Positions 1 through 64,000 of a DNA stretch of 64,000 nucleotides are shown here, piece after piece. Each line of letters opens with the position of its first letter. Positions within the stretch are counted from its first letter, which is position 1. The notes under the pieces were generated by a model, which searched no databases, had not been told where the DNA came from, and saw only the letters and a list, made by a program, of their open reading frames with translations. Source of the stretch: a virus. The position numbers and the translations under genes were made by a program. Location of the stretch: IMG/VR virus record IMGVR_UViG_3300001460_008786, positions 1 through 64,000 of that record; one strand, written 5' to 3'.

Positions 1-115
1 TTTGACTTCTTCAGTTTCAGCTGTTTCTTCTGCTTTGACTTCTTCAGTTTCAGCTGTTTCTTCTGCTTTGACCTCTTCAGTTTCAGCGGTTTCTTCTGCT
101 TTGACTTCTTCAGTT
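1..115 (-). repeat. 33-base tandem coding repeat
   Basis: Near-identical 33-base units (gctgtttcttctgctttgac... on the plus strand) encode AEETAETEEVK on the minus strand. Only a few bases differ between copies and the array continues past the window edge. Confidence 0.85.
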
Positions 116-303
116 TCAGCTTGAGCTTCTACTGTTTCTTCTGCTTCTGCTTTTACTTCTTCATTTTCGGCTGCTTCTGACTCTTCTATTTCAGTGTTAG
201 CACCCATAGGTTGTTGAGTTAAATTGTGAGGTTGTCTTAAGCCTAAGACTTGCGCACCATATAAAGACTCATTTAGTTTTTTGTACTCGCTGTAAGACAA
301 CAT
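1..303 (-). CDS. Acidic 11-residue-repeat protein, N-terminal part
   Basis: The gene starts at 303 and runs off the left window edge (101 codons seen). An AGGAGA ribosome site lies upstream of the ATG. After about 35 ordinary residues (MLSYSEYKKLNESLYGAQ...) the protein becomes Glu/Ala/Lys-rich and carries at least three copies of an 11-residue unit AEETAETEEVK, encoded by a near-perfect 33-base tandem repeat at 1-115. The first dozen residues resemble a T4-type capsid-targeting sequence with an L-N-E site. A head-core or internal head protein is therefore possible but unproven. The repeats could expand or contract by slippage. Confidence 0.75.
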   Translation of the reverse strand, partial: MLSYSEYKKLNESLYGAQVLGLRQPHNLTQQPMGANTEIEESEAAENEEVKAEAEETVEAQAETEEVKAEETAETEEVKAEETAETEEVKAEETAETEEVK

Positions 304-338
304 AACAAATATTCTCCTTTTTTATTTAAGTTACATAT

Positions 339-1064
339 ATGAAAAACATACTAAAAATCGTATTGTTAATATTTATATCTATACTTTTAATCTTAATTTT
401 TAATAAAAAAGAAAACACTCTCTCGAAGCCAGTTCCCTTTGAAAAGTTACCTTTAAACCACAATTCAGAGTCTGATCTCTGCGGATTTGAAAAAGTAGAT
501 TATTTCGAATGTGATTTTCTAATTCAAAATGCAAATTTTCCTTTTATTAAGCAAAAAGGGAAAATGTACATAAGCAAACCAAACAACATGTTTATAAAGA
601 ATTCATCTTTAGAAATAGGCTTAAACAAAAATTATTTCTGGTTCTGGTCAAAACATTTTAACCCTAAAAATTTATATTATTGCAAAGCAAGAGATTTGGA
701 AAATAGTCGTTTAAAAAAGTCTCTTAGTCCAATAATATTCAAAAAAATACTGACTTTAAATCCTAATGATGCTGAATTTAAAATAGGCAATGAAGATTTT
801 AAGTTAATAATTCACATGGAAAAAATAAAAGAAAAAACAATAATAGTTAAAAAAATCTACAAAGACAATAATTTAGCAATAGAAGTATTCATAGAAGAAT
901 TTCAAGTAAAAGATGAGAAATCTTTTCCTAAAAAAATAAGAATAAATTGGCTAGAGGAAGACCTAGCGTCGATTTGGACTTTAAGCAATATTGCACTAGA
1001 TAATGAAAAAAAATGGAAAATTCAAGAAAAAAATAACATCAATAGAATTGACATATCAAACTAA
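339..1064 (+). CDS. Membrane-anchored protein of unknown function, possibly LolA-like
   Basis: Residues 4-22 form one strongly hydrophobic segment after MKN, so this is a signal anchor or uncleaved signal peptide with the rest outside the cytoplasm. The body contains YECDF, KQKGKMYISKPNNMFI and FWFWSKHFNPKNLYYC. The pattern of 'produce a film of protein, then K-P-N-x-F-x-x' is reminiscent of LolA-type lipoprotein-carrier folds, but this is a weak resemblance. It faces the small gene at 1061 and overlaps it by 4 bases at the 3' end. No ribosome site is visible. Confidence 0.65.
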   Translation: MKNILKIVLLIFISILLILIFNKKENTLSKPVPFEKLPLNHNSESDLCGFEKVDYFECDFLIQNANFPFIKQKGKMYISKPNNMFIKNSSLEIGLNKNYFWFWSKHFNPKNLYYCKARDLENSRLKKSLSPIIFKKILTLNPNDAEFKIGNEDFKLIIHMEKIKEKTIIVKKIYKDNNLAIEVFIEEFQVKDEKSFPKKIRINWLEEDLASIWTLSNIALDNEKKWKIQEKNNINRIDISN

Positions 1065-1294
1065 GAAAGCCCACTTCTTCTTTGTTTAAGTATACTCTGC
1101 ACTCTTTTTTTTCTTTCTTCATCTCTTTGAGTTTTTGTCATTCCATTAACTTTGACTTCGCCTTGAGCTTGAATAGAAATTTGATTTCTTGTTGATTGAT
1201 TTGCAATTGTTCTATTCGTTGATCTGCTTGAAATTGGACCTAAAGCTTGTCTAGATCTTCTACCTCCACCGCCTCCTCTACATCCACAACCCAT
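1061..1294 (-). CDS. Small Cys/Gly/Arg-rich protein
   Basis: A 77-residue basic protein beginning MGCGCRGGGGGRRSRQ. An AGGAG ribosome site stands 5-6 bases before the ATG at 1294, which selects this start over an overlapping ATG just upstream. The Cys-Gly-Cys plus Gly-run start may bind metal or nucleic acid; the C-terminal half is a charged helix. It lies directly downstream of a second small Cys/Gly/Arg-rich gene on the same strand. Function unknown. Confidence 0.7.
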   Translation of the reverse strand: MGCGCRGGGGGRRSRQALGPISSRSTNRTIANQSTRNQISIQAQGEVKVNGMTKTQRDEERKKRVQSILKQRRSGLS

Positions 1295-1303
1295 TTCATT
1301 CTC

Positions 1304-1477
1304 CTATAAAAATTTAATGCTTTTTTTTACTCTTTTATATAGTTGTTGACTACTTTGTATTTTCTTGCAATTTTTGCCTCGACATCCAAGAGATCTACCA
1401 CCACCACAATTGCAATTTCGCTTGCCACCTTCTAGATTTCTTAATCTATTCAAATTCATTCGAAATTTCTTACCCAT
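1304..1477 (-). CDS. Small basic Cys-rich protein
   Basis: A 57-residue open frame from ATG at 1477 to TAG at 1304, upstream of the 1294 gene on the same strand. Its middle reads NCNCGGGRSLGCRGKNC, four cysteines in a glycine/arginine context like the neighbour's N-terminus, flanked by basic helices. No ribosome site is seen; the start sits 10 bases from the divergent start at 1488. The shared composition suggests the two small proteins are related or work together. Function unknown. Confidence 0.55.
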   Translation of the reverse strand: MGKKFRMNLNRLRNLEGGKRNCNCGGGRSLGCRGKNCKKIQSSQQLYKRVKKSIKFL

Positions 1478-1487
1478 ATAAATATTT

Positions 1488-2990
1488 ATGAAAAATAAAT
1501 TAATTAAAAAAACAATTGAAGCTTCGAAATTAAAAATAACAGAAAGAAATTATGAAGAGCTTGAGCTAATAGCAACTCAAGCATTAAAAATATATGCAAA
1601 TAATGTTAATTTTAAATGCTTGAATGTCATAGCCAAAAAGAATCTAAATAAAGAATACTTTAACCAAATTAAGGAAATAGAAAATAGCTGTGCAGGTAAT
1701 TTTGACTTAACAAGCACATTGGGTTTATTTTTTATAGATTTAGAAGAAATTGAATTAGCTAAAGACTTTTTCAAATTAGCAATAGCAATAGACCCAAAAA
1801 AAGAAGATGCTTGGCTTAATTTAGGAGTTTGTTTGAGACTAGAGAAAAATCTTGAGCAATCTTTAAAGCACATTAAAAAAGCTTATGAATTAAATGAAAA
1901 TAACTTTACGACACTCATAAACCTTGCAGGCGTTTACGCAGAAAGTCTAGAAATAGACAAGTCAATAAAGCATTTAGAAAAAGCTCTAAAAATTGAACCA
2001 AATTCAAGTAAGGCAAACGTAGACTTAGGATGTTCTTATTACATAAAAGGAAAAATGAAGAAAGGTTTCAAACACTACCAGTATAGGTTTGAAGAATTTG
2101 AAAATCTTAAAAAAATAAAAAAAGAATTTGAAAAACAAGAATGGAAAAAATGGGAAGGAGAAAGAATAAAAGATGATCAAAAAATTATTTTCTTCTCAGA
2201 GCAAGGCATAGGCGACTGTATAAACTTCATTAGATTTGTACAAGATTTCAAAACAATAAATCCAAAAGCAAAATTTAAAATAATCATTCCTTCTGAGGCT
2301 GATGGTCTTTTTTCATTTGAAGAAAATGAATTCATAAAAGATAAAGATTTTAATCTAAAAGACTTGTCTGGTTATGATTTCTACTGTTCTATAATCGACA
2401 TTCCTTATTACTTAAACATAAGTAAAAAAGAAATAGAGAGCAGGTTCAAGCCTTATATATTTGCAAATAAGAAATGTGATTATTCTTATTTTGAAAATTT
2501 ATTTAAAATAGGGATATGTTGGGCTGGTAATCCAAAACATTCAAGAGACAACGAAAGATCATGCAGTTTATCTTTATTTAAAGATATATATAAAATTCCA
2601 AATGTGAAATTATTCAGTCTGCAAAAAGAACTAAACTCAAGAATAAGACCTTATGAGAAAAAGCCTGTTAGCTTGTCCGACTGTACTGATATTAAAATTG
2701 TAAACATGTCTCCTCACATGAAAACATGGGAAGACACAGCTTCAATTATAGATGGGATAGATTTGGTAATAAGTGTAGACACTTCAATTCTTCACTTAGC
2801 ATGCGCAATGGGAAAACAAACATTTGGATTGTTGCCTTTTTTTCCTGATTGGAGATGGGGAGTTCTTTCTGATCGTAGTTACTTATATCCAACTCTAAAA
2901 CTCTTTAGACAAAAAGAAGCAGGAAATTGGAATGATGTGTTTTTAGACGTTACCAATTCTATAAAAAAATTAAGCCTTGATTATTTTTAG
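1488..2990 (+). CDS. TPR-repeat protein with glycosyltransferase-like C-terminal domain
   Basis: A 500-residue protein in two parts. Residues about 70-200 are tetratricopeptide repeats (e.g. ANVDLGCSYYIKGKMKKGFKHY), a protein-binding solenoid. Residues about 225-490 resemble the GT9/heptosyltransferase-like domain often fused to TPRs: EQGIGDCINFIRF, KIGICWAGNPKHSRD, then VDTSILHLACAMGK and DWRWGVLSDRSYLYP. The likely role is transfer of a sugar to a protein, virion or surface glycan; donor and acceptor are unknown. It has no ribosome site; TATAAA stands 5 bases before the ATG. Confidence 0.7.
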   Translation: MKNKLIKKTIEASKLKITERNYEELELIATQALKIYANNVNFKCLNVIAKKNLNKEYFNQIKEIENSCAGNFDLTSTLGLFFIDLEEIELAKDFFKLAIAIDPKKEDAWLNLGVCLRLEKNLEQSLKHIKKAYELNENNFTTLINLAGVYAESLEIDKSIKHLEKALKIEPNSSKANVDLGCSYYIKGKMKKGFKHYQYRFEEFENLKKIKKEFEKQEWKKWEGERIKDDQKIIFFSEQGIGDCINFIRFVQDFKTINPKAKFKIIIPSEADGLFSFEENEFIKDKDFNLKDLSGYDFYCSIIDIPYYLNISKKEIESRFKPYIFANKKCDYSYFENLFKIGICWAGNPKHSRDNERSCSLSLFKDIYKIPNVKLFSLQKELNSRIRPYEKKPVSLSDCTDIKIVNMSPHMKTWEDTASIIDGIDLVISVDTSILHLACAMGKQTFGLLPFFPDWRWGVLSDRSYLYPTLKLFRQKEAGNWNDVFLDVTNSIKKLSLDYF

Positions 2991-3079
2991 GTCTTTCATT
3001 TATAATTAATATTATCAAAATAATGTTTAATATTTATATATAAAATAGTACTAAAACAACGATTAATCAAGGAGGTGAC

Positions 3080-3673
3080 ATGTTGTTTAAATTAAATATC
3101 AAAACTGAACCTAACAAAATTGGTGAGGTTAAAATCATTGAGCCAATAGAAGCAAAGATTCAGGCTCTATCTGCTGCTTGGGACGAGCAGTCTAAAGAAA
3201 TGCCAAAATCTGCTTGGTGGAAAAGAGCAATTAGTGGAGCAAATATATCTGCTGTTACAACCTTTTTAATGGGAGCAGTTGATGAATTGATTCAAACTGT
3301 CGAGGAGTTCGTTGATTACGGACCTGATAAAAAAGCCACTGTTTTAAATGGTATAGACAGATTATATGAGTATGTAATTAAAGAAGCTTTACCCATATGG
3401 TTAAAACCATTTGCCAATCAAGTCAAGCAATACGTCATATACGTTTTGATTTCAAATGCAATTGATTGGATGGTTGGAAAATACAGAGACGGAAATTGGA
3501 AGCCTGAAGCAGCTGAAGAGGTTGTGGAAGTTAAAAGTTCAATCAAAGACCTTAATTTTTACAAATCTTTAAAAGTAACAGAACTAAAAGATCTACTTAG
3601 AAAAGCAGGTAAAAAAGTTTCTGGGACCAAAGATATCTTAATTAATAGATTAATAGGCCAGTTGACCAACTGA
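3080..3673 (+). CDS. SAP-domain protein
   Basis: A 197-residue protein with an excellent AAGGAGG ribosome site. The last 45 residues form a SAP motif (LKVTELKDLLRKAGKKVSG then KDILINRLI), a helix-extension-helix that usually binds DNA. The N-terminal 140 residues are helical, with amphipathic stretches near SAVTTFLMGAVDELIQ and QYVIYVLISNAIDWMVG; I do not recognise that domain. The strong ribosome site fits abundant late expression. A perfect terminator hairpin follows the stop codon. Confidence 0.7.
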   Translation: MLFKLNIKTEPNKIGEVKIIEPIEAKIQALSAAWDEQSKEMPKSAWWKRAISGANISAVTTFLMGAVDELIQTVEEFVDYGPDKKATVLNGIDRLYEYVIKEALPIWLKPFANQVKQYVIYVLISNAIDWMVGKYRDGNWKPEAAEEVVEVKSSIKDLNFYKSLKVTELKDLLRKAGKKVSGTKDILINRLIGQLTN

Positions 3674-3683
3674 TGTTCAAACA

Positions 3684-3719
3684 AAAGGTTCTTGGAAAAA
3701 TTCCAAGAACCTTTATTTT
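3684..3719 (+). terminator. Rho-independent terminator after the SAP gene
   Basis: AAAGGTTCTTGGAA, loop AAA, TTCCAAGAACCTTT: a perfect 14-bp stem with a 3-base loop, followed by ATTTTA. It lies 11 bases after the stop codon. Confidence 0.9.
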
Positions 3720-3756
3720 AACAAATTAAATAATTAAATAAACAAGGAGGTTTATT

Positions 3757-4713
3757 ATGAAGAATAGATTGAGCTTATTTCCATACGAAATGGAAAATGT
3801 GTTTTCTATTCAGGAGGTCAAGCAAAAAGCCAGTTGGGGAATCAACGCTTTAAACGTGCCTTCTGTTTGGAAGAAATCTAAAGGTAAGGGAATTCGAGTT
3901 GCGGTCTTAGATAGTGGCTGCGATTTGGACCATCCTGATTTAAAAAACAATTTGCTTCCCGGAGCTAATTTCATTAATCCAAGAAAAAAACCTTGGGATG
4001 ACAACAATCATGGCACGCACGTCTGTGGAATAATAGCAAGCGAAAACAATGATATAGGAGTAGTAGGAGTTGCACCTGAGTGCAAGATCATTCCTATAAA
4101 AGTTTTAGACAATGCTGGAAACGGAAGTGAAAAAAGTGTTTGTGAGGGAATAAGATGGGCTGTAGACAAAGGAAAAGCAGATTTCATCTGCATGTCTTTA
4201 GGCGCTCCTAATCCTGTTTCTGGAGTAGAGAAAGCTTTAAAGTACGCAACTTCAAAAGGAGTCATTTCCTTTGTTGCTGCTGGAAATTCGGGGAAGACAA
4301 AAAAAGTTTTTTATCCTGCTAATTATCCTGAAACGATAGCGATTGGATCTATTGACGAAAACAAAAGAAGATCGCACTTCAGCAATACAGGACACAATTT
4401 AGATTTTATGGCTCCGGGCAATAAGATTTTATCCACCGTACCGGATGACTGGTACGCTGTCTTAAGTGGAACAAGCATGGCAACACCTTTTATGGTTGGC
4501 ATTGCTGCTTTACTTTTGTCTTATTCAAGAGCTAATGGAAATAAAATGCGATTGAAAACCAAAGCAGATTATGTGAAGGTATTCAAGCAGCATACTTTTC
4601 CAATTAAAAACGAAAAAATGAAAAATAATAGATTTTATGAAGGTTTTGGAATAGTAGATCCCAAGAAGCTATTTCAAAACTTAAAATCTTTTATGTTGGA
4701 GCTAATGTTATAA
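3757..4713 (+). CDS. Subtilisin-like serine protease (S8 family)
   Basis: A 318-residue peptidase with the full catalytic triad: D52 in AVLDSGCD, H85 in NNHGTHVCG, S240 in SGTSMATPF, with oxyanion-hole N177 in AAGNSG. There is no signal peptide and essentially no pro-peptide (about 25 residues before the catalytic domain), so it probably acts inside the infected cell or in the virion rather than being secreted. It has a strong AAGGAGG site after the upstream terminator. Its 3' end overlaps the convergent McsA-like gene by 6 bases. It might process a virion protein or attack a host protein; neither is shown here. Confidence 0.92.
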   Translation: MKNRLSLFPYEMENVFSIQEVKQKASWGINALNVPSVWKKSKGKGIRVAVLDSGCDLDHPDLKNNLLPGANFINPRKKPWDDNNHGTHVCGIIASENNDIGVVGVAPECKIIPIKVLDNAGNGSEKSVCEGIRWAVDKGKADFICMSLGAPNPVSGVEKALKYATSKGVISFVAAGNSGKTKKVFYPANYPETIAIGSIDENKRRSHFSNTGHNLDFMAPGNKILSTVPDDWYAVLSGTSMATPFMVGIAALLLSYSRANGNKMRLKTKADYVKVFKQHTFPIKNEKMKNNRFYEGFGIVDPKKLFQNLKSFMLELML

Positions 4714-5283
4714 TTCTTTTAATATTAGTTTATTTATTTCTTCTTGGATCAGGTTTTGTTGTTCAGAATTGTTAGAGTGTTTTTCGAATTGGCTTATTAG
4801 AGATTTTAATCCCATTATTACTAGCTTTAAACGATGGGCTTCTTCGTAATTTTCTTTTTCTACGCAAGAAGAAAGTTTTTTCTCTAATTTTACGAGAAAG
4901 TCTTTGAAATTAACTTCAAAGACTTTCTTTTTTTGCTCTGGAGATTTTCCTGAATGTGTGATTTCTTTATTGCTGGGAGTCGTTTGAGTCTTTTTTATAA
5001 CTAATGATACAAAGTCTTGAAAAGTGGAATAACACAAAGAGCATCCGAGTATTCCAGTTTTTATATATTGCTCGAATGATAGTCCACATTCACAAACATT
5101 ATTGCGAACAGAAGGGTGAATTATCAAAGAAGATTCTTTCGGTTTTTTAAAATCACTAAAAAAACAGTTTTTACAAAGATCTAAATTTTCAACATTTCCG
5201 TCTTTGTTGATATCTGTCACATGATAACATTTGACAGCATTACACTCTTTTTTATTTATTGGACATTCCATAGGACATTCCAT
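4708..5283 (-). CDS. mcsA: McsA-like protein (zinc-finger and UVR domains)
   Basis: A 191-residue protein with the domain order of bacterial McsA, the activator of protein-arginine kinase McsB and partner of ClpC. Cysteine pairs stand at about C37/C40, C64/C66 and C81/C84. The stretch CECGLSFEQYIKTGILGCSL continues into CYSTF and then HSGKSP, matching McsA's CPKCGMTF...GC..CY.TF...H.GK.P. Residues about 127-163 form a UVR motif (ENYEEAHRLKLVIMGLKSLI). No McsB or Clp protein is in the window. The start region is duplicated (MECPMECP; an 11-12-base direct repeat) and lies 6 bases after the stop of the upstream virion gene, with no clear ribosome site, so translation may be coupled. Confidence 0.82.
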   Translation of the reverse strand: MECPMECPINKKECNAVKCYHVTDINKDGNVENLDLCKNCFFSDFKKPKESSLIIHPSVRNNVCECGLSFEQYIKTGILGCSLCYSTFQDFVSLVIKKTQTTPSNKEITHSGKSPEQKKKVFEVNFKDFLVKLEKKLSSCVEKENYEEAHRLKLVIMGLKSLISQFEKHSNNSEQQNLIQEEINKLILKEL

Positions 5284-5289
5284 AATTAG

Positions 5290-6213
5290 CTAATTGAAGA
5301 GTTCCCCACGCGCAGAACGATCAAGTACAGGAATTTGGCGGGCGAAGGAACCGGCAGGTGGGATTGATTTTCCAGATATTCGTAATTTAAATTCTAAGTC
5401 CACAGTTGAAGTACCAGATCCTGTGGTTTCTCTTTTAATCCAAATAGGCACTCCATCTCCCGGCCTTAAATCTCCTATTGAAATTGGATTGTCCGCAAAA
5501 GTATCAGAAAACACAACTCCAAAAGGAGTGGTTAAAGAATTCGGCAAAAGAGGAGCCTCAGAATTTATTGGCTGTCCTTCTGTAGCTTCACTAATGGAAA
5601 TCGAAGCAGCAGGAGTTATGTTTAAATTTGTGGCTGTTAAAAGTTCATGATTTCTATTGTTCTCACCTCCTAAAAAAGAAATTAGAAAATCAGAATTCGA
5701 AGAAGCATTGACAACCACTCCAGAAAAATTTCCTCCCAGAACAGATAATCTATTTAACTCTCTTTGAATATTGTTTGCCATTTGTTCGGAATCACTACTG
5801 TACGGAATAGAATCCGTAGTTGATGTCTCATACTGTAATTTAAAACTTCCACTTGCAGGCGTTCCTGTGAGAGAAATATTTAAATTCTGAACTTCTGTTG
5901 AAGTTGATAATCCCAAAGTAATATTAGAAAAAACATCTCCTGTTCCTGATTGTTGAAGAACATAGATTGATGCTTCATACAAAGAATATAATTCTGAAGT
6001 ATTGAATATATAAAAACACCTATAGTCAATTCCATCTGGTCCAAGGCTGGTCGGTGCCCCAAGGCCAGCGACATCTGTAACATCTGTAAATATGCTATTC
6101 GCTATACCTTCTATTAAATTTACAGAAGCCTTCCCTCCAATTGATTTGGTAGGATCTAAATTGTTGCTACCGCCTGAATAGAAAAAATTGATGTCGCTTG
6201 CTGATATAGTCAT
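5290..6213 (-). CDS. Putative virion structural protein
   Basis: A 307-residue protein rich in Ser, Thr, Asn and Gly with beta-strand character. MTISASDINFFYSGGSNN at the start and GIDYRCFYIFN near residue 90 are typical of virion proteins of large phages that often lie near baseplate or head-decoration genes. The C-terminus (DLRPGDGVPIWIKRETTGSG) looks like a beta-sandwich. No enzyme motif is visible. It lies upstream of the McsA-like gene and divergent from the amidoligase. Confidence 0.7.
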   Translation of the reverse strand: MTISASDINFFYSGGSNNLDPTKSIGGKASVNLIEGIANSIFTDVTDVAGLGAPTSLGPDGIDYRCFYIFNTSELYSLYEASIYVLQQSGTGDVFSNITLGLSTSTEVQNLNISLTGTPASGSFKLQYETSTTDSIPYSSDSEQMANNIQRELNRLSVLGGNFSGVVVNASSNSDFLISFLGGENNRNHELLTATNLNITPAASISISEATEGQPINSEAPLLPNSLTTPFGVVFSDTFADNPISIGDLRPGDGVPIWIKRETTGSGTSTVDLEFKLRISGKSIPPAGSFARQIPVLDRSARGELFN

Positions 6214-6295
6214 TTTGATAATCTTTTTTTAAATAATTCGAACATGCTTATTTAGTTAAATTGACATCAATAATTTCAAATACTAAAATAAACAC

Positions 6296-7210
6296 ATGAA
6301 TTTCAGCATAGGAACAGATCCAGAATTTATTTTAACCGATATAGAGTATACACCAAAAAGCTCAATAGGAATATTAAAACATAAAGATAAAGCTGTTCCG
6401 GGCGGTAAAAATAAAATTTACTATGACAATGTTCTAGCCGAAGTAAATACAACTCCTTCTTTTACAAAAGAAGACTTTTTAAAAAATATTAAATATTCTT
6501 TAAAAAGTCTAGTTGAAGTGATTAAGCCTTTGAAGATCAGCAAAGATTCTTTTGCTATTTTTTCTAGCTCAGAATTAAATCATAAAGATGCTTTTGAGTT
6601 TGGTTGTGAAAGAGAGTATTGCGCATACGATCTTGATGTACACCAGATGAGCTTTGCACTAGGGGATGCTAGATTTGCAGGCGGACATGTTCACATAGGA
6701 ATTGATATAAAAAATCAAGAAGAACAAGTCATGCTTGTTCGAATGTTAGATTTGTTTTTAGGAATTTCTTTAATTTTAATAGATGATTCAAGAAATTGTC
6801 ATAAAAGAAGATCTTGTTTTGGCAAACTTGGAAGATATAGAAAAACGTCATATGGGATTGAATACAGAACTCCAAGCAATTTTTGGATATTTTATCCAAG
6901 TTTAATTGAACTTGTATATGATATTGTTGAATTCGTCATTGATTTTGTAAAAAGAGAAAAGCATTTTAATTTTTGGAAAATAGATTATGACAAATTAAAT
7001 TCTGATGAGTTCTGGAACAACGGTGGCAATCCTTCTGCGTGTCATGATTGCTTTGGATATGACGTAAACTTTTTAAAAAAAATAACCAAGAAAGAAGAAT
7101 TGAAATTAAATTCAAATATAATTCAAATCATCAATTTGAATCTACCTAAAAAAATACTAGAAAAAGTAAAAGAAATTAAAGATAATAAAACAAGTTGGGA
7201 TTTTATTTAG
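6296..7210 (+). CDS. phiEco32-type amidoligase (COOH-NH2 ligase family)
   Basis: A 304-residue protein matching the phage amidoligase family related to gamma-glutamylcysteine synthetase: IGTDPEFILTD at the start, then YYDNVLAEVNTTPS, and RFAGGHVHIGID near residue 140, the conserved core for ATP/metal and glutamate binding. Members are predicted to make peptide-like amide bonds on proteins or cell-surface molecules using ATP. Length fits the family. No partner such as a class II glutamine amidotransferase is adjacent. TAAAAT ends 6 bases before the ATG and there is no ribosome site. It overlaps the convergent 7203 gene by 8 bases. Confidence 0.8.
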   Translation: MNFSIGTDPEFILTDIEYTPKSSIGILKHKDKAVPGGKNKIYYDNVLAEVNTTPSFTKEDFLKNIKYSLKSLVEVIKPLKISKDSFAIFSSSELNHKDAFEFGCEREYCAYDLDVHQMSFALGDARFAGGHVHIGIDIKNQEEQVMLVRMLDLFLGISLILIDDSRNCHKRRSCFGKLGRYRKTSYGIEYRTPSNFWIFYPSLIELVYDIVEFVIDFVKREKHFNFWKIDYDKLNSDEFWNNGGNPSACHDCFGYDVNFLKKITKKEELKLNSNIIQIINLNLPKKILEKVKEIKDNKTSWDFI

Positions 7211-7661
7211 GACCACGTTTCATAGGCACAGCTCTTAACTTTTCAACATGCTTGTCTTTTTTGCCTTTTAAATTGTCCATCATATCTTTTAAATACTTGA
7301 CCATTTCTGATGGCTTTTCACATGGGCATTTTTCTGAACTTTGAACCATAACTGACTTTTTATTTTTGTTGTAAAATCCTTTAGAAGTAATAAAACAACC
7401 TTTGTCAACTTCTGGATTGAAGCTAATCATTCCAACCCATTCTCCATCATCCCAATTTCTTGAAGAAACTAAAATCCTTAAAGGTTCATTGTCAAATACT
7501 AACTTGACATGATATCCACAATTTTTCATCCCAGCACTTACGTATGATAATGCTATCTTAGCAAATCCGTTCAAGACATCTTCCATATTAGTTTTATAAT
7601 TAACCGCTACAGAGTATCTTGATGCATCTTCTCTTAATGAATACCATTCTGTGAATTTCAT
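7203..7661 (-). CDS. Capsid-tag protein of unknown function
   Basis: A 152-residue protein starting MKFTEWYSLREDAS, one of eight proteins here sharing this tag; L-R-E fits the T4 gp21-type cleavage pattern [LI]-x-E. The rest contains a compact alpha/beta stretch (RILVSSRNWDDGEWVGMISF) and a basic tail (KKDKHVEKLRAVPMKRGPK). No enzyme motif is recognised. It follows the gp13-like neck gene on the same strand, 15 bases after its end, which fits a late head gene. Confidence 0.7.
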   Translation of the reverse strand: MKFTEWYSLREDASRYSVAVNYKTNMEDVLNGFAKIALSYVSAGMKNCGYHVKLVFDNEPLRILVSSRNWDDGEWVGMISFNPEVDKGCFITSKGFYNKNKKSVMVQSSEKCPCEKPSEMVKYLKDMMDNLKGKKDKHVEKLRAVPMKRGPK

Positions 7662-7676
7662 ATTTCTATATAGTCC

Positions 7677-8576
7677 TTAATCCATAGATATATAAGGCAA
7701 ATCCCCAAATTTGAAAATCAAATCTTCAAACCATTTGACCCTATCTTCTCTTGCTTCTGTTAAGAGTTGTTGACCATCTAAAACAACACCTCCACCAACT
7801 CCGGGAACATTTTGGTACTTGCTTCTAATTCTTCCAAGTATTTCTTTTGCATATGTCAAAGCTCCTTCTTGCATGGCTTGAGTAACATCTCCCCAATCTT
7901 TACATTTTTGAAGATAGTGAACTATAACCTTTTGAGGTCGGTAGGGAATGGGATATAATTTAATAGTATTCAAACCTCCAACAAATTCCCAGCCTCCAAG
8001 ATTAGAACTTACTCTTGAAAACATTTCTTCGTATTGCTTGTAAAGAACCCACTCCCCCATTCTTCCCCATATAGGTTGGACAGGGTCTATCATGCCTCCT
8101 TGAATAGAAGCATAAGATCCACCGGGATAAAAATACTCTATAGGTATAGCTCCATCTAAATCACTACTTTGAAAACCAAAGCTTCCTATTTCTTTGTAAA
8201 AGACATTTCTCACCAATCCTACATCTGGTGGCATCTCATAGACACTTTTCCCAGCGACAGAATCAAACACATGATACGAGAAATACTCTCGCCCAGCATA
8301 ATCTTCAAAAACCTTAAGCGCTTGATCTACGCAAAAATCTAAAGCTTGTTCATCAAACTCTAATTTCAATGTAGGCGCTCCTAACATCAGCAAAACATAA
8401 TCTCTGACTTGTTCTCTGACTTTTTCTCTTTTTTTTCTAGATTTGCAATTAACTCTTGGGTCTATTGGATCAACTGGACCCAAATCTGAGCCTCCGGAAG
8501 AAGAACACAAAATAGAAGACATGTTGCCTTTTGTTGGTCTGTTTATTGCCAAAGTATTATTTCCGCTACAACTCAT
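7677..8576 (-). CDS. 13: Neck protein, gp13-like
   Basis: A 299-residue protein. After a low-complexity N-terminal 50 residues comes VREQVRDYVLLMLGAPTLKL followed by EFDEQALDFCVDQALKVFEDYAG, close to the start of T4-type gp13 head-completion proteins (R-LGAP-vK-v-L-deQ-l-avd-Al). Later KLYPIPYRPQKVIVHYLQK and a helical C-terminus with KEILGRIRSKYQNVPGVGGGV fit the same family. It would join head to tail with gp14. An AAGGAG ribosome site lies upstream, below a TATATATAAT element. The gp14-like gene is at 10202 on the other strand. Confidence 0.62.
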   Translation of the reverse strand: MSCSGNNTLAINRPTKGNMSSILCSSSGGSDLGPVDPIDPRVNCKSRKKREKVREQVRDYVLLMLGAPTLKLEFDEQALDFCVDQALKVFEDYAGREYFSYHVFDSVAGKSVYEMPPDVGLVRNVFYKEIGSFGFQSSDLDGAIPIEYFYPGGSYASIQGGMIDPVQPIWGRMGEWVLYKQYEEMFSRVSSNLGGWEFVGGLNTIKLYPIPYRPQKVIVHYLQKCKDWGDVTQAMQEGALTYAKEILGRIRSKYQNVPGVGGGVVLDGQQLLTEAREDRVKWFEDLIFKFGDLPYISMD

Positions 8577-8636
8577 ATCATAATCTCCTTTACATTATAT
8601 ATAAAAAATAAAATAGAAGTTACTAAATTAAAAATT

Positions 8637-8939
8637 ATGTGGGATCAATATTTTAATAAGCCTTATTCTGGACCTGTCAAAAAATATCTATTTGAAGTGT
8701 TGACAGAAAAATATGAAAAAAATGAGCCTGTTATAGACAGGCTCATGCATACCTTCGATATGAAAAAAGATATTGAGGAATTAGTTGAGTTATTTGGAGA
8801 TATTTACCAAAGTGGATATGAAGTTTCTTATAACCAATTTAAAGAAGAAATAGCAAAGCATGATTATTTAACCAAATTGCTTCCTCCTGAAGAGAAGGTC
8901 AAACAACAGAAAAATAATGCAATTTTCAAAGAAGACTAA
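8637..8939 (+). CDS. Small protein of unknown function
   Basis: A 100-residue, charged, largely helical protein (MWDQYFNKPYSGPVKKYLFE...). No motif is recognised. TAAATT stands 7 bases before the ATG and no ribosome site is seen. It is divergent from the neck gene and overlaps the 3' end of the convergent 8936 gene by 4 bases. Confidence 0.6.
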   Translation: MWDQYFNKPYSGPVKKYLFEVLTEKYEKNEPVIDRLMHTFDMKKDIEELVELFGDIYQSGYEVSYNQFKEEIAKHDYLTKLLPPEEKVKQQKNNAIFKED

Positions 8940-9703
8940 GAAAAATCTGGATTATCCTCCGAAGGGATTGCTGTGAATAGCCATCCTATATCCTTAGAGA
9001 CTTTTCCAGAAATTTTCCACCATCTATTTTCATCATATGGAACCCTATCATAACTAGAAGTTTTTGAATTATAAACTTCGTAGCAAAATGGAAATATTAT
9101 AGATTTATTTTCCAATTTGTCGTTTGGATCTGTGGTCCAAAACTCTAAGCTCAGATCATTGTTTTTTGTAACCACAGAAGGAAATATAAATTTTTCTCCA
9201 TAGGATACTTTGATCCATTTTTCTCCATATAGGGAGTCTTGCCCAGTTTTTGTTTTTGCTGGCAAGCAATGCATCAGGACTTTTCTTTTAAGTAAAGGAA
9301 ATTTATAATTAGCCCATTTTGAATCTTCATTGTTTTTAGAAACTTGTTCTTTCTCAACAGGGACAGCAGACTCAGGCGGAATAGTGGGTCGTACAGGAAC
9401 AGGTTGAACAGTGGGTTGTGCAGGAACAGGTTGAACAGTGGGTTGTGCAGGAACAGGTTGAACAAACTCAGGTTGAACAGGGTTAACTAAAGGTTCTTTA
9501 ACTGGCGCTGGGTATCTGACTTCTTGTCCAATAGTAGAATTCAAGGAGTTTTTAGTCGATGGTTGTGCGTTTTTGTCAAAGTAAATATCGTCCCATTTTA
9601 AATTATAAAATTTAAGACTATCCATATTCCAACAATATTGGCCTTCGACTAATTTATTGGGACCTTCTAATACATAAATATCGCCATTTTTATCTTTTAT
9701 CAT
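8936..9703 (-). CDS. Protein with Pro/Gln/Val linker repeats
   Basis: About 255 residues from the ATG at 9703 (MIKDKNGDIYVLEGPNKLVE). I prefer this start because an AAGG ribosome site is 7 bases upstream; a longer frame to 9769 would add a hydrophobic stretch without a ribosome site. A linker of repeated PVQPVPAQPTV units (DNA repeat about 9390-9475) joins a small N-terminal domain to a C-terminal domain of about 120 residues (KRKVLMHCLPAKTKTGQD..., ...YDENRWWKISGKVSKDIGWL). A virion attachment or decoration protein is plausible; no family is recognised. Confidence 0.6.
   Translation of the reverse strand: MIKDKNGDIYVLEGPNKLVEGQYCWNMDSLKFYNLKWDDIYFDKNAQPSTKNSLNSTIGQEVRYPAPVKEPLVNPVQPEFVQPVPAQPTVQPVPAQPTVQPVPVRPTIPPESAVPVEKEQVSKNNEDSKWANYKFPLLKRKVLMHCLPAKTKTGQDSLYGEKWIKVSYGEKFIFPSVVTKNNDLSLEFWTTDPNDKLENKSIIFPFCYEVYNSKTSSYDRVPYDENRWWKISGKVSKDIGWLFTAIPSEDNPDFS
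9390..9475 (-). repeat. Coding repeat of a PVPAQPTVQ linker
   Basis: Unit gaacagtgggttgtgcagga... of about 27 bases occurs in near-identical consecutive copies, giving a proline-rich spacer in the 8936-9703 protein. Confidence 0.8.
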
Positions 9704-9790
9704 TTTCATCCTTAACACTCTAAATAAAATAGTTCGATTTTTTGTAAAAAACACATATATATTAAGCAAACCTAATTAGGAGAAAAAACA

Positions 9791-10180
9791 ATGACATTAG
9801 TGGTATCTGACGAGGGTGAAAGAAGAATTCTCGAATATATAGTAGATAGAAACATTGCACTTCATTTATATACTAATTCTGTAGCTTTGTCAGGAGAGAC
9901 ATTTAATACAGCCAGTTTCACAGAAGCAACAGAAACAGGATACGCAGCCACAACTATAACATCTGCTGGATGGGCGGCTACTACCACTGGTGGGATCAGT
10001 TCTGCTCTGTATGACAATGGAATAACCTTTTCCTTTTCAACAGGCCAAGATGTTCAAGGCTACTACATGACAGACACTTCAGACCAAATACTATGGGCTG
10101 AAGAATTTCCAGGAGCGCCTTTTCAATTGCCTGTCGGTGGTGGAGATATCGCTGTTCGTCCACAATTACAACTTGACTAA
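9791..10180 (+). CDS. Virion structural/decoration protein
   Basis: A 129-residue beta-rich protein (MTLVVSDEGERRILEYIVDR, then ...LHLYTNS, ...YAATTITSAGWA, ...ILWAEEFPG). This composition and order recur in small structural proteins of many tailed phages, where they are called tail, fibre or decoration proteins; I cannot say which here. A good AGGAG ribosome site precedes it and the gp14-like gene follows after 21 bases with its own GGAGG site, forming a late operon. Confidence 0.7.
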   Translation: MTLVVSDEGERRILEYIVDRNIALHLYTNSVALSGETFNTASFTEATETGYAATTITSAGWAATTTGGISSALYDNGITFSFSTGQDVQGYYMTDTSDQILWAEEFPGAPFQLPVGGGDIAVRPQLQLD

Positions 10181-10201
10181 AAAAAATAACACGGAGGTAG
10201 A

Positions 10202-10750
10202 ATGGGAATTAAAAACCCAGATGGCACACCATACAAGCCAGCAGGAAGCATTAGTCAATTTGATCAAACAAATCCAGAAAGGTGTTTGTTTGATGATCTA
10301 GATTCAGAAGCAATAAAAACATTTGGATCTCCAGTTTATTATTATGAAGTTTTTATACAAACTGGATCTTTGGATAAGTTGTATAGGGAAGACAGAGGCA
10401 AACTTTGGTCCAATAATCCTATTACTTTGTATGCAAGTTACGAGCCTATTCCAAATCAAAACTATCAAAATGCTTTTGGAATAGATGCTCCTGATGAAAT
10501 CATGTTTGATATGAACTATAAAGATGTTTTAGAAAAAATAGGACATCCTCCAAAAATTGGATCTAGAATCCATAGTCCTCACAGAAACGAAGACTGGGTA
10601 ATCATTCAAAGAAACATTGGGGAAACTATGCTTTGGAGCAAAGTCAGGCTTCAAGTGTTGTGCCAAAAGTTCCAAGAGAACATTACCACAGGAGAAGGTA
10701 AGGTTTCAAATAAGAAGCCTGAATTTAAATTACCTGACTGCGAAGGTTGA
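10202..10750 (+). CDS. 14: Neck protein, gp14-like
   Basis: A 182-residue protein with TFGSPVYYYEVFIQTGSLDK, LYASYEPIPNQNYQNAFGID and HSPHRNEDWVIIQRNIGETM. T4 gp14-type neck proteins share this plan: G-x-x-V-Y-Y near the start, a region describing the outer edge, and a C-terminal strand W-x-k-v-R-L-q-v. With gp13 it would seal the head and receive the tail. A GGAGG ribosome site precedes it. Confidence 0.55.
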   Translation: MGIKNPDGTPYKPAGSISQFDQTNPERCLFDDLDSEAIKTFGSPVYYYEVFIQTGSLDKLYREDRGKLWSNNPITLYASYEPIPNQNYQNAFGIDAPDEIMFDMNYKDVLEKIGHPPKIGSRIHSPHRNEDWVIIQRNIGETMLWSKVRLQVLCQKFQENITTGEGKVSNKKPEFKLPDCEG

Positions 10751-10813
10751 GGCCCAATTTAAAATTTCATTAGATTGTGGCATACATAATAAAAACAATA
10801 ATAGGACAAACAA

Positions 10814-11404
10814 ATGAAAAATTTTTCAACATGGCTAGAAAATAAAAATTCTAATAAAAAAGAATTTGTCAAAAGTGTTATGGATAAGTATAGTAAAAAA
10901 CTTCCTGCTATTGATAGAGGAAGATACACAAATCTAGAAGACGAAGGCTTAGAAGGTCCTATAAGATTAAAAAGTGGCAAAGTAGTTTATTACGATACAA
11001 AAGCAGGCAAGTATTATGACAGAGATAGCGACATGTATATAAGTGATGAAGATTACATGGCTCATGAAAAAAGCGAATCAGTTGAACAAGCAAAAAAAAT
11101 AATAGCAGAAATAACAAGTATGGCTGACGTTCAAAAAACATTTAGACAAAATAGATTGGACTTAGGCGTAGTTGGTGCCGAAACTGTGCAGAGCATAATG
11201 CAGGGAATTCAACTAATGGCTTTGAAAGATACAGAAGACTTCATGTTCTTAATAAGAATGCTCAGAAATAAAATTAACGATCACGATCCAGCATTGGCAA
11301 AGGAAATATTGCAAGGCGCAAGAATAATGGCTAGTAGAGCGCAACAATCTGCAAAGAGGAAAGAAAAGCCCGGAATGCCAGCGGAAGACAATTCTGATCA
11401 GTAA
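10814..11404 (+). CDS. Capsid-tag protein, helical C-terminus
   Basis: A 196-residue protein beginning MKNFSTWLENKNSN, a member of the shared N-terminal tag set. The middle holds a beta-hairpin-like stretch (GPIRLKSGKVVYYDTKAG), and residues about 90-180 are strongly helical (DVQKTFRQNRLDLGVVGAET, then FMFLIRMLRNKINDHDPALA). Immediately downstream of the gp14-like neck gene on the same strand, it may be an internal head or neck-associated protein. Function unknown. Confidence 0.7.
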   Translation: MKNFSTWLENKNSNKKEFVKSVMDKYSKKLPAIDRGRYTNLEDEGLEGPIRLKSGKVVYYDTKAGKYYDRDSDMYISDEDYMAHEKSESVEQAKKIIAEITSMADVQKTFRQNRLDLGVVGAETVQSIMQGIQLMALKDTEDFMFLIRMLRNKINDHDPALAKEILQGARIMASRAQQSAKRKEKPGMPAEDNSDQ

Positions 11405-11409
11405 CAAAA

Positions 11410-11628
11410 TTAATTCATAGGTGGCTCTTGATTAAAAACCTGTTTGACAAAGTCATCGGGAATTCTTTCTTCTTCTTTTTTGTGAAAGAATTCTATAGGT
11501 CTAGCTTCATGAACTTTCCAAAAAATAAATCTTGGAATTTTTAATGGATCTCTACTTTTCTCTTTTGATGCAAAAAAAGTTTTTCTTGGTCTTTGAGATT
11601 TTATTTTTTTAAATTTAAAACTTTTCAT
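11410..11628 (-). CDS. Small basic protein of unknown function
   Basis: A 72-residue Lys/Arg/Phe-rich protein (MKSFKFKKIKSQRPRKTFFA...). It overlaps the stop/start junction of the upstream glycosyltransferase by 4 bases (ATGA-type coupling), so the pair is probably co-translated. No motif is recognised. Confidence 0.55.
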   Translation of the reverse strand: MKSFKFKKIKSQRPRKTFFASKEKSRDPLKIPRFIFWKVHEARPIEFFHKKEEERIPDDFVKQVFNQEPPMN

Positions 11629-12404
11629 ACTTTGTAAAATTCAGAAATATAATTAATTTTTTTGTAGTTGTTTTTTTCTAAAACAACATTGTATGTTTGT
11701 CTCATTAAATCATGATGAACAAACTCTTTTCCATTGTAACAAAAGTCAATGTTTCTTCTATTGCTCTTAGATGGGTTTTTTTCTTGATAATTATTGGTTC
11801 TAATTGTGTTTGGATGAGGGATGTGCGAAACATATTTTTCAACATTGAAAAATATAATTTCGATTAGCTTTTCAGTCTTGTCTTTCATTCTTCTGTACAT
11901 GTCAATGTCTTCCCAGCCCCAACCTTTCAACTCCTCTCTATAAAAAGGAAAATTTGATTTGTTAAAAAGACATAGACCCGAAAGTTCTTTGTTGAACTGC
12001 CAGCTTCCATGAATCATGTAATCATAACTTTCTTTTAACAGTTTGTTCTTAATGTTTAAATCATAAAGCCAACTTTCATCTAGACATATGTAATCTGCAT
12101 CTACTTTTAAAATGACTTCGTTTTTACAAAAGTCAGTAGCTAAATTTAAAGACTTGGATAAAGAGAAATATTTTTGATCCACAACTTCAAGCAAAGTCAA
12201 CTTTTTATTTTTTAATATTTTTTTGAATTCATAATTATTATATAATTTAGATTTAGAACACCAATCCACAATAATTACATCATCTACAATATCCAAATCC
12301 AACCAAGATTTTAAAGAAATTAAAAGATGGGATTCTCGATCCATACATGTAACAATCACAGATATTTTAGTTTCTTTATTTTTACTTGATTTTACCCAAA
12401 ACAT
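11625..12404 (-). CDS. Glycosyltransferase, GT-A fold (GT2-like)
   Basis: A 259-residue protein. ISVIVTCMDRESHLLISLKS is the donor-binding start of GT2 enzymes, EVILKVDADYI carries the DxD metal site (D-A-D), and KGWGWEDIDMYRRM is the acceptor/catalytic segment of the galactosyltransferase-like C-terminal module. Donor and acceptor are not readable. It is divergent from the gp15-like gene. A close relative is encoded at 48159 (shared ...CMDRE/CMNRE, SLKSW/SLQSW, and WEDID/WEDSD). Confidence 0.85.
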   Translation of the reverse strand: MFWVKSSKNKETKISVIVTCMDRESHLLISLKSWLDLDIVDDVIIVDWCSKSKLYNNYEFKKILKNKKLTLLEVVDQKYFSLSKSLNLATDFCKNEVILKVDADYICLDESWLYDLNIKNKLLKESYDYMIHGSWQFNKELSGLCLFNKSNFPFYREELKGWGWEDIDMYRRMKDKTEKLIEIIFFNVEKYVSHIPHPNTIRTNNYQEKNPSKSNRRNIDFCYNGKEFVHHDLMRQTYNVVLEKNNYKKINYISEFYKV

Positions 12405-12443
12405 AATAAACTAAAATAGTCAATTGAGAAACTAAATAAAAAT

Positions 12444-13436
12444 ATGAAAAGCACAAATCCTGGAAATTATCCAGACCCTAAACTTAATAATTGCAACCCA
12501 ATTAGCCCATTGCAAACAAGTGTAAATAATGATGTTACTCCCAAACAATGCGGCCCAGAAGAATCTTTAAAAAATCCAAATGGTCCCGATATGGGTTGGT
12601 TAGAAGATTCAGCAAATAAAAAGTATGGACTTGGATATGATGCTAATTGTGATCCCCAGCAATCGGGAGAAATAGTAGAAGATATAGACAAGCCAAATAG
12701 AGAAGTTGTAACAAGATACTCTAAAAGCATAAGAGGCTGTGATGAAGCAATGGTGGATATGTTCAACAATATATCTGTAATCGACGAAGATGGCAAGGCG
12801 CATAAAGTTCCAATAGTTTGGGGAACTCAAGAAAGAGCAGTAGCTTGGATTCTTCAAGATACAGCAAGAAAAGATGGAAGCTTGGTAGTAGAAAGAATCA
12901 GACTCCCGGCCATGGCCATTCATTCAACTGGCGTGGAATTCGACCAATCTAGATACACCTATCATAAAGCAATAGATTTACTAAGAAATACAAGCGATGG
13001 GAAACCCGGATTTACGGTAAAGGAACGGTACGAAAGAGATACCGTCTTTGGAGTTTCTAGAGGAATTCCTGTCAATAAAACATATTCTTTGTTGTTATGG
13101 ACAATGTACATGGAAGATATGGATCAAATATTAGAACAAATATTTTTAAAATTTTCTCCTATCGCATATATAAATGTCAGAGGAGTTAGGTGGGAGACGA
13201 GTGTGAGTTTGGATTCCATATCTAACAATGTAGATTATGAACCCGGAGATCAAAATAAAAGAATCATTAAATATGAAATAAATTTGACTACGAGAACGTA
13301 TATACCTCAGCCGATTGTTCGTAAGAAAGCCGTACTTAAAACAACTGTTGATTTTCACAATAGTGTAGAAAAAGAAAAGATAACAGAAGTTTTAGCAAGA
13401 GTTGAAGAAAAAGTAAAAGAGATAGAAGATTTATGA
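12444..13436 (+). CDS. 15: Tail terminator/sheath stabiliser, gp15-like
   Basis: A 330-residue protein. After a low-complexity N-terminal 90 residues comes RYSKSIRGCDEAMVDMFNNI then SVIDEDGKAHKVPIVWGTQE, matching the T4 gp15 plan (R-y-...-l-f-n-i-...-vPi-y). LLLWTMYMEDMDQILEQIFL and the tail IKYEINLTTRTYIPQP also fit gp15. It would cap tube and sheath at the head end. It is the first gene of a tail operon: the next gene overlaps by 4 bases (ATGA), then sheath and tube follow. Confidence 0.75.
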   Translation: MKSTNPGNYPDPKLNNCNPISPLQTSVNNDVTPKQCGPEESLKNPNGPDMGWLEDSANKKYGLGYDANCDPQQSGEIVEDIDKPNREVVTRYSKSIRGCDEAMVDMFNNISVIDEDGKAHKVPIVWGTQERAVAWILQDTARKDGSLVVERIRLPAMAIHSTGVEFDQSRYTYHKAIDLLRNTSDGKPGFTVKERYERDTVFGVSRGIPVNKTYSLLLWTMYMEDMDQILEQIFLKFSPIAYINVRGVRWETSVSLDSISNNVDYEPGDQNKRIIKYEINLTTRTYIPQPIVRKKAVLKTTVDFHNSVEKEKITEVLARVEEKVKEIEDL

Positions 13437-13657
13437 TTGAAATAAAAAATAAAACTAGAAGTCCAGTTCAAATAGTAATAAAATCATTAAAAAAACCAAA
13501 ATCTTTCACTTGCTTGAATGTTCCGGGAATAGGAGCTGGAAAGAATACCTATTACCTAGAAGATGAAAGAAAAACAGAATACGTAGATCGCGCTGAACAA
13601 ATTGGATTAATTTCTACTAGATACATTACAAATAAAGAATTGAACAAGGGAGAATAA
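13433..13657 (+). CDS. Small conserved tail-operon protein
   Basis: A 74-residue basic protein (MIEIKNKTRSPVQIVIKSLK, ...VPGIGAGKNTYYLEDERKTE). Its start overlaps the gp15-like stop as ATGA and the sheath gene begins 6 bases after its stop, so all three are probably translated together. It is likely a tail component or assembly factor. Function unknown. Confidence 0.7.
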   Translation: MIEIKNKTRSPVQIVIKSLKKPKSFTCLNVPGIGAGKNTYYLEDERKTEYVDRAEQIGLISTRYITNKELNKGE

Positions 13658-13662
13658 CAATT

Positions 13663-16113
13663 ATGGCAATTCTAAAAGGTTTTCCACCTTCGAATACAAT
13701 TTCACCTTCTGTTAGAATAACAGAAAAAGATTTAAGTTTTATAGAACCAGAACAATCGTCTCATTCTGCCGGTATTGTTGGATTTGCCTCTAAAGGACCA
13801 ATCAACATCCCTACAGTTGTGAGCACAACAAGACAACTTAATACAGTCTTTGGATTTCCTCACCCAGAAAGTGGAGATCCTTATTTAATTTATGCAGCAC
13901 AACAGTACCTGTTAGTTGCAAGCGAACTATATGTTGTTAGAGTTGGCGACACAGATGCAGTCAGTACAGAACGAGCTGTAGCTGCTTCTGTAGATGCTGC
14001 TAGCAACGGTGGTCAAGTTATAATTCAATCAGACACAGCCGCTGATGGAACGTCAAGCTACTACTCATTTGCTAGTACTGGATATTTCAGATGGAAATTA
14101 AACGGCGTATTGGCTTCTAAAACACTCGTTGTTTTAGCAGACGCTGATCATCCTGATGCTGACGTGAATTCTAATGGCTATGGTGCAGATCAGTTGGTAG
14201 CAGATTTAAATGCCCAATTAAGTTATGAATTTGATGGAATTCAATTCTTTGAAACAAGTGACAAAATTGGAGTTAGATCTACTTTCTCTTTTGGACCTAC
14301 TGCTACAGTAGAATTAGTTTCTGTTCAAGATGCAATTTATGGACCAAAAACCGCTGGCGTTGTGGTTCCTTTGCAAAACGTATCGCCTACAGGTCTTGGT
14401 CAACTAATGACAGTTGGTCAATTCACAGGCGGTCTAGATTACAATCAACCTTCGTCTTCTTCTCCTACTAATGGAACATGGGACTTTACTTCACTAACTT
14501 CATATGATTTGCAAGTTGTAGTTGATGGAACAGACAATGTCTTAATAGATAATGCTGTTCAAACAATCGACTTGTCAAGTTTTTCTGCAAATGCAGCAGC
14601 AACAACAGCAGATATAGTCACAGCAATAAACGCTGCCAGCCCAAGTGGATTTGCGGCTGTCGCGGTTGGAGATAATCTTTCGCTTTACACTATAGCTCAA
14701 GGTAGGGATTCAAGATTGTTGGTAAAGAGTGAAAGTTCAACTTTCGCATTCTTTGGATTCGACGCTCCTCTATCAGACCCAGATGACACAGCTAGTGCAG
14801 TAGGACCATATGTAACAGCAGAAGGAACCACTCCTTCTGGAACCGCTGGTGATGCTGACATCGCAAACTTAGGTTTAGTTGCTGGAGATGCAAATAGCAC
14901 TGGTGAAGTTTCATTAACAATTTCTGCTGATAGCGCAGGCATTGATGGAAATGACACACAAGTTGTTGTGAAAAATGACGTTAGAGAAGGAAGCTTCATA
15001 ATGGAAGTTTACAATAATGGAATTCAAATGGAATCTTGGGGGAATCTTTCTAAAGACGAAACCAGTAGATTTTATATAGAAACATTCCTAACGCTTGTTT
15101 CAGACTTTGTTAGAGTTACAGACAACTCGGCAGTTTCTGCTCCTCCAGCTGACGGGACATACTCGCTAGCAGGCGGTACAGATGGAATTCCTTCCGATCC
15201 AGACGATCAAGATTCATTATTGATTGGAAATCTTCTTGGAATGACAGGACTTTATGCTTTGTCGGAACCAGAACAAATCAATATTGACCTTGTTTCTGTT
15301 CCGGGACATGCATCCACAGGTGTTATCTTGGCCATGATTGACATGTGTCAAAATCAAAGATCTGACTGCATGGCAATTGTTGACCCACCATTTGGATTAA
15401 CAGTTAACGAAATAACGCAATGGCAAAATGGTGCTCATCCATTGAACACAACTAGATTCAATTCGGACTTTGCCGCACTTTACTGGCCTTGGTTGAAACT
15501 TAGAGATACATTCAACAACGTTGATGTATGGGTTCCACCATCTGGGTCCGTAATGGCTGTTTATGCTAGAAGTGACTTCTTAGCAGCTCCATGGTTTGCC
15601 CCCGCTGGTCAAACTAGAGGAATTGTACCAAGTGTCACAGATGTATTCAGCAGACCAACTCTAGCTGAAAGAGATTTAATGTATGGAAACAGAAATGCAA
15701 TAAATCCAATTGTTCAGTACGCAGACTTCCAAGACTTCGTTGTATGGGGTCAAAAGACCTTGCAAAGAAAACCAACAGCTCTTGATAGAGTTAATGTTAG
15801 AAGAATGATGTTCTACATAGAGAAAAGAATTAGATCTTCTTCTAGAGCATTATTATTCGATCCGAATGACGACATCTTCAGAGATAAGTTTGTTCAAATT
15901 GCAACAAAGATACTTCAAGAAGTACAAGTTGGAAGAGGCCTAACAGATTTCATCATCAAAGCCGATGAAGAAATCAATACGCCAGATGTTATAGATAGAA
16001 ATGAATTCAGGGCTAGAATCGGTGTTCAGCCCACACGAGCAGTAGAATTTATGTTCCTAGAATTTAGCATTCATAGAACCGGAAGCTTTGATCAAATTGC
16101 TGAAAGTTTCTAA
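13663..16113 (+). CDS. 18: Contractile tail sheath protein, gp18-like
   Basis: At 816 residues this is longer than T4 gp18 (659). The N-terminus SVRITEKDLSFIEPEQSSHS leading to GIVGFASKGPINIPTVVST is the usual sheath handle. The conserved C-terminal core is clear: RDLMYGNRNAINPIVQY, DRVNVRRMMFYIEKRIRSSS, LLFDPNDDIFRDKFVQIATK, then DRNEFRARIGVQPTRAVEFM. The extra length lies in variable surface domains around residues 130-480. An AAGGGAGA ribosome site precedes it. Confidence 0.95.
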   Translation: MAILKGFPPSNTISPSVRITEKDLSFIEPEQSSHSAGIVGFASKGPINIPTVVSTTRQLNTVFGFPHPESGDPYLIYAAQQYLLVASELYVVRVGDTDAVSTERAVAASVDAASNGGQVIIQSDTAADGTSSYYSFASTGYFRWKLNGVLASKTLVVLADADHPDADVNSNGYGADQLVADLNAQLSYEFDGIQFFETSDKIGVRSTFSFGPTATVELVSVQDAIYGPKTAGVVVPLQNVSPTGLGQLMTVGQFTGGLDYNQPSSSSPTNGTWDFTSLTSYDLQVVVDGTDNVLIDNAVQTIDLSSFSANAAATTADIVTAINAASPSGFAAVAVGDNLSLYTIAQGRDSRLLVKSESSTFAFFGFDAPLSDPDDTASAVGPYVTAEGTTPSGTAGDADIANLGLVAGDANSTGEVSLTISADSAGIDGNDTQVVVKNDVREGSFIMEVYNNGIQMESWGNLSKDETSRFYIETFLTLVSDFVRVTDNSAVSAPPADGTYSLAGGTDGIPSDPDDQDSLLIGNLLGMTGLYALSEPEQINIDLVSVPGHASTGVILAMIDMCQNQRSDCMAIVDPPFGLTVNEITQWQNGAHPLNTTRFNSDFAALYWPWLKLRDTFNNVDVWVPPSGSVMAVYARSDFLAAPWFAPAGQTRGIVPSVTDVFSRPTLAERDLMYGNRNAINPIVQYADFQDFVVWGQKTLQRKPTALDRVNVRRMMFYIEKRIRSSSRALLFDPNDDIFRDKFVQIATKILQEVQVGRGLTDFIIKADEEINTPDVIDRNEFRARIGVQPTRAVEFMFLEFSIHRTGSFDQIAESF

Positions 16114-16150
16114 TTTCAAGATTATAAAGATTTAAAGGGAGAATTAAAAT

Positions 16151-16717
16151 ATGATTAACATGGGTATAGGCGAAGTGGGTGGCGCAAACGTACTTCACAA
16201 GCGTAAATTCAGATGGACATTTGAACTTACTCGAGAAGGAGATACTATTGTTCCAGTTCACTATGTGAAACTTGCCGCAAGACCAAATATTAGCATTGAA
16301 GAAACTGAAATAAATTTCCTCAATGGAAAAACATGGATTCCGGGCAAAGGAACTTGGGAAACCGTAACAATTACATACTACGATGTATCTGTTGATGGTG
16401 GACAAGGAAACATTGGACTTTGGAATTGGCTCGCAACTGTTTATGACTTTACAAATCCTGTAAAGTTAACTCAAAGTACAAGAAGAGATAATTACTCTTG
16501 TGACGCAACCTGCACTCTTTATGATGGTTGTGGAACTGCTCTTGAAGCTTGGGGAATGGGAGATGCTTGGCCAACTGCGGTTAATTTTGGAGAATTGGAT
16601 TACGCAACTTCAGAAGAATGTACAGTGGAAGTTACCATGAGATATGCTAACGTAAGCTACGCTAACTTCTGCGGACCAGACGTTACACCTGAATGCGAAG
16701 GCTGCACAGGCGGTTGA
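16151..16717 (+). CDS. 19: Tail tube protein, gp19-like (copy 1)
   Basis: A 188-residue protein following the sheath gene with an AGGGAGA site. VLHKRKFRWTFEL, ARPNISIEETEINFLNGKTW and a C-terminal strand pair (ECTVEVTMRYANV) match the T4 gp19 tube fold. C-terminal cysteines (CGPDVTPECEGCTGG) are unusual for a tube protein. It is probably the main tube subunit because it sits directly after the sheath. A terminator hairpin follows. Confidence 0.88.
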   Translation: MINMGIGEVGGANVLHKRKFRWTFELTREGDTIVPVHYVKLAARPNISIEETEINFLNGKTWIPGKGTWETVTITYYDVSVDGGQGNIGLWNWLATVYDFTNPVKLTQSTRRDNYSCDATCTLYDGCGTALEAWGMGDAWPTAVNFGELDYATSEECTVEVTMRYANVSYANFCGPDVTPECEGCTGG

Positions 16718-16771
16718 TGTATCAGGATAGTTCGTATTACTTTACTCCTTTATTTAGTAGATAATTAATTG

Positions 16772-16803
16772 GCAGGAGGGGCTATTTAGTCCCTCCTGCT
16801 TTA
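16772..16803 (+). terminator. Rho-independent terminator after tail tube gene
   Basis: GCAGGAGGGGCT, loop ATTT, AGTCCCTCCTGC (12 bp with one G-T), followed by TTTAAT. It separates the two tube-like genes, so the second probably has its own promoter or is reached only by read-through. Confidence 0.88.
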
Positions 16804-16820
16804 ATATATAAGGAAAAAAT

Positions 16821-17345
16821 ATGGTCAACATGGGTCTAAACTCGTTAGGAACTTCTGACGTATGTTTTAAAAGAAAATTTAGATGGCTTTTTTTAATTCC
16901 ATCTGTTTCTGGAGCTGAAATCGGAATGCTACCTCCAGAAAGAGGAGCAAGACCTAGCGTTACAATAAAAGAAAACGAAGCTCAACATTTAAATGAAATA
17001 ATATACTTTCCAAGCAAGCCAGACTGGAAGCCAATAAATTTAACTTTATATGATTTAAAGTTAAATAGAAACCCAGTTATTGAGTGGCTTTCTAATCAAT
17101 ATAACCCACAGACGGGCGCATGGAACATAGGTTACGGAGAGGTGCAAGATCCTGCTAGCGATTTTAAAAAAGATGCGACCATACAAATGCTTGATGGTTG
17201 TGGGGACGTAATTGAAGAATGGGAGCTAGAGAATGTCTGGCCTAATAACATTGAATGGGGAGAGCTAGATATGTCAGATTCTAATTATATGACAATAGAT
17301 CTTACTTTAAGATACGACAGAGCTTATAAAACTATACAAGGCTAA
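16821..17345 (+). CDS. Tail tube paralogue, gp19-family (copy 2)
   Basis: A 174-residue protein clearly paralogous to the one at 16151: both start M-[IV]-N-M-G-[IL], then K-R-K-F-R-W, A-R-P-x-[IV]-[ST]-I, and LDGCGDVIEEWELENVWPNN against YDGCGTALEAWGMGDAWPTA. It lacks the Cys-rich tail. It may be a tube-initiator or baseplate-tube junction protein, or a terminal tube ring. Ribosome site AAGGA. Confidence 0.85.
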   Translation: MVNMGLNSLGTSDVCFKRKFRWLFLIPSVSGAEIGMLPPERGARPSVTIKENEAQHLNEIIYFPSKPDWKPINLTLYDLKLNRNPVIEWLSNQYNPQTGAWNIGYGEVQDPASDFKKDATIQMLDGCGDVIEEWELENVWPNNIEWGELDMSDSNYMTIDLTLRYDRAYKTIQG

Positions 17346-17566
17346 TCTAAATCTTTTTGCAAAAGCTCTTTCATTTCTTTTAGCTTTTCTTCCAACTCTT
17401 TTGTTTTTAAATTTAATTTTCTACAAGCTCCGCTTTTGTTCAGTCTGCCTTTCTTTGTGTAAACTTTATTTTCGTGTTCAAGCAAAGCTGCAACTATTTC
17501 TCCATAGCCATTTTCAATTAATTTATCTATGAGTTCTTGTATTTCTAATTGATTTATCATATTCAT
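17342..17566 (-). CDS. Small helical protein next to late sigma gene
   Basis: 74 residues, all helical: a short N-terminal domain (IQELIDKLIENGYGEIVAAL), a basic turn (TKKGRLNKSGACRKLNLKTK) that could be a helix-turn-helix, and a charged helix. It lies 39 bases downstream of the gp55-like gene on the same strand. In T4 gp55 needs the co-activator gp33; this protein could play that part, but I see no direct similarity. Confidence 0.6.
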   Translation of the reverse strand: MNMINQLEIQELIDKLIENGYGEIVAALLEHENKVYTKKGRLNKSGACRKLNLKTKELEEKLKEMKELLQKDLD

Positions 17567-17605
17567 AATTTTTAATTTTACAAAATTTTCTAGTTAAATC
17601 AACAT

Positions 17606-18148
17606 TTAATTTCTATCTTTATTGCTTATAAAAACTTGCTTTCCATTTTTTATCATTACGTGATTATCGCAATATTGAAAATAATTAAGAAATCTTTTTT
17701 TAAGTTCGTTATAATTTCGAGCGGTTCTATAAAGTTGTCTAAAATGATTTAAAATACATGTGGTCATATAATTAAAAGCTTTGCCCTTTCTCGAATCAAA
17801 TCTATTTATTTTTTCAAAACAAATAACAACTCCTTCTTGTATAGCATCATCTTGATCTATTAATTGAAATTTCGCATAATTAGTTATATTCTCAGATAAA
17901 GTATAAAATGCAGTGGCGAGATGCTCTTTAGAGTTTTCAAATTCTTTTTCTAGCTCAAAATATTTTTTATTTTTATTTAAAAGATCAACTTCATATTCTT
18001 TATGCTTTATGCTTTTTGACTTTCTTCTTTTTATAGTATTCTCTAAACTTTCTATAATTAATTTTGTTTTTTCTTTTTGTCTTTTAGAAGTTTGAAATTT
18101 ATTAATTATTTGTTCAAAGTACTTGTTGTTTAAGTATTCGCTTTTCAT
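17606..18148 (-). CDS. 55: Late-transcription sigma factor, gp55-like
   Basis: A 180-residue protein. Residues about 95-160 match sigma region 2 as in T4 gp55: DQDDAIQEGVVICFEKINRF, then DSRKGKAFNYMTTCILNHFR and LYRTARNYNELKKRF. It would direct host RNA polymerase to phage late promoters. I chose the ATG at 18148, with AAGGAG four bases before it, over a TTG one codon earlier. The gene starts inside the 3' end of the upstream glycosyltransferase gene (35-base overlap), tying its translation to that gene. Confidence 0.8.
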   Translation of the reverse strand: MKSEYLNNKYFEQIINKFQTSKRQKEKTKLIIESLENTIKRRKSKSIKHKEYEVDLLNKNKKYFELEKEFENSKEHLATAFYTLSENITNYAKFQLIDQDDAIQEGVVICFEKINRFDSRKGKAFNYMTTCILNHFRQLYRTARNYNELKKRFLNYFQYCDNHVMIKNGKQVFISNKDRN

Positions 18149-18995
18149 CAATCTCCTTTGTCCAAGTTTCTATTCTAGAAATCGCCTCTTGTGTTGCTTC
18201 TTCTAGCCAAAGTGAAACTTGTTTATAGTATTCAGGGCTATATAAAAGACCAGAGGTTAAACTCCTACAATGGTCGATATATTTGTCTTTGTTTCTTTGA
18301 AAATTTTCTTCTTTTCCTATTAATTTAACAGGCAAATTGTATTGTCTTAAAATTACATTTCCTAAAATTTCAGTGTCTGGCCAATTTGGTCTTGTTGGGT
18401 TTGGTTTGTAGTCTTTAATATCATAAAGAGAAGAAAGTCTTCTCATGCTCCATCCAAATCCAATCTTATCCATTGTTTCCATATGGTACATGCTGGCTGT
18501 GTGCGAAATCATTCCTACCCAATCCTCATGCTGTCTTGGGCTTATTTCATATCCAACCGCTGGGTATTTGTCGTCTAAATGACAACCACAATATTTTAGT
18601 AAATATTCTATAAAATCATTTTTCATCAAAAATACATCTGCGTGTGTGGCAAACATAAATTCTGTTCTACACACAGCTTGTGCTAAATCCATTGCCATAG
18701 CAGGAAAATCTGACGGATGACAAACACCATTAAGTCTTAAAGAATGAACTTCAACATCATCGTCAGCAAGGCTATTTATTTTTTCTAAATTTTCTTTTTT
18801 AGAACCAGTATCTACAATTACAATATAAGGCTTTATTGTTTGAAGCTTTAATATTTCAACGCATATTTTTAAAGATTCATATGTGTCTAGCACGGGTATG
18901 GCCGCTGTAACCTTATATTCCCAAGGCTTTTTTGAACACGACCCTTCCCAAGGCCTTTCCTCTACTGATTTGTTTCTTAAAGGTGCAATTGTCAT
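18114..18995 (-). CDS. Glycosyltransferase, GT2-like
   Basis: A 293-residue GT-A protein: VTAAIPVLDTYESLKICVEI at the start, YIVIVDTGSKKENLEK for donor binding, MFATHADVFLM in the DxD position (H-A-D-V), and RPNWPDTEILGNVILRQ as a possible acceptor region. The N-terminus EERPWEGSCSKKPWEYK is unusual. The gene overlaps the gp55-like start. A divergent small gene begins only 18 bases upstream, so their promoters overlap. Confidence 0.75.
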   Translation of the reverse strand: MTIAPLRNKSVEERPWEGSCSKKPWEYKVTAAIPVLDTYESLKICVEILKLQTIKPYIVIVDTGSKKENLEKINSLADDDVEVHSLRLNGVCHPSDFPAMAMDLAQAVCRTEFMFATHADVFLMKNDFIEYLLKYCGCHLDDKYPAVGYEISPRQHEDWVGMISHTASMYHMETMDKIGFGWSMRRLSSLYDIKDYKPNPTRPNWPDTEILGNVILRQYNLPVKLIGKEENFQRNKDKYIDHCRSLTSGLLYSPEYYKQVSLWLEEATQEAISRIETWTKEIDEKRILKQQVL

Positions 18996-19013
18996 AACTA
19001 TAATAATAGTAGT

Positions 19014-19199
19014 ATGAAATGGGAAAAATCAATATTTGCTTTAAATTCAATTCTAGAAAATCCATTTGTTCAAACAGGATACAAAGAATTAATTAAATAT
19101 TATGAGTCCAATGAAATGCAATATGAAAAAGAGTGTTTAGATTTTTTATTGAAATTAAAGTTTGAAAATGACAACGATTCAAATAATAACAAAGAATAA
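19014..19199 (+). CDS. Small acidic protein of unknown function
   Basis: A 61-residue helical protein (MKWEKSIFALNSILENPFVQ...). TATAAT lies 9 bases before the ATG. Its 3' end overlaps the start of the next gene by 32 bases in another frame, suggesting coupled translation. No motif is recognised. Confidence 0.5.
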   Translation: MKWEKSIFALNSILENPFVQTGYKELIKYYESNEMQYEKECLDFLLKLKFENDNDSNNNKE

Positions 19200-20115
19200 C
19201 GAAAGCACCTTATCTAAAACATTAGATTCAATTAATAACATTAAATCTAAAAAAATAATATTAGATTTGGGAAGCACTGACAAAACAATTGAAATATGCT
19301 CTGGTTATGATGGATTAAAATTATTTAATTTAGATGAAGAGAAAAGCTATGCAGAGATAAGAAATGAGTTCGCAGAAAAAGACCAAGCCAATGTGTACTT
19401 AAATCCTTGGGACACATTGATTAAAGGCGAAGACTTCTTAAACGATATAATTGAGAATCAAGAAAAATGGAATGACCCATTTTTTGTTTATGTCTTGGAA
19501 AACAAAATAATATCAAAAGAAATAAGAATTTGGAAAAATCAAAAGTTTGAGAATCCAGTCTATGAATCAATAAATGCTGCTGGTGAATTGGAACCAAGAA
19601 TAATAATTTATTCTAATTCGAACCAAGCAGAAGATAGAAGACAAGAAAATTTAAATAAAACAAACAAGTGGATAAAAGAAAAGCCTTTGTCTTTAGAGCC
19701 TTATTATTATGCGGCTTGTTGCCATCTCTCTTTAAGAAACTATGAAAAATTTATTTACTACTCTGATAAATATTTTTTAAAAGAAACAAAAGTTGGAGAT
19801 TCTTACATAATTTTAAAATACTACAATGCACAAGTCAAACTGCACTTAAAAAAAATAAAATCTGCCGTGGAGTGTGTTCTTTTTTGCTTGTCCTACAAAC
19901 CTTGCATGTCAGAGTTTTGGTGCTTGTTAGGTGATATTTATTACAATCAAAAAAAGATAAACAAAGCAATTTCTTTTTATGAAAACGCTTTGATAATTGG
20001 ACAAAAAAGAAAAAACTCTGATTTTCTTCCGATAGAGCTGGTTAGCTATAAAGAATACCCAGAACAAATGATAAAAGCATTAAATAAAATTAAAAATGAA
20101 GCCAAGCCTATTTAA
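19168..20115 (+). CDS. Glycosyltransferase-like protein with TPR C-terminus
   Basis: About 315 residues from the ATG at 19168 (MTTIQIITKNNESTLSKTLD); a TTG two codons earlier is possible. Residues 1-100 look like a GT2 donor domain (KKIILDLGSTDKTIEICSGY). The usual DxD is not obvious (NVYLNPWDTL at its place), so it may be inactive or unusual. Residues about 175-300 are TPR-like (YYYAACCHLSLRNYEKFIYY; GDIYYNQKKINKAISFYENA). It may bind a glycosyltransferase substrate rather than act alone. Confidence 0.65.
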   Translation: MTTIQIITKNNESTLSKTLDSINNIKSKKIILDLGSTDKTIEICSGYDGLKLFNLDEEKSYAEIRNEFAEKDQANVYLNPWDTLIKGEDFLNDIIENQEKWNDPFFVYVLENKIISKEIRIWKNQKFENPVYESINAAGELEPRIIIYSNSNQAEDRRQENLNKTNKWIKEKPLSLEPYYYAACCHLSLRNYEKFIYYSDKYFLKETKVGDSYIILKYYNAQVKLHLKKIKSAVECVLFCLSYKPCMSEFWCLLGDIYYNQKKINKAISFYENALIIGQKRKNSDFLPIELVSYKEYPEQMIKALNKIKNEAKPI

Positions 20116-20492
20116 TATACAATATCTAATTCATTAACCACAACAGTGACATTGTCTTCGAATCTAGCCACATCAAGCTGCTTTCTTCCCGGCCCTAATC
20201 TTCTAAGATTTTTTTCTAACTCGTCCATGTGGCAATTTATCACTGTCCATTGATTCTCAGATAGTTTTTGAACTTGTTCATCTAAATTTTCAATTTCTGA
20301 ACTTGGGTAATATTTTTCTAGTTGTTCTGCGCATTCTTTTATTATTTTTTTATAAAGAGGAACGTGGCAAGGGCATCCCGGATTATTCAAGAACTCGTCA
20401 ACTTCTTTTTCTAAAGATTTTGGCAAAGACTGTCTAAATCTAGAATCTTTCAAAGCTTTCTTAACTTCAATTAATCCTATTTTTCTACTCAT
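20112..20492 (-). CDS. Protein of unknown function
   Basis: A 126-residue protein. LNNPGCPCHVPLYKKIIKEC contains three cysteines and a histidine that could form a small metal site; the C-terminus ARFEDNVTVVVNELDIVY is a beta hairpin. It is the last of four head-to-tail minus-strand genes (21437 down to 20112) with overlapping or near-touching ends, so an operon. No family is recognised. Confidence 0.65.
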   Translation of the reverse strand: MSRKIGLIEVKKALKDSRFRQSLPKSLEKEVDEFLNNPGCPCHVPLYKKIIKECAEQLEKYYPSSEIENLDEQVQKLSENQWTVINCHMDELEKNLRRLGPGRKQLDVARFEDNVTVVVNELDIVY

Positions 20493-20730
20493 CTTTATTC
20501 TCCTTAAATTTTCTTTTAAATTCTATCATTTCTTTTTTCCAAACTTCTTGCTCTTTTAATATTTTTTTTAATTTAATGTCTTCTTCCATTTTCTTTTGTG
20601 GATCTAAAGCCTGTCTTATCCTTAATAATCTTCCGCAAGAAAGACACTTGCAATTTTCTGCGTTTTCGTCTTTGTTTAAGATTTTCTTCCAATTGCAATA
20701 TTCGCAATAAAACATTTGGACTTTACTCAT
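20485..20730 (-). CDS. Small zinc-ribbon protein
   Basis: 81 residues from ATG at 20730 (MSKVQMFYCEYCNWKKIL); a TTG start at 20751 is possible but the ATG overlaps the upstream stop in the ATGAGTAA manner typical of coupling. CEYC and CLSC pairs form a zinc ribbon in the first half; the rest is a long charged helix. Many phage proteins of this size bind nucleic acid; the function is unknown. Confidence 0.65.
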   Translation of the reverse strand: MSKVQMFYCEYCNWKKILNKDENAENCKCLSCGRLLRIRQALDPQKKMEEDIKLKKILKEQEVWKKEMIEFKRKFKENKDE

Positions 20731-21061
20731 TATTTTCTTTTTCTTCGCCAAAATCTACTATGCTTTTAGCTTCTAAATAATTTAAATAAGTTGCTGCCCA
20801 TGTAGCTATGAAGCTTCCTGCCATGCCGCACATAAATACAACGAAAGGATCTTTAGATATTAAAAAATATCCACTTAAAAAACCAATCCAAGTCCCACAG
20901 CATTGATAGCAAGATACAAGTTTATCCAACCAAACAGGACATCTTTTTTCTATAAAGCCTCTAATCGGTCTAGCGATTGTTGCTGGGTCCACGATGATAT
21001 GAGTGAAGCCTATAACCGACAAAATAAATAAAAGTAAATTTGAAAAATGAATTTCAACCAT
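20723..21061 (-). CDS. Membrane protein, DUF1360-like
   Basis: A 112-residue protein with three likely membrane segments (residues about 6-22, 55-70, 74-92). The central LVSCYQCCGTWIGFLSGYFL with C-x-x-C-C-G-x-W-x-G is the hallmark of DUF1360 membrane proteins, found in many phages and bacteria and of unknown role. It sits in a four-gene operon with a zinc-ribbon protein downstream. Confidence 0.7.
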   Translation of the reverse strand: MVEIHFSNLLLFILSVIGFTHIIVDPATIARPIRGFIEKRCPVWLDKLVSCYQCCGTWIGFLSGYFLISKDPFVVFMCGMAGSFIATWAATYLNYLEAKSIVDFGEEKENNE

Positions 21062-21065
21062 CTGA

Positions 21066-21437
21066 CTATCTCCAAAAAGTGATTTTTAATTTGTTTTCTT
21101 TTAGATAAGTTGAAAAACGAGGATAAAGGCTTTCGCTTTCTAAATTCAAATCCAACTCAGCATCCTCAATATCTAATTCCATGTTTTTTACAACATTTTT
21201 ATCTATTTTAGTAATAGTAACAGTAGTGCCTAAATACTTGGAAATTATGTCTTCATGGGCTTTTTTAGATTTATTTAAAAAGTCTAATTTTGCTTTTTGA
21301 CCCATAGCTCTAAGAACGGGAGACATTTGACTCAGTTTCCATTGGTCTCTAATGTGTCTTAAATCTGGTAATTTTTTCCATAGTTTACTATCATTAAATA
21401 TTAGTTCTTCTATGTTGTGAATATTTATTTCAACCAT
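21066..21437 (-). CDS. Protein of unknown function
   Basis: A 123-residue, mostly helical charged protein (MVEINIHNIEELIFNDSKLW, ...HIRDQWKLSQMSPVLRAMGQ). Four bases separate its stop from the DUF1360-like start, and both begin MVEI[HN]. It is divergent from the gp26-like baseplate gene, so it might be a virion component. No motif is recognised. Confidence 0.6.
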   Translation of the reverse strand: MVEINIHNIEELIFNDSKLWKKLPDLRHIRDQWKLSQMSPVLRAMGQKAKLDFLNKSKKAHEDIISKYLGTTVTITKIDKNVVKNMELDIEDAELDLNLESESLYPRFSTYLKENKLKITFWR

Positions 21438-21484
21438 ACTCTTATATTAGAAGAAATTTGCAAATTTTACAAGGAGAATTTTAA

Positions 21485-22531
21485 ATGAATGACGAGTTTA
21501 GTCCGCAAAAAATAAATCCTGAAGACATCCAAAGTCCTCAGCCTGTTTCGTCGGCAAAAAACATAGAAACAGAGATGTTGCAAAACAATACAAAAGAAGG
21601 CGCACCAAAGTTTTCAGGCCCAGTTCCACCAGCATTTAAAAGTGCAGTTGCATCAAATAGAGGAGATGCGACATCTACATCTGCGACTAATAATCCACAA
21701 GAAATGAGAGTAACTGGAAGTTCAAAGTTAGAAGAATTAATTGCTGGAATTTCAGCAAGAGGTAATTTAGTTCATGAGAAAATTCTACTTCCCTCTAAGG
21801 GAAGATTTTATGATGGAGAAAATGGACCAGCTGATGGAGTAATTAATATAAGACCAATGACTGGAGAAGAAGAAGAGATATTGGCTACTCCAAGATTTGT
21901 AAAAAGAGGTCAAGCAATTGACATGATTTTCAATAAATGCATGAAAGAAAATTATGACTCAAAAAATTTCCTGACCCAAGACAGAACATACATGTTGATA
22001 TACCTTCGAGGTATTTCTTATACCCCTGAGTACGAAGTGGAAGTCAAAGACCCAGATTCTGATCAAACTTTTGCAACAAGCATAAATCTAAGTGAACTTT
22101 ATGTTGAATATTGTAAAGATGACTTTTCTTCAGAAAATCTTAGAGACACTCTTCCAGTTACAGGATATAGCTTTAGTTATAAGTTAGCCACTGGGAAGGA
22201 TGAAAAAACTGTTCAGGACTACAGAGACAGAAGAGCCAAGAACTTTGATTTATCTGGCCAAGCGGACGATACTCTTTTGTACAGAACAGCTCATATGATT
22301 TCTGAAATCGAAGGGTTGACTGATAAAACTGAGGTGCAAACGTTGCTTAAAAAGTTGCCCATTCAAGATGTTGCTTATCTTAGAACTGTTGTAAATGAAC
22401 CTCCTTTTGGAGTAGATACAAAGGTATCTGTCAACAACCCTTACACTATGAGTGATTTCGAAATGGAGTTACCTTTAGAAGCAAATTTTTTCTTCCCACG
22501 GGCAAAGAAGAAGGCAGTGACCCAAGCTTAG
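21485..22531 (+). CDS. 26: Baseplate hub/assembly protein, gp26-like
   Basis: A 348-residue protein. After a disordered N-terminal 90 residues, the C-terminal 230 match the T4 gp26-type baseplate family: EKILLPSKGRFYDGENGPAD, GVINIRPMTGEEEEILATPR, and FLTQDRTYMLIYLRGISYTP. An AAGGAGA ribosome site precedes it. The 3' end contains a slippery AAATTTTTTC and an overlapping -1 frame that continues 180 bases past the stop, as in tail-assembly chaperone pairs of other phages (see 22483-22492 and 22549-22713). Confidence 0.8.
   Translation: MNDEFSPQKINPEDIQSPQPVSSAKNIETEMLQNNTKEGAPKFSGPVPPAFKSAVASNRGDATSTSATNNPQEMRVTGSSKLEELIAGISARGNLVHEKILLPSKGRFYDGENGPADGVINIRPMTGEEEEILATPRFVKRGQAIDMIFNKCMKENYDSKNFLTQDRTYMLIYLRGISYTPEYEVEVKDPDSDQTFATSINLSELYVEYCKDDFSSENLRDTLPVTGYSFSYKLATGKDEKTVQDYRDRRAKNFDLSGQADDTLLYRTAHMISEIEGLTDKTEVQTLLKKLPIQDVAYLRTVVNEPPFGVDTKVSVNNPYTMSDFEMELPLEANFFFPRAKKKAVTQA
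22483..22492 (+). other. Candidate -1 ribosomal frameshift site
   Basis: In the gp26-like frame the bases read GCA AAT TTT TTC, so A_AAT_TTT is a canonical X_XXY_YYZ slippery heptamer, overlapped by T_TTT_TTC. The -1 frame is open from 22456 to 22713. Slipping here would give a 409-residue fusion instead of the 348-residue product. I did not find an obvious stimulatory stem just downstream. Confidence 0.55.
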
Positions 22532-22548
22532 TCTTGTGGAACAATTTG

Positions 22549-22713
22549 ATGGAAGAGTTATTTTTTTTCATGTATCATTTGAAACAATCAAGAGATAATT
22601 TTATGTCTTTGCCCATAAATGAAAGAAAATGGCTTATTGACCGATTTGTTAAGCAAAAAGAAAAAGAAAATGAAGCAATGGAGTCTGCTAGGAGAAAGGC
22701 CAAAACAAGGTAA
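22549..22713 (+). CDS. Small gp51-like extension frame
   Basis: A 54-codon frame (MEELFFFMYHLKQSRDNFMS, ...PINERKWLIDRFVKQKEKEN) in -1 relative to the gp26-like gene. The reading frame is already open 93 bases upstream, giving SLVLWNNLMEELFFF without a stop. Small proteins of this type (helix; L-P-x-x-E-R-x-W-x-I-x-R-F) accompany gp26 in T4-like phages, where they are called gp51-like. Its ATG has only a weak ribosome site, so frameshifting is the likelier route of expression. Confidence 0.65.
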   Translation: MEELFFFMYHLKQSRDNFMSLPINERKWLIDRFVKQKEKENEAMESARRKAKTR

Positions 22714-22715
22714 AA

Positions 22716-23462
22716 ATGAATAAAGAAAGAAATCAGAACCTAGTAATAGGCGATACAGTAAACTTAAGATTATTTACTTATAATTCTAATAACAGACAAA
22801 ATGTAAGCTCTGTTGATAAAGTTGAAATATACTTTCTAGATCCAGAATTAATTTCTACAACTAACACTGATGGTCGAAGATTAGTAGCCACAATAGGTAG
22901 CGACCAAGTTCAAATAGTAGACGATCCTTTTGGAGGTCAGTACTTAGTAAGCGATGTCTTAGAAGATCAGGTTTATACGATTGGAAATTACAAGGATGTG
23001 TGGACGGTATCTTTCAATGCGGATCAACAAGGAACTGTTGAAAATTCATTTAATATAATGCCTAATTTATGGTATGCATCAGATACGCCTATAATATATG
23101 ATTTTTCTTTTGGGTTTAGACCAAATAGATTAAGAAAAGGAGAAAGAAGGTGGATTAACATTTATGTTGAGCCAAACGTACCGGAAATTTCTGATTTAAA
23201 AAGATATTATGCGAACCTAGCTGTTTCTTCTCCTTTATATTTAAATATAGAGCAGATTTGTGGAGATTGTGTGCCAAATGAAAAAGATTTAAGAATGGTA
23301 GTTGAAAATGAATTAGTCACCAACAGGAGAGGAACAGAAGGCAGTTATTTTATCGACACTGAAAAATTAGATATGGATCTTGGAATGTACAACATCTGGT
23401 TCGAAATGGAATTTGGAGAAAACAAATATATCTCTGACAATTTACAATTACAAGTATTTTAA
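22716..23462 (+). CDS. Virion structural protein (baseplate/fibre region)
   Basis: A 248-residue beta-rich protein beginning NQNLVIGDTVNLRLFTYNSN, a beginning common to structural proteins that carry immunoglobulin-like strands, with NKYISDNLQLQVF at the end. It starts 3 bases after the gp51-like stop and ends 4 bases before the first tail-fibre gene, so it belongs to the same operon and may connect fibres to the baseplate. No specific family is recognised. Confidence 0.7.
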   Translation: MNKERNQNLVIGDTVNLRLFTYNSNNRQNVSSVDKVEIYFLDPELISTTNTDGRRLVATIGSDQVQIVDDPFGGQYLVSDVLEDQVYTIGNYKDVWTVSFNADQQGTVENSFNIMPNLWYASDTPIIYDFSFGFRPNRLRKGERRWINIYVEPNVPEISDLKRYYANLAVSSPLYLNIEQICGDCVPNEKDLRMVVENELVTNRRGTEGSYFIDTEKLDMDLGMYNIWFEMEFGENKYISDNLQLQVF

Positions 23463-23465
23463 AAA

Positions 23466-24950
23466 ATGGGCGCACAAACTTTAATAAAATTTAGACGAGG
23501 AACAGATACTGACTGGTCAAATGCTAACCCTACTTTATCCGTAGGAGAGCCAGGATATGACACGACAGCTGAAAAATTTAAAATTGGTGATGGAACAACT
23601 TCATGGTCATCACTTGGATACATAGGCGATGGCAATAGTGGAATAGATGGTTCTGGGACTTCTGGTAATATACCTAAGTTTAGCGATAGTGATACTATCG
23701 GTGATAGTGTGATTAAAGAATCGTCTGGTGGCGAGATAGGAATTGGAAGCATAACTCCAGCAGTTAAAGGCTCAGGAGCAACTGCTCTTTTGGATGTAGA
23801 TGGTCCTATTTTGGCTAGAGGGGGAGTCTCTGCTAATCAAACAGATGCAGGAGTTTTAGATTACGCTAGTAACATATTAAGAGTAAGAGCATACGGAAAC
23901 ACAAGTGGAACAGGCGAAATACAATGGAGAGTAGGTGGAGGTGGTGGTTCTGCTGATGCTCTTGGGATGTACCTTAATAGTTCGAAAGATCTTACTCATT
24001 ACGGCGACACAGCGTTAATTGCCGATGCCAGTTCTTATGAATTAAGCATTAGTGGTTCTGCTGCAACTTTAGGAGGAAATAGACTTCAGCTCTTAGGTGC
24101 TGAGACCGTGGTTAACAATGCCGGATCAACCATTGATTTCAGAGTTGAAGGTGATACTGATGCAAATCTACTATTTGTTGATGCTGATACAGATAGAGTT
24201 GGTATTGGAACGTCATCACCTTCTAGAAAATTACATGTTGTTGGAGATTTATTAATTGATGATGGTAGCGCTATAGTTCTTGATGCTAATGGTCTTAAAA
24301 TTACAGATGATACTATAGGGGCTACTTTAGACTCCAATTGTAGCGATGCTATAGTCATTGGAGAAGGAGCTAGAAATTATTCAGATAAATCTATTAACAT
24401 TGCAAATGGTAGATTTTCTAATAATGGAGATTGTCAAAAAATAAGTCAGGTGTTAAGAGGGTCGACTACTGATGCTAGTAGATTCTATCTATCTACTGAC
24501 GGAAGTCAGGCTGGAGTAATCCATAGCGGAGCTGTGTTTTTGGCAGGAACAGCGTATGGCAATATTGCTGGTATAGTTTTGCCAGATAACGCAGTATTTA
24601 CTTTTTCAATAAATATTTCTTGCAGAAAGCAAAGCAGCAACGATTCTGCCGCTTGGATAATTAAAGGCGCTGTCCGGAACAGTAGTGGTTGGGGCGGATC
24701 GAGCCAGACACTCTTCTCTGAAGCTTCGGTTACTTCAACAATGAATTACAATTTAATAGGCTCTCCTATTATAGAAAGCTTTATTGATTCTGGTTTAAGT
24801 GGAATAACTGCGGAGGTGACAACTTCGTACTACAATTCAGACACAACAAATTCTGTATCTAATGCATGGTTTGGTATAGAAGTTCATGGACTTGCCTCTA
24901 CTAACTTAAGATGGTCCGCTATGGTCGATGGTATACTTACTACATATTAG
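23466..24950 (+). CDS. Tail fibre protein 1
   Basis: A 494-residue protein. Residues 5-50 (IKFRRGTDTDWSNANPTLSV, then GEPGYDTTAEKFKIGDGTTS) form the hyaluronidase/Mtd-like N-terminal module typical of phage tail fibres, followed by a spacer GIDGSGTSGNIPKFSDSDTI that recurs in the 25286 fibre, and a VGIGTSSPSRKLHV repeat. Residues from about 290 on are a distinct beta-rich C-terminal domain, the presumed receptor-binding end. It would bind the host surface. Confidence 0.85.
   Translation: MGAQTLIKFRRGTDTDWSNANPTLSVGEPGYDTTAEKFKIGDGTTSWSSLGYIGDGNSGIDGSGTSGNIPKFSDSDTIGDSVIKESSGGEIGIGSITPAVKGSGATALLDVDGPILARGGVSANQTDAGVLDYASNILRVRAYGNTSGTGEIQWRVGGGGGSADALGMYLNSSKDLTHYGDTALIADASSYELSISGSAATLGGNRLQLLGAETVVNNAGSTIDFRVEGDTDANLLFVDADTDRVGIGTSSPSRKLHVVGDLLIDDGSAIVLDANGLKITDDTIGATLDSNCSDAIVIGEGARNYSDKSINIANGRFSNNGDCQKISQVLRGSTTDASRFYLSTDGSQAGVIHSGAVFLAGTAYGNIAGIVLPDNAVFTFSINISCRKQSSNDSAAWIIKGAVRNSSGWGGSSQTLFSEASVTSTMNYNLIGSPIIESFIDSGLSGITAEVTTSYYNSDTTNSVSNAWFGIEVHGLASTNLRWSAMVDGILTTY
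23673..23696 (+). repeat. 24-base repeat shared by two fibre genes, copy 1
   Basis: cctaagtttagcgatagtga followed by tact is identical to 25538-25561. It encodes PKFSDSDT in both fibres and could serve recombinational exchange of fibre tips. Confidence 0.9.
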
Positions 24951-24959
24951 GAGATGATA

Positions 24960-25277
24960 ATGGGAATTTTTGATAATAATATGACAACAGAGAATAAATC
25001 TAAAGATATAGCTGATTCTCTTGTCAATATAACAAAAAATACTTTTGATAAAATAAAAATATCTTATTCCCAAGGAGTGCAGACGTTTTGGAATAACCCT
25101 AAAGCAACACCACAAGAAATCGCAGAGGCTTTAGGAACAAACGCCTCAGAGGTTTTTTCTTTACATTACAACTTAGGAGCACTTATTGCCACTATAGATC
25201 CAAGTTTTTTAGAAAACACCGCAAACCTTATTGGCAATTTCACACAAAATGAAGATGGAACAGTAACTATCAACTAG
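24960..25277 (+). CDS. Small protein between fibre genes
   Basis: 105 residues from ATG at 24960 (MGIFDNNMTTENKSKDIADS), chosen because AGGAG is 6 bases upstream; an ATG at 24954 abuts that site. The middle, YSQGVQTFWNNPKATPQEIA continuing EALGTNASEVF, is a short helical unit seen in small phage proteins near fibre genes. It is probably a virion or fibre-associated protein; function unknown. Confidence 0.7.
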   Translation: MGIFDNNMTTENKSKDIADSLVNITKNTFDKIKISYSQGVQTFWNNPKATPQEIAEALGTNASEVFSLHYNLGALIATIDPSFLENTANLIGNFTQNEDGTVTIN

Positions 25278-25285
25278 GTAAAAAA

Positions 25286-27370
25286 ATGACAGTAGATTAT
25301 GGATCTCATGATTTAACAACTACAGGAGATGTTGGAATCAACACATCTTCTCCAAGCTTTAAGTTAGATGTCAATGGAACATTTAGCGCGAACAGTGTAA
25401 ACGTAAATGATGCATTTACCTTACCTACATCTGATGGTGCTCAAAATCAAATTCTGGTCACTGATGGATCTGGAAATGTGGCTTGGAGCACCTTGTCTTC
25501 TTCTGGTATAGACGGATCTGGAACTGCTGGCCAAGTGCCTAAGTTTAGCGATAGTGATACTTTAACTGATAGTGTTATTTCAGAATTGTCCAATAATGTA
25601 GGAATTGGAACAGCGAGTCCATCTGAAAAACTACATGTCGATGGAACCATCAGAGCAGACGATGGCATTGGAACTGAACAAGAATCCAGCACATTCATGA
25701 CATACCCCGGAGGAGGTCTTTATAGAACTGCAACTAGTACGAAAACTGGGTATATTAAAATAACAATGCCGCAATCTTGGCTTGCAGTCATGATAAAAAT
25801 GAGTTTTGATCTCTATGAATACAGCGCTCAAGACTTTACTACTTTTAAACTTTCTGGGTACATGTATACAAGCAGTGGGGGACAATGGATTAACACCGCT
25901 ACAAGTATGGACTCAAATTATGCAAATGATGTTAGATACTATGTTAGATTTGGACACGATGGAACTTACTGTGCTATTTACATATCAAAATGCGATGCCG
26001 CAGGAACAGATTTAGCCGAAACTAGTACTTGGAGTTATCCTCAAGCAGTCGTTAGAGATGTTCATGCTTCATTTTCAGGCACGTATGGTACTATGGATCG
26101 CTGGGCTGATGGTTGGGATGTTGATTTCACTACGACTCTTGGCACGATTACTGCAACCAGAGCTATAGGCAGAGCGTACCATATGCATGAAGCAGGCTAT
26201 GTTTTTAATGAATTGGGAGAAGATGTCGATTTTAGAATAGAGGGAAGTTCTGACACTAGTCTTTTTGTTGTCGATGGAGGTCTTGACAAAATTGGAATTG
26301 GAGAATCCTCTCCTAATTGCAAACTAACTATTGGTGAAAATATTGATTCTGGAATTGTTAATCCCGGAATATCTATAAATTTGGAAGGCGTGAATAAGCC
26401 ATCATTTACAACAAGAAGAACTACTTCTAATCCTGTCTTCTCTATTATGCCTTATTTGGGACAGACATATCTTTCTACTGGGTGTTACTATAACGGATCT
26501 AATTGGATACATTCTTCTTCAAATGCTTATAACAACATACTTGTGCTAGAACCCATATCAGGAGCTAATTGGTATTGTGGTGGCAACAGTAGCACTATAA
26601 ATAGCATTGCAAGCAATAAAAATCTATGGGACAGAACAGGCGCATGGAAGGCAGACATAAACACTTCTTCACTACAAGTTAATAGTGCGTTCACATTTCC
26701 TACATCTGATGGCTCTGCAAATCAGATCTTAAAAACTGACGGATCTGGAACCGTGACTTGGGCAGATGATGGATTTAATTTAATATCTGAAAGTGCTGAT
26801 ACGGTTACTATATCTGGAAATCTTGCTGTTTCTGGGACCACAACAACAATTAATTCAACAACAGTAACAGTAGATGATAAAAACATTGAATTAGGATCTA
26901 ATGCTAGTCCAACTGATGTAACTGCTAACGGTGGTGGGATAACACTAAAAGGATCTACAGATAAGACTATCATATGGGATAGCACTAATTCTAACTGGAC
27001 TTCCAGTGAGAATTTTAATATTGCTTCAGGAAAAGAATTTAAAATAAATAATGTGGCGATTTCAACAGCCAAAGCTTGGTGCTACTTCGGGGGCGGCACA
27101 AGTCCCTACATCGTTAGAGACTTTAATGTTAGTAGCGTAGCTGATGTCTCCGGAGGAAACTTTGGACAATATGTTGTTAATTTTGAGAATAACATGTCTA
27201 CTTCTAGTTATGTCTGTGTGACAGCTGGTGCTATTACAACTGACGGTAGGGTAGCTACAGTTTGGGCCAATGCTAAAAGTACAAGCAGTGTCAATATCTT
27301 TGGATTGCCAAATTATGGCACCATAGCTTATGTTGACATAGGCGGTATGGACATAGCAATTTTTGAATAA
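25286..27370 (+). CDS. Tail fibre protein 2
   Basis: A 694-residue fibre made of repeats: GINTSSPSFKLDVNGTFSAN, VGIGTASPSEKLHVDGTIRA, IGIGESSPNCKLTIG, and two copies of AFT[LF]PTSDG...NQIL-TDGSG, units typical of long trimeric tail fibres. It shares the GIDGSGTAGQVPKFSDSDTL spacer with fibre 1. The C-terminal 80 residues (KAWCYFGGGTSPYIVRDFNV...) differ and are probably the distal domain. Short genes for fibre maturation follow. Confidence 0.85.
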   Translation: MTVDYGSHDLTTTGDVGINTSSPSFKLDVNGTFSANSVNVNDAFTLPTSDGAQNQILVTDGSGNVAWSTLSSSGIDGSGTAGQVPKFSDSDTLTDSVISELSNNVGIGTASPSEKLHVDGTIRADDGIGTEQESSTFMTYPGGGLYRTATSTKTGYIKITMPQSWLAVMIKMSFDLYEYSAQDFTTFKLSGYMYTSSGGQWINTATSMDSNYANDVRYYVRFGHDGTYCAIYISKCDAAGTDLAETSTWSYPQAVVRDVHASFSGTYGTMDRWADGWDVDFTTTLGTITATRAIGRAYHMHEAGYVFNELGEDVDFRIEGSSDTSLFVVDGGLDKIGIGESSPNCKLTIGENIDSGIVNPGISINLEGVNKPSFTTRRTTSNPVFSIMPYLGQTYLSTGCYYNGSNWIHSSSNAYNNILVLEPISGANWYCGGNSSTINSIASNKNLWDRTGAWKADINTSSLQVNSAFTFPTSDGSANQILKTDGSGTVTWADDGFNLISESADTVTISGNLAVSGTTTTINSTTVTVDDKNIELGSNASPTDVTANGGGITLKGSTDKTIIWDSTNSNWTSSENFNIASGKEFKINNVAISTAKAWCYFGGGTSPYIVRDFNVSSVADVSGGNFGQYVVNFENNMSTSSYVCVTAGAITTDGRVATVWANAKSTSSVNIFGLPNYGTIAYVDIGGMDIAIFE
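25538..25561 (+). repeat. 24-base repeat shared by two fibre genes, copy 2
   Basis: Identical to 23673-23696; see that entry. Confidence 0.9.
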
Positions 27371-27381
27371 GGAATAAAAAA

Positions 27382-27630
27382 ATGAAAAGAATAATTTATC
27401 CAAATGATGATAGTGGAGTTGCGATTGTTATTCCATCTCCAAATACAAAATATACAATAGATGAAATTGCCCTTAAGGATGTTCCTGCTGGGAAGCCATA
27501 TCATATCATAGAAGAAACAGACGTTCCTACAGATAGAACTTTCCGCAGTGCTTGGGAAGCTGACTTCACTGAGCCTGAAGGTTTTGGTATAGGAGCAGAC
27601 GAGTTCTTTAGATTAGGCTATGGAGGATAA
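27382..27630 (+). CDS. Small conserved fibre-region protein
   Basis: 82 residues: MKRIIYPNDDSGVAIVIPSP, then ...KDVPAGKPYHIIEETDVPTD and RTFRSAWEADF. Proteins with this K-R-I-y-P-N start and 'DVPAG-PY-I-ee-d-PtDR-FR-AWe-df' body are common next to fibre genes in many phages and are often called tail-fibre assembly or virion proteins. The downstream gene starts just after its stop and shares its GGAGG. Confidence 0.7.
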   Translation: MKRIIYPNDDSGVAIVIPSPNTKYTIDEIALKDVPAGKPYHIIEETDVPTDRTFRSAWEADFTEPEGFGIGADEFFRLGYGG

Positions 27631-27631
27631 T

Positions 27632-28240
27632 ATGAATATAAGTGTTAATATGCAAAAAGCTAAAGAAGTATGGAGAGATAAAATTCGGCAGGATAGAGAG
27701 TCTTATTTTACTTCTTTAGATGTAGACTACCTTAAAGCTACAGAAGCACAGAATGTCACCTTGAAAAATGACATAGAAGAAAGAAAGCAACTACTTAGGG
27801 ATGCTCCAGAAGATGATAGAATTGAAAGTGCCACAACACCAGAAGAATTGAAAGTTGTTGATCCTGTAAAAGAGGCTATGTATATTTCAGATATAGACAA
27901 AGCAAAAAGGGACAAACTAACAGAGATTGATGAAGCTTGGAAAGTTACGTTAAACAATGGATGGCAAACGCCAGAAGGTTGGAGTCTTGGTATTCATACA
28001 GATGATGTAGCCTTATTGAGTGCTGCCTATGCTCTTGCTAAAGAGGCCGCGTCGTTAGGTTATACAGACCCTGTTGTTATTTCGGATACAAATAGTGAAC
28101 TTCATTCATTGGACGTAGCAGAGATGACACCCTTGATGTTGGCTTATGGAGCAGCGAGAACGCAACTTAGTGGGGCAGATGCCGCTAGAAGAAAACTTGT
28201 TAAAAATGCTACAACCATAGAAGAATTAGTAGGAATATAA
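27632..28240 (+). CDS. Fibre-region protein, DUF4376-like
   Basis: About 202 residues from ATG at 27632 (MNISVNMQKAKEVWRDKIRQ); GGAGG 5 bases upstream decides this start. Residues 100-160 (LNNGWQTPEGWSLGIHTDDV, ALLSAAYALAKEA) fit the DUF4376-type C-terminal domain found in tail-fibre assembly and fibre proteins, preceded by a coiled-coil helix. It is the last gene of the fibre operon. Confidence 0.7.
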   Translation: MNISVNMQKAKEVWRDKIRQDRESYFTSLDVDYLKATEAQNVTLKNDIEERKQLLRDAPEDDRIESATTPEELKVVDPVKEAMYISDIDKAKRDKLTEIDEAWKVTLNNGWQTPEGWSLGIHTDDVALLSAAYALAKEAASLGYTDPVVISDTNSELHSLDVAEMTPLMLAYGAARTQLSGADAARRKLVKNATTIEELVGI

Positions 28241-28272
28241 CATGAGTGTAGCCATAATTATAAAATATTTAC

Positions 28273-28278
28273 TATAAT
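28273..28278 (+). promoter_or_regulatory. TATAAT -10 box for nuclease gene
   Basis: TATAAT ends 5 bases before the ATG at 28284, with no ribosome site, so the mRNA would be leaderless. No good -35 hexamer is seen. Confidence 0.5.
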
Positions 28279-28283
28279 ATTTT

Positions 28284-28844
28284 ATGGATGATATAGAAAT
28301 AGAAAATCTTTTAGAAAATACTAAAAGCAAAAAAATAAAATCTAAGCCAAAAGGCAAAAGAGTTGAGCTTCAATTAGCGAAAGATTTAAATGAAAGATTT
28401 GATTCCATTTTTACAAAAAATCCAAAATGGGGAAAATTTTCTAGGACCATAGGATCAGGAAATCGTTGGGGGCAGAATGTTCATTTGTCAAAAGCCTCAA
28501 TGGACAACTTTTCTGGAGATCTGGTTTGCCCTCCTTCTTTTAAATTTGTAATTGAATCAAAAGGAGGATACAACGAAATAGATCTTTGCTCTGCTTTTTC
28601 AAAAGGAAATTCTGAGCTAGATTCTTTTTTAAAGCAAGTTTCTGATGATTCCGAAAGAACAGGAAGAAAACCTTTGTTGTTCTGGAAAAAAGATAGAAAG
28701 CCTAGGTTGTCTTTTTTAAAGATAAAAGATATAGGAAATATAAATAAATTATCTTTTGACTACCACATGAAATATAAAGATTGGATAGTTATAGAATATA
28801 AAGATTTAATTAGTTTTAAAGATGACTTTTTTTTTGAAAACTAG
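28284..28844 (+). CDS. PD-(D/E)XK nuclease
   Basis: A 186-residue protein. KGKRVELQLAKDLNERF, SRTIGSGNRWG, FSGDLVCPPSFKFVIESKGG (the D-x14-E-x-K core: G-D-L ... I-E-S-K) and IDLCSAFSKGNSELDSFLKQ form a restriction-endonuclease-like fold of the RecU/Holliday-nuclease kind seen in phages. It probably cuts branched or foreign DNA in recombination, packaging or host-DNA breakdown. The leaderless-type TATAAT fits early expression with replication genes. Confidence 0.75.
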   Translation: MDDIEIENLLENTKSKKIKSKPKGKRVELQLAKDLNERFDSIFTKNPKWGKFSRTIGSGNRWGQNVHLSKASMDNFSGDLVCPPSFKFVIESKGGYNEIDLCSAFSKGNSELDSFLKQVSDDSERTGRKPLLFWKKDRKPRLSFLKIKDIGNINKLSFDYHMKYKDWIVIEYKDLISFKDDFFFEN

Positions 28845-29185
28845 ATTTTATTTACAGGAACCTCTAAATTGCTTAAGATTTTTTCTATCTCTGAAACACA
28901 AGACTGCAAGACGTTTTCTAGTTTGTTTTCTACTTCTACGCTTTTTTTTATATTATATCCACATTTTTGTAGAGTTTCCAAATGCTTGACTTGATCATTT
29001 GGCACTTTTGATCTAATTATTCTTCTTATTTCTTTTACAATGTTATCTGCTGCTCTATTGATATCTCTAGAGCCTATGTTGTCCAGATTATCTATCAAAT
29101 CTTGAATAGCATTTAATATGTCTCCAATTCTTCCTGTTAGATAAACAGTATTTTCATTTAATATAAATTCTTTAAAATTAATCAT
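28841..29185 (-). CDS. Capsid-tag helical protein
   Basis: A 114-residue protein starting MINFKEFILNENTVYL; the tag has L-N-E in the T4 gp21 cleavage pattern. After it the protein is a helical bundle (DILNAIQDLIDNLDNIGSRD, ...KLENVLQSCVSEIEKILSNL). It overlaps the upstream zinc-finger gene by 8 bases and the convergent nuclease gene by 4. Function unknown. Confidence 0.7.
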   Translation of the reverse strand: MINFKEFILNENTVYLTGRIGDILNAIQDLIDNLDNIGSRDINRAADNIVKEIRRIIRSKVPNDQVKHLETLQKCGYNIKKSVEVENKLENVLQSCVSEIEKILSNLEVPVNKI

Positions 29186-29600
29186 CGTTTGCCAACTTAA
29201 CTTCTGATTTGGGTTTCTTTTTATTCTTTACATTTTTACCTAATTTCAAGTTCTTTACACTTCGAACACAAGCTCTTGCTTCTTCCATAGAATCGGTCGA
29301 TCCTTGGTGAAATAGGTCTTTTGCGGTATTTAAATTTTTAATGCTATATTCTAAAACAGCATCTTCAATTATATACCCTTCTTCGGTGTATTTTTGATGC
29401 TGAGTTTTGGGAACATTGAAACAACCAAAGCACATTTTTGAATAGTTGTTGTTGTCAACAAAAGGGGAAGATCTGTGGGAAACCACATACAAATCCATTT
29501 TTTGATTACAAATTGGACAATTTTTAAATGCTTTTTTCACACTTGTTTTTGTTGCTTTTTTTCTTGACATTTTTGTAATTTTTAGATTAATTTTTTTCAT
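29178..29600 (-). CDS. Zinc-finger protein of unknown function
   Basis: A 140-residue basic protein. CPIC at residue about 28 and CFGC at about 57 form a zinc-binding pair, followed by a helix and a Lys-rich tail (KLGKNVKNKKKPKSEVKLAN). The start at 29600 gives a basic leader; an inner ATG (MSRKKATKTS) is an alternative. TATAAA stands 8 bases before the ATG and no ribosome site is visible. Confidence 0.65.
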   Translation of the reverse strand: MKKINLKITKMSRKKATKTSVKKAFKNCPICNQKMDLYVVSHRSSPFVDNNNYSKMCFGCFNVPKTQHQKYTEEGYIIEDAVLEYSIKNLNTAKDLFHQGSTDSMEEARACVRSVKNLKLGKNVKNKKKPKSEVKLANDD

Positions 29601-29636
29601 AAGTCAATTTTATATTAAAAAAAATTAAAGTAAAGT

Positions 29637-30386
29637 CTATTTGTATTTTAAAATAAAATCCAAAGCTTCACTCTCAAATATAGAAGACAATAACTCAGCA
29701 TTGGGGATAATGCAATGACCTCCAATTTTATTGTTTTCAGGAGGAATTAAATTTGGCCTTGAAAATATTTTTTTTCCTAATTCCTCGTATCCTTCATTGT
29801 AAGTTTCATTCCATTTTTTTATAATATCAAAATTCAAATTTTGTTTATCAAAATGTTTTTTCATTTCTCCATGAAAAGCAATGCATAGCCCATAATAAGT
29901 TGTGCTATATAACTTGGCCAACTCAGTATTTGAAGATCCTAAAATTAAATCGTATTTTAAATTCAAATCCTCAAAATGTTTTTTAGATAATTCTTTTTCT
30001 TCTTCATTTTGATAGCCTATGTATTTGACAAAAGTTTTCAAAGCTTGATATAGATTAGGATGGATGCCTCTTACAGGCGAATGGACCACAGGCAATGATG
30101 ATATTTTTCTTATTTTATTAGTTACATCAGGTAGCGTTGTAGAATGTATTATTGTTAAATTAGGTTTGTATTGAAACATCACCTCTGCAACAGTGTTTAT
30201 AAAATTATCTTCATCTTCAAAAGATATGCAAATGTTTAATATTTCTATATTTTTAAAATCATCAAGATGTTTGTCGCAAGAATAAGGGTCTCTGATTTTT
30301 ATTTCAAAATCAGATTTAAAATCTTGGTAAATCTTAGAAATAGATTTGCCAATTTCTCCATGTCCTAAAATTCCTATTTTTTTCAT
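29637..30386 (-). CDS. NAD-dependent dehydrogenase-like (nucleotide-sugar dehydrogenase fold)
   Basis: A 249-residue protein with a Rossmann start KIGILGHGEIGKS (G8-x-G10-x-x-G13) and a helical domain with VVHSPVRGIHPNLYQAL and ELAKLYSTTYYGLCIAFHGE, as in UDP-glucose/GDP-mannose dehydrogenases. It is much shorter than those enzymes (about 400+) and the catalytic Cys is not evident (IGGHCIIPN is in the right context, G-G-H-C). It may oxidise or bind a nucleotide sugar. Its start overlaps the dUTPase stop (30383-30386). Confidence 0.65.
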   Translation of the reverse strand: MKKIGILGHGEIGKSISKIYQDFKSDFEIKIRDPYSCDKHLDDFKNIEILNICISFEDEDNFINTVAEVMFQYKPNLTIIHSTTLPDVTNKIRKISSLPVVHSPVRGIHPNLYQALKTFVKYIGYQNEEEKELSKKHFEDLNLKYDLILGSSNTELAKLYSTTYYGLCIAFHGEMKKHFDKQNLNFDIIKKWNETYNEGYEELGKKIFSRPNLIPPENNKIGGHCIIPNAELLSSIFESEALDFILKYK

Positions 30387-30808
30387 TTTCCCGTAGAGCC
30401 AAAGCCTCCTGATCCTCTTGTGGTCGAGGACAAATTCTCAGTTTTTTCAAAATCAAAATTAAAACAAGCCTCTATAATGAGTTGAGCTATTTTGTCTCCT
30501 TTTGAAATATTAAAAGAAGAATTTGAATCTGTGTTGAAAAGTATAACTTTTACTTCTCCACGATACGAAGCATCTACGACTCCTGCTAAAACATCTATGC
30601 CACTTTTAAGTGCATGACCTGATTTAGGGGCTATTCTTCCATAATAGTCTGAGGGTATCTCTATAGATATCCCAGTAGAAATTGCCTTTCTTTCTAATGG
30701 TTGTATTATTGCGTCTTCAGAAGCAAACAAATCCGCTCCTGCGTCGGATGGATTTGCTCTATATGGAATTTTTGCATCTTCATTGAGAAGCTTTACTTTT
30801 ATAGGCAT
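30383..30808 (-). CDS. dut: dUTPase
   Basis: 141 residues from ATG at 30808 (MPIKVKLLNEDAKIPYRANP), with GAGGG just upstream and the start one base after the nrdA stop. All five trimeric dUTPase motifs are present: DAGADLFAS, GRIAPKSGHALKSGI (KSG where RSG is usual), GVVDASYRGEV, GDKIAQLII and RGSGGFGSTG. It hydrolyses dUTP to dUMP and PPi, keeping uracil out of DNA and feeding dTMP synthesis. It is in an operon with nrdA. Confidence 0.95.
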   Translation of the reverse strand: MPIKVKLLNEDAKIPYRANPSDAGADLFASEDAIIQPLERKAISTGISIEIPSDYYGRIAPKSGHALKSGIDVLAGVVDASYRGEVKVILFNTDSNSSFNISKGDKIAQLIIEACFNFDFEKTENLSSTTRGSGGFGSTGK

Positions 30809-30809
30809 T

Positions 30810-32462
30810 CTATCCCTCACATGCTGCACAAGTTAAAATAGATCTAGCTAGTTCTTGCGCAGGGTTGGCCGATCTCTGATAATAAAAAGTTTTAACCCCC
30901 ATTTCCCACCCTTCAATAAGCAAAGAATTAACTTCCTTTGGAGATGCTGAAGGCGGTATCATTAAGTTTAATGATTGGGATTGATCAATATATTTTTGAC
31001 GCTGGGCGGCTTGAACGACTATGTCTCTTTGACTTATTTCTCCAAAAGTTTTAAAAACATCTTTTTCTTCTTGGCTAAGAAAATTCAAGTGTTGGACTGA
31101 TCCACCTTTTACAAGAATGCTTTTCCAAGTTTCGTCATTGTTTTTATCGTGTTCTTTCAAGATAACTCTTAAATAAGGATTTTTATAAGTAAATTTTCCT
31201 TTAGCTAAATTTTTAACAAAATAATTGGAATTTAAAGGCTCTATCGAAGGACTAACTTGACCCAAAATGAAAGAACTGGATGTTGTTGGAGCAACTGCTA
31301 AAGTTGTTACGTTTCTTCTTCCATATCCCTTTAAAAGTTCTGGTTCTCCAAATTCTTTGGCCATCTCTTCTGTGGTCTTATCTGCTCTTTCTCTTATGGA
31401 CTTCCAAATTTCCATATTTAGATACTTGGCTTCCATTGACTCGAAGGAAATCATTTTAGATTGAAGTAAAGAATGCCATCCTAAAACTCCCATTCCCAAA
31501 GCTCTTTGCTTTTTAGCAAAATCATGAGGAGCTTCCATGTAAGGAACCCCTTCTGTTTTAACAACAAACTCTTCATTTACAGCGTCTAAAAATTTAACTA
31601 ATGTTTCTACCGCGTCTGTTTCTTTTATTTCATCCCAATGAAGTAAATTTATAGAAGATAACACACAAACAAAAGAATTGTCCTTGTCAGAGTGAAGCTG
31701 GATTTCGCTACACAGATTAGAAGCATTTATTTTTAATTTTTTATCTTTATAAACTTTTGGAGCTTGTTTGTTGGTGTTATCAACAAACATGATGTATGGA
31801 TAACCAGTCTCAAATCTTTTTTGAATTACTTTGGCCCACAATTTTCTTTTTTCTTTATCGCCTTCGATAAGTTCTTTCATAAACTTATTGGTAACAGTAA
31901 CTCCTATGCTCATATTTTGAATTGGATGACCTTCGCCTCTAATGTGAAGAAACTCTTCAATATCAGAATGTTCTATTGGCATATAGGCAGCAAAAGAGCC
32001 TCTTCTTGCGCTTCCTTGACTGATGACCTCTGCTACTTTGTCAAAGATTTCCATAAAGTGCACAGCGCCACTAGATTCTCCTCCTACGCTTATCTTGGTT
32101 CCTCTTGCTCTCAGGTCACCAAAAAAGCCTGAAGTGCCTCCGCCAAGTTTTGACATCATGCCAACTTCTGAGGCTTTAGTTAATATGGACTCCATTTTGT
32201 CTTGTATATGACTTCCAAAGCAACTTACAGGAAGTCCTCTTTTATTTCCAAAGTTTGTCCAAATAGGAGTGGCTAAAGAATAGAACCCTTTAGCCATATA
32301 GTCTTCAAACTTCTTGGCGAAATTTTTTATTTTTAATATTTTTTCTGCGTTTTTAGCTATTTGCTTTATTCGTTGCTCAGGAGTAACTCCTTCTTCCAAA
32401 TAGCCTCTTTTTAAAAATAATCTACTATGATTGTTTAGCCAATAAAAATCTTGCTTGCTCAT
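30810..32462 (-). CDS. nrdA: Ribonucleotide reductase large subunit, compact phage form
   Basis: 550 residues, against about 750 for E. coli NrdA; the N-terminal ATP cone is absent, so dATP feedback is probably missing. Catalytic residues are visible: C81 in GLPVSCFG, N248/C250/E252 in NLCSEIQL, C265 in FVCVLSSINL, and a C-terminal redox pair C545/C548 in TCAACEG. With NrdB it makes deoxynucleotides for phage DNA. A TTGTAA-16-TATACT promoter lies upstream. Confidence 0.95.
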   Translation of the reverse strand: MSKQDFYWLNNHSRLFLKRGYLEEGVTPEQRIKQIAKNAEKILKIKNFAKKFEDYMAKGFYSLATPIWTNFGNKRGLPVSCFGSHIQDKMESILTKASEVGMMSKLGGGTSGFFGDLRARGTKISVGGESSGAVHFMEIFDKVAEVISQGSARRGSFAAYMPIEHSDIEEFLHIRGEGHPIQNMSIGVTVTNKFMKELIEGDKEKRKLWAKVIQKRFETGYPYIMFVDNTNKQAPKVYKDKKLKINASNLCSEIQLHSDKDNSFVCVLSSINLLHWDEIKETDAVETLVKFLDAVNEEFVVKTEGVPYMEAPHDFAKKQRALGMGVLGWHSLLQSKMISFESMEAKYLNMEIWKSIRERADKTTEEMAKEFGEPELLKGYGRRNVTTLAVAPTTSSSFILGQVSPSIEPLNSNYFVKNLAKGKFTYKNPYLRVILKEHDKNNDETWKSILVKGGSVQHLNFLSQEEKDVFKTFGEISQRDIVVQAAQRQKYIDQSQSLNLMIPPSASPKEVNSLLIEGWEMGVKTFYYQRSANPAQELARSILTCAACEG

Positions 32463-32503
32463 TTATTTTTGTACTTAATTTAAGCCTAGGATACTGAAAA
32501 TAT

Positions 32504-32531
32504 AGTATATCAGATAGTGAAAGTTTTACAA
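32504..32531 (-). promoter_or_regulatory. Sigma70-type promoter for nrdA-dut
   Basis: On the minus strand: TTGTAA (32531-32526), 16-base spacer, TATACT (32509-32504), about 40 bases before the nrdA ATG. Confidence 0.5.
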
Positions 32532-32532
32532 A

Positions 32533-33504
32533 TTAAAACAAATCATCTTCTGAGAAGCTTTTTCCTTTTTTACTATATTCAACAGGTCTTGAATGAAAAA
32601 AATCAGACATGTTGTTTCCAAGAACTTGTTCATCAAACCAATGAGTTTTGGCAAGCAATTCTTTATTAATTTCAAATACTTTACTATATCCAATTTCTTG
32701 TAAAGATTCGTTCATTCTATTTTTTATAAATTCTTTTAGAATAGCTGAGTTTAATTTTTCTTCTCCATATCCATTAACAATCCATTCAATGATTTGCATC
32801 TCATACTTGACAGCTTCTTTCGCTTCGCTAATTATTTTTTCTTCTAATTCTTCATCAAATAACTCTGGATATTCGTCTCTTATTACATTTATTATCTTCA
32901 TGCCGATCATAGCGTGAAGGTTTTCCTCTCTAGATGTGTATTCTACTTGCTTGTTGGTATCTTTAAGTAGGTTTCTATATCTTCCAAACCAACTTATTGT
33001 ATAAAATTGTGAAAACAAAGCTATGTTTTCCACAAACAAAGTAAATAAAACCAAAGAATAAATAAATTGTTTTTTATTGTCCGAGTGGAACTTATGCAAA
33101 TGCTTTCTTAAATAATTAACTCTTCCTTTGATAATATCCAGCTCTAACATTTGGTCGAAAGAATCTTCGATTCCCAAGACTTCAAGAAGTCTCTCATAAG
33201 CATCTCCATGTATGACCTCTGTATTTGCCATTACATAGCCCATGTCATTTATGCTTGGATGTGGAAGATTGTCTCCAAGCTTTGCCCAAAACTTTTTAAC
33301 TGATATCTCTAATTGGCCAATTGTCGCTAAAGCTCTTTTTACTATTTCTTTTTCTTGAGCAGTTAAGGAAACCATAAAATCTTGTTTGTCGCTTTGAAAG
33401 CTAAACTCTTTATCAGTCCAAAATCCATTGTGCATTGCTTCAATGAAGTCCTGCGTCCATGAATAGTGGTCTGGCTTCCGTGATATCTGCTCTTCAAAAA
33501 TCAT
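32533..33504 (-). CDS. nrdB: Ribonucleotide reductase small subunit
   Basis: A 323-residue R2 protein. Metal-ligand segments are clear: EVIHGDAYERLL (E, H and radical Tyr in the E-x2-H-x3-Y spacing of E. coli E115/H118/Y122), LFVENIALF, and SREENLHAMIG. It carries the di-metal tyrosyl radical used by NrdA. A GAGGAGA ribosome site precedes it. It lies upstream of nrdA on the same strand, 70 bases away. Confidence 0.95.
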   Translation of the reverse strand: MIFEEQISRKPDHYSWTQDFIEAMHNGFWTDKEFSFQSDKQDFMVSLTAQEKEIVKRALATIGQLEISVKKFWAKLGDNLPHPSINDMGYVMANTEVIHGDAYERLLEVLGIEDSFDQMLELDIIKGRVNYLRKHLHKFHSDNKKQFIYSLVLFTLFVENIALFSQFYTISWFGRYRNLLKDTNKQVEYTSREENLHAMIGMKIINVIRDEYPELFDEELEEKIISEAKEAVKYEMQIIEWIVNGYGEEKLNSAILKEFIKNRMNESLQEIGYSKVFEINKELLAKTHWFDEQVLGNNMSDFFHSRPVEYSKKGKSFSEDDLF

Positions 33505-33604
33505 ATAAAAATTCTCCTCGTAATTTGTTTTTCTTTATTCTCGATAAGATATATCTAAGTTTGATAAAAAATTTTTTTCAACTATTGAAAATTTTTTTTG
33601 TCAA

Positions 33605-35605
33605 TTACTTCAAAGTTGTAAATCCTTCGCTTTTTTCTAGATTTATTAAATCGCAACCTTGAAGCAAATCTAGTAAATTTTCATCATGAGTTGTTATAAA
33701 AATCTTTCTATCCTTTGCAAGTTCAGAAATCATACTATAAACACCAACCACTCCAATTGGATCAATATTAGTGGTTACTTCATCTAAAAACACCAAAGAA
33801 GGACAAACTCCAGAACTTAGCGTCATTATATGAGCAAAGGCTTGCGAAACAGCTAGATTCAGTCTTCTTCTTTCTCCTCCACTCATTGCGTGATAAACAA
33901 AAGGATCGCCATCAGAAGGGCTTCTTTCTATTTTCTCATCCAACTCATTGTTAAATTCTAAACTTATTTTATTATCAATTAAGAACTGCAGCCAATAAGC
34001 AACTTTAGAATTAAGAGCGGGTATAATACCATCTATTATAAATTTTCTAATTCCAGAATCTCCAAAGGCAACTACCCAGAATTCATAATAAGGCAGTTCT
34101 TTTTCTGCTTTATTCAACTCTTCTTTTTTATTTTTCAAAGAAGACGCTTTATTCTCTAGGTCTGTGCTTAAGGAACTTTTAATTTCAATAAAAGGACTTT
34201 TTTCTAAGTCTTTCTTTTTATCACTTATTTGCTCTTCAGTATGTAGCACCTTCTCTTCTAGTATTTTTTGATTGACATCAGAATTTTCAGGCTTAGAGAT
34301 TTTTTCTAATTCTTTTATTCTTTTGTCCGTGTTTGCGGCATTTTCTTTGTTTTCGTGCTGTTTATCTTGAGCAGAACCTACTACTTTTTCAAACTTTTTA
34401 ATTGCTTTATTGTCTATTTCTACTTTTGCGTCTAAAGTGCTTTTTTCAGCCTCTTTTTCAGAAACGAATTTTTCTAATTCCTTTATTTTAGATTTTACTT
34501 TGGATAAGTATTTTTCATAATTTTTTTCTTGTATTTCTCCAAAACAGAATTGGCATTTTTTGCCTTTATTAGAATTAAATTTTTCTATTTCCTTGGAACA
34601 TTCTTTTATTGATTTTTTGGAATTGTTAATTTCATTTTCAACATTATTTATTTCCATCTGCGTAGAGTTCAATAAACTTTTTTGTTCATTGACTTTGTTT
34701 TTGGCAGAATCTATTATTTCATATATTTTAGATAAATTTGAAGCATGGCTTTCAATTTCTGCTTTTAAACCTTCTATTGTTTTTTGACTTTCAAGGTACA
34801 GCTTCATATCTTGATCACTAGATTCAATTTCTGTCTTTTTTAATTCAGATAGCTTTTGTTCAAGATCTTGTATTTCTGTTCTCTTCTTTTCTTTCCATTG
34901 ATCTTCTTGATCTTGTGCTATGTTAATTCTTTTTGCAATTTGAGATTCTTGATCTTCTAAATTTTCTACTTCGTAACAATAATTTTTTATTTGATCTTTT
35001 TTGTTTTTTCTAAGCTCTTTTGCTTTATCTGCAAAGTCTCTATATTTGTCTAATGAAAGCAGGTTTTCTATTATTTGTCTTTTACTTGCCGCATCGCACT
35101 CTAAGAAACTTCCTGCGTTGTTGTCGGTAAACACAAGAACATTTACGAATGTTTCATAGTTTAAGCCTATCTTATCTTCAATTAATTTTTGCGTAGCAGG
35201 CATTCCTCCGAGAGTTATCTCAGTTTCATTTCCCCATTTGTGTTTTTTATCTTCCCAAATGCGAAGAGAGTCAGGCTTTCTTTTTCTAACTAATTTAAAA
35301 TTTCCCCATCTTACTTCTATTTCTAAATTCTTTCCAGTTTTATTATTGATTACATTTTTATGCGTAATTTTTTTATGGTTTTTTATGGTTTTCCCATAAA
35401 GCCCATAAACAATTATTTCGGGTATGCTTGATTTACCAACTCCATTGCTTGACGTTCTATCGTCATCAATGTTTTTAACATCAAGATTGCTACCTTTAAT
35501 TAAAACAATATCGGAGCACTTGCTTAAATCAAGCTCGATCCCATCGGGACCGAAGCACAGAAAGTTCTTTGCAGCTATATAATTAAAATCTAAATTTTCC
35601 ATCAT
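33605..35605 (-). CDS. 46: Recombination nuclease subunit gp46-like (SbcC/Rad50 family)
   Basis: 666 residues. ATPase parts: Walker A SSNGVGKSS (K58), signature SGGERRRLNLA (S575 on), Walker B SLVFLDEVT (D608/E609). The centre is a long coiled coil with a zinc hook CQFC at 351-354. With gp47 it resects DNA ends for recombination-dependent replication. The start is ATGATG; TATAAT with TTGATT at 17 bases lies so close that transcription would begin at or near the second ATG. Confidence 0.95.
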   Translation of the reverse strand: MMENLDFNYIAAKNFLCFGPDGIELDLSKCSDIVLIKGSNLDVKNIDDDRTSSNGVGKSSIPEIIVYGLYGKTIKNHKKITHKNVINNKTGKNLEIEVRWGNFKLVRKRKPDSLRIWEDKKHKWGNETEITLGGMPATQKLIEDKIGLNYETFVNVLVFTDNNAGSFLECDAASKRQIIENLLSLDKYRDFADKAKELRKNKKDQIKNYCYEVENLEDQESQIAKRINIAQDQEDQWKEKKRTEIQDLEQKLSELKKTEIESSDQDMKLYLESQKTIEGLKAEIESHASNLSKIYEIIDSAKNKVNEQKSLLNSTQMEINNVENEINNSKKSIKECSKEIEKFNSNKGKKCQFCFGEIQEKNYEKYLSKVKSKIKELEKFVSEKEAEKSTLDAKVEIDNKAIKKFEKVVGSAQDKQHENKENAANTDKRIKELEKISKPENSDVNQKILEEKVLHTEEQISDKKKDLEKSPFIEIKSSLSTDLENKASSLKNKKEELNKAEKELPYYEFWVVAFGDSGIRKFIIDGIIPALNSKVAYWLQFLIDNKISLEFNNELDEKIERSPSDGDPFVYHAMSGGERRRLNLAVSQAFAHIMTLSSGVCPSLVFLDEVTTNIDPIGVVGVYSMISELAKDRKIFITTHDENLLDLLQGCDLINLEKSEGFTTLK

Positions 35606-35608
35606 GCC

Positions 35609-35637
35609 ATTATAAGATTAAAGTCATTTTCAATCAA
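35609..35637 (-). promoter_or_regulatory. Promoter for gp46, leaderless type
   Basis: TTGATT (35637-35632), 17-base spacer, TATAAT (35614-35609). The box ends 3 bases before the first ATG and 6 before the second. Confidence 0.65.
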
Positions 35638-36698
35638 TTACAAATACTTTTGCCAATAGAAATTAGCTTAGTTTTTTCTAATTCTGTTTTAACTTGTTCA
35701 ATATACTTTTCTATCATCTCGTCTTCTTTTTGCAAAATGACTTTAGCATCTTCGACAACATGTTCTTCTCTTTTAACAGATTGTTTTATCTGTATTGAAG
35801 AAACTTTATTTTCTTTAATTAATTTTTTTCTTACTTCCATTATTGAAGAGGAACTCATGTCTTCAACTTCTAATCTAACAAAATTTCCCTCTAGGTCGTA
35901 TTGGTCAATTTCATCTTCTTTAATTATGAAATGTTTAGGACTGAACTCGTTTTCCACATATTCAGATTCATCTTTTTCTAAATCATAAATTAAAACATGC
36001 TTCTTTTGGAATGCTTCTCCAAAACTTAATTGCAACGGAGAACCAACGTACTCTACGTTGTCATCTATTTTTTGCTCTGCGTGGTAGTGGCCCAAGAAAA
36101 CTTTGTCCCATTTCTTAAAAACACCTTTGTCAACTTTTATCATTTCTCCATCATGTTCTACCGAAACTTCTGCCATGGTGTTGTATTTTAAATTCCAAAG
36201 GGATCCATCTACTGCTATATGCGCTCCTAATATTTTCTTTTTATTCTTTAATTTACTATATTTTTTTTCTAATGACTTTAAGTCATTTATCGGATCATGA
36301 GTATAAGGAAGAAATGCAAATAAATTCTCTTCATTTTCCGTCAAGGATATAACACTAGGCTCGTTTATAACTTTAACACCCGGAAGAGTCCTCAAAGGAT
36401 TTACAGAAGACACGTCCCATTTCTGGTCATGCCACATATCATGATTGCCTAAAAGAATGAAAAATTTTAAATCATTTTTAAGTAAATGCTTTTCAAGAAC
36501 TTCAAATGTTTTTTGGTAAGTCAAAACATCTATTTTCTGCCTATCATGGAACAAATCTCCCAAAAAAACCACATGTTTAATTTCTTTGGCGGCTGCTGTT
36601 TCGAATGCCCAATCTAACGCACGGATACAATCTTCAAGTCTTTCTACAGACTTTTTGTGCGGATGGATATGAATATCTGTAAATATTAAAGTTTTCAT
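35634..36698 (-). CDS. 47: Recombination nuclease subunit gp47-like (SbcD/Mre11 family)
   Basis: 354 residues. Calcineurin-like phosphoesterase motifs in order: TDIHIHPHKKS, FLGDLFHDR, LLGNHDMWHD, GAHIAVDG, and FLGHYHAEQ. They bind two metals (Mn-type) and cut DNA near ends. Partner of gp46 directly downstream; the gp46 promoter overlaps the end of this gene. A TCGACA-17-TATAAT promoter precedes it with the -10 only 8 bases from the ATG. Confidence 0.95.
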   Translation of the reverse strand: MKTLIFTDIHIHPHKKSVERLEDCIRALDWAFETAAAKEIKHVVFLGDLFHDRQKIDVLTYQKTFEVLEKHLLKNDLKFFILLGNHDMWHDQKWDVSSVNPLRTLPGVKVINEPSVISLTENEENLFAFLPYTHDPINDLKSLEKKYSKLKNKKKILGAHIAVDGSLWNLKYNTMAEVSVEHDGEMIKVDKGVFKKWDKVFLGHYHAEQKIDDNVEYVGSPLQLSFGEAFQKKHVLIYDLEKDESEYVENEFSPKHFIIKEDEIDQYDLEGNFVRLEVEDMSSSSIMEVRKKLIKENKVSSIQIKQSVKREEHVVEDAKVILQKEDEMIEKYIEQVKTELEKTKLISIGKSICN

Positions 36699-36706
36699 TA
36701 AATAAC

Positions 36707-36735
36707 ATTATATCAGACAATGCTATTTTTGTCGA
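36707..36735 (-). promoter_or_regulatory. Promoter for gp47, near-leaderless
   Basis: TCGACA (36735-36730), 17-base spacer, TATAAT (36712-36707), ending 8 bases before the ATG at 36698. It overlaps the end of the 36723 gene. Confidence 0.65.
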
Positions 36736-37010
36736 TCTTTATTCTTTACATAATCCTTTAAAAGATCCCAGATATTTAAAGATTTAATTTCTTGAGCATT
36801 AACAGGCTTGTTCTCAGCGTTCTGGGCATCTATTCCACCTCCTAAAGGATCTGCTCCTAAAGATGCGTCGAAGTTTGGGCTGGGCGCGTTTGGCGGTGGA
36901 GGTGGCGAACTAGAAGCTCCTAAGCCAATTGAAGAACTATCGCTTCCTGTCTCTGGGGCTGGGCTTTCTGGTGACGCTTCTTCAACTTCATTTACATTGT
37001 ATTTTTTCAT
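36723..37010 (-). CDS. Small Pro/Gly/Ser-rich protein
   Basis: A 95-residue low-complexity protein (a PPPPP run and GLGASS-, SLGADPLGGGID-like stretches) ending in a short helix SLNIWDLLKDYVKNKDRQ. Disordered linker plus C-terminal helix is typical of a small binding protein. TATATA stands 5 bases before the ATG (also readable as TATAAATA). Opposite-strand frames here are shadows. Function unknown. Confidence 0.5.
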   Translation of the reverse strand: MKKYNVNEVEEASPESPAPETGSDSSSIGLGASSSPPPPPNAPSPNFDASLGADPLGGGIDAQNAENKPVNAQEIKSLNIWDLLKDYVKNKDRQK

Positions 37011-37043
37011 GTATTTATATACGCAAAATATTAATAATATTTC

Positions 37044-37802
37044 TTAAAGCTCAGTTAAAATTTCATATCCGTCATCAACACATAATATTAAATGTTCATA
37101 TTGAGCAGACAATTTTCTATCTGTTGTTACCGCTGTCCAATTGTCTTCTAATATGACACAATCGGAGGTTCCTAAGTTTATCATAGGCTCAATTGTAAAT
37201 GTCATTCCCGGCATTATTTTAGGTCCAAAATTTTTAAATTTTTCATCTACATAATGACATATTTTTGGGTCTTCATGAAATTCAACTCCACACCCATGAC
37301 CCACAAAATTCTCTACAACAGAGTACCCTGTTCCTTTTGAAAAGCTTGTTATTGCATGGCCAATCATGTTGAAAGGAACGTTTGGACCAACGACTTCAAT
37401 TCCCTTTCGCAACGATTCTTTTGTGTGTTTTAAAAGATTTTGAGATTCTTCTGATATCTGGCCGACAGTATACATTTTGCTAGTGTCGCCAAAATAACCA
37501 TCTACTATGGTGGTTATATCTATATTTAAAATATCTCCTTCTTTAAGTATCTGTTCGTCAGAAGGAATTCCATGGCAAACGACTTCATTCACAGAAATAC
37601 AACTTTCAGCAGGATAGCCTCTATAGTTCAAAGTTGCAGCGACAGCATTATTTTTTTTTATAAATTTGGATATCTGTTCATTTACGAATCCTGTCGTCTC
37701 TCCTAGTTTTACAAATTGTTCAGCATGAACTAAACATTCAGCTGCTAATTTGCAACTTTTTTTAATTCCTTCAATCTGGCTTTTTGTTTTTATAGGTATC
37801 AT
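37044..37802 (-). CDS. map: Methionine aminopeptidase, type I
   Basis: 252 residues. Metal ligands D95 (NIDIT), D106 (FGDTSKM), H169 (GHGCG), E205 (TIEPM) and E236 (QYEHL), and substrate-contact H78 and H176, are all present. It removes initiator Met from new proteins; a phage copy may keep maturation going when host synthesis fails, or alter N-terminal specificity. TATAAT ends exactly 6 bases before the ATG and no ribosome site exists. Confidence 0.95.
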   Translation of the reverse strand: MIPIKTKSQIEGIKKSCKLAAECLVHAEQFVKLGETTGFVNEQISKFIKKNNAVAATLNYRGYPAESCISVNEVVCHGIPSDEQILKEGDILNIDITTIVDGYFGDTSKMYTVGQISEESQNLLKHTKESLRKGIEVVGPNVPFNMIGHAITSFSKGTGYSVVENFVGHGCGVEFHEDPKICHYVDEKFKNFGPKIMPGMTFTIEPMINLGTSDCVILEDNWTAVTTDRKLSAQYEHLILCVDDGYEILTEL

Positions 37803-37808
37803 TATTTT

Positions 37809-37814
37809 ATTATA
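37809..37814 (-). promoter_or_regulatory. TATAAT -10 box for map, leaderless
   Basis: TATAAT then AAAATA then ATG; transcription would start at or next to the A of the start codon. No clear -35. Confidence 0.55.
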
Positions 37815-37845
37815 GCTTAATGTACAATTAAAGAAAGTTAAATTA

Positions 37846-38427
37846 TTATTTTAAATTAGAAATCTGTGGTATGTTTCTAGAGAACCTATCCCAATTCTGT
37901 TCCGCCCACTTTTTAAATTTAACTTCTGCGTTCTTTGGCCCAATTTCATTTGTTTTTCCAGTAGTTTGAAATTCTAATGCATGAGTGGCTTCATGAATAA
38001 TTGTGCTTGCTATTTCTAATATTGCTGCTTTCGAGTCTCTAAGTTCTTTTAAAATTTTATTGACGTTAACTTTTATTACATCTGAAGGTTGAATTTTTGA
38101 TACGTCTATATCTGGAAGATAATCTTTTAAAACTTGATTTGGAAGTTTTTCTAAATTTTGAAGAGCTTTTGGATCGTTCCCAAATTTAAGTCTTATTTTA
38201 GACAAAACATCATTTCCAATTAATTTTTTATTTTCGCCCGAGCTATAAAGGCCATAAACGGATGATGTCAAAGGAGCTATTGTGCTTATGTTTTTCAAAA
38301 GATTTCTATCATACATTCTTACAAGTTGCACTGCGTACTTAGCCTTGTCGTAAATCACATTGAGCTGTCGTTCATCTACTTGATCAGTACCAATCGTATT
38401 TTGTTCAAACCATTTTTTAAAATTCAT
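37846..38427 (-). CDS. Capsid-tag zinc metalloprotease (HExxH)
   Basis: 193 residues. N-terminal tag MNFKKWFEQNTIG, then helices, then IIHEATHALEF at about residue 147-157, a gluzincin/metzincin-like H-E-x-x-H zinc site, with acidic residues 12-25 further on (NEIGPKNAEVKFKKW) that may supply the third ligand. The tag suggests packaging in the head and delivery to the host cytoplasm with the DNA, where it could cleave a host protein. A ribosome site AGGTGA lies below a TATATAAAG element, unlike the leaderless map gene next door. Confidence 0.72.
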   Translation of the reverse strand: MNFKKWFEQNTIGTDQVDERQLNVIYDKAKYAVQLVRMYDRNLLKNISTIAPLTSSVYGLYSSGENKKLIGNDVLSKIRLKFGNDPKALQNLEKLPNQVLKDYLPDIDVSKIQPSDVIKVNVNKILKELRDSKAAILEIASTIIHEATHALEFQTTGKTNEIGPKNAEVKFKKWAEQNWDRFSRNIPQISNLK

Positions 38428-38485
38428 TTTTTCACCTATTCATTACAGTTGCTTTATATATTAAACTTTAATAAACATTTATAAA

Positions 38486-38866
38486 ATGAAGTATAAAATT
38501 ATGCATAGGAGGCAAACTTTGAAAATAAGCAAAGAATGGATTCACGCTATTTTTCCCAAAAATAGCTCTTATTTTAAATTAAAAAAAAGTGATTTTTCAC
38601 TCTCAGGTTGGAAATATATTTCTAAATATCAATACCATTATGTTGAATTGGCGATTATAGAAACAAAAGAAGAGTCAGATTTGTTTCATTTGTTTTGGGA
38701 ATCTCCAATGAAAATGGAATTTGGAGCAATAATATCAAAAGAAAAATTAAAGAATTCAGATTATAAATTGCATTCAAATATTGAAAATATAAATTATTAC
38801 ATTAATGAAAAACACAAAAATAAGATAAAACACAAAATCTTTTGTACCTCTATTTTTGTATCATAA
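38486..38866 (+). CDS. Protein of unknown function
   Basis: A 126-residue basic protein rich in Lys, Tyr and Ile (MKYKIMHRRQTLKISKEWIH...). No motif is recognised. It overlaps the convergent glycosyltransferase end by 6 bases. No ribosome site. Confidence 0.55.
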   Translation: MKYKIMHRRQTLKISKEWIHAIFPKNSSYFKLKKSDFSLSGWKYISKYQYHYVELAIIETKEESDLFHLFWESPMKMEFGAIISKEKLKNSDYKLHSNIENINYYINEKHKNKIKHKIFCTSIFVS

Positions 38867-39676
38867 GGCGCTTAATTGTTCAGAAAGTTTGTTGGCTAGT
38901 TGAATATATTCTCTGTAGTACTTCAACACGCATTGATTATCATTCAAATGAGAAAAGTGAAAAAACACGGACTCAAAAACATTGTTGTTAGTGTCTGTTG
39001 ATATGACTTTATCTCCCGAAAAAGTTTTTTTTAATTCTATGTCATTCCAAGAAGCTAAGTTACACCCTTTATGTTTGCATACTTTTACATTGTCAAAATT
39101 AAGATGAATAAAGTCTAAGTATCTTTGGTCTACATAAAGACCAATTCCTGGGCTTTCTTCACACTTCCAATAACAACAGTCAGCCCACCAACTTATGGCA
39201 TCTAAAGATTTTTTAGATGCGCCAATAAACCCAGCATTAAAAAATCCATGAGTAAAGTTTACTGAAAAGTTTTTGTAAGAAGGAGAAGAAGGTCTCCAAT
39301 GTCGGGTCAATAATAAGCCATCTATATCTTCTAGTAAAAAATTCCAATCAGAAACAAAGTAGATGTCTGGGTCTACGTAGATTACCTTGTCGTATTTTTT
39401 TAAAAGTTTTTTTATCAAAAAAGGTTTTGTAGCCCACCGAGTATTGTCATTGTAAAAATTATTGTTCAAATTAATTAATTCATATTCTTCTATGAAATTT
39501 TTATCTAGGACCTTTACATCATCAAGTTGACCAGATACGTTTTTTTGTCCTGTCGCCGGTGCGTTTAAAATATAGAAGTCCACATCTTCTTTATATTTCT
39601 TCATAGAAAACAATGTAGACATTGCTCTTGATAAGAAATTTGTAGATGCAATTGTGCAAACGCAATTTTTATTCAT
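38861..39676 (-). CDS. Glycosyltransferase (GT-A, GT8-like)
   Basis: 271 residues. CVCTIASTNFLSRAMSTLFS at the start, KKYDKVIYVDPDIYFVSDWN with the D-x-D metal site, and HGFFNAGFIGASK are features of GT-A enzymes related to GT8. It overlaps the upstream sulfotransferase stop by 8 bases, so the two are probably co-translated and may act on the same glycan. Confidence 0.78.
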   Translation of the reverse strand: MNKNCVCTIASTNFLSRAMSTLFSMKKYKEDVDFYILNAPATGQKNVSGQLDDVKVLDKNFIEEYELINLNNNFYNDNTRWATKPFLIKKLLKKYDKVIYVDPDIYFVSDWNFLLEDIDGLLLTRHWRPSSPSYKNFSVNFTHGFFNAGFIGASKKSLDAISWWADCCYWKCEESPGIGLYVDQRYLDFIHLNFDNVKVCKHKGCNLASWNDIELKKTFSGDKVISTDTNNNVFESVFFHFSHLNDNQCVLKYYREYIQLANKLSEQLSAL

Positions 39677-40388
39677 AGATCATAAACTCGTTTTTTGTGC
39701 CTTTAAGGGAATTGGCTAATTCTTCATAATTTAAAACATTTTGTCGAACTGTTTTTTTATTTATTTTTTTAAGGCTTGTTCGTAAACGCTCAGGTTCAAC
39801 TTTTAAGAAATTTTGAACTAATAAAAAATGACTATTTGAATCTTGAATCAATTTTTCATAAGATATTTTGATCACATTAGAGCTATCGCTAGATATTATA
39901 TCTAAAATTCTTCTTTCATTATTGTTTTCTTGAAGCAAAAAATTTTTAAATTCATCTAAATCTAAAACAATTTTTTTACTTTTTGGAATTTTTTCTTCCC
40001 CTCTGTAGTGCCAAGTTTTACTTGATCGAGCTTTTTTCAAAGAAATAAATTGTTTTATTTTATTGTTTCTATAGAGAAAAATTATTTTTGAGTGATTTGA
40101 AATATATTTCCAAGAAGGGTTGTTGATTGAAAATTGATCTCTGTGAATTTTAAAGCCATTGCGTTTTTTAAATATGCTTTCAATCACATCGCTACAATCA
40201 TATTTCCTATTGAAATCAGAAGGATTCAATCCCATGTCAAGTAAATAGGCCATTCTGTACGCACCCCAGTACTTACAATTCCAACAAAAAAATTCATCTA
40301 AAAGAGAAATTTTAGAATGAGAATCTAAACTTTCTCTTAAAAATGTACTTCCGACTCTATTGCTGCCTAATATTACAAAATTATTCAT
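39669..40388 (-). CDS. Sulfotransferase
   Basis: 239 residues. FVILGSNRVGSTFLRESLDS is the 5'-phosphosulfate loop for PAPS, and HSKIIFLYRNNKIKQFISLK the 3'-phosphate motif (R-x7-S). EFFCWNCKYWGAYRM may shape the acceptor site. It would move sulfate from PAPS onto a carbohydrate or other hydroxyl group. Such genes are rare in phages. It is paired with a glycosyltransferase downstream. Confidence 0.78.
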   Translation of the reverse strand: MNNFVILGSNRVGSTFLRESLDSHSKISLLDEFFCWNCKYWGAYRMAYLLDMGLNPSDFNRKYDCSDVIESIFKKRNGFKIHRDQFSINNPSWKYISNHSKIIFLYRNNKIKQFISLKKARSSKTWHYRGEEKIPKSKKIVLDLDEFKNFLLQENNNERRILDIISSDSSNVIKISYEKLIQDSNSHFLLVQNFLKVEPERLRTSLKKINKKTVRQNVLNYEELANSLKGTKNEFMIYE

Positions 40389-40423
40389 ATATAATATAAA
40401 AGTAACATTAAAAGGTAAAAATA

Positions 40424-41482
40424 ATGAAATTTACAGAATGGCTAGCAGCAGAAGAAATGATAACTGAAGTTGACTGGAAAGATGATTTTGAAGATGTAAA
40501 AAAACAATGCGTAAATCCAAAAGATGCAGTAGAGTACTTAAATGCAGTAAGAAAAAATGCTAGTCGTCCATATGGGGACAGAGAAAAATTCCCAGCAAAC
40601 AAACCTTTTGTTCATGCAAAATCTTCTTTCTTTAAGAAAGGAGAAGAAGAGGTAGATATAGATTATTTTATAGATCAAATAACAAAACCTCCAAAAACCG
40701 TTGTTAATACAAATGAAAAAATATTAAAAAGTGGTGGTCCAAATGAATTTGTTTACAAAACTGGAATTCCGGCATTTAGAGGAATAGCCTATGACAAAGA
40801 CAAAGGTGAATTTGTTTACATAAACACCTGTCCCGGAGCAGGAGGTTGTGTTCTTGTGTGTTATGCAAGAAGAGGAAGATACATCCAGTATCCAAATTCA
40901 TATGACAATATGACAAGGCGACTAAATCTTCTTTTGAACGATCCAGAAGAATATGAAAATAGATTATACAAAGAACTCAAATCAAAAGCAGAAGAACACA
41001 AGGCCCTTGAAGGATACAAACCAAAAATCATACTGCGATGGAATGACTCCGGCGATTTTTTTACAAAAAAATACGTAAAGATTGCAGAAGACGTAATTAA
41101 AAAGTTGAATAAAAACAAATACAATGTCGAAAGTTATGCCTACACAAAAACGCCTGATATAAAGCCTGACAAGTCGGTGCAAACAACCGTGTCACTTCAA
41201 CCAAATAAATCAATTTCAAAAGAAGATCAAAAAGTTTCTTTGATTGTTCCCAAAGAATTATTCAAAGGCCTTGACTTTTTAAAAGTAAAAGATGAAGAAA
41301 AATTAAAGGATAATATCTCTGATCATTTTAAATTACCAAAATCTAAAATTTTAACTTATGAAGAAATGAAAAACACTCCAGAAGGAAAAGGTTTAAAATG
41401 GAATGTCATTGTAACTCCAAATGATGGAGATGATGCAGCGTTCAGAAAAGACGTGAAAAGAATTTTACTGACTCAGCACTAA
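40424..41482 (+). CDS. Capsid-tag protein with GP88-like cysteine cluster
   Basis: 352 residues. Tag MKFTEWLAAEEMITE, then from about residue 115 YINTCPGAGGCVLVCYARRG (three cysteines: C-x6-C-x3-C), RLNLLLNDPEEYENRLYKEL, ILRWNDSGDFFTKKYVKIAE, and YAYTKTPD. The order 'CP...C...CYA..., RW-DSGDFF' is that of the GP88-like phage family, whose fold resembles radical-SAM enzymes but whose role is unknown. The tag suggests injection with the genome. AAAAGG ribosome site below an ATATAATATAAA element. Confidence 0.72.
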   Translation: MKFTEWLAAEEMITEVDWKDDFEDVKKQCVNPKDAVEYLNAVRKNASRPYGDREKFPANKPFVHAKSSFFKKGEEEVDIDYFIDQITKPPKTVVNTNEKILKSGGPNEFVYKTGIPAFRGIAYDKDKGEFVYINTCPGAGGCVLVCYARRGRYIQYPNSYDNMTRRLNLLLNDPEEYENRLYKELKSKAEEHKALEGYKPKIILRWNDSGDFFTKKYVKIAEDVIKKLNKNKYNVESYAYTKTPDIKPDKSVQTTVSLQPNKSISKEDQKVSLIVPKELFKGLDFLKVKDEEKLKDNISDHFKLPKSKILTYEEMKNTPEGKGLKWNVIVTPNDGDDAAFRKDVKRILLTQH

Positions 41483-41486
41483 CATG

Positions 41487-41514
41487 TTGATTTACACGTA
41501 TATTTAACTATAAT
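41487..41514 (+). promoter_or_regulatory. Promoter for uvsW, leaderless
   Basis: TTGATT (41487-41492), 16-base spacer, TATAAT (41509-41514), then AAGGTT and ATG. Transcription would start at the ATG. Confidence 0.65.
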
Positions 41515-41520
41515 AAGGTT

Positions 41521-42942
41521 ATGAAAACCACACTAAAAATAGGTAATTGCTACAGTCAGTTGCTATCTGACAATCTGGGTTTGTTGAAAATTCTTCACGA
41601 GAATATGAGATTTCGTGAAAAGAACTATTTCCATAGTCGTCTTTATAAACAAAAACTATGGGATGGGTACACAGATTTTTTTAGTAAAAAAACAGGCAAG
41701 TTTTTAACTGGACTTCTTCCTGAAGTTTTGGCTGCTCTGGATCATATCGAAGAACCTTACGATACATTCGATCAAAGACAAGAGTTTGATTTTAATTTCA
41801 AAGAAATTGATGAAAATTTTTTAAGTCAATTCGCTACACCGGGATCGGAAGATGAAAACATGTCTCTTTACGACTATCAAGTTGATCTTACCAATTCACT
41901 TTTAAAATACAAAAGAGGAGTAATATGTGCTCCTACCGCTGCTGGTAAAACTAATATCATGATTTCAATTTTGAAAGCAATTCCAGAAAACTGCCCTACT
42001 TTGATACTTGCAAACAAAACTAGTTTGGTGCAACAAAATTACGAAGAGATGATGAAATGGGGATTTACAAATGTGGGAAGATTATATGGAAAATACAAAG
42101 ATCCAGATGTTTTTACTTGTTCTACTGTTCAATCTTTGCACAAAATAGAGCCTTTGCTAGGAAAAATAAAAGTTTTAATTGTTGATGAGATCCATGAAAA
42201 CATGAGCAAACAACCAAAAAAATTCATAAATAAAATGAAAAGTTGTTCTGTGCGTGCTGCTGTAAGCGCTACTCCATTTAAATTTGGAGGAAAAGATCAT
42301 TGTCAAAAATGGTTAGTAAAAGGATATTTCGGCCCAGTTTTAAAGTCTAAAAGTATAGGTGGAGTTTTAACAACAAAGCATCTTCAAGAACGAGGAACTC
42401 TTTCAAAAGCAAAATGCATTTTTCATCCAGTTAGAGAGCCAGAACTTAAACATGAAATTTATTTAGATGCCGTAACAAGAGGAATTGCAGAAAATTGGGA
42501 ATTTCACAAAACTGTTACCAAGATCGCTGGCAAGCTTAAAGGAAGAACCTTGATACTAGTTGACAGAATTGCTCATGGAGATGCATTAGCCTCAATGCTA
42601 CCTGATGCTTTGTGGGTTCAAGGTAAAGATAACTTAGAAACAAGAAAAAATGTTATTGAAAAATTAAAAACATCTAAAGATAAAATAATTGGAATAAGCA
42701 CTCAACAAATCTTTAATACTGGAATTAATGTCAAGATTCACAACTTGATTAATGCTGCTGGTGGTCAAGCTGATCATCAAATTATTCAAAGAGTAGGTAG
42801 AGGATTGAGAACTGCTGATGATAAGGATATCTTAAACTATTATGATTTTGTTTTTCATAATAATGAATATCTTAAGACTCATAGTCTAAAGAGAATAAAA
42901 ATATTAAAGAAAGAAGGACACGAAGTAATAATAAAAGACTAA
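41521..42942 (+). CDS. uvsW: UvsW-like helicase
   Basis: 473 residues (T4 UvsW 503). The N-terminal YFHSRLYKQKLWDGYTDFFS domain is characteristic of UvsW. SF2 helicase motifs: I GVICAPTAAGKTN, II LIVDEIHENMS (D-E-I-H), III AVSATPF, VI QIIQRVGRGLRT. It unwinds branched recombination and R-loop structures and moves replication from origin to recombination mode. Two bases after its stop the HAD gene begins. Confidence 0.93.
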   Translation: MKTTLKIGNCYSQLLSDNLGLLKILHENMRFREKNYFHSRLYKQKLWDGYTDFFSKKTGKFLTGLLPEVLAALDHIEEPYDTFDQRQEFDFNFKEIDENFLSQFATPGSEDENMSLYDYQVDLTNSLLKYKRGVICAPTAAGKTNIMISILKAIPENCPTLILANKTSLVQQNYEEMMKWGFTNVGRLYGKYKDPDVFTCSTVQSLHKIEPLLGKIKVLIVDEIHENMSKQPKKFINKMKSCSVRAAVSATPFKFGGKDHCQKWLVKGYFGPVLKSKSIGGVLTTKHLQERGTLSKAKCIFHPVREPELKHEIYLDAVTRGIAENWEFHKTVTKIAGKLKGRTLILVDRIAHGDALASMLPDALWVQGKDNLETRKNVIEKLKTSKDKIIGISTQQIFNTGINVKIHNLINAAGGQADHQIIQRVGRGLRTADDKDILNYYDFVFHNNEYLKTHSLKRIKILKKEGHEVIIKD

Positions 42943-42943
42943 T

Positions 42944-43318
42944 ATGAATTTTAAAAATTATCTAATTGATATTGACGGGACAATTACAGATGATGTTCCA
43001 AACGAAGAACCTGAAAAAATGGAAACATGTTTGCCCTACGAAGGTAGTGTTGAAACTTTAAACAAATGGTATGACGAAGGCCATACGATTACTTTTTTCA
43101 CATCAAGAACAGATGAACACAAAGAAGTTACAGAAAATTGGCTTAAAAAACATGGATATAAATATCATCATTTGCTTTTAAATAAACCAAGGGGTGGCAA
43201 TTACGCAATCATTGATAACCATATGTTTAAATCATGCCATTTTACAGGAAATTGGCCTAAAGTAAAAAAAGAAATGGACTCATATGTCCATGATTATAGT
43301 CCATCTTCAAAAATATAA
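42944..43318 (+). CDS. HAD-family phosphatase
   Basis: 124 residues. YLIDIDGTITDD carries the nucleophile D-x-D-G-T; TFFTSRTDEH is motif II; NYAIIDNHMF the acidic C-terminal motif. The small size (no cap domain) resembles phage and bacterial polynucleotide- or sugar-phosphatase domains. Co-transcribed with uvsW. Confidence 0.85.
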   Translation: MNFKNYLIDIDGTITDDVPNEEPEKMETCLPYEGSVETLNKWYDEGHTITFFTSRTDEHKEVTENWLKKHGYKYHHLLLNKPRGGNYAIIDNHMFKSCHFTGNWPKVKKEMDSYVHDYSPSSKI

Positions 43319-43430
43319 TTTTTATCAACTCAGATTTAATAGCATATCAAAAGCTCAATTACATTATGGAATGAAAACCACAATGCAGTAAGACATAGGA
43401 TTAAATCAGATAACTTCCCAGATTGGAACT
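43319..43430 (+). pseudogene. Possible gene remnant
   Basis: A start-less frame preceding the convergent gene reads ...SITLWNENHNAVRHRIKSDN then FPDWNFIDT-stop (about 43345-43442). It has codon choice like the surrounding genes and a protein-like composition but no start codon, so it may be the tail end of a deleted gene. Evidence is thin. Confidence 0.25.
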
Positions 43431-44282
43431 TTATTGACACCTAAGACTTCTATGATATTTTCTTATTGGATTGTTAAATTCCTTTATGGGATGCATTATG
43501 TAAGATTTTTTGCACGACTCGAAATCATCAGTTCCTAAATCACCATCGTTAGATTTACTTACTTCATTGTTAACAGTATATGTAAATGATCCCCCAAATT
43601 TAATTTTGTATTTTTCATATTCTCCTGTTGGTTGTTGAGGAATTGAAAAATTTGCAAATTCTCCTATGCCTCCTCCCAAATGCCAAGCTAAAGTTGGAAA
43701 AAGATGTTCTGAAACATCCCAGCCTTTATATTTAGGATAATAACCTTTATTGAAAGCATTTGTATAATTTAAAATTATTTCAAAAAAGTTCAGCTCTTTT
43801 AATTTTTTCAAAAAATCTTTCTTAAAAAACAAACAACATCCTAACATGTAATAGGTATCAGTTATTTCTTTTCGCAAAAACTTTCCTATGAAAGGAAATG
43901 TATTGTCTTCAAAATTTCTATCCACTTTCTCTTTTTTTAAGTTATTTCCAACCAACCAAGAGTTTCTTTTTTTTAAATCTTGAGCAATATTATTTGCTGC
44001 AAATAAGCAATCCGGCTCTGTATAGCAGTACCAGTCTACATCTTCGCCCCATATTTCCCATGCTTTCATCAGTCCTAATATTACATTTTTATAAGGAGCT
44101 TTATTGGAATTATGACTAAAACCTTTTAGTTTATATGTGTAATTTATGCTTTTGAAATCATCTTTTGAGTAGCCGTCACTCACAAGAAGTATATCTTTAG
44201 ACAAAAAAGATCTAACTGAGTCTAACGTGTCGAGCAAAAGGTCACTTTCTTCGTGACAGTTTAAAACCGTAGCTATTTTCAT
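43431..44282 (-). CDS. Glycosyltransferase-like protein
   Basis: 283 residues. KIATVLNCHEESDLLLDTLD, DILLVSDGYSKDDF and WYCYTEPDCLFA (E-P-D in the DxD position) mark a GT-A domain; YKGWDVSEHLFPTLAWHLGG is the probable acceptor side. Ends with basic residues KYHRSLRCQ. No closer family is recognised. Its start abuts the histidine phosphatase stop. Confidence 0.68.
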   Translation of the reverse strand: MKIATVLNCHEESDLLLDTLDSVRSFLSKDILLVSDGYSKDDFKSINYTYKLKGFSHNSNKAPYKNVILGLMKAWEIWGEDVDWYCYTEPDCLFAANNIAQDLKKRNSWLVGNNLKKEKVDRNFEDNTFPFIGKFLRKEITDTYYMLGCCLFFKKDFLKKLKELNFFEIILNYTNAFNKGYYPKYKGWDVSEHLFPTLAWHLGGGIGEFANFSIPQQPTGEYEKYKIKFGGSFTYTVNNEVSKSNDGDLGTDDFESCKKSYIMHPIKEFNNPIRKYHRSLRCQ

Positions 44283-44900
44283 TTAATAAATTGTCTTTGA
44301 AAACATTATTTCTTTATTATCTCTTATAAAAGTAATTCCACAATTTTTAATTGAAGTATTTTCTTCAAAATCAAAATTAGAATATCTTTCAAAAAGAATT
44401 TCAACAGTGTTAGTAGCTAAAGCGTGTAAACATCTACACACAGATCCATGAGAAACTATTAAATATTTTCCTTTTGGATCTAAATTAGAATAAAAGCTCT
44501 TAACTCTTGGTACGAACTCTGCAAGACTTTCGTCTTTAAAACAAATCTCTTTTTTATCTTCGATCCACGAAAAGTCATAAATATCTTTTCTGTTTCTTAT
44601 CGTCACACAAGGAGAAATTGAATTTTCTTTAGTGACAGAAAATTCTCTTAATTTATAATTAACTTCAAAGGGAACTTTTATAATATGAGATAAAACTCTA
44701 GAAGTTTGCAAACATCTTAATAAAGGAGAAGTGTATCCAATAAAATTTTCAAAAGGGGTTTTTTGAGAAAAAATATTTTTTAACCATCTTGCAGTAACTT
44801 CCATTTGAGTAAATCCATTATTACTCAAAGAGCTATCTAAATCTTCTGTGGTCCCGATGTTGTTAAAGCTTTCTGCGTGTCGAATTAAAACAAGTTGCAT
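44283..44900 (-). CDS. Histidine phosphatase (phosphoglycerate-mutase-like)
   Basis: 205 residues. QLVLIRHAESFNN carries the R-H-A-E nucleophile (H8), YTSPLLRCLQTS the second arginine motif, and LIVSHGSVCRCLH the second catalytic histidine. It probably dephosphorylates a small metabolite. The start overlaps the upstream capsid-tag gene's stop (44900). Confidence 0.88.
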   Translation of the reverse strand: MQLVLIRHAESFNNIGTTEDLDSSLSNNGFTQMEVTARWLKNIFSQKTPFENFIGYTSPLLRCLQTSRVLSHIIKVPFEVNYKLREFSVTKENSISPCVTIRNRKDIYDFSWIEDKKEICFKDESLAEFVPRVKSFYSNLDPKGKYLIVSHGSVCRCLHALATNTVEILFERYSNFDFEENTSIKNCGITFIRDNKEIMFSKTIY

Positions 44901-45208
44901 TAAACTTCTTTAGCTTTTGGAGCCAAAGTATCTCCTGTGATTTTTCGAATAAGATCAGCAATAAGTATACCTCTATCTATAGAATTTTCAATGGTTTCAT
45001 ATTTAGACCTGTCTCTTTCTTTAATATTTTTAATTACGCCTAAATCAAGCAAATCTTGCTTAAGTTTTCGACTAAATTCTTCTGTATTTCTTTGAAGAAG
45101 ATATTTTTTTTCTCTATCTCCAAGATTTTCATAATTAGAAGAAATTGTTCCTAGTATTGCATCTTCTATCACTTCACTTTTTTGTTCAAACCAAACAGAA
45201 AATTTCAT
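44900..45208 (-). CDS. Capsid-tag small protein
   Basis: 102 residues starting MKFSVWFEQKSEVIEDA, then a helical charged protein (YENLGDREKKYLLQRNTEEF, ...SIDRGILIADLIRKITGD). An AAGGA ribosome site lies 26 bases below TATATAAATG, an architecture shared with the tag genes at 38427 and 40424. Divergent from another tag gene (45255). Function unknown. Confidence 0.7.
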   Translation of the reverse strand: MKFSVWFEQKSEVIEDAILGTISSNYENLGDREKKYLLQRNTEEFSRKLKQDLLDLGVIKNIKERDRSKYETIENSIDRGILIADLIRKITGDTLAPKAKEV

Positions 45209-45254
45209 AAATATCCTTGTTTTTAATTAAATTCACATTTATATATACTGTATC

Positions 45255-46058
45255 ATGAGAACATTTAAAGAATGGATAGAAAAAAGACAAGATATTTTTG
45301 GCTTTGAAAAAGAGCAAGAAGAAGACTCGTCGTTTGCCGTAAAAAATCAAGATCCAATTATGCAAGTTGATATTGAGCATATTATGGATGAATTGGCAAA
45401 CACTAAAATCCATGGAAAAAGAGGCAAAATTCCTTATATTAATGAAATACACTGGGGTGACGAAATTGGCTCTTTAAAATTATTGCTAAGTCCCGCTGGT
45501 TCTGGCAAAGCAATAATATCTGGAAAGCAAACTGATCTTGAAAATAAAGATTGTTGGATTTGCAAATCAATAATTCCATATGTGAATCTAGAAGATGCTT
45601 CATTTAGAGATGATGAAAACCTCGCTGATATACTGTATAATAAAATAGATGAAATTGGACCTATAGAAATACCTAAAGCAGAATATTTAAATTTAGAAAA
45701 ACTAACAATTAAGCTTTCTAGAAAATGTTGCAAGCCTGACGTTATACCTAAAATTTTTATATACACAGGAATAAGAGAAGTAGTTAAAGATAAAAATTAT
45801 ATAATAAAATTTGAATGCAAAGGACAAGGAGCAGAGGCTCCGGGAGAAGGTGGAGGAAATAGACTTGAAATGTTTGCCATAGAAACATCTTATAATGATA
45901 AAACTGGTTTGATTAGATGCATGGGTTATGGAGTAACCTCTCCCATGAAAGGCCATAAATGGGAACCACAGCCATCTGATTGGGATGAATATTTTTCTCC
46001 AAAGCAAAAATCAGATGAAATTTGTGAAGCAATTGCCAACGCTTTAAGTATTTTTTGA
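45255..46058 (+). CDS. Capsid-tag protein of unknown function
   Basis: 267 residues starting MRTFKEWIEKRQDIFGF. The body has RGKIPYINEIHWGDEIGSLK, a region with CWICK, and FECKGQGAEAPGEGGGNRLE, and ends in a helical WDEYFSPKQKSDEICEAIAN. No fold is recognised. TATACT lies 5 bases before the ATG. It is next to two further tag genes, 44900 and 46197. Confidence 0.7.
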   Translation: MRTFKEWIEKRQDIFGFEKEQEEDSSFAVKNQDPIMQVDIEHIMDELANTKIHGKRGKIPYINEIHWGDEIGSLKLLLSPAGSGKAIISGKQTDLENKDCWICKSIIPYVNLEDASFRDDENLADILYNKIDEIGPIEIPKAEYLNLEKLTIKLSRKCCKPDVIPKIFIYTGIREVVKDKNYIIKFECKGQGAEAPGEGGGNRLEMFAIETSYNDKTGLIRCMGYGVTSPMKGHKWEPQPSDWDEYFSPKQKSDEICEAIANALSIF

Positions 46059-46196
46059 GGATTTAAAATGATGGGATCTGTTAGTTCTATAGTTCGCTGC
46101 AAAGATTTGGAAAACAAAAACTTTCAAGTTCAGGGTGCATTGTCTAATTTGGATTGTAAAAAAGAAAAGAAAAAAAATAAAACAAAAATAAAAACA

Positions 46197-46697
46197 ATGA
46201 AATTTAGTGAATGGTATGAAATAAGAGAAGCAAAAGAAAAAAAGAAAGTTCCTAAAAAATACCTAAAAGGCTTAAAAGAAAAAGGCGAATACGGATCAAA
46301 AGAAGCAATGAAAAAAGAGATAAAAAAATTCTCAGGCTCTGACGATTACAAAAAAAATTGGGATGCTGATTATAAAAATGGGAAAAGGATAAAAACAAAA
46401 AAATCAGCAGCTACAAAAGCTTATGAGAAAAAGTATGAGTCTAATCTTTTTGAATCTAATGATAATATAGATGTTGCTTTGAAAAACAAATCTGAAAAAA
46501 CTGGAATATCCAAATCAATACTTAGAAAAGTATACAACCGAGGAAAAGCCGCTTGGAATTCTGGACATCGACCGGGTGTTGCTCAAGATCAATGGGCTAT
46601 GGGAAGAGTCAATAGTTTTATAACAGGAAGTGGAGGCGCTCGAAAGGCAGACAAAGATCTTTGGGATAAAGCTAAAAAATCTAGGAAAAAGAAATAA
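46197..46697 (+). CDS. Capsid-tag protein with DUF5824-like domain
   Basis: 166 residues from ATG at 46197 (MKFSEWYEIREAKEKKKVPK). The frame extends to an ATG at 46068 that has a GAGG site, but only the inner start places the shared tag at the N-terminus. The C-terminal 80 residues (EKTGISKSILRKVYNRGKAA, then WNSGHRPGVAQDQWAMGRVN and SFITGSGGARKADKDLW) match the phage DUF5824 family of unknown function. I-R-E at residues 9-11 fits [LI]-x-E cleavage. The protein is very basic and could bind DNA. Confidence 0.7.
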   Translation: MKFSEWYEIREAKEKKKVPKKYLKGLKEKGEYGSKEAMKKEIKKFSGSDDYKKNWDADYKNGKRIKTKKSAATKAYEKKYESNLFESNDNIDVALKNKSEKTGISKSILRKVYNRGKAAWNSGHRPGVAQDQWAMGRVNSFITGSGGARKADKDLWDKAKKSRKKK

Positions 46698-46721
46698 TAT
46701 ATAAATTGAAGAATTAGCATC

Positions 46722-47648
46722 TTACCAACGAGATAATAAAACCTCTCCATTTTCTCTCTTTGATATTTCAGAACTCATATGGTCACTTTTTGCCAGTATT
46801 ATACCTTCAATAGTTTCTGGCTCTTGTGGAGAATTCCACTCTTTTCTATCTTGATGAGTTAAGATGCAATGACTTACTTTGTTGATAAAATCTCTATCTA
46901 GATTTTCATTATGAGCATATCTGTTAAATATGCTATTACTTCTTACAATATGACTTTGATATCTTTCTCCATCTCTATCATACTCAATTGAATTTTCATT
47001 ATTTATAGAGTAAAGCTCTATTTTTCCAATGTCATGAAGCCAAGCGCTTAGGTACAAAACATCTGTATCAATAGTATTTGAATAAAAATCAATGTTATGC
47101 TGGCAATTTGCAATAGCCATACAATGAGAAAATACTTCTGCCGTATGAACTAACAAGCCACCTTTAAAAGCATGGTGATTTTTCTTAGCCGCAGGACAGT
47201 TTACAAAAACTTTATTCTCTGATATTACTGATACGAGAAATTTTCCATAATCTTTATTGATCCAGTATGAATCGTCGATCAATAATTTTTTAGCTTTTTC
47301 AACTTGTTCTTTTCTATCCTTAAATATCAGCTTTGAAATTTCTTCAGGGACATCTTCTTTTTGAACTACTTCGCAGTTCGCATGAAAAGGTTTGTTTTTT
47401 ATGCTTGAATCTAAAGATATGCTGCTATAAGTCTTGTGTTCTTCTAATGCTTCTTCGTAATTAAAAAGAACTATTTTTACAAAATTATTGGATTTAGGTT
47501 TGAGATCATTTTCATTCACATTCCAATATTTCATATTCACTCGTCCTGCGCATGTATTCAAACTCAGAACATATTGTTGAAATCCGCGTCTTTCTTCTAT
47601 GCCAGAAGATTCAACGTAACCATAAAACTCTTGATCTAATTTTTTCAT
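46722..47648 (-). CDS. HD-domain hydrolase, YhaM-like
   Basis: 308 residues. The N-terminal 130 are an OB-like nucleic-acid-binding domain (MKKLDQEFYGYVESSGIEER). The C-terminal half is an HD domain: HHAFKGGLLVHTAEVF, LSAWLHDIGKIELY (H-D), SHCILTHQDRKEWNSPQEPE and a final acidic ILAKSDHMSS. This is the architecture of YhaM-type 3'-5' exoribonucleases. It may act on RNA or a nucleotide. AAGGAA site; promoter with a palindrome upstream. Confidence 0.82.
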   Translation of the reverse strand: MKKLDQEFYGYVESSGIEERRGFQQYVLSLNTCAGRVNMKYWNVNENDLKPKSNNFVKIVLFNYEEALEEHKTYSSISLDSSIKNKPFHANCEVVQKEDVPEEISKLIFKDRKEQVEKAKKLLIDDSYWINKDYGKFLVSVISENKVFVNCPAAKKNHHAFKGGLLVHTAEVFSHCMAIANCQHNIDFYSNTIDTDVLYLSAWLHDIGKIELYSINNENSIEYDRDGERYQSHIVRSNSIFNRYAHNENLDRDFINKVSHCILTHQDRKEWNSPQEPETIEGIILAKSDHMSSEISKRENGEVLLSRW

Positions 47649-47668
47649 TTTTTAATTCCTTGAAAAGG

Positions 47669-47696
47669 ATTATAACAATTTTCAAAAATTGTTCAA
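47669..47696 (-). promoter_or_regulatory. Promoter of HD gene with 20-bp palindrome
   Basis: TTGAAC (47696-47691), 16-base spacer, TATAAT (47674-47669). A perfect inverted repeat AACAATTTT-CA-AAAATTGTT (47674-47693) fills the spacer and edges of both boxes, where a repressor could block polymerase. Confidence 0.55.
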
Positions 47697-47784
47697 TTTC
47701 AATTATATAAAAAATACAAATTTAAACATTGAGCTAACTAGATTAAGTTAAATATAATGTGTTTGTTTAATTAATATAAATTTA

Positions 47785-48162
47785 ATGAAATCAAAAGATG
47801 TATTAGAATACAGGCATAGATGCGCTGATATTTATAAAATAACTCAAGGATGTGTAGAATGCGGATACAATGAACATCCGTCTAATTTGTGTTTTGACCA
47901 TTTGCCACAACATGAAAAGGCTGAAGTATGTAAAAATGGTTACTCAAAAAGATCCACTGCTGGCGGGATGTATAAACTTTATCGTAAAAAATATAGCATT
48001 GATATTTTAATTGAAGAGATGAAAAAGTGTCAGGTTATTTGTCATCATTGCCATATGAAAAATCATCATAAAAAAAATACAAGAACAATTGACAATGTAG
48101 ATGAAAGAATAAATTCTATCGAAGAATTAGAAAGCTTATTAAGAGAATTTGAAGAACAATGA
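47785..48162 (+). CDS. HNH endonuclease-like protein
   Basis: 125 residues. GCVECGYNEHPSNLCFDHLP, then a basic loop, and KCQVICHHCHMKNHHKK: two C-x2-C pairs around a D-H (H-N-H nuclease active site with structural zinc). It may be a free-standing homing or nicking nuclease. It overlaps the following glycosyltransferase start (48159) and its upstream region has TAATAT 7 bases before the ATG. Confidence 0.78.
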   Translation: MKSKDVLEYRHRCADIYKITQGCVECGYNEHPSNLCFDHLPQHEKAEVCKNGYSKRSTAGGMYKLYRKKYSIDILIEEMKKCQVICHHCHMKNHHKKNTRTIDNVDERINSIEELESLLREFEEQ

Positions 48163-49100
48163 ATCTAAAAGAATTTTATGAAAATAATAAAACTGATCCA
48201 GAGTTTGATCATGAATTCTATTCAAGAGGCGTAATTAAATTCACAAAAAAATTAAGTGAAAATTTACATAAATTTGCCCAGCCCTACTGTAGGGATAACG
48301 ATGTGACCGAGCGAGAGAGACTTTATTATCATTATGAGCTTCACGGGAAAAAACTAGGTCTTTTCAAAAGCCTAGAAGAAATGAAGAAAACTTTTTCAAT
48401 GCAAGAAGACAAGGAAGATATAGATCCAGCGAGTAAAATTTCTGTTGTGTGTGCGTGTATGAATAGGGAAAAAATGCTCAAAGTATCGCTACAGTCATGG
48501 TTGAATTTTGATGAAGTGGATGAAGTTGTAATTATAGATTATTCTTCTATGAATAATTTAAAGTATCTTGAAAAAATAAACAATAAAATAAAAGTTATAA
48601 GAATAGAGGGTCAAAAATACTACAATGTTGCAAAAGCAAATAACTTAGCAGTCTTAAATGCAAAAAATGAAAGGGTAATGAAAATGGATGTGGATTATGT
48701 TTTAAATCCATATTTTAATATATTTAAAATATTAAATAAAGCAATAAGAAGAAATAATTTCATTATCGGAAACTGCAAGCTTGAGCAAGCGGACAATAAT
48801 CTTGGATTTTTAAGATATCTTCATGGATTTTTATACATCTATAAAGAAACTTTTGAAAAATTTGGAAAATACAATGAGAATTTTGAAGGTTATGGGTGGG
48901 AAGACTCAGATGTTCATGTCAAGTTAGAAAAAAATGGTTTAAAAAAAGAATTTATACCTTTTGATCAAATGTATATCTATCATAATCCGCATAGTGATAA
49001 TGTGAGATCAGAAAATTACGAAAATAAAAACATAGAAGAAACTTTTCTCTCAAATCAAAATTACAAAAATGAAGATAAGAAGTACAAATGGATTTGCTAA
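48159..49100 (+). CDS. Glycosyltransferase, GT2-like with extra N-terminal domain
   Basis: 313 residues. An N-terminal 90 residues (FYENNKTDPEFDHEFYSRGV...) are helical. Then ISVVCACMNREKMLKVSLQS, DEVVIIDYSSMNN, VMKMDVDYVLNP (D-x-D) and YNENFEGYGWEDSDVHVKLE. Paralogous to the 11625 gene. It overlaps the next gene's start by 32 bases. Confidence 0.85.
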   Translation: MNLKEFYENNKTDPEFDHEFYSRGVIKFTKKLSENLHKFAQPYCRDNDVTERERLYYHYELHGKKLGLFKSLEEMKKTFSMQEDKEDIDPASKISVVCACMNREKMLKVSLQSWLNFDEVDEVVIIDYSSMNNLKYLEKINNKIKVIRIEGQKYYNVAKANNLAVLNAKNERVMKMDVDYVLNPYFNIFKILNKAIRRNNFIIGNCKLEQADNNLGFLRYLHGFLYIYKETFEKFGKYNENFEGYGWEDSDVHVKLEKNGLKKEFIPFDQMYIYHNPHSDNVRSENYENKNIEETFLSNQNYKNEDKKYKWIC

Positions 49101-49839
49101 TCAATTCAGACATTCTTTATTTTTTAACTACGCATTAAAAAATAAAATATTAAAAAACGCGATTCAGTATTGGACTATAACAAATCACAATAACGTTTCT
49201 TTCTGTAAGTTTTTTAAAAAACCATGTTGTTTAAATATCATAGAAAATAATATGATGTGTCATGAAATCGAAAAATTAGATTACGAAAATGAAACTTTTT
49301 CTTTCTTAGTAAAAAAATACACAAATGAAAAATCATTCGAAATTTGCAAAAAATCTTTTAAGGATTTTGAATTGAAATGTGAATATGAATTTAAAATTCA
49401 AGAATTCATAAGAAAAAATAACATTGAGAATTCAATAGGTCTTCACTTGAGGACGACTTGCAAAACAGCTCTTTTAAGAGAAAATAAAAACGCTAGGTTT
49501 CAACCAAAAGATATACAAGATACAATAAAAAAAATAAAAGAAACAGATAAAAAAGTTTATTTAGCAACAGATAACAAAGAAACTCAAGATAAGATGGTTG
49601 ATTTACTTGGAAATAAAATAATTTTTTACAAGAAAATAGAGTCAGGAGAAGAAAACTTCAAAGGGAAATATGATAAATCAAAAGTAAAAAGAAACACGAC
49701 TGATTTTCACACTATCTTTGATTTTTATGTTTTACAAAGTTGCAGTTCTTTTATTGGGTCTAACGAAAGTACCCTTTCCATTATGATAAAATATATAAGA
49801 GATAACGCTACAGACGATCCTATATTGGGAAGTCTATAG
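49069..49839 (+). CDS. Fucosyltransferase-like protein
   Basis: 256 residues. STNGFANQFRHSLFFNYALK at the start (G-x-x-N-Q-x-R as in O-/alpha-fucosyltransferases), SIGLHLRTTCKTALLRENKN (the H-x-R-x-x donor-binding motif), VYLATDNKETQDKMV, and SSFIGSNESTLSIMI near the end. GDP-fucose or another GDP-sugar is the probable donor. It starts inside the 48159 gene, so the two glycosyltransferases are probably coupled. Confidence 0.6.
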   Translation: MKIRSTNGFANQFRHSLFFNYALKNKILKNAIQYWTITNHNNVSFCKFFKKPCCLNIIENNMMCHEIEKLDYENETFSFLVKKYTNEKSFEICKKSFKDFELKCEYEFKIQEFIRKNNIENSIGLHLRTTCKTALLRENKNARFQPKDIQDTIKKIKETDKKVYLATDNKETQDKMVDLLGNKIIFYKKIESGEENFKGKYDKSKVKRNTTDFHTIFDFYVLQSCSSFIGSNESTLSIMIKYIRDNATDDPILGSL

Positions 49840-49849
49840 ACACTCAGTG

Positions 49850-50386
49850 TCACTTTTCATTATCTAGAGTATTCTCGACATCTTGGAGTTGTTCTTCGAT
49901 GTATTTCTTTATTTGCAATTCAAATTCTTCTTCAGAAGATCTAGCTCTATCTTCATCGCCTTCTTCAGATGCATATCTAAAAGCAGGATAATTGCTTCCT
50001 ATGTCAATTCCAAGATGATATCCTTCTTTGTATGATTCTGTAGCAACCCATTTATTTTGATCTAAACCTTGTTCGTATCCTTCATGCCAAATTGATCCAT
50101 AACTTGAAGTCATTTCATCTTGAGTTGGATTTATTGTTTTTAACATGCCTTCTAAAACTCCTTGGTTTTTCGCAAGAGCAACATCATTGTTTTCTAGAGA
50201 CTTGAACTGAGTTAAGAACAGTTCGTTTAGTTGGTCGGAATTCAATTCATTTCTTTTTTCTGACACTTCAAGCAAGTTTTTATAATAATTAACTTGCTTT
50301 GCTTGATATAAAGAAAAATTCACACATGTGAAAATTGTTGCTAAAATAAAAGAAAAATTAAAAAGTCTTCTTGAAGTAAATTTCAT
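49850..50386 (-). CDS. Membrane-anchored protein of unknown function
   Basis: 178 residues. MKFTSRRLFNFSFILATIFT then CVNFSLY is an N-terminal membrane anchor (positive-in, one segment, 9-27), followed by an acidic soluble domain with SSYGSIWHEGYEQGLDQNKW and GYHLGIDIGS. Similar start residues to the head tag (MKFT) are coincidental: no W/F and no Glu follow. AAGGAA site. Confidence 0.65.
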   Translation of the reverse strand: MKFTSRRLFNFSFILATIFTCVNFSLYQAKQVNYYKNLLEVSEKRNELNSDQLNELFLTQFKSLENNDVALAKNQGVLEGMLKTINPTQDEMTSSYGSIWHEGYEQGLDQNKWVATESYKEGYHLGIDIGSNYPAFRYASEEGDEDRARSSEEEFELQIKKYIEEQLQDVENTLDNEK

Positions 50387-50503
50387 TTTGTAACTTCCTT
50401 GAAAGAAAATACGAACGGTTTGTCTATGTCAAAGTGATGGAAGTATTTTAGAACAAAAAACAAATATGGTGCAATGGTTTTGTTGAAAGAAATAAAGAAA
50501 ATG

Positions 50504-50701
50504 CTACTTTTTTCTGAAAATAGAATTTTTCATCTTTTGCCAAAAACTAATTTTAACAACTTTCTCCGCATTTTTAAATTTTTTTTCAAGATAAATTTGA
50601 TCCATTTCTTTTTCAATTTCTTGAATTGTTTGTTTATTTTTGTCTAAAAGAGTTTTTTGACATTTTAAATATTGACTATCAGTTAATCCAGAATCTCGCA
50701 T
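50504..50701 (-). CDS. Small helical basic protein
   Basis: 65 residues, charged and helical (MRDSGLTDSQYLKCQKTLLD..., ...SFWQKMKNSIFRKK). It begins immediately after the stop of the upstream gene, sharing one base. Function unknown. Confidence 0.5.
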   Translation of the reverse strand: MRDSGLTDSQYLKCQKTLLDKNKQTIQEIEKEMDQIYLEKKFKNAEKVVKISFWQKMKNSIFRKK

Positions 50702-51160
50702 TCATTCCTCCTTTTCTAATTTAACAAAAACATTTTCAGGAGGTTCTGAAAAATATAATTTTAAATAAGAACAAGCAAAAATCTTTTGTTTTGTATTAAA
50801 ATCGAGATATTCTGGCTCTATCTTGTAGATCCATCCATCATGAAATTTTTCTTCAAAAACTAAACGAGCATCACAATTTAAAAAAAGTTCATTGGAAAAC
50901 AAAAGGTTAAAACCATCTTCAGGACGGTCTATTTTTTTCAAAGAGGTTACGCTTTTTATTATTTTATCAGCGCCCCATATGATAGGAGAAAGAGTTTTTC
51001 TAGTAATTGGAGCCGGAGCTAATCCAAAAGTTCCTTTTGTACAATGAAAAGCCCATGTGTTCTTTTGGTCACGAAATATTCGAATGCTTTTTATAGAAGA
51101 TTCTTTTTCAGGTTCAGGTGAATCTTCATTTTTAAAAATTCTATGATCTTTAATATTCAT
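50702..51160 (-). CDS. Protein of unknown function
   Basis: 152 residues. KSIRIFRDQKNTWAFHCTKG and TFGLAPAPITRKTLSPIIWG are the most distinctive stretches, followed by a beta-rich middle. It overlaps the upstream 51150 gene by 11 bases, forming a three-gene minus-strand operon ending at 50504. No family is recognised. Confidence 0.6.
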   Translation of the reverse strand: MNIKDHRIFKNEDSPEPEKESSIKSIRIFRDQKNTWAFHCTKGTFGLAPAPITRKTLSPIIWGADKIIKSVTSLKKIDRPEDGFNLLFSNELFLNCDARLVFEEKFHDGWIYKIEPEYLDFNTKQKIFACSYLKLYFSEPPENVFVKLEKEE

Positions 51161-51815
51161 GTTTAAATTTCTCTTTAAAATATTTTTCCACTTCAGGAGT
51201 AATTGAAGGACGATACAAATCTAAATCTAGATTCTCAATTGCTGAATTTTTTTGCATAAAAGGAGACAGAATAACATAGTAATTCGAAATCTTACCATCA
51301 TAAATCCACCCATTAATTTTTTCTAATGGAGCTTGGTTTATATCTAAAAACTTATGTTTTTCTAAAAAACTATAGGTAGAATTTAATTCATTTTTAATTT
51401 TATTAAAACTTGCCCTAATGTCCATTTGCTCAAAAGTGTTAACTTCTTTTAGTCTTTGATTATAAATCCAATGCCATCTTTTCCATCTTTTCCATGCTTT
51501 TTCGCCAACAAGTATTTGAGGTTCGATTAAAGGATGGATGTTATTCTCTTCGAGATGTTTTAAAGTTTGCAATTGGGCTAAAACATAAAAATAATATTCT
51601 TTATCATCCGAAAGTAAACCTTTTGTTTCTCTAATTAATTTATATCCGTATTTAAATAAAGTTGTCTTTCTTGGATCTTTATTTAAATTTAACCTAGGAA
51701 ATCTTTCATTTGGAAATACTTCAGCACAGAGTTTTTGCCAAATAAGACAAATCTTGTAAGCCTTAATTTCCATGTTGTCCATATCATATTTTAAAATAAT
51801 TTCTAAATTGTTCAT
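51150..51815 (-). CDS. Protein of unknown function
   Basis: 221 residues, helical and Lys/Tyr-rich. EIKAYKICLIWQKLCAEVFP, then DPRKTTLFKYGYKLIRETKG and YYFYVLAQLQTLKHLEEN. Trp-rich AWKRWKRWHWIYNQRLKEV is unusual. First gene of the operon reading away from the 571-base non-coding region. No motif is recognised. Confidence 0.6.
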   Translation of the reverse strand: MNNLEIILKYDMDNMEIKAYKICLIWQKLCAEVFPNERFPRLNLNKDPRKTTLFKYGYKLIRETKGLLSDDKEYYFYVLAQLQTLKHLEENNIHPLIEPQILVGEKAWKRWKRWHWIYNQRLKEVNTFEQMDIRASFNKIKNELNSTYSFLEKHKFLDINQAPLEKINGWIYDGKISNYYVILSPFMQKNSAIENLDLDLYRPSITPEVEKYFKEKFKHEY

Positions 51816-52386
51816 TTAACTTTGTTTTTTCTAAAAAGGTTGTTATGATCCTTCCAACCAATTTTAACTTTTAACTTACCCGTACTATTTTACGATAACT
51901 TTCAAAAACATACAATGAGTAAATGAAAAATTAATCTTCACAGTTCTATGTAGAACACAATGGGGTTAAAAGCTCTCCCAGTATTTCTAAGCCGATAATT
52001 TTATGTTATCAGGTTGTGTCAAAAGCAACTGTTACTCGGGGCTGAATCATTTAACAGAAAGATCTTTTTTCCGATAGGTTTTTTCCATGTAACCAGATAG
52101 TAGTTGATCTATCATAAGGGTTTTGGGTCATGGTCTAAAAAGGACAACGTTCTTTAACTGACATAAAAAAAGATTACAAGTAAGTTAAATTGAAGAAATT
52201 GAAAAAGAGAAGATTAAAGAAAATCACTTAGGATATATTTTATATTTTAGTGGGGTTAGTTGAGTTGTGAAATTAGCTGTTCTCTATAGCTAATAAATAA
52301 CTATGTAATACTAATTCTCTCCCTAAAATATATTAGGTCCTCGGGGAAAAGGCCCTTCTATGCAATTACATAAAATATATTAGAAA
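51816..52386. other. Non-coding divergent region with hairpins (possible origin or RNA)
   Basis: 571 bases with no convincing gene, the longest gap in the window, between leftward genes (51815) and the rightward replication block (52387). It holds short inverted repeats: GTTCT-ATGT-AGAAC (51943-51956), GATAA-7-TTATC (51994-52010), GATAG-8-CTATC (52096-52113) and ATTAGCT-9-AGCTAAT (52272-52294), and repeats of TAAAATATATTAG. It could hold an origin, divergent promoters or a small RNA. Confidence 0.6.
52324..52383 (+). repeat. Direct repeat TAAAATATATTAG before replication block
   Basis: The 13-base repeat is at 52324-52336 and 52371-52383 (47 bases apart), and its first ten bases occur inverted as ATATATTTTA at about 52234-52243. 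The second copy ends 3 bases before the ATG of the 52387 gene, so the repeats may be operators or -10 elements. Confidence 0.7.
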
Positions 52387-52635
52387 ATGAACAAAAAACA
52401 TAGACGACATATAAAGAGGTTGGCATCTAAGTATGATATTACTTTGTTTGAAGCAATTAAATTATTTTATGGAGAAAAAGAATCTATAAATAAAAATGTT
52501 GTTTATTCGATTTATAAAAAAAGGAATAAAGGCAAGGTTGGAAAATTCAAAAGCACTAAAAAGAAAAAACGAACAAAAGTGAAAAAACAAGTGTTATCAA
52601 AGCTCTCTCAATCTGATATTATAAATTCATGTTAA
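52387..52635 (+). CDS. Small basic protein upstream of DNA polymerase
   Basis: 82 residues, Lys/Arg-rich (MNKKHRRHIKRLASKYDITL, a Lys-rich tail KKKKRTKVKKQVLSKLS). The start may form a short helix that binds nucleic acid. It overlaps the polymerase start by 7 bases, suggesting coupled translation. Function unknown. Confidence 0.55.
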   Translation: MNKKHRRHIKRLASKYDITLFEAIKLFYGEKESINKNVVYSIYKKRNKGKVGKFKSTKKKKRTKVKKQVLSKLSQSDIINSC

Positions 52636-53918
52636 ACATTGCCGAAATATTAGATTCTGTTGGTCCAGACGTGTTTTTTCATTTTGATGAAGCTCACATT
52701 GACTGGACATCAGAGAAAAAAGCCAGTTTGATCATACAGTCTAACGGTAAAAAGTCATGTATTGAGTTAGTTGATCCCAAAGTTATAGAGGAGATGGCAG
52801 CTAGTATCCCTTATTATTTTAAAGATTGTAATTTATATTCTTGGAATCTGAAAAATTTAATATCTTTTTTCAAAAAGAAAACATCTTTAAATTTGAAATT
52901 TGAAAATGACATTTACGATCTCTATATTTTGTGTTCTTATTTTTCTTTAGGTTTAAAAAAGCCAAAGAGGACTCAAGATGCAGCGTTAATTGTAAATCAT
53001 TTAAAACAAACTGATATCTGGGATAAGTTTTTAATATTTTATAAAAAAATATATACGCCTTTAATTCAAAGAGTCATTCCCGACATAGAAACAGACCCTT
53101 TAGTGAATTTAAAAACCAAGAGTTTTTCAAATTGTTATTATGAGCTTGAAGGCCAAGCGAATGGGAGGATGAAAACTTTAAAGTTATCGAATAATAGCTA
53201 TATGCCCCATAGCATGTCTGATGATGATAAAAATAACATAGCGCTCCCAGACCCAGACGATGTCTTTTTGGTATTTGACTACAAACATATGGAGGTAAGT
53301 GTTCTTGAATGGCTTTCTAAAGATAAGGGTTTGTCTGAGATACTTTCTGAGGATCGAGATCTTTATAGCGCTGTTTGGGAGTATTTAACAAAAACTGATG
53401 CGGATGAGTCTCAAAGAAGTCTCTGCAAGAAGATATTACTTCCAGTTGTTTTTGGCCTAGGGCCAAAAAGCTTGTCAAAAAAACTTGGGTTGAGCGAAAA
53501 AAACGCCTCTAAGTTGATATATAAATTGGTCGATACATTCCCCGTTGCTTTTTCTTGGGTTGAGTCTCAACGAGTCGATAGCAACAACTTTGCCACAGAT
53601 TTTTTTGGTAGACGTAGAAAATTCTCAGAAAATGAATTCTATAAAATTAGAAATTTTTGTGTGCAATCCCCTTCTAATATGATTTGTTTAAAAAAACTTG
53701 TAGATCTACACGATTCGCTAATTGATGCGAAATTACGATTTCATGTTCACGATGGCTATGTTATTTCGTGCAATAAAAGAGAAATTAAAAATGTTTATAA
53801 AAACGCTAAATTAGTTTTAGAAAAAGATGATGAAATGTTTCTAAATTTAAAGTTAAAAGTTTCTTGCAAATATGGTAAAAAGTTAAACAATCTATTTAAT
53901 ATAAACGAGGTCATTTAA
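52629..53918 (+). CDS. Family A DNA polymerase, divergent
   Basis: 429 residues. Motif A VFDYKHMEVSVLEWLS (D217, E222), motif B SQRSLCKKILLPVVFGLGPK (R263, K267, F275-G276), and motif C RFHVHDGYVISC (H374-D375). The usual Glu after the motif C Asp is Gly, and the motif B Phe and Tyr are Leu and Phe. The N-terminal 190 residues look like a degenerate exonuclease-type domain (YSWNLKNLISFFKK, DIYDLYILCSYFSLG) without the expected acidic set. It may need a separate proofreading protein, not seen here. Confidence 0.82.
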   Translation: MLNIAEILDSVGPDVFFHFDEAHIDWTSEKKASLIIQSNGKKSCIELVDPKVIEEMAASIPYYFKDCNLYSWNLKNLISFFKKKTSLNLKFENDIYDLYILCSYFSLGLKKPKRTQDAALIVNHLKQTDIWDKFLIFYKKIYTPLIQRVIPDIETDPLVNLKTKSFSNCYYELEGQANGRMKTLKLSNNSYMPHSMSDDDKNNIALPDPDDVFLVFDYKHMEVSVLEWLSKDKGLSEILSEDRDLYSAVWEYLTKTDADESQRSLCKKILLPVVFGLGPKSLSKKLGLSEKNASKLIYKLVDTFPVAFSWVESQRVDSNNFATDFFGRRRKFSENEFYKIRNFCVQSPSNMICLKKLVDLHDSLIDAKLRFHVHDGYVISCNKREIKNVYKNAKLVLEKDDEMFLNLKLKVSCKYGKKLNNLFNINEVI

Positions 53919-54476
53919 ATGAAAGAAATTGTTCAGAAGTTTCCAGTCACAGGAAAGGAGTACGCAAATTTAGAAGAAAAATTTGGCGAATTGTGTGAAT
54001 ATCAAGCGTGGCAATTGCTTAAGAAAAACTCAAAAAACAATCACACTGATGGTCAAGAAGACATAGCTCAAGACATGCGGATAGCTTTGTTGAGATCCGC
54101 CTCTTATTACAAAAGGCAGTGCTACATAGAATCTTGCTTGAAAATTTGCGAAGAATACGCAAAAGATGACTTTATGAAGTCTATGCTGGATCAACTTAAA
54201 GATTTGTGGATAAACAAAACAAGACACGGAGCTAACCGGCAGAAGTTTGGAGAATATCAAGAGAACATTCTTGATAAAATGGTTAAATGTTTGGTGCCTA
54301 TTAAAAAAAGACCAAGCAAGAAAGAGCCTCTTTTGATGGACACTAAGTTTATAACCTATTGCAAAGCAATAACTTGGAATGCTCAAAAAGCTTTGGGAAA
54401 GAAGATAACAAGAGAAAAGACAATAAGAACAGGAATGGTTTCTTTATCTGAATATGATTATTTAGGTGGAAGTTAA
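53919..54476 (+). CDS. Possible sigma-like protein
   Basis: 185 residues, starting just after the polymerase stop. GQEDIAQDMRIALLRSASYY and FITYCKAITWNAQKALGKK recall the helix pair of sigma region 2 (Q/E-D-x-x-Q-x-x-x-x-A... and a late aromatic-basic helix), but the -10-binding residues are not clear. If it is a sigma, the phage would have two with the gp55-like protein. A DNA-binding structural role is the alternative. Confidence 0.45.
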   Translation: MKEIVQKFPVTGKEYANLEEKFGELCEYQAWQLLKKNSKNNHTDGQEDIAQDMRIALLRSASYYKRQCYIESCLKICEEYAKDDFMKSMLDQLKDLWINKTRHGANRQKFGEYQENILDKMVKCLVPIKKRPSKKEPLLMDTKFITYCKAITWNAQKALGKKITREKTIRTGMVSLSEYDYLGGS

Positions 54477-54526
54477 AATAATTATTTAGGGTAGATAATA
54501 ATGTTGATTGGATACTCTAGAAGAAT

Positions 54527-54805
54527 TTAGCTCCAGTGTTCGACTCCTGTTTCGTCATAGTAGTGAAGAACCCAACCAGATGTAGAAAGATATTTTCTGT
54601 CGATTTTGATTAATCCTGCATGAACTTTTCGGTGACAAGATGAGCAACATGTGACCGTGTTTGTGTCTGTGTATTGTCCGCCATCTTTGCCTTCAATTAT
54701 TCTGTGTACATCAAGAACGCAATACTCAGATGTTTTGCAAAACTTGCAAATTTTATCACTTAATTTTTTGTGCTTTTTATTTATAAGTTTTCTTTTTCGG
54801 CTCAT
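54527..54805 (-). CDS. HNH endonuclease
   Basis: 92 residues. KICKFCKTSEYCVLDVHRII, then EGKDGGQYTDTNTVTCCSSC and HRKVHAG: the H-N-H core with two Cys pairs. It is on the strand opposite to its neighbours and not inside any gene, so a free-standing homing-type nuclease is likely. Flanking genes are intact. Confidence 0.8.
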   Translation of the reverse strand: MSRKRKLINKKHKKLSDKICKFCKTSEYCVLDVHRIIEGKDGGQYTDTNTVTCCSSCHRKVHAGLIKIDRKYLSTSGWVLHYYDETGVEHWS

Positions 54806-54887
54806 TGTAATTTAACTTAGTTAAATTGACATTTCTTTTGTTTTGATTACAATTTTTTACACAAGCGACCCACAAGAAAGAGAAAAT

Positions 54888-56018
54888 ATGAGAATAGAAA
54901 ATCAAATAAAATTAGATTTTTCTGATGTTTTAATATCTCCAAAAAGATCTGAAGCTCCGAGTAGAAAAAATGTCGACTTGCGTAGAAAATTTAATTTTTT
55001 AAATTCAGATGTTTCTTGGCAAGGCGTTCCTGTTTTGGCTGCAAATATGAGCACTACTGGAACTTTTGCAATGGCGAGGGCTTTTGGCAAACACGACATG
55101 ATGGTTTGTTTGCACAAGTATTATTCAATTGATAATTTAATATCTTTTTATAAAGAATATGAGAACACCGACAAGGAAGCTCCTGTTTTTTATACGCTAG
55201 GAATTAAAAATGATGATTTTGAAAAATTAAATGAATTTTCAAAAAAATATAAAAAGCCAAAATATATTTGCTTGGACGTAGCTAACGGATACACCAAGTA
55301 TTTCGTAGAAAAGTGCAAAACTTTAAGAGGTCTTTATCCATCATCTGTTTTTATGGCGGGAAACATATGTACTCCAGAAATGGTTCAAGAGCTTCTTTTA
55401 TCTGGAGGTGTTGATATTGTAAAAGTAGGCATTGGGGGTGGTTCTGCTTGCACAACTAGAATTGTAACAGGAATAGGAGTTCCTCAATTCTCTGCTGTTT
55501 GCGAATGCGCAGACGCAGCACATGGGCTGAAAGGCCATATGGTTTCAGATGGCGGGTGCGTTCATTCTGGAGATGTCGCTAAAGCATTCGGAGCAGCATC
55601 GGATTTTGTAATGTTAGGAGGAATGCTTTCTGGTCATGATGAGTGCGAAGGAGATTGGGAGTTTGAGTGGAAATGCACAACTTTGGGGCAAGACGAAAGA
55701 GCGAATCGAGAGTGGTGGCAACCATGTGACCCCGGATATCCTACTGAAAAAAGAAAAGTTTCTTTGGGATTTTATGGCATGAGCAGCAAAGAAGCTATGG
55801 ATAAATTTAATGGAGGTCAAGATAATTATAGAGCTTCCGAGGGTAGATCGGTAAGCATCCCTTATAAAGGATTTGTTGAACAAACTATAATAGACTTATT
55901 GGGTGGTATTAGAAGTTCCTGTACATATGTCGGCACAGAGAGCTTGAAAGACTTTAGCAAATGCTGTACATTTATTAGGGTGAATAATACACACAATAAA
56001 ATTTTTGAGAAAAATTAA
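54888..56018 (+). CDS. guaC: GMP reductase
   Basis: 376 residues from ATG at 54888 (MRIENQIKLDFSDVLISPKR), which has AAGAAAGAG upstream; a TTG at 54843 adds 15 unlikely residues. IMPDH/GMPR barrel: PVLAANMSTTGTFAMARAF, catalytic loop GIGGGSACTTRIVTG with C188, SDGGCVHSGDVAKAFGA, and the C-terminal GRSVSIPYKGFVEQTIIDLL. No CBS domains, which favours GMP reductase over IMP dehydrogenase. It would convert GMP to IMP, adjusting purine pools. Confidence 0.88.
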   Translation: MRIENQIKLDFSDVLISPKRSEAPSRKNVDLRRKFNFLNSDVSWQGVPVLAANMSTTGTFAMARAFGKHDMMVCLHKYYSIDNLISFYKEYENTDKEAPVFYTLGIKNDDFEKLNEFSKKYKKPKYICLDVANGYTKYFVEKCKTLRGLYPSSVFMAGNICTPEMVQELLLSGGVDIVKVGIGGGSACTTRIVTGIGVPQFSAVCECADAAHGLKGHMVSDGGCVHSGDVAKAFGAASDFVMLGGMLSGHDECEGDWEFEWKCTTLGQDERANREWWQPCDPGYPTEKRKVSLGFYGMSSKEAMDKFNGGQDNYRASEGRSVSIPYKGFVEQTIIDLLGGIRSSCTYVGTESLKDFSKCCTFIRVNNTHNKIFEKN

Positions 56019-57611
56019 ATGTCTGATTTTAATTTCGATGATTTAACTGATGAAGAAATATATAAATTAAGGAAAAATACAAATCCTGACGAGACCGAAG
56101 CAGAAAAATATAATTGGACAGAAGAATTTCAAAAAAATATAATTTCTCTTTTGCTTTGCGACCGTTGGTTTGCTGTTCAGTGTCGCGACTTGGTTAATCC
56201 AAATTATTTTGTTGACGAAGTGCATCAACTTCTTGTTCGAGTTCTTTTCAATTACTTAGACACTTACAAAAGTCTTCCTGAAAAATCTTTTGTGATGCAA
56301 GAGGTTGATAGTGCAACCAAGAAAAAAGAGCCAAAAATAAAACAGCACTACATAGCAGAAACTAATTTGGTTTATGAAAAATATGTTCCAAATTTAGAGT
56401 CTAGGCCCGCTTTGCTAGATAAGATATTAAATTTTGCAAAGCTGATGGCTCTCAAGTCTGCTTTCGACACTTCTTTGAACTTGATGAAAAAAGATCCTGA
56501 AGAAGAAGCAACTTGGATGAAAATACAAAACACTTTGAAAGAGGCCTTGTTGGTCGATAGAAACTTTAATGAAGGGTTGAACTATTTCGAAACGTTTGAA
56601 GAGCGTTACGAGAGAATGGAAAGTCAAGAAGAGTCGAAGGAAATATTCACTACTGGATTCGATGGGCTTGACGATGCGTTATTGGGCGGTGGTACTCATC
56701 GAGGAGAGATATATGCTTGGGTTGGTCTTTCCGGAACTGGCAAGAGTTTGGCTTTAGTTGCTGCTGCTAAAAGAAATGTTACAAAATACAACAAAAAAGT
56801 TTTGTATGTTTCTTTAGAAATGGATGAAGATAAAATTGCCGAAAGATTCGACGCGCAGTTTGCCGGGGTTAATATAAATCTTCTTTATGAAAATAAAGAC
56901 AAGATACAGCAAAAGTTTGATCAGATAAAAGAAGAAAACGAAGATCCTAAGATGTTAGTGGTCAAACAGTTTCCTGCTGGATCTATGTCTGTAAATACTT
57001 TGAAAGCATATATGCAGCAATTGCAGATGACAGGTTTCAAACCAGATTTGGTAATTGTTGATTACATTGGAGAAATGAAAGATTATCCCGGAATGGCAAC
57101 TTGGGAATCTAGATACAGAATTGTTAGAGATCTTAGAGGACTAGCGACAGAAGAAAATGTTTGCATGTTCACGGCCCTTCAGCCAAATAAAAGTGCTAGA
57201 GAAGCTCAGAAAATGGATGGGCCGGGAGAAGGTGTTATTGATGATGATAATTTGGCTGACTCCTATGGTCAAATTAGGCCTTTGGATGGATGTTGGTCAA
57301 TCAATCAAATGCAAGTGGAGAAAGATGCTGGAATTGCTAGAATATTTGTAATTAAACATCGTCATGGAAAAAGTAGATTTACTATATGGGTAGGCTATGA
57401 TAGAGACACGCTTGCAATGGATCAAATTTCTCATTCTTCATATGAGAAAAAATTACACGAGAAGCACATGAAGGCTTCTGAAAAAGTTCAAGAAGATGTT
57501 GCGAGTCAGGCCGCTGAAATAAATAAAGTTTTAGGCAAAGGAAAAAAGAACTTCTTTGCAGATGATATGGGACATTCTACTGAAGACCCCGACGCACCAG
57601 ATGATTTATAA
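56019..57611 (+). CDS. 41: Replicative helicase, gp41-like (DnaB family)
   Basis: 530 residues. N-terminal helical domain about 30-180, then RecA-type motor: Walker A VGLSGTGKSLAL (K242, S243), Walker B KPDLVIVDYIGEM (D348), and DNA-contact strand TALQPNKSAREAQKMDGPGE; C-terminal acidic tail. It forms the hexamer that opens the fork. It starts one base after the GMP reductase stop. Confidence 0.92.
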   Translation: MSDFNFDDLTDEEIYKLRKNTNPDETEAEKYNWTEEFQKNIISLLLCDRWFAVQCRDLVNPNYFVDEVHQLLVRVLFNYLDTYKSLPEKSFVMQEVDSATKKKEPKIKQHYIAETNLVYEKYVPNLESRPALLDKILNFAKLMALKSAFDTSLNLMKKDPEEEATWMKIQNTLKEALLVDRNFNEGLNYFETFEERYERMESQEESKEIFTTGFDGLDDALLGGGTHRGEIYAWVGLSGTGKSLALVAAAKRNVTKYNKKVLYVSLEMDEDKIAERFDAQFAGVNINLLYENKDKIQQKFDQIKEENEDPKMLVVKQFPAGSMSVNTLKAYMQQLQMTGFKPDLVIVDYIGEMKDYPGMATWESRYRIVRDLRGLATEENVCMFTALQPNKSAREAQKMDGPGEGVIDDDNLADSYGQIRPLDGCWSINQMQVEKDAGIARIFVIKHRHGKSRFTIWVGYDRDTLAMDQISHSSYEKKLHEKHMKASEKVQEDVASQAAEINKVLGKGKKNFFADDMGHSTEDPDAPDDL

Positions 57612-57622
57612 GGAAAATTTGT

Positions 57623-58120
57623 ATGAGCGATTTTTTTGAAGCACCACAAGCTACGACTAAAATAAAATTAGGCGGACAAGACATTGTGATAGACAATAAA
57701 AGAATGTCTTTTAACGAGTCTAATCTTTCTGTATTTATGGAAAATTTAGCTTTGTGGTATGATTATTTTTGTCAAAAATTGGCAGAAGCGGAAGCTCTTT
57801 TGTCATTTAAAGAGCATGAGTATGAGATAGCCTACGCTACTGAATACGAGAAGCATAAAACTGATGGGTGTACTGATAAACTTTCTGAGGCTAATGCTAA
57901 AAAAAGCGAAGAAGTCTCAGAGCATAAAAAAGAAATAATATCAGCAAAACATAAAGTAACTTTGTTGAAGCAACATTTAAGAAGCTGGGATAAAGCGCAT
58001 GACAATGCGCAAAGTCGAGGACATACCATTAGAAAAGAAATGGATAAATTAAACTCTGACATCATGATAAAGAAAGATATTTATAATGAAGTGGATGAGG
58101 TTGTGAGGAAAAATGGCTAA
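57623..58120 (+). CDS. UvsY-like recombination mediator
   Basis: 165 residues. After an N-terminal strand segment, SNLSVFMENLALWYDYFCQK leads into a coiled coil of charged helices (EALLSFKEHEYEIAYATEYE, ... KVTLLKQHLRSWDKAHDNAQ). T4 UvsY shares this plan (Y-s-k-W near the start, a helical body, ... w-...-a--rg--i---). Its place right after the gp41-like helicase supports the call. AAGG site. Confidence 0.5.
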   Translation: MSDFFEAPQATTKIKLGGQDIVIDNKRMSFNESNLSVFMENLALWYDYFCQKLAEAEALLSFKEHEYEIAYATEYEKHKTDGCTDKLSEANAKKSEEVSEHKKEIISAKHKVTLLKQHLRSWDKAHDNAQSRGHTIRKEMDKLNSDIMIKKDIYNEVDEVVRKNG

Positions 58121-58946
58121 AAAAAGTTTGGTATTTGTTCTGAATAAAGACAACTCAGACGAGTATTTGAATTGGGTTGATTTAAAAAGTTCAAAATATG
58201 ATATTGTTTACGTGGAAGAAGTTCTGAAAAACAAATGGAAAACTATTCACGATTTGCTTTCTAGATCTAAATATAAATTATTTTATTATGACTTTCCTTG
58301 TTTTATAAATTCCGATGTTGCATCTTCAGATGAAGATTTGTGTAAGTTTATAGAGGTATTCAAAACGAATAAACTCAATATTGCTTCTCCTGCCATACAA
58401 GGCCCTGAAGTTTTTTTTGAATCTAAAAATTCATTTTTAAGAAATGTTAATTATGTGCCGAGTGTGTTTTTTGCATTTTCTAAGCACGCAATTTCTCTCT
58501 TTAAAAAGAATAATATTTTGAACTTTAATGATTCTGGATCAGGAATTGATTGGACGCTGCCAGCGATCATTAAAAATGATAAAGTTTGCATAATAGACTC
58601 AATAAAAATTAATTATAAATTTGAACAACAAGAAAAGAATATAAAAGATTTTGTTGAAATTTATACTGAATTTAATTTGGAGAGTTTTTACTTTACAGAG
58701 TATTCAAGAGTTGATTGTGAAGAAGAGATGGATATAGAAAGTTTTTCTAATAATTTTAAAAAATTGAGAAACTGCAATTTTAGAAGGCCAACAAGAAGAT
58801 CGAATGATTGTGCCCCAGAAAGAAGCTTTATTAGCCAAAGACTTCTGAACGCCACAGGCGCTCAGAATTTGAATCAGGCCAACGCAGCCTCCTCGACAAA
58901 TGCGCTAGTCAGTGCCACAGAGGAAGAAGGAAATGAGGAGATCTGA
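58113..58946 (+). CDS. Possible glycosyltransferase-like protein
   Basis: 277 residues. KLFYYDFPCFINSDVASSDE and LNIASPAIQGPEVFFE resemble nucleotide-diphospho-sugar transferase folds, and NVNYVPSVFFAFSKHAISLF with DWTLPAIIKN could be the acceptor side; no clear DxD is present. The last 60 residues are Asn/Ala/Arg-rich and disordered. It overlaps the upstream gene by 8 bases. Confidence 0.5.
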   Translation: MAKKSLVFVLNKDNSDEYLNWVDLKSSKYDIVYVEEVLKNKWKTIHDLLSRSKYKLFYYDFPCFINSDVASSDEDLCKFIEVFKTNKLNIASPAIQGPEVFFESKNSFLRNVNYVPSVFFAFSKHAISLFKKNNILNFNDSGSGIDWTLPAIIKNDKVCIIDSIKINYKFEQQEKNIKDFVEIYTEFNLESFYFTEYSRVDCEEEMDIESFSNNFKKLRNCNFRRPTRRSNDCAPERSFISQRLLNATGAQNLNQANAASSTNALVSATEEEGNEEI

Positions 58947-58947
58947 A

Positions 58948-59208
58948 ATGGCGAAGCCAAAAGTGTTAGTTTCCGAAGCCCAGAAGAGTTGTCGCGAAAA
59001 CTTTTCGAAAGAAGAAGACGTAGCCACTCTTCTCAAAAAAGTTGATGAACTTGAGAGCGTAATTTCTATTTTTTCTGAAATTCATGAAAAAAGAGATCAC
59101 GCTGTAGTTCTTAGCAAATTAACATGTTTTGTTATTGTTGCTTTATCTTTTTTTAATCTTTTTCTTAATTATATGTTGTTTAAATTTTTTGTTTTGAGTT
59201 TGCCATGA
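58948..59208 (+). CDS. Small membrane protein
   Basis: 86 residues from ATG at 58948 (MAKPKVLVSEAQKSCRENFS), selected because GAGGAG lies 7 bases upstream, inside the 3' end of the preceding gene. The C-terminus VLSKLTCFVIVALSFFNLFL and following residues form one or two membrane segments; the N-terminal 55 residues are helical and soluble. Function unknown. Confidence 0.6.
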   Translation: MAKPKVLVSEAQKSCRENFSKEEDVATLLKKVDELESVISIFSEIHEKRDHAVVLSKLTCFVIVALSFFNLFLNYMLFKFFVLSLP

Positions 59209-59816
59209 TAATTCCAGAAAATTTTACAAACTACGAACTAAGCGACAAAGAGCTTGAAGAACATATTTTGTTTTGTTTGATGGTATTTAACAAAAACGCT
59301 AATCAAACTGCTGTTAAGTTAGAAAAGTTTCTTAGTTGGTGTCATGAAATTGATATTGATCATTTTAAAACAATGAGTCATTTCCAAGTTGTCAGAAACA
59401 AACTAAAAAAACACTCTGCTGTTGAAATGGTGACAAGGTTTCGATTTGGCAACACAACGGTCAAAGCCGCTGGTTTGGAGCAACTGGTCAATTCTGGATT
59501 TGATCTTAAAACATGCTCGGCTGAGGAACTTGAAACCATATCAGGTTTCGGGATGAAGACCTCTCGCTATTTCGTTCTTCACACAAGAAAAAATGCTCGC
59601 GTAGCATGTTTAGACACTCATGTTTTAAAATGGATGAAAAGGTTTCCTTATATATTTGGAGAAATTAAAAAAGGACAGCCAAGTAGAAAGAGGTACTTGG
59701 AGTTAGAAAAAGAGTTTTTAGAGGTTTGTGATACTTCAAATGTTAACCCAGCAGAATTGGACTTGAGTATTTGGAATTCACAACGAAAAAAAACAGAAGC
59801 GATCTTGAATCTTTAA
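59205..59816 (+). CDS. HhH-GPD DNA glycosylase-like protein
   Basis: 203 residues. LETISGFGMKTSRYFVLHTR is a helix-hairpin-helix (G-x-G-x-K-T), and ARVACLDTHVLKWMKR gives the catalytic-Asp segment (L-D-T-H) as in endonuclease III and related enzymes. There is no obvious 4Fe-4S cluster. It would remove a damaged or modified base. Overlaps the previous gene by 4 bases. Confidence 0.78.
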   Translation: MIIPENFTNYELSDKELEEHILFCLMVFNKNANQTAVKLEKFLSWCHEIDIDHFKTMSHFQVVRNKLKKHSAVEMVTRFRFGNTTVKAAGLEQLVNSGFDLKTCSAEELETISGFGMKTSRYFVLHTRKNARVACLDTHVLKWMKRFPYIFGEIKKGQPSRKRYLELEKEFLEVCDTSNVNPAELDLSIWNSQRKKTEAILNL

Positions 59817-59840
59817 TCTAGATTTAAGTTAAAGATTACA

Positions 59841-59846
59841 TATAAT
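59841..59846 (+). promoter_or_regulatory. TATAAT -10 box, leaderless type
   Basis: TATAAT, then ACTTGC, then ATG at 59853. No ribosome site; transcription would begin at the start codon. Confidence 0.5.
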
Positions 59847-59852
59847 ACTTGC

Positions 59853-60101
59853 ATGAGATATTTAGAAATAGCAAGTAGAATTAAAGAAAATAACCCAAAG
59901 GCAATCTTGATAGATGGGTTCGATGAGGCTTTAATTGGGGATACTCAAAATAAAAGCCCAGTTGTGGGTGTTTATGATTTAGAACGGTGCATTGCTTTGC
60001 TTGTTGAAAGTGGAATGACCACTCTAGAATCAACAGATTATTTGGAATCAAAACTGCAAGAATGCAAAAGTGATAATGATCCCATTTTTATTTCACTATG
60101 A
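59853..60101 (+). CDS. Small protein of unknown function
   Basis: 82 residues (MRYLEIASRIKENNPKAILI, ...GFDEALIGDTQNKSPVVGVY). The alternation of strand and helix with G-D-T at the turn is typical of small phage proteins that bind a nucleotide or another protein; nothing specific is recognised. Overlaps the next gene by 4 bases. Confidence 0.6.
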   Translation: MRYLEIASRIKENNPKAILIDGFDEALIGDTQNKSPVVGVYDLERCIALLVESGMTTLESTDYLESKLQECKSDNDPIFISL

Positions 60102-60916
60102 TACTTGATAATGACATACTGGCCATATGTAATATTTATTCTAGTTCAAATAAATATAAATGTTTGTTGCCTCATTTTATAAATCATTATAAAAAAATAA
60201 AAGTTGATAAAATAGTTTTCATATGCGAAGATGATGTTCAAAATTTTATAAAAAACGAATTTGATTGCGAAGGCATTATTTTAGAAAAACCAAAAGTTTT
60301 TTCTACAACTTCAAATTTAATAGAAGATTTAAAAGGGAAGTCTTTATTTCCTCCGGGCATAAAAAAAGTTTCACTTGGAACCTTAGACTCTTGCAGAATT
60401 AATGCTTTTAAAAATAATCACAACTGTTGGTATGTGCCTTTAGATTTGGATGAGTTTCATGATGTTGAAGATATTCATGAAGTAAAAAATGAGTGTTTGT
60501 CTGGTGGAAAACAGTATGTTTATTCTGAGCTTTATGACAGAACAACTGCTGACATGTCGGTGCCAGAAACATTAAGTTCAAAATGCATATATTCGCAGTT
60601 TCCTAATCACGTAGACATAACTGGCTCTATTATGAAAGCCAACAAGAAAAAAATTGCTCTTTGCCATCCTAGCTTAGATGTTTCTGGTGGACATCACGGA
60701 GTAACAATTGAGCCTTTTACTATTGAAAAAGGAATACTTTGTAAAGAAAGTGATCTTCAGGAGATGGAATTTAAAACCTATCACTTCAAGTGGTTTGGAG
60801 ACTTTTATCAGGTGGACGAGAAAAAAAGAGAGGATAGAAAAACTCAAGGTCTTTGGTGGTTTGATGAATTTGATAGGCTTTCTGAAAATAATCCGTTTTC
60901 TAGTCAAGGCAATTGA
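60098..60916 (+). CDS. Glycosyltransferase (GT92/GT2-like)
   Basis: 272 residues. LAICNIYSSSNKYKCLLPHF at the start, then VDKIVFICEDDVQNFI and NCWYVPLDLDEFHDVEDIHE, whose D-L-D-E is the metal site of GT92-like enzymes. SGGHHGVTIEP and FKTYHFKWFGD follow. Donor unknown. Downstream a second glycosyltransferase-like and a methyltransferase-like gene follow, so the three may build one modification. Confidence 0.7.
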   Translation: MILDNDILAICNIYSSSNKYKCLLPHFINHYKKIKVDKIVFICEDDVQNFIKNEFDCEGIILEKPKVFSTTSNLIEDLKGKSLFPPGIKKVSLGTLDSCRINAFKNNHNCWYVPLDLDEFHDVEDIHEVKNECLSGGKQYVYSELYDRTTADMSVPETLSSKCIYSQFPNHVDITGSIMKANKKKIALCHPSLDVSGGHHGVTIEPFTIEKGILCKESDLQEMEFKTYHFKWFGDFYQVDEKKREDRKTQGLWWFDEFDRLSENNPFSSQGN

Positions 60917-60931
60917 GTTTTAAATGTCATA

Positions 60932-61696
60932 ATGGATTTATATACTAGTTATTTTATTGCCAATTCATTTGATCGTCAATTAGAAATTGACGCTTCGATT
61001 ATTTCTAATTTGAAAAACGATAAATTTGATAACGTTTTTATTTTTGTAGAGAAAAAAAATGATTTAAAAAGAAGGTATGAAGTAAAAAGTGATAAGTTGA
61101 AAGAGCTAGTTATAGGATGCGTTCCAACTTATAGAAGTTGGATCACTCACCTGATTGAAAATAAAAGTGATTGTGCTATTTTTTGTAATTCTGATATAAG
61201 CTTTGACGAAACTATTGATTTGGCAAAAAAATACATTTTTAAAGAAAATAGTGTAATTTGTCTTTCTAATTATGATAAAAAAAGACCATGGTGGTCGCAG
61301 GATGCTTGGGGATTAAGTTTTGAAAATGCTACTAAAATAGACTTTCTAGATGATTTGAAATTACAGATTGGACAAGTAAGATGTGATAATAAATTTGCAT
61401 ATAAATTTGCTTTTAACCAATGGGATATTTATAATCCTTGCAAGGAAATAAAAGCTTATCACAATCACCAATCTGGAATAAGAAATTATTCGAAGACAGA
61501 CCCTGTTAATTTAGAGAATGTCGCTTTGGTTTTTCCTTGTAAGAATGAAATGCCATCCAGAATTCATTATGCATTTGTTCCTTTGGGTATGAAAAATATA
61601 ATAGGAATAGAACTCTGTCCTTATATGGTTAAAGGCCTTGGCCAAGAACAGGCTAATGATTTTGAAAATAAAATGTCTTTTTATAATGAAAATTAA
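60932..61696 (+). CDS. Glycosyltransferase-like protein
   Basis: 254 residues. DLYTSYFIANSFDRQLEIDA at the start, CAIFCNSDISFDETID (D-I-S in the DxD position), RPWWSQDAWGLSFENATKID, and the C-terminal half with PSRIHYAFVPLGMKNIIGIE. Resembles phage GT-A-type proteins; the metal motif is atypical. Starts 15 bases after the preceding gene. Confidence 0.55.
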   Translation: MDLYTSYFIANSFDRQLEIDASIISNLKNDKFDNVFIFVEKKNDLKRRYEVKSDKLKELVIGCVPTYRSWITHLIENKSDCAIFCNSDISFDETIDLAKKYIFKENSVICLSNYDKKRPWWSQDAWGLSFENATKIDFLDDLKLQIGQVRCDNKFAYKFAFNQWDIYNPCKEIKAYHNHQSGIRNYSKTDPVNLENVALVFPCKNEMPSRIHYAFVPLGMKNIIGIELCPYMVKGLGQEQANDFENKMSFYNEN

Positions 61697-61697
61697 A

Positions 61698-62324
61698 ATG
61701 AAAATAGAAGAGTTAAAAAAAGAATTAGATTTTGTTGTTTCTAAAAGCATTATAAACACAGACATGCTTATAGGTCGATTAAAGTTTATGGATTTAAAAT
61801 CTAAAAAAAGCAGTCAATACGTGGATTCTAAATATCTTCCTCCATATTATCATTTATCTAAGTTTATAAACCCCTCCAGAGTTGTGCAAATAGGGTTTGA
61901 TTTAGCATTTTCTTTATGTTGTTTTTTAAAATCAAATAATTCAGTGAAAGAGGTTTTGGCTTTTCAGCCTAAAGATGATGATTCTTATTATTCAGAAAGA
62001 TTAGCTATTTCTAATTTGCGGGAAATTAAAAAAGAAATTGAAATTAATTTTCACAAAGGAAGTGTTTTTGATGTTGACTTTCAAAAACTTTTGTCTCAAA
62101 AAAAATGGGATTGTTTTTTTATAAATGAAAAATATGGGAAGTTTGATTCAATCAAAGAGGATTTAGATCTTAGTTGGGATCATTTGAATGATGATGGTTT
62201 TATTGTTTTAGACGGGATAATGCATAAAAAAGTGAATAAGTTATTTAAAGATTTCTGTAAAATAAGAAATACTTCTGGAATTGAAATAAAAACTAGATAT
62301 GGATTGGGAATAATTAGAAAGTAA
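61698..62324 (+). CDS. Methyltransferase-like (class I SAM fold)
   Basis: About 208 residues from ATG at 61698 (MKIEELKKELDFVVSKSIIN), one base after the upstream stop; upstream ATGs at 61638 and 61686 are inside the preceding gene. PSRVVQIGFDLAFSLCCFLK is the glycine-poor SAM-binding start (usual G-x-G missing), INFHKGSVFDVD is motif II-like, and HLNDDGFIVLDGIMHKK fits motif IV-like order. It could methylate a sugar or protein; activity is uncertain. Confidence 0.55.
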   Translation: MKIEELKKELDFVVSKSIINTDMLIGRLKFMDLKSKKSSQYVDSKYLPPYYHLSKFINPSRVVQIGFDLAFSLCCFLKSNNSVKEVLAFQPKDDDSYYSERLAISNLREIKKEIEINFHKGSVFDVDFQKLLSQKKWDCFFINEKYGKFDSIKEDLDLSWDHLNDDGFIVLDGIMHKKVNKLFKDFCKIRNTSGIEIKTRYGLGIIRK

Positions 62325-62339
62325 ATACTAAAATATAAC

Positions 62340-63125
62340 ATGGGATTTGAAGTAACATATCATTATAAAGAAGCTTTAGAAACAGTAGGAGAGTATGATG
62401 AAGTCGTACTTACCAAGACTGCTAAAATAGGAAAATATAAAGAAGACGTTCCTTTAGAGGTTCTAGCGGGGAAAATAATTGCACAGTTGGCAAGAAGAAA
62501 CATTTTGATTGTAGATATAGATATTGTTGAGTTTGCTCCCAAGAAGATCAGCTACAAAGAAACATCAACTGGGATTTTAATTAGAAATAAAAAGTTTAGT
62601 TTTGATTCTGGGGCTGTAATTTCTGAATCTGGAGATTCTGATTACGACGATGAAGATTTATCTGCTATTTTAGAAAATGAAAAACTTTTAGAAAAAATAA
62701 AAAGTGCAATAGGCCCACAAGAGCCAGTTCAAAAATTAAACTTGGCTCCAAGAAACTCCAAGTCTTCTTCCTCAAAGTCTTCCCCACCGCCATCTTCTAG
62801 TGGCAAAAGATCTTTGAGAATGGAGATTTATGATCCTGAAATCACAAATGATGAGAAGAACAAGCAAAAAGGCTTAAAGTTTTCAATGGGTAAGAAATAT
62901 CCAATTTACGAAGAAAAGTCACTGGGAGTTGGTGGAATAATGAATTATGTAACAAAAGATGATTCTGGAAAAGAGGTCGAAGTAGGCTCAGACTCTTTTG
63001 TTGTTCCAACTAAAGGTCTTGCATTTAATGATGACGGTCCAAGATATTTTGGCGAAGCTGATTCTGAGCCAAATATTTGGGGAAATATACAAACACAAGA
63101 CAACATACCTGATGTAAGAGGATAA
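62340..63125 (+). CDS. Protein of unknown function
   Basis: 261 residues. N-terminal alpha/beta region (EVTYHYKEALETVGEYDEVV, ...IIAQLARRNILIVDIDIVEF) of about 90 residues, an acidic linker, a Ser/Pro-rich linker and a C-terminal domain (FSMGKKYPIYEEKSLGVGGI). TAAAAT ends 5 bases before the ATG. Located just before a coiled-coil gene and gp32, so perhaps a replication accessory protein. No family is recognised. Confidence 0.65.
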   Translation: MGFEVTYHYKEALETVGEYDEVVLTKTAKIGKYKEDVPLEVLAGKIIAQLARRNILIVDIDIVEFAPKKISYKETSTGILIRNKKFSFDSGAVISESGDSDYDDEDLSAILENEKLLEKIKSAIGPQEPVQKLNLAPRNSKSSSSKSSPPPSSSGKRSLRMEIYDPEITNDEKNKQKGLKFSMGKKYPIYEEKSLGVGGIMNYVTKDDSGKEVEVGSDSFVVPTKGLAFNDDGPRYFGEADSEPNIWGNIQTQDNIPDVRG

Positions 63126-63126
63126 A

Positions 63127-63636
63127 ATGGCAAATAATAAAAAAAAAGAAAAAAAGAAATTAGCTAGAGTTAAAATTGCCAAAGCAAGAGTTTTGTCGAG
63201 AAGAAAGAAAATTAAAGAAGCTAATTCTTTAGAAAAAAAACAAGCTAAGTACGCTCATAAATTTAGAGAAAAGTTACAACCAGTTATAAACGACCCGGAA
63301 AAGAAAAAAGCAATGGAAGAAAGTAAAGAAAAAGCTCTTAGAGAAAAATTAGAGCAAAATGCAGAAATGCTTAAATATTTAGAAGAGCAGTACGAAACTG
63401 AAATGAAAAATAAAGCTGATGTAAATAAAGAACTTGAATCGCAAGGCCACATCACTTTTCAGGAAAAATTAGCCGCTTTAGAAAAACAAGTTATTGACAA
63501 AATGGAATCTGATGCCAAAGAATCTGGGAACATAGAGGACATAGTGGATGCTGCTAAAAAGGTCCAATTATTGAACGATTCAGAAGCCGTTGATTCTGTT
63601 GAGTCAATCACCTTGGAAGAGCCAGAAGAGGGCTGA
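63127..63636 (+). CDS. Basic coiled-coil protein
   Basis: 169 residues. The N-terminal 80 are Lys/Arg-rich (MANNKKKEKKKLARVKIAKA, ...LSRRKKIKEANSLEKKQAKY); residues 60-140 form a coiled coil; the C-terminus is acidic (SVESITLEEPEEG). It starts one base after the preceding stop. Possibly a DNA-binding or structural protein. Unknown. Confidence 0.65.
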   Translation: MANNKKKEKKKLARVKIAKARVLSRRKKIKEANSLEKKQAKYAHKFREKLQPVINDPEKKKAMEESKEKALREKLEQNAEMLKYLEEQYETEMKNKADVNKELESQGHITFQEKLAALEKQVIDKMESDAKESGNIEDIVDAAKKVQLLNDSEAVDSVESITLEEPEEG

Positions 63637-63705
63637 GAATATAATTAAAATACTTTAAAAAAGGCATTTTAATTGATCCAAATTTTAGTTTTTTTGTTTA
63701 AACTG

Positions 63706-63734
63706 TTGATCCAGAAGACTATATACATTATAAC
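63706..63734 (+). promoter_or_regulatory. Sigma70-type promoter for gp32
   Basis: TTGATC (63706-63711), 17-base spacer, TATAAC (63729-63734), about 53 bases before the ATG at 63788. Confidence 0.55.
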
Positions 63735-63741
63735 TTTCTTA

Positions 63742-63760
63742 GAACGTAAATGATACGTTC
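63742..63760 (+). promoter_or_regulatory. Leader hairpin before gp32
   Basis: GAACGTA, loop AATGA, TACGTTC: a perfect 7-bp stem in the predicted untranslated leader, above the CGGAGA ribosome site. In T4 the gp32 mRNA leader is bound by gp32 to stop its own translation; a similar control is possible. Confidence 0.5.
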
Positions 63761-63787
63761 GCAACTTTAATAAACGGAGAAATAACT

Positions 63788-64000
63788 ATGTTAGACATCA
63801 ATTCTTTAACGTCCGATTACAAAACTACTAAAACAAATGAAAACGCCTCTTCAGGCGGAAACTTCCTTCAAAATTTTGTAAAAATGCCAGAAGGAAAGGG
63901 CAGCGTTGTCATGAGGATTCTTCCTCCCGCTCCCAAAGGAATGTTTGATAGAGATGAAAATCCTTTTTATCAGGCAACCAGAATTCATAAAGTGAATGGC
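63788..64000 (+). CDS. 32: Single-strand DNA-binding protein, gp32-like, N-terminal part
   Basis: 71 codons are seen before the window edge. MLDINSLTSDYKTTKTNENA then FLQNFVKMPEGKGSVVMRIL and PPAPKGMFDRDENPFYQATR. The 'G-G-x-F-x-x-F-V-k-m-p-e-G-k-x-s-V-v-x-R-i-L-P' pattern is the start of the T4-type gp32 core domain; the basic tail at the very N-terminus of T4 gp32 looks reduced. The leader is long and carries a hairpin. It would coat single strands during replication and recombination. Confidence 0.8.
   Translation, partial: MLDINSLTSDYKTTKTNENASSGGNFLQNFVKMPEGKGSVVMRILPPAPKGMFDRDENPFYQATRIHKVNG

Follow-up and report, generated by a model that had tools for sequence, protein, structure and literature searches.

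Unrelated proteins of a T4-like phage lineage share an N-terminal tag resembling the capsid-targeting sequence of T4 internal proteins

Why should genes whose products have nothing else in common open with the same few residues? The question arises from a 64,000-nt stretch of viral DNA (IMG/VR record IMGVR_UViG_3300001460_008786; hereafter the window), in which the initial annotation listed eight proteins sharing a short N-terminal tag and read the tag as a capsid-targeting sequence (CTS) like that of the T4 internal head proteins (IPs). All eight open reading frames and their N-termini are present in the sequence as reported, and the tagged bodies are without significant similarity to one another in an all-against-all comparison (best E = 0.013). 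The partial protein at 1..303, offered as a possible ninth member, truly belongs to the set, as its orthologues in two relatives (G016 and G003) share its start. In the window tags the leader has its aromatics at residues 4 and 7 (T4 numbering, with a shift of one residue allowed), and the consensus in the window's lineage lies near M-K-x-F-K-E-W-L.

The tag stands out clearly from the sequence background. Aromatics at positions 3/4 and 6/7 are found in 11 of 88 called gene starts of the window, but among 310 internal Met contexts only 6 have them (Fisher p = 1.4e-4). Of 19 relatives, 17 show the same enrichment (p < 0.05), the lowest value being 3e-17. When a motif matrix is trained on ten contigs that do not include the window, 9 window gene starts score at or above a cut-off of 7 bits where 0.1-0.6 are expected. 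These nine comprise seven of the reported tags, 1-303 and a start at 42944 (MNFKNYLIDIDGT); the eighth reported tag, at 46197, reaches 12.3 bits when scored from its own ATG. We set 42944 aside because a HAD-type DxDGT comes immediately after the motif, and it is probably a chance match. A glycosyltransferase at 48159 (MNLKEFYENN) scores 6.1 bits, under the cut-off.

The tagged genes lie on both strands, and the tag is retained in the orthologues of six families. The acidic protein at 1..303 (minus strand, 9.1 bits), cut by the contig end, opens with MLSYSEYKKLNE. Its G016 and G003 orthologues start MLSYKEYKQLNESLYG, and similar acidic proteins in other relatives start MISYKTYKLINESLGG, MLSYKQWKTLNESV or MLTFKEWRDLNESV. 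Eight relatives have counterparts of this protein, which may belong to the head core instead of being cargo. The protein at 7203..7661 (minus, 10.6 bits; MKFTEWYSLRE/DASRYS) belongs to a ten-member family in which the Glu of the putative cleavage site is invariant and the linker ahead of it differs in length by about 46 residues between members. Among the neck and tail genes, 10814..11404 (plus, 15.9 bits; MKNFSTWLENK) has a weak match to phrog_13298 and orthologues that start MKKFSNWIVEN and MKFSNWINEN. At 28841..29185 (minus, 17.8 bits; MINFKEFILNE/N) the weak Pfam matches are coiled-coil-like noise. A zincin-like protein (37846..38427, minus, 18.3 bits; MNFKKWFEQN, with HEATHALE) has seen both its aromatic tag and its HExxH kept in 8 of 8 family members, and a GP88-domain protein (40424..41482, plus, 16.1 bits; PF17338, E 3.2e-21) begins MKFTEWLAAEEMITE. 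The small protein at 44900..45208 (minus, 8.3 bits; MKFSVWFEQK), whose orthologues start MKKFSIWLEEK and MVKFSIWLENK, is divergent from 45255..46058 (plus, 19.2 bits; MRTFKEWIEKRQDIFGF), a member of an eight-member family, and the short region between them (45209..45254) holds a TATATA late-type motif. For 7203, 28841, 44900, 45255 and 1-303, neither Pfam nor PHROG suggested a usable function. Structure models of 7203 and 45255 place the tag in a helix (residues 3-8 and 4-10) followed by a low-confidence stretch (9-21 and 11-34), with 7203 folded from residue 26; fold searches with the two models found no significant PDB match (best E 0.06 and 0.036), and their listed hits are therefore noise.

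Two loci complicate the count. The tag at 46197 (MKFSEWYEIRE/A, followed by DUF5824; PF19141, E 5.2e-20) is an in-frame ATG at residue 44 of an open reading frame at 46068..46697 (plus) that begins MMGSVSSIV. A Shine-Dalgarno sequence, GAGGA, lies ahead of 46068 and none lies ahead of 46197, so that a start at 46197 is doubtful. Since the MMGSV gene of relatives itself opens with a tag (MKFSEFIKLKE-MMGSVGSIV in G016, MKFKKWLENRQLKE-MMGSVGSIV in G002), the window's version would be either an internal start or the internal tag of a fused frame. At the place of 36723..37010 (minus), a Pro-rich protein that begins MKKYNVNEVEEA, the Pro-rich protein of relatives is tagged (MKTFYDFLVEA, MRTFVNYVKFKLNE). 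The window gene is a weak match (34% over 93 residues) to the tagged gene of G017, and no tag was found upstream of the window gene in any frame; the tag appears to have been eroded here.

Comparison with T4 argues for a shared function. Of the T4 leader quoted in the initial annotation, MKTYQEFIAE, the sequence holds for IPII and IPIII, and IPI instead reads MKTFKEFTS. The window's aromatic pair matches T4 CTS residues 4 and 7, the residues that mutagenesis found critical for targeting (PMC9026906). Run on the whole T4 genome, the matrix, built without T4, put gp61.1, IPI, IPIII and IPII, in this order, ahead of all others among 259 genes, with 4 matches in all at 5 bits or more, and it marked 1 of 270 starts in the control phages phiKZ, SPO1 and T5. 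By this motif, T4 gp61.1 is possibly an unrecognised internal protein.

The IP leader is also followed by an L/I-x-E cleavage site, and sites of this kind occur in the lineage, though not behind every tag. The sites LRE, LNE and IRE noted in three of the eight tags (7203, 28841 and 46197) are correctly placed, and we find two more, ITE at residues 13-15 of 40424 and LNE in 1-303. Thus five of nine window tags have a nearby site; four do not, though orthologues of three of these four have one. Across genomes, [LIM]-x-E lies behind 93 of the 241 tagged starts, compared with 16 of 133 internal controls and 235 of 2396 untagged starts. Within the 7203 and 28841 families the site is kept, its Glu without exception (in the latter, 10 of 10 orthologues have [LI]-x-E), and several members of the 45255 family have LKE ahead of DIFGF. 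Counting against the CTS reading are the four window tags that lack a nearby site and the 37846 family, which has no L/I-x-E behind the tag.

If the site is used, a matching protease should exist, and the initial annotation held that its absence from the genome would refute the proposal. No head genes (PF03420, gp21 profile, phrog_138) were found in the 64.7-kb fragment or in the contigs of the nearest relatives; these contigs stop before the head cluster. Relatives were collected with the sheath and one conserved small gene as baits; with the neck protein none were recovered, and with the acidic protein no more than two contigs. A gp21-type protease is present in 14 virus contigs, ten of which have a sheath 59-67% identical to the window's, and in six of these ten relatives it occurs together with scaffold and gp23-type genes. 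The window being a fragment, and its relatives carrying the protease beside scaffold and gp23-type genes, the missing protease does not refute the proposal. The lineage, which takes in contigs of 459 and 533 kb, has T4-type protease, scaffold and capsid genes, as known from the relatives' contigs.

The lineage also departs from known systems. Its second aromatic is mostly Trp, Phe in T4; its site may be as far as about 46 residues from the motif; its cargo includes sizeable enzymes; and there are 9 tags in the 65-kb fragment and as many as 43 tagged starts in one relative's contig (the 459-kb one), compared with 4 in T4. T-even relatives, in which at least 10 Ips are reported from variable internal-protein loci (PMC12373910), likewise have diverse proteins known by their leader and presumed to be anti-defence, whereas the tagged genes of the window's lineage are scattered genome-wide and many are kept in distant relatives. 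In Kyanoviridae, genes that are neighbours in phage C48C1 have the same tag, one of them encoding a DUF5824 cargo that is a homologue of the 46197 body, but matrix matches number only 6 in C48C1 and 2 in HTVC008M; apart from one cytidyltransferase, the tagged frames are annotated as hypothetical proteins. Giant phages of the phiKZ/SPN3US type also carry many head proteins and have a prohead protease that cuts after Glu (PMC9026906). Unlike the T4-like lineage studied here, phiKZ shows no enrichment of the tag in 100 kb (1 match in 110 genes).

Could the tag mean something else? It might label core or scaffold proteins of the prohead, which would give the head its shape and then be broken down without delivery; the acidic 1-303, with its counterparts in eight relatives and core-like composition, fits this, and sites of this type are where the core proteins of T4 are cleaved (PMC9026906). 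We nonetheless find it improbable. The tagged set is large, varies between relatives and includes NUDIX hydrolases, PolyA_pol/HD proteins, an FMN reductase and nucleotidyltransferases, enzymes of no evident role in head shape, and the motif-bearing T4 proteins are the injected IPs (PMC12373910). That the tag instead sorts proteins to the tail, baseplate, membrane or replication compartment, its likeness to the T4 CTS being convergent, gains something from the position of 10814 among neck and tail genes and from the fact that packaging is read from sequence. This seems less probable still, given that an independently built matrix puts the T4 IPs at the top and that L/I-x-E follows the tag in a group with a gp21-type protease. 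Hardest to credit is chance, or an AT-rich composition with MKF or MNF at the start of many genes. The loose aromatic pattern does turn up in about 1-4% of internal Met contexts, and 42944 is probably a match of this sort, but the nulls built on internal Mets and untagged starts of these genomes, the control phages and the conservation among orthologues all contradict chance as the explanation.

We therefore favor, with considerable confidence, the reading of the shared N-terminus as a T4-type CTS that is processed by a gp21-type protease and whose use has grown greatly in this lineage. The capsid-targeting proposal is well supported by the match to the T4 aromatics, the recovery of the T4 IPs and the conservation of tag and site, although processing would not be uniform. 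We envision a scenario in which, late in infection, a short N-terminal helix with the two aromatics (F/Y-x-x-W/F/Y) would bind the scaffold core of the prohead, so that the tagged protein is enclosed as the capsid shell forms; the gp21-type protease would then cut after [L/I]-x-E behind the tag, freeing the mature protein in the head for ejection with the DNA into the host. That the tagged proteins bind scaffold, are cut, end up in the virion and are injected is in each case what we infer. In the 60 nt upstream of the start, 80 of the 213 tagged genes and 280 of the 2718 others have the motif TATATA/TATAAATA (p = 2.7e-23), an enrichment of a late-type promoter motif that may bear on late expression of the tagged genes. 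The TATATA motif is found upstream of virion genes as well.

A label shared by at least nine unrelated proteins here, and by up to about forty in relatives, suggests that phages of this lineage probably carry a large set of proteins in the head for delivery with their DNA, the route having been expanded to dozens of cargo proteins per genome. We lean, by a small degree, toward the broader idea that in this T4-like lineage, which reaches jumbo size, the portable tag serves as a general delivery system for dozens of enzymes and host-takeover proteins per virion, with motif and cleavage site as separate modules joined by variable linkers. All three T4 internal proteins inhibit type IV restriction enzymes (PMC12373910). 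A tag that can be read from sequence turns a list of hypothetical genes into predicted virion cargo of these phages, and this cargo would comprise candidates for proteins of host takeover or anti-defence in the first minute of infection.

Eight window proteins (starts at 7203, 10814, 28841, 37846, 40424, 44900, 45255 and 46197) had been singled out in the initial annotation as unrelated in body but alike in a short N-terminal tag resembling the T4 capsid-targeting sequence (CTS). All eight starts and leader sequences proved correct, and comparison of the bodies bore out that they are unrelated. The partial protein at 1-303, suggested as a ninth carrier, joined them by scoring above 7 bits, the usual cut-off, with a motif matrix trained on ten contigs other than the window. 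A plain pattern consisting of the aromatic positions 4 and 7 of the T4 CTS, with a one-residue shift allowed, matched 11 of 88 called window genes; at internal methionines of these proteins it matched 6 of 310 contexts (p = 1.4e-4). This enrichment reached p < 0.05 in 17 of 19 relatives, with the lowest value, 3e-17, in the viral contig G069; two short contigs, G004 and G008, missed the threshold. With the matrix, nine window starts exceeded 7 bits, against 0.1 (pooled null) to 0.6 (the window's own null) expected: seven of the eight tags, the partial 1-303 and 42944, which we regard as a chance match. The acidic 1-303 protein runs into the contig end within near-perfect 11-residue repeats (EEVKAEETAET), where the assembly probably broke.

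The eighth tag, at 46197, scores 12.3 bits when counted from its own ATG, which lies inside an ORF that starts at 46068 behind a good ribosome-binding site. This ORF (46068-46697) joins an MMGSV protein to the tagged DUF5824 protein, and the homologous MMGSV gene carries its own tag in relatives and none in the window. Since the 46197 ATG is internal and the relatives' MMGSV gene is tagged, the ORF may represent a fusion of two tagged genes, or else 46197 may be an internal start.

The tag is conserved across families, and in some of them so is a putative cleavage site behind it. Nearly all orthologues of 7203, 10814, 28841, 37846, 44900 and 45255 retain the tag; all ten rows of the 7203 alignment have the second aromatic and nine have the first, the exception being MKSINDWKK. 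In this family a stretch of a few to ~46 residues separates tag and domain, and the Glu immediately N-terminal to the SRYS domain is invariant and falls within [LI]-x-E, the site of the T4 prohead protease gp21, in 9/10 rows. Leaders of the 28841 family (FKEFILNE, FKNYLIIE, FKEFLLNE, FADFLINE and others) likewise end in an invariant Glu, always within [LI]-x-E. The window tags at 10814, 44900 and 45255 have no such site; the corresponding sites in orthologues are IVE or INE, LEE, and LKE, respectively. Across the whole group, [LIM]-x-E occurs within ~8 residues at 93/241 tagged starts, 16/133 internal controls and 235/2396 untagged starts. In the predicted structures of 7203 and 45255 the tag forms a short helix, followed by a low-confidence stretch (9-21 and 11-34, respectively) and then a folded domain.

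By its gene content the window, the first 64,000 of 64,655 bases in the virus record, is a fragment of a T4-like myovirus, with genes for a neck protein (7677, phrog_211), Hc2 (10202), a tail sheath stabilizer (12444), sheath (13663, E 2e-74), tail tube (16821) and baseplate hub (21485). Glycosyltransferase-like genes are scattered among them (11625-12404, 18114-18995, 19162-20115, 38861-39676, 43431-44282 and 48159-49100), the call resting on a Pfam test for 48159 and on judgement by eye for the other five. A search with the window sheath retrieved 44 related loci. The 126.6 kb contig G016 has a sheath 73% identical to that of the window and shares its gene order over a large part of it. A second scan used a conserved small gene as bait and extended to contigs as long as 533 kb; of 29 tested, 19 encode a sheath that shares 59-69% identity with that of the window along almost its entire length, two match at ~50% and the rest weakly or not at all. 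These sheath identities place the window in a lineage that includes jumbo phages.

The initial annotation had made its reading depend on a prohead protease in the genome. No portal, protease, scaffold or capsid gene was found in the window, a fragment too short to decide the matter, but the protease is present in relatives. The T4 gp21 family (phrog_207) occurs in 14 virus contigs (E 1e-44 to 6e-51), and in ten of these the sheath shares 59-67% identity with that of the window. Protease, scaffold and a gp23-type capsid gene are all present in six contigs, and in G071, G053 and G069 the protease directly adjoins the other two. The relatives' protease matches T4 gp21 (E 3.9e-23) and their capsid protein T4 gp23 (E 1.8e-34); the GEL-HP and SSRG motifs line up. 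T4 gp23 is cut at LTE-A, and at this place the relatives have LLAE-AMTDTGD, LMNE-AMTDSGD or LMNE-VSTDTGD.

Built from environmental contigs only, the matrix was run on all 259 called T4 genes, and its top four were gp61.1 (MKTFKEFIKE-D), IPI, IPIII and IPII: one uncharacterised gene and the three known CTS-bearing proteins, with IPIII (6.7) and IPII (6.3) under the cut-off of 7 applied elsewhere. The IP leaders are related to one another, and the result therefore amounts to one or two independent recoveries and not to three. The control phages phiKZ (100 kb), SPO1 (50 kb) and T5 (50 kb) gave 1 match in 270 genes. The gp61.1 product (NC_000866, 18966-19130, locus L236; 54 aa, MKTFKEFIKEDMVAGDSGG), which outranks IPI-III in its CTS match, may be an unrecognised T4 internal protein; our literature search found no paper on it in that role.

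Few of 133 tagged proteins scanned have a Pfam family. Those represented are PolyA_pol with and without HD, NUDIX, PfkB-cytidylyltransferase (heptose kinase-like), FMN reductase, nucleotidyltransferases, an Arr-type match, GP88, DUF5824, DUF5856 and DUF5662. Among the window's tagged proteins are GP88 (40424), DUF5824 (46197) and a zincin-like protein with HEATHALE (37846). In the distant Kyanoviridae phage C48C1 the tag stands on a DUF5824 body homologous to the window's. Four adjacent genes of this phage (locus L005, 11824-15126) are tagged (scores of 11.9-16.7), including a cytidyltransferase and the DUF5824 protein, and judged by these leaders the locus is a putative internal-protein cluster in Kyanoviridae. 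Starts of at least 7 bits number 9 in the window fragment, 16 in G016, 20 in G053 (98 kb), 18 in G071 (158 kb), 19 in G056 (246 kb) and 43 in G069 (459 kb), counts that include some training contigs, the window and G016 being outside the training set.

The late promoters of T4 have the sequence TATAAATA. In the 60 nt upstream of the gene, this sequence or TATATA is present for 80/213 tagged genes versus 280/2718 others (p = 2.7e-23), and this enrichment suggests that tagged genes are expressed late; among the untagged window genes that have the motif are those for the neck protein (7677) and the tail tube (16821). Orthologues of window gene 17606-18151 in G017, G008, G020 and G002 weakly match the HTVC008M late sigma factor gp55 (E 0.0007-0.002), and its product may be a late sigma factor that reads TATATA promoters.

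Leader-defined internal proteins are already known from T-even phages; compared with these, the system described here has a larger scale, a Trp-preferring consensus and a separable cleavage site. That the CTS enables T4-like phages to carry a variety of proteins has been proposed before (PMC9026906), and our literature search, partial in coverage, found no report of such a system from this lineage or on this scale. In T4, the CTS steers internal proteins into the core of the prohead, with residues 4 and 7 important for targeting and 8 and 10 for cutting at L/I-x-E (PMC9026906), and the internal proteins are injected, where IPI-III inhibit GmrSD restriction enzymes (PMC12373910, PMC9391042). 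The tag, the site, their conservation, the partner genes in relatives and the promoter enrichment are features of these genomes, and we propose that they serve the T4 route. By analogy, we infer that binding of the tag would bring the proteins into the prohead, that cleavage at L/I-x-E would follow behind it, and that the cargo would be packaged and then injected to act as effectors.
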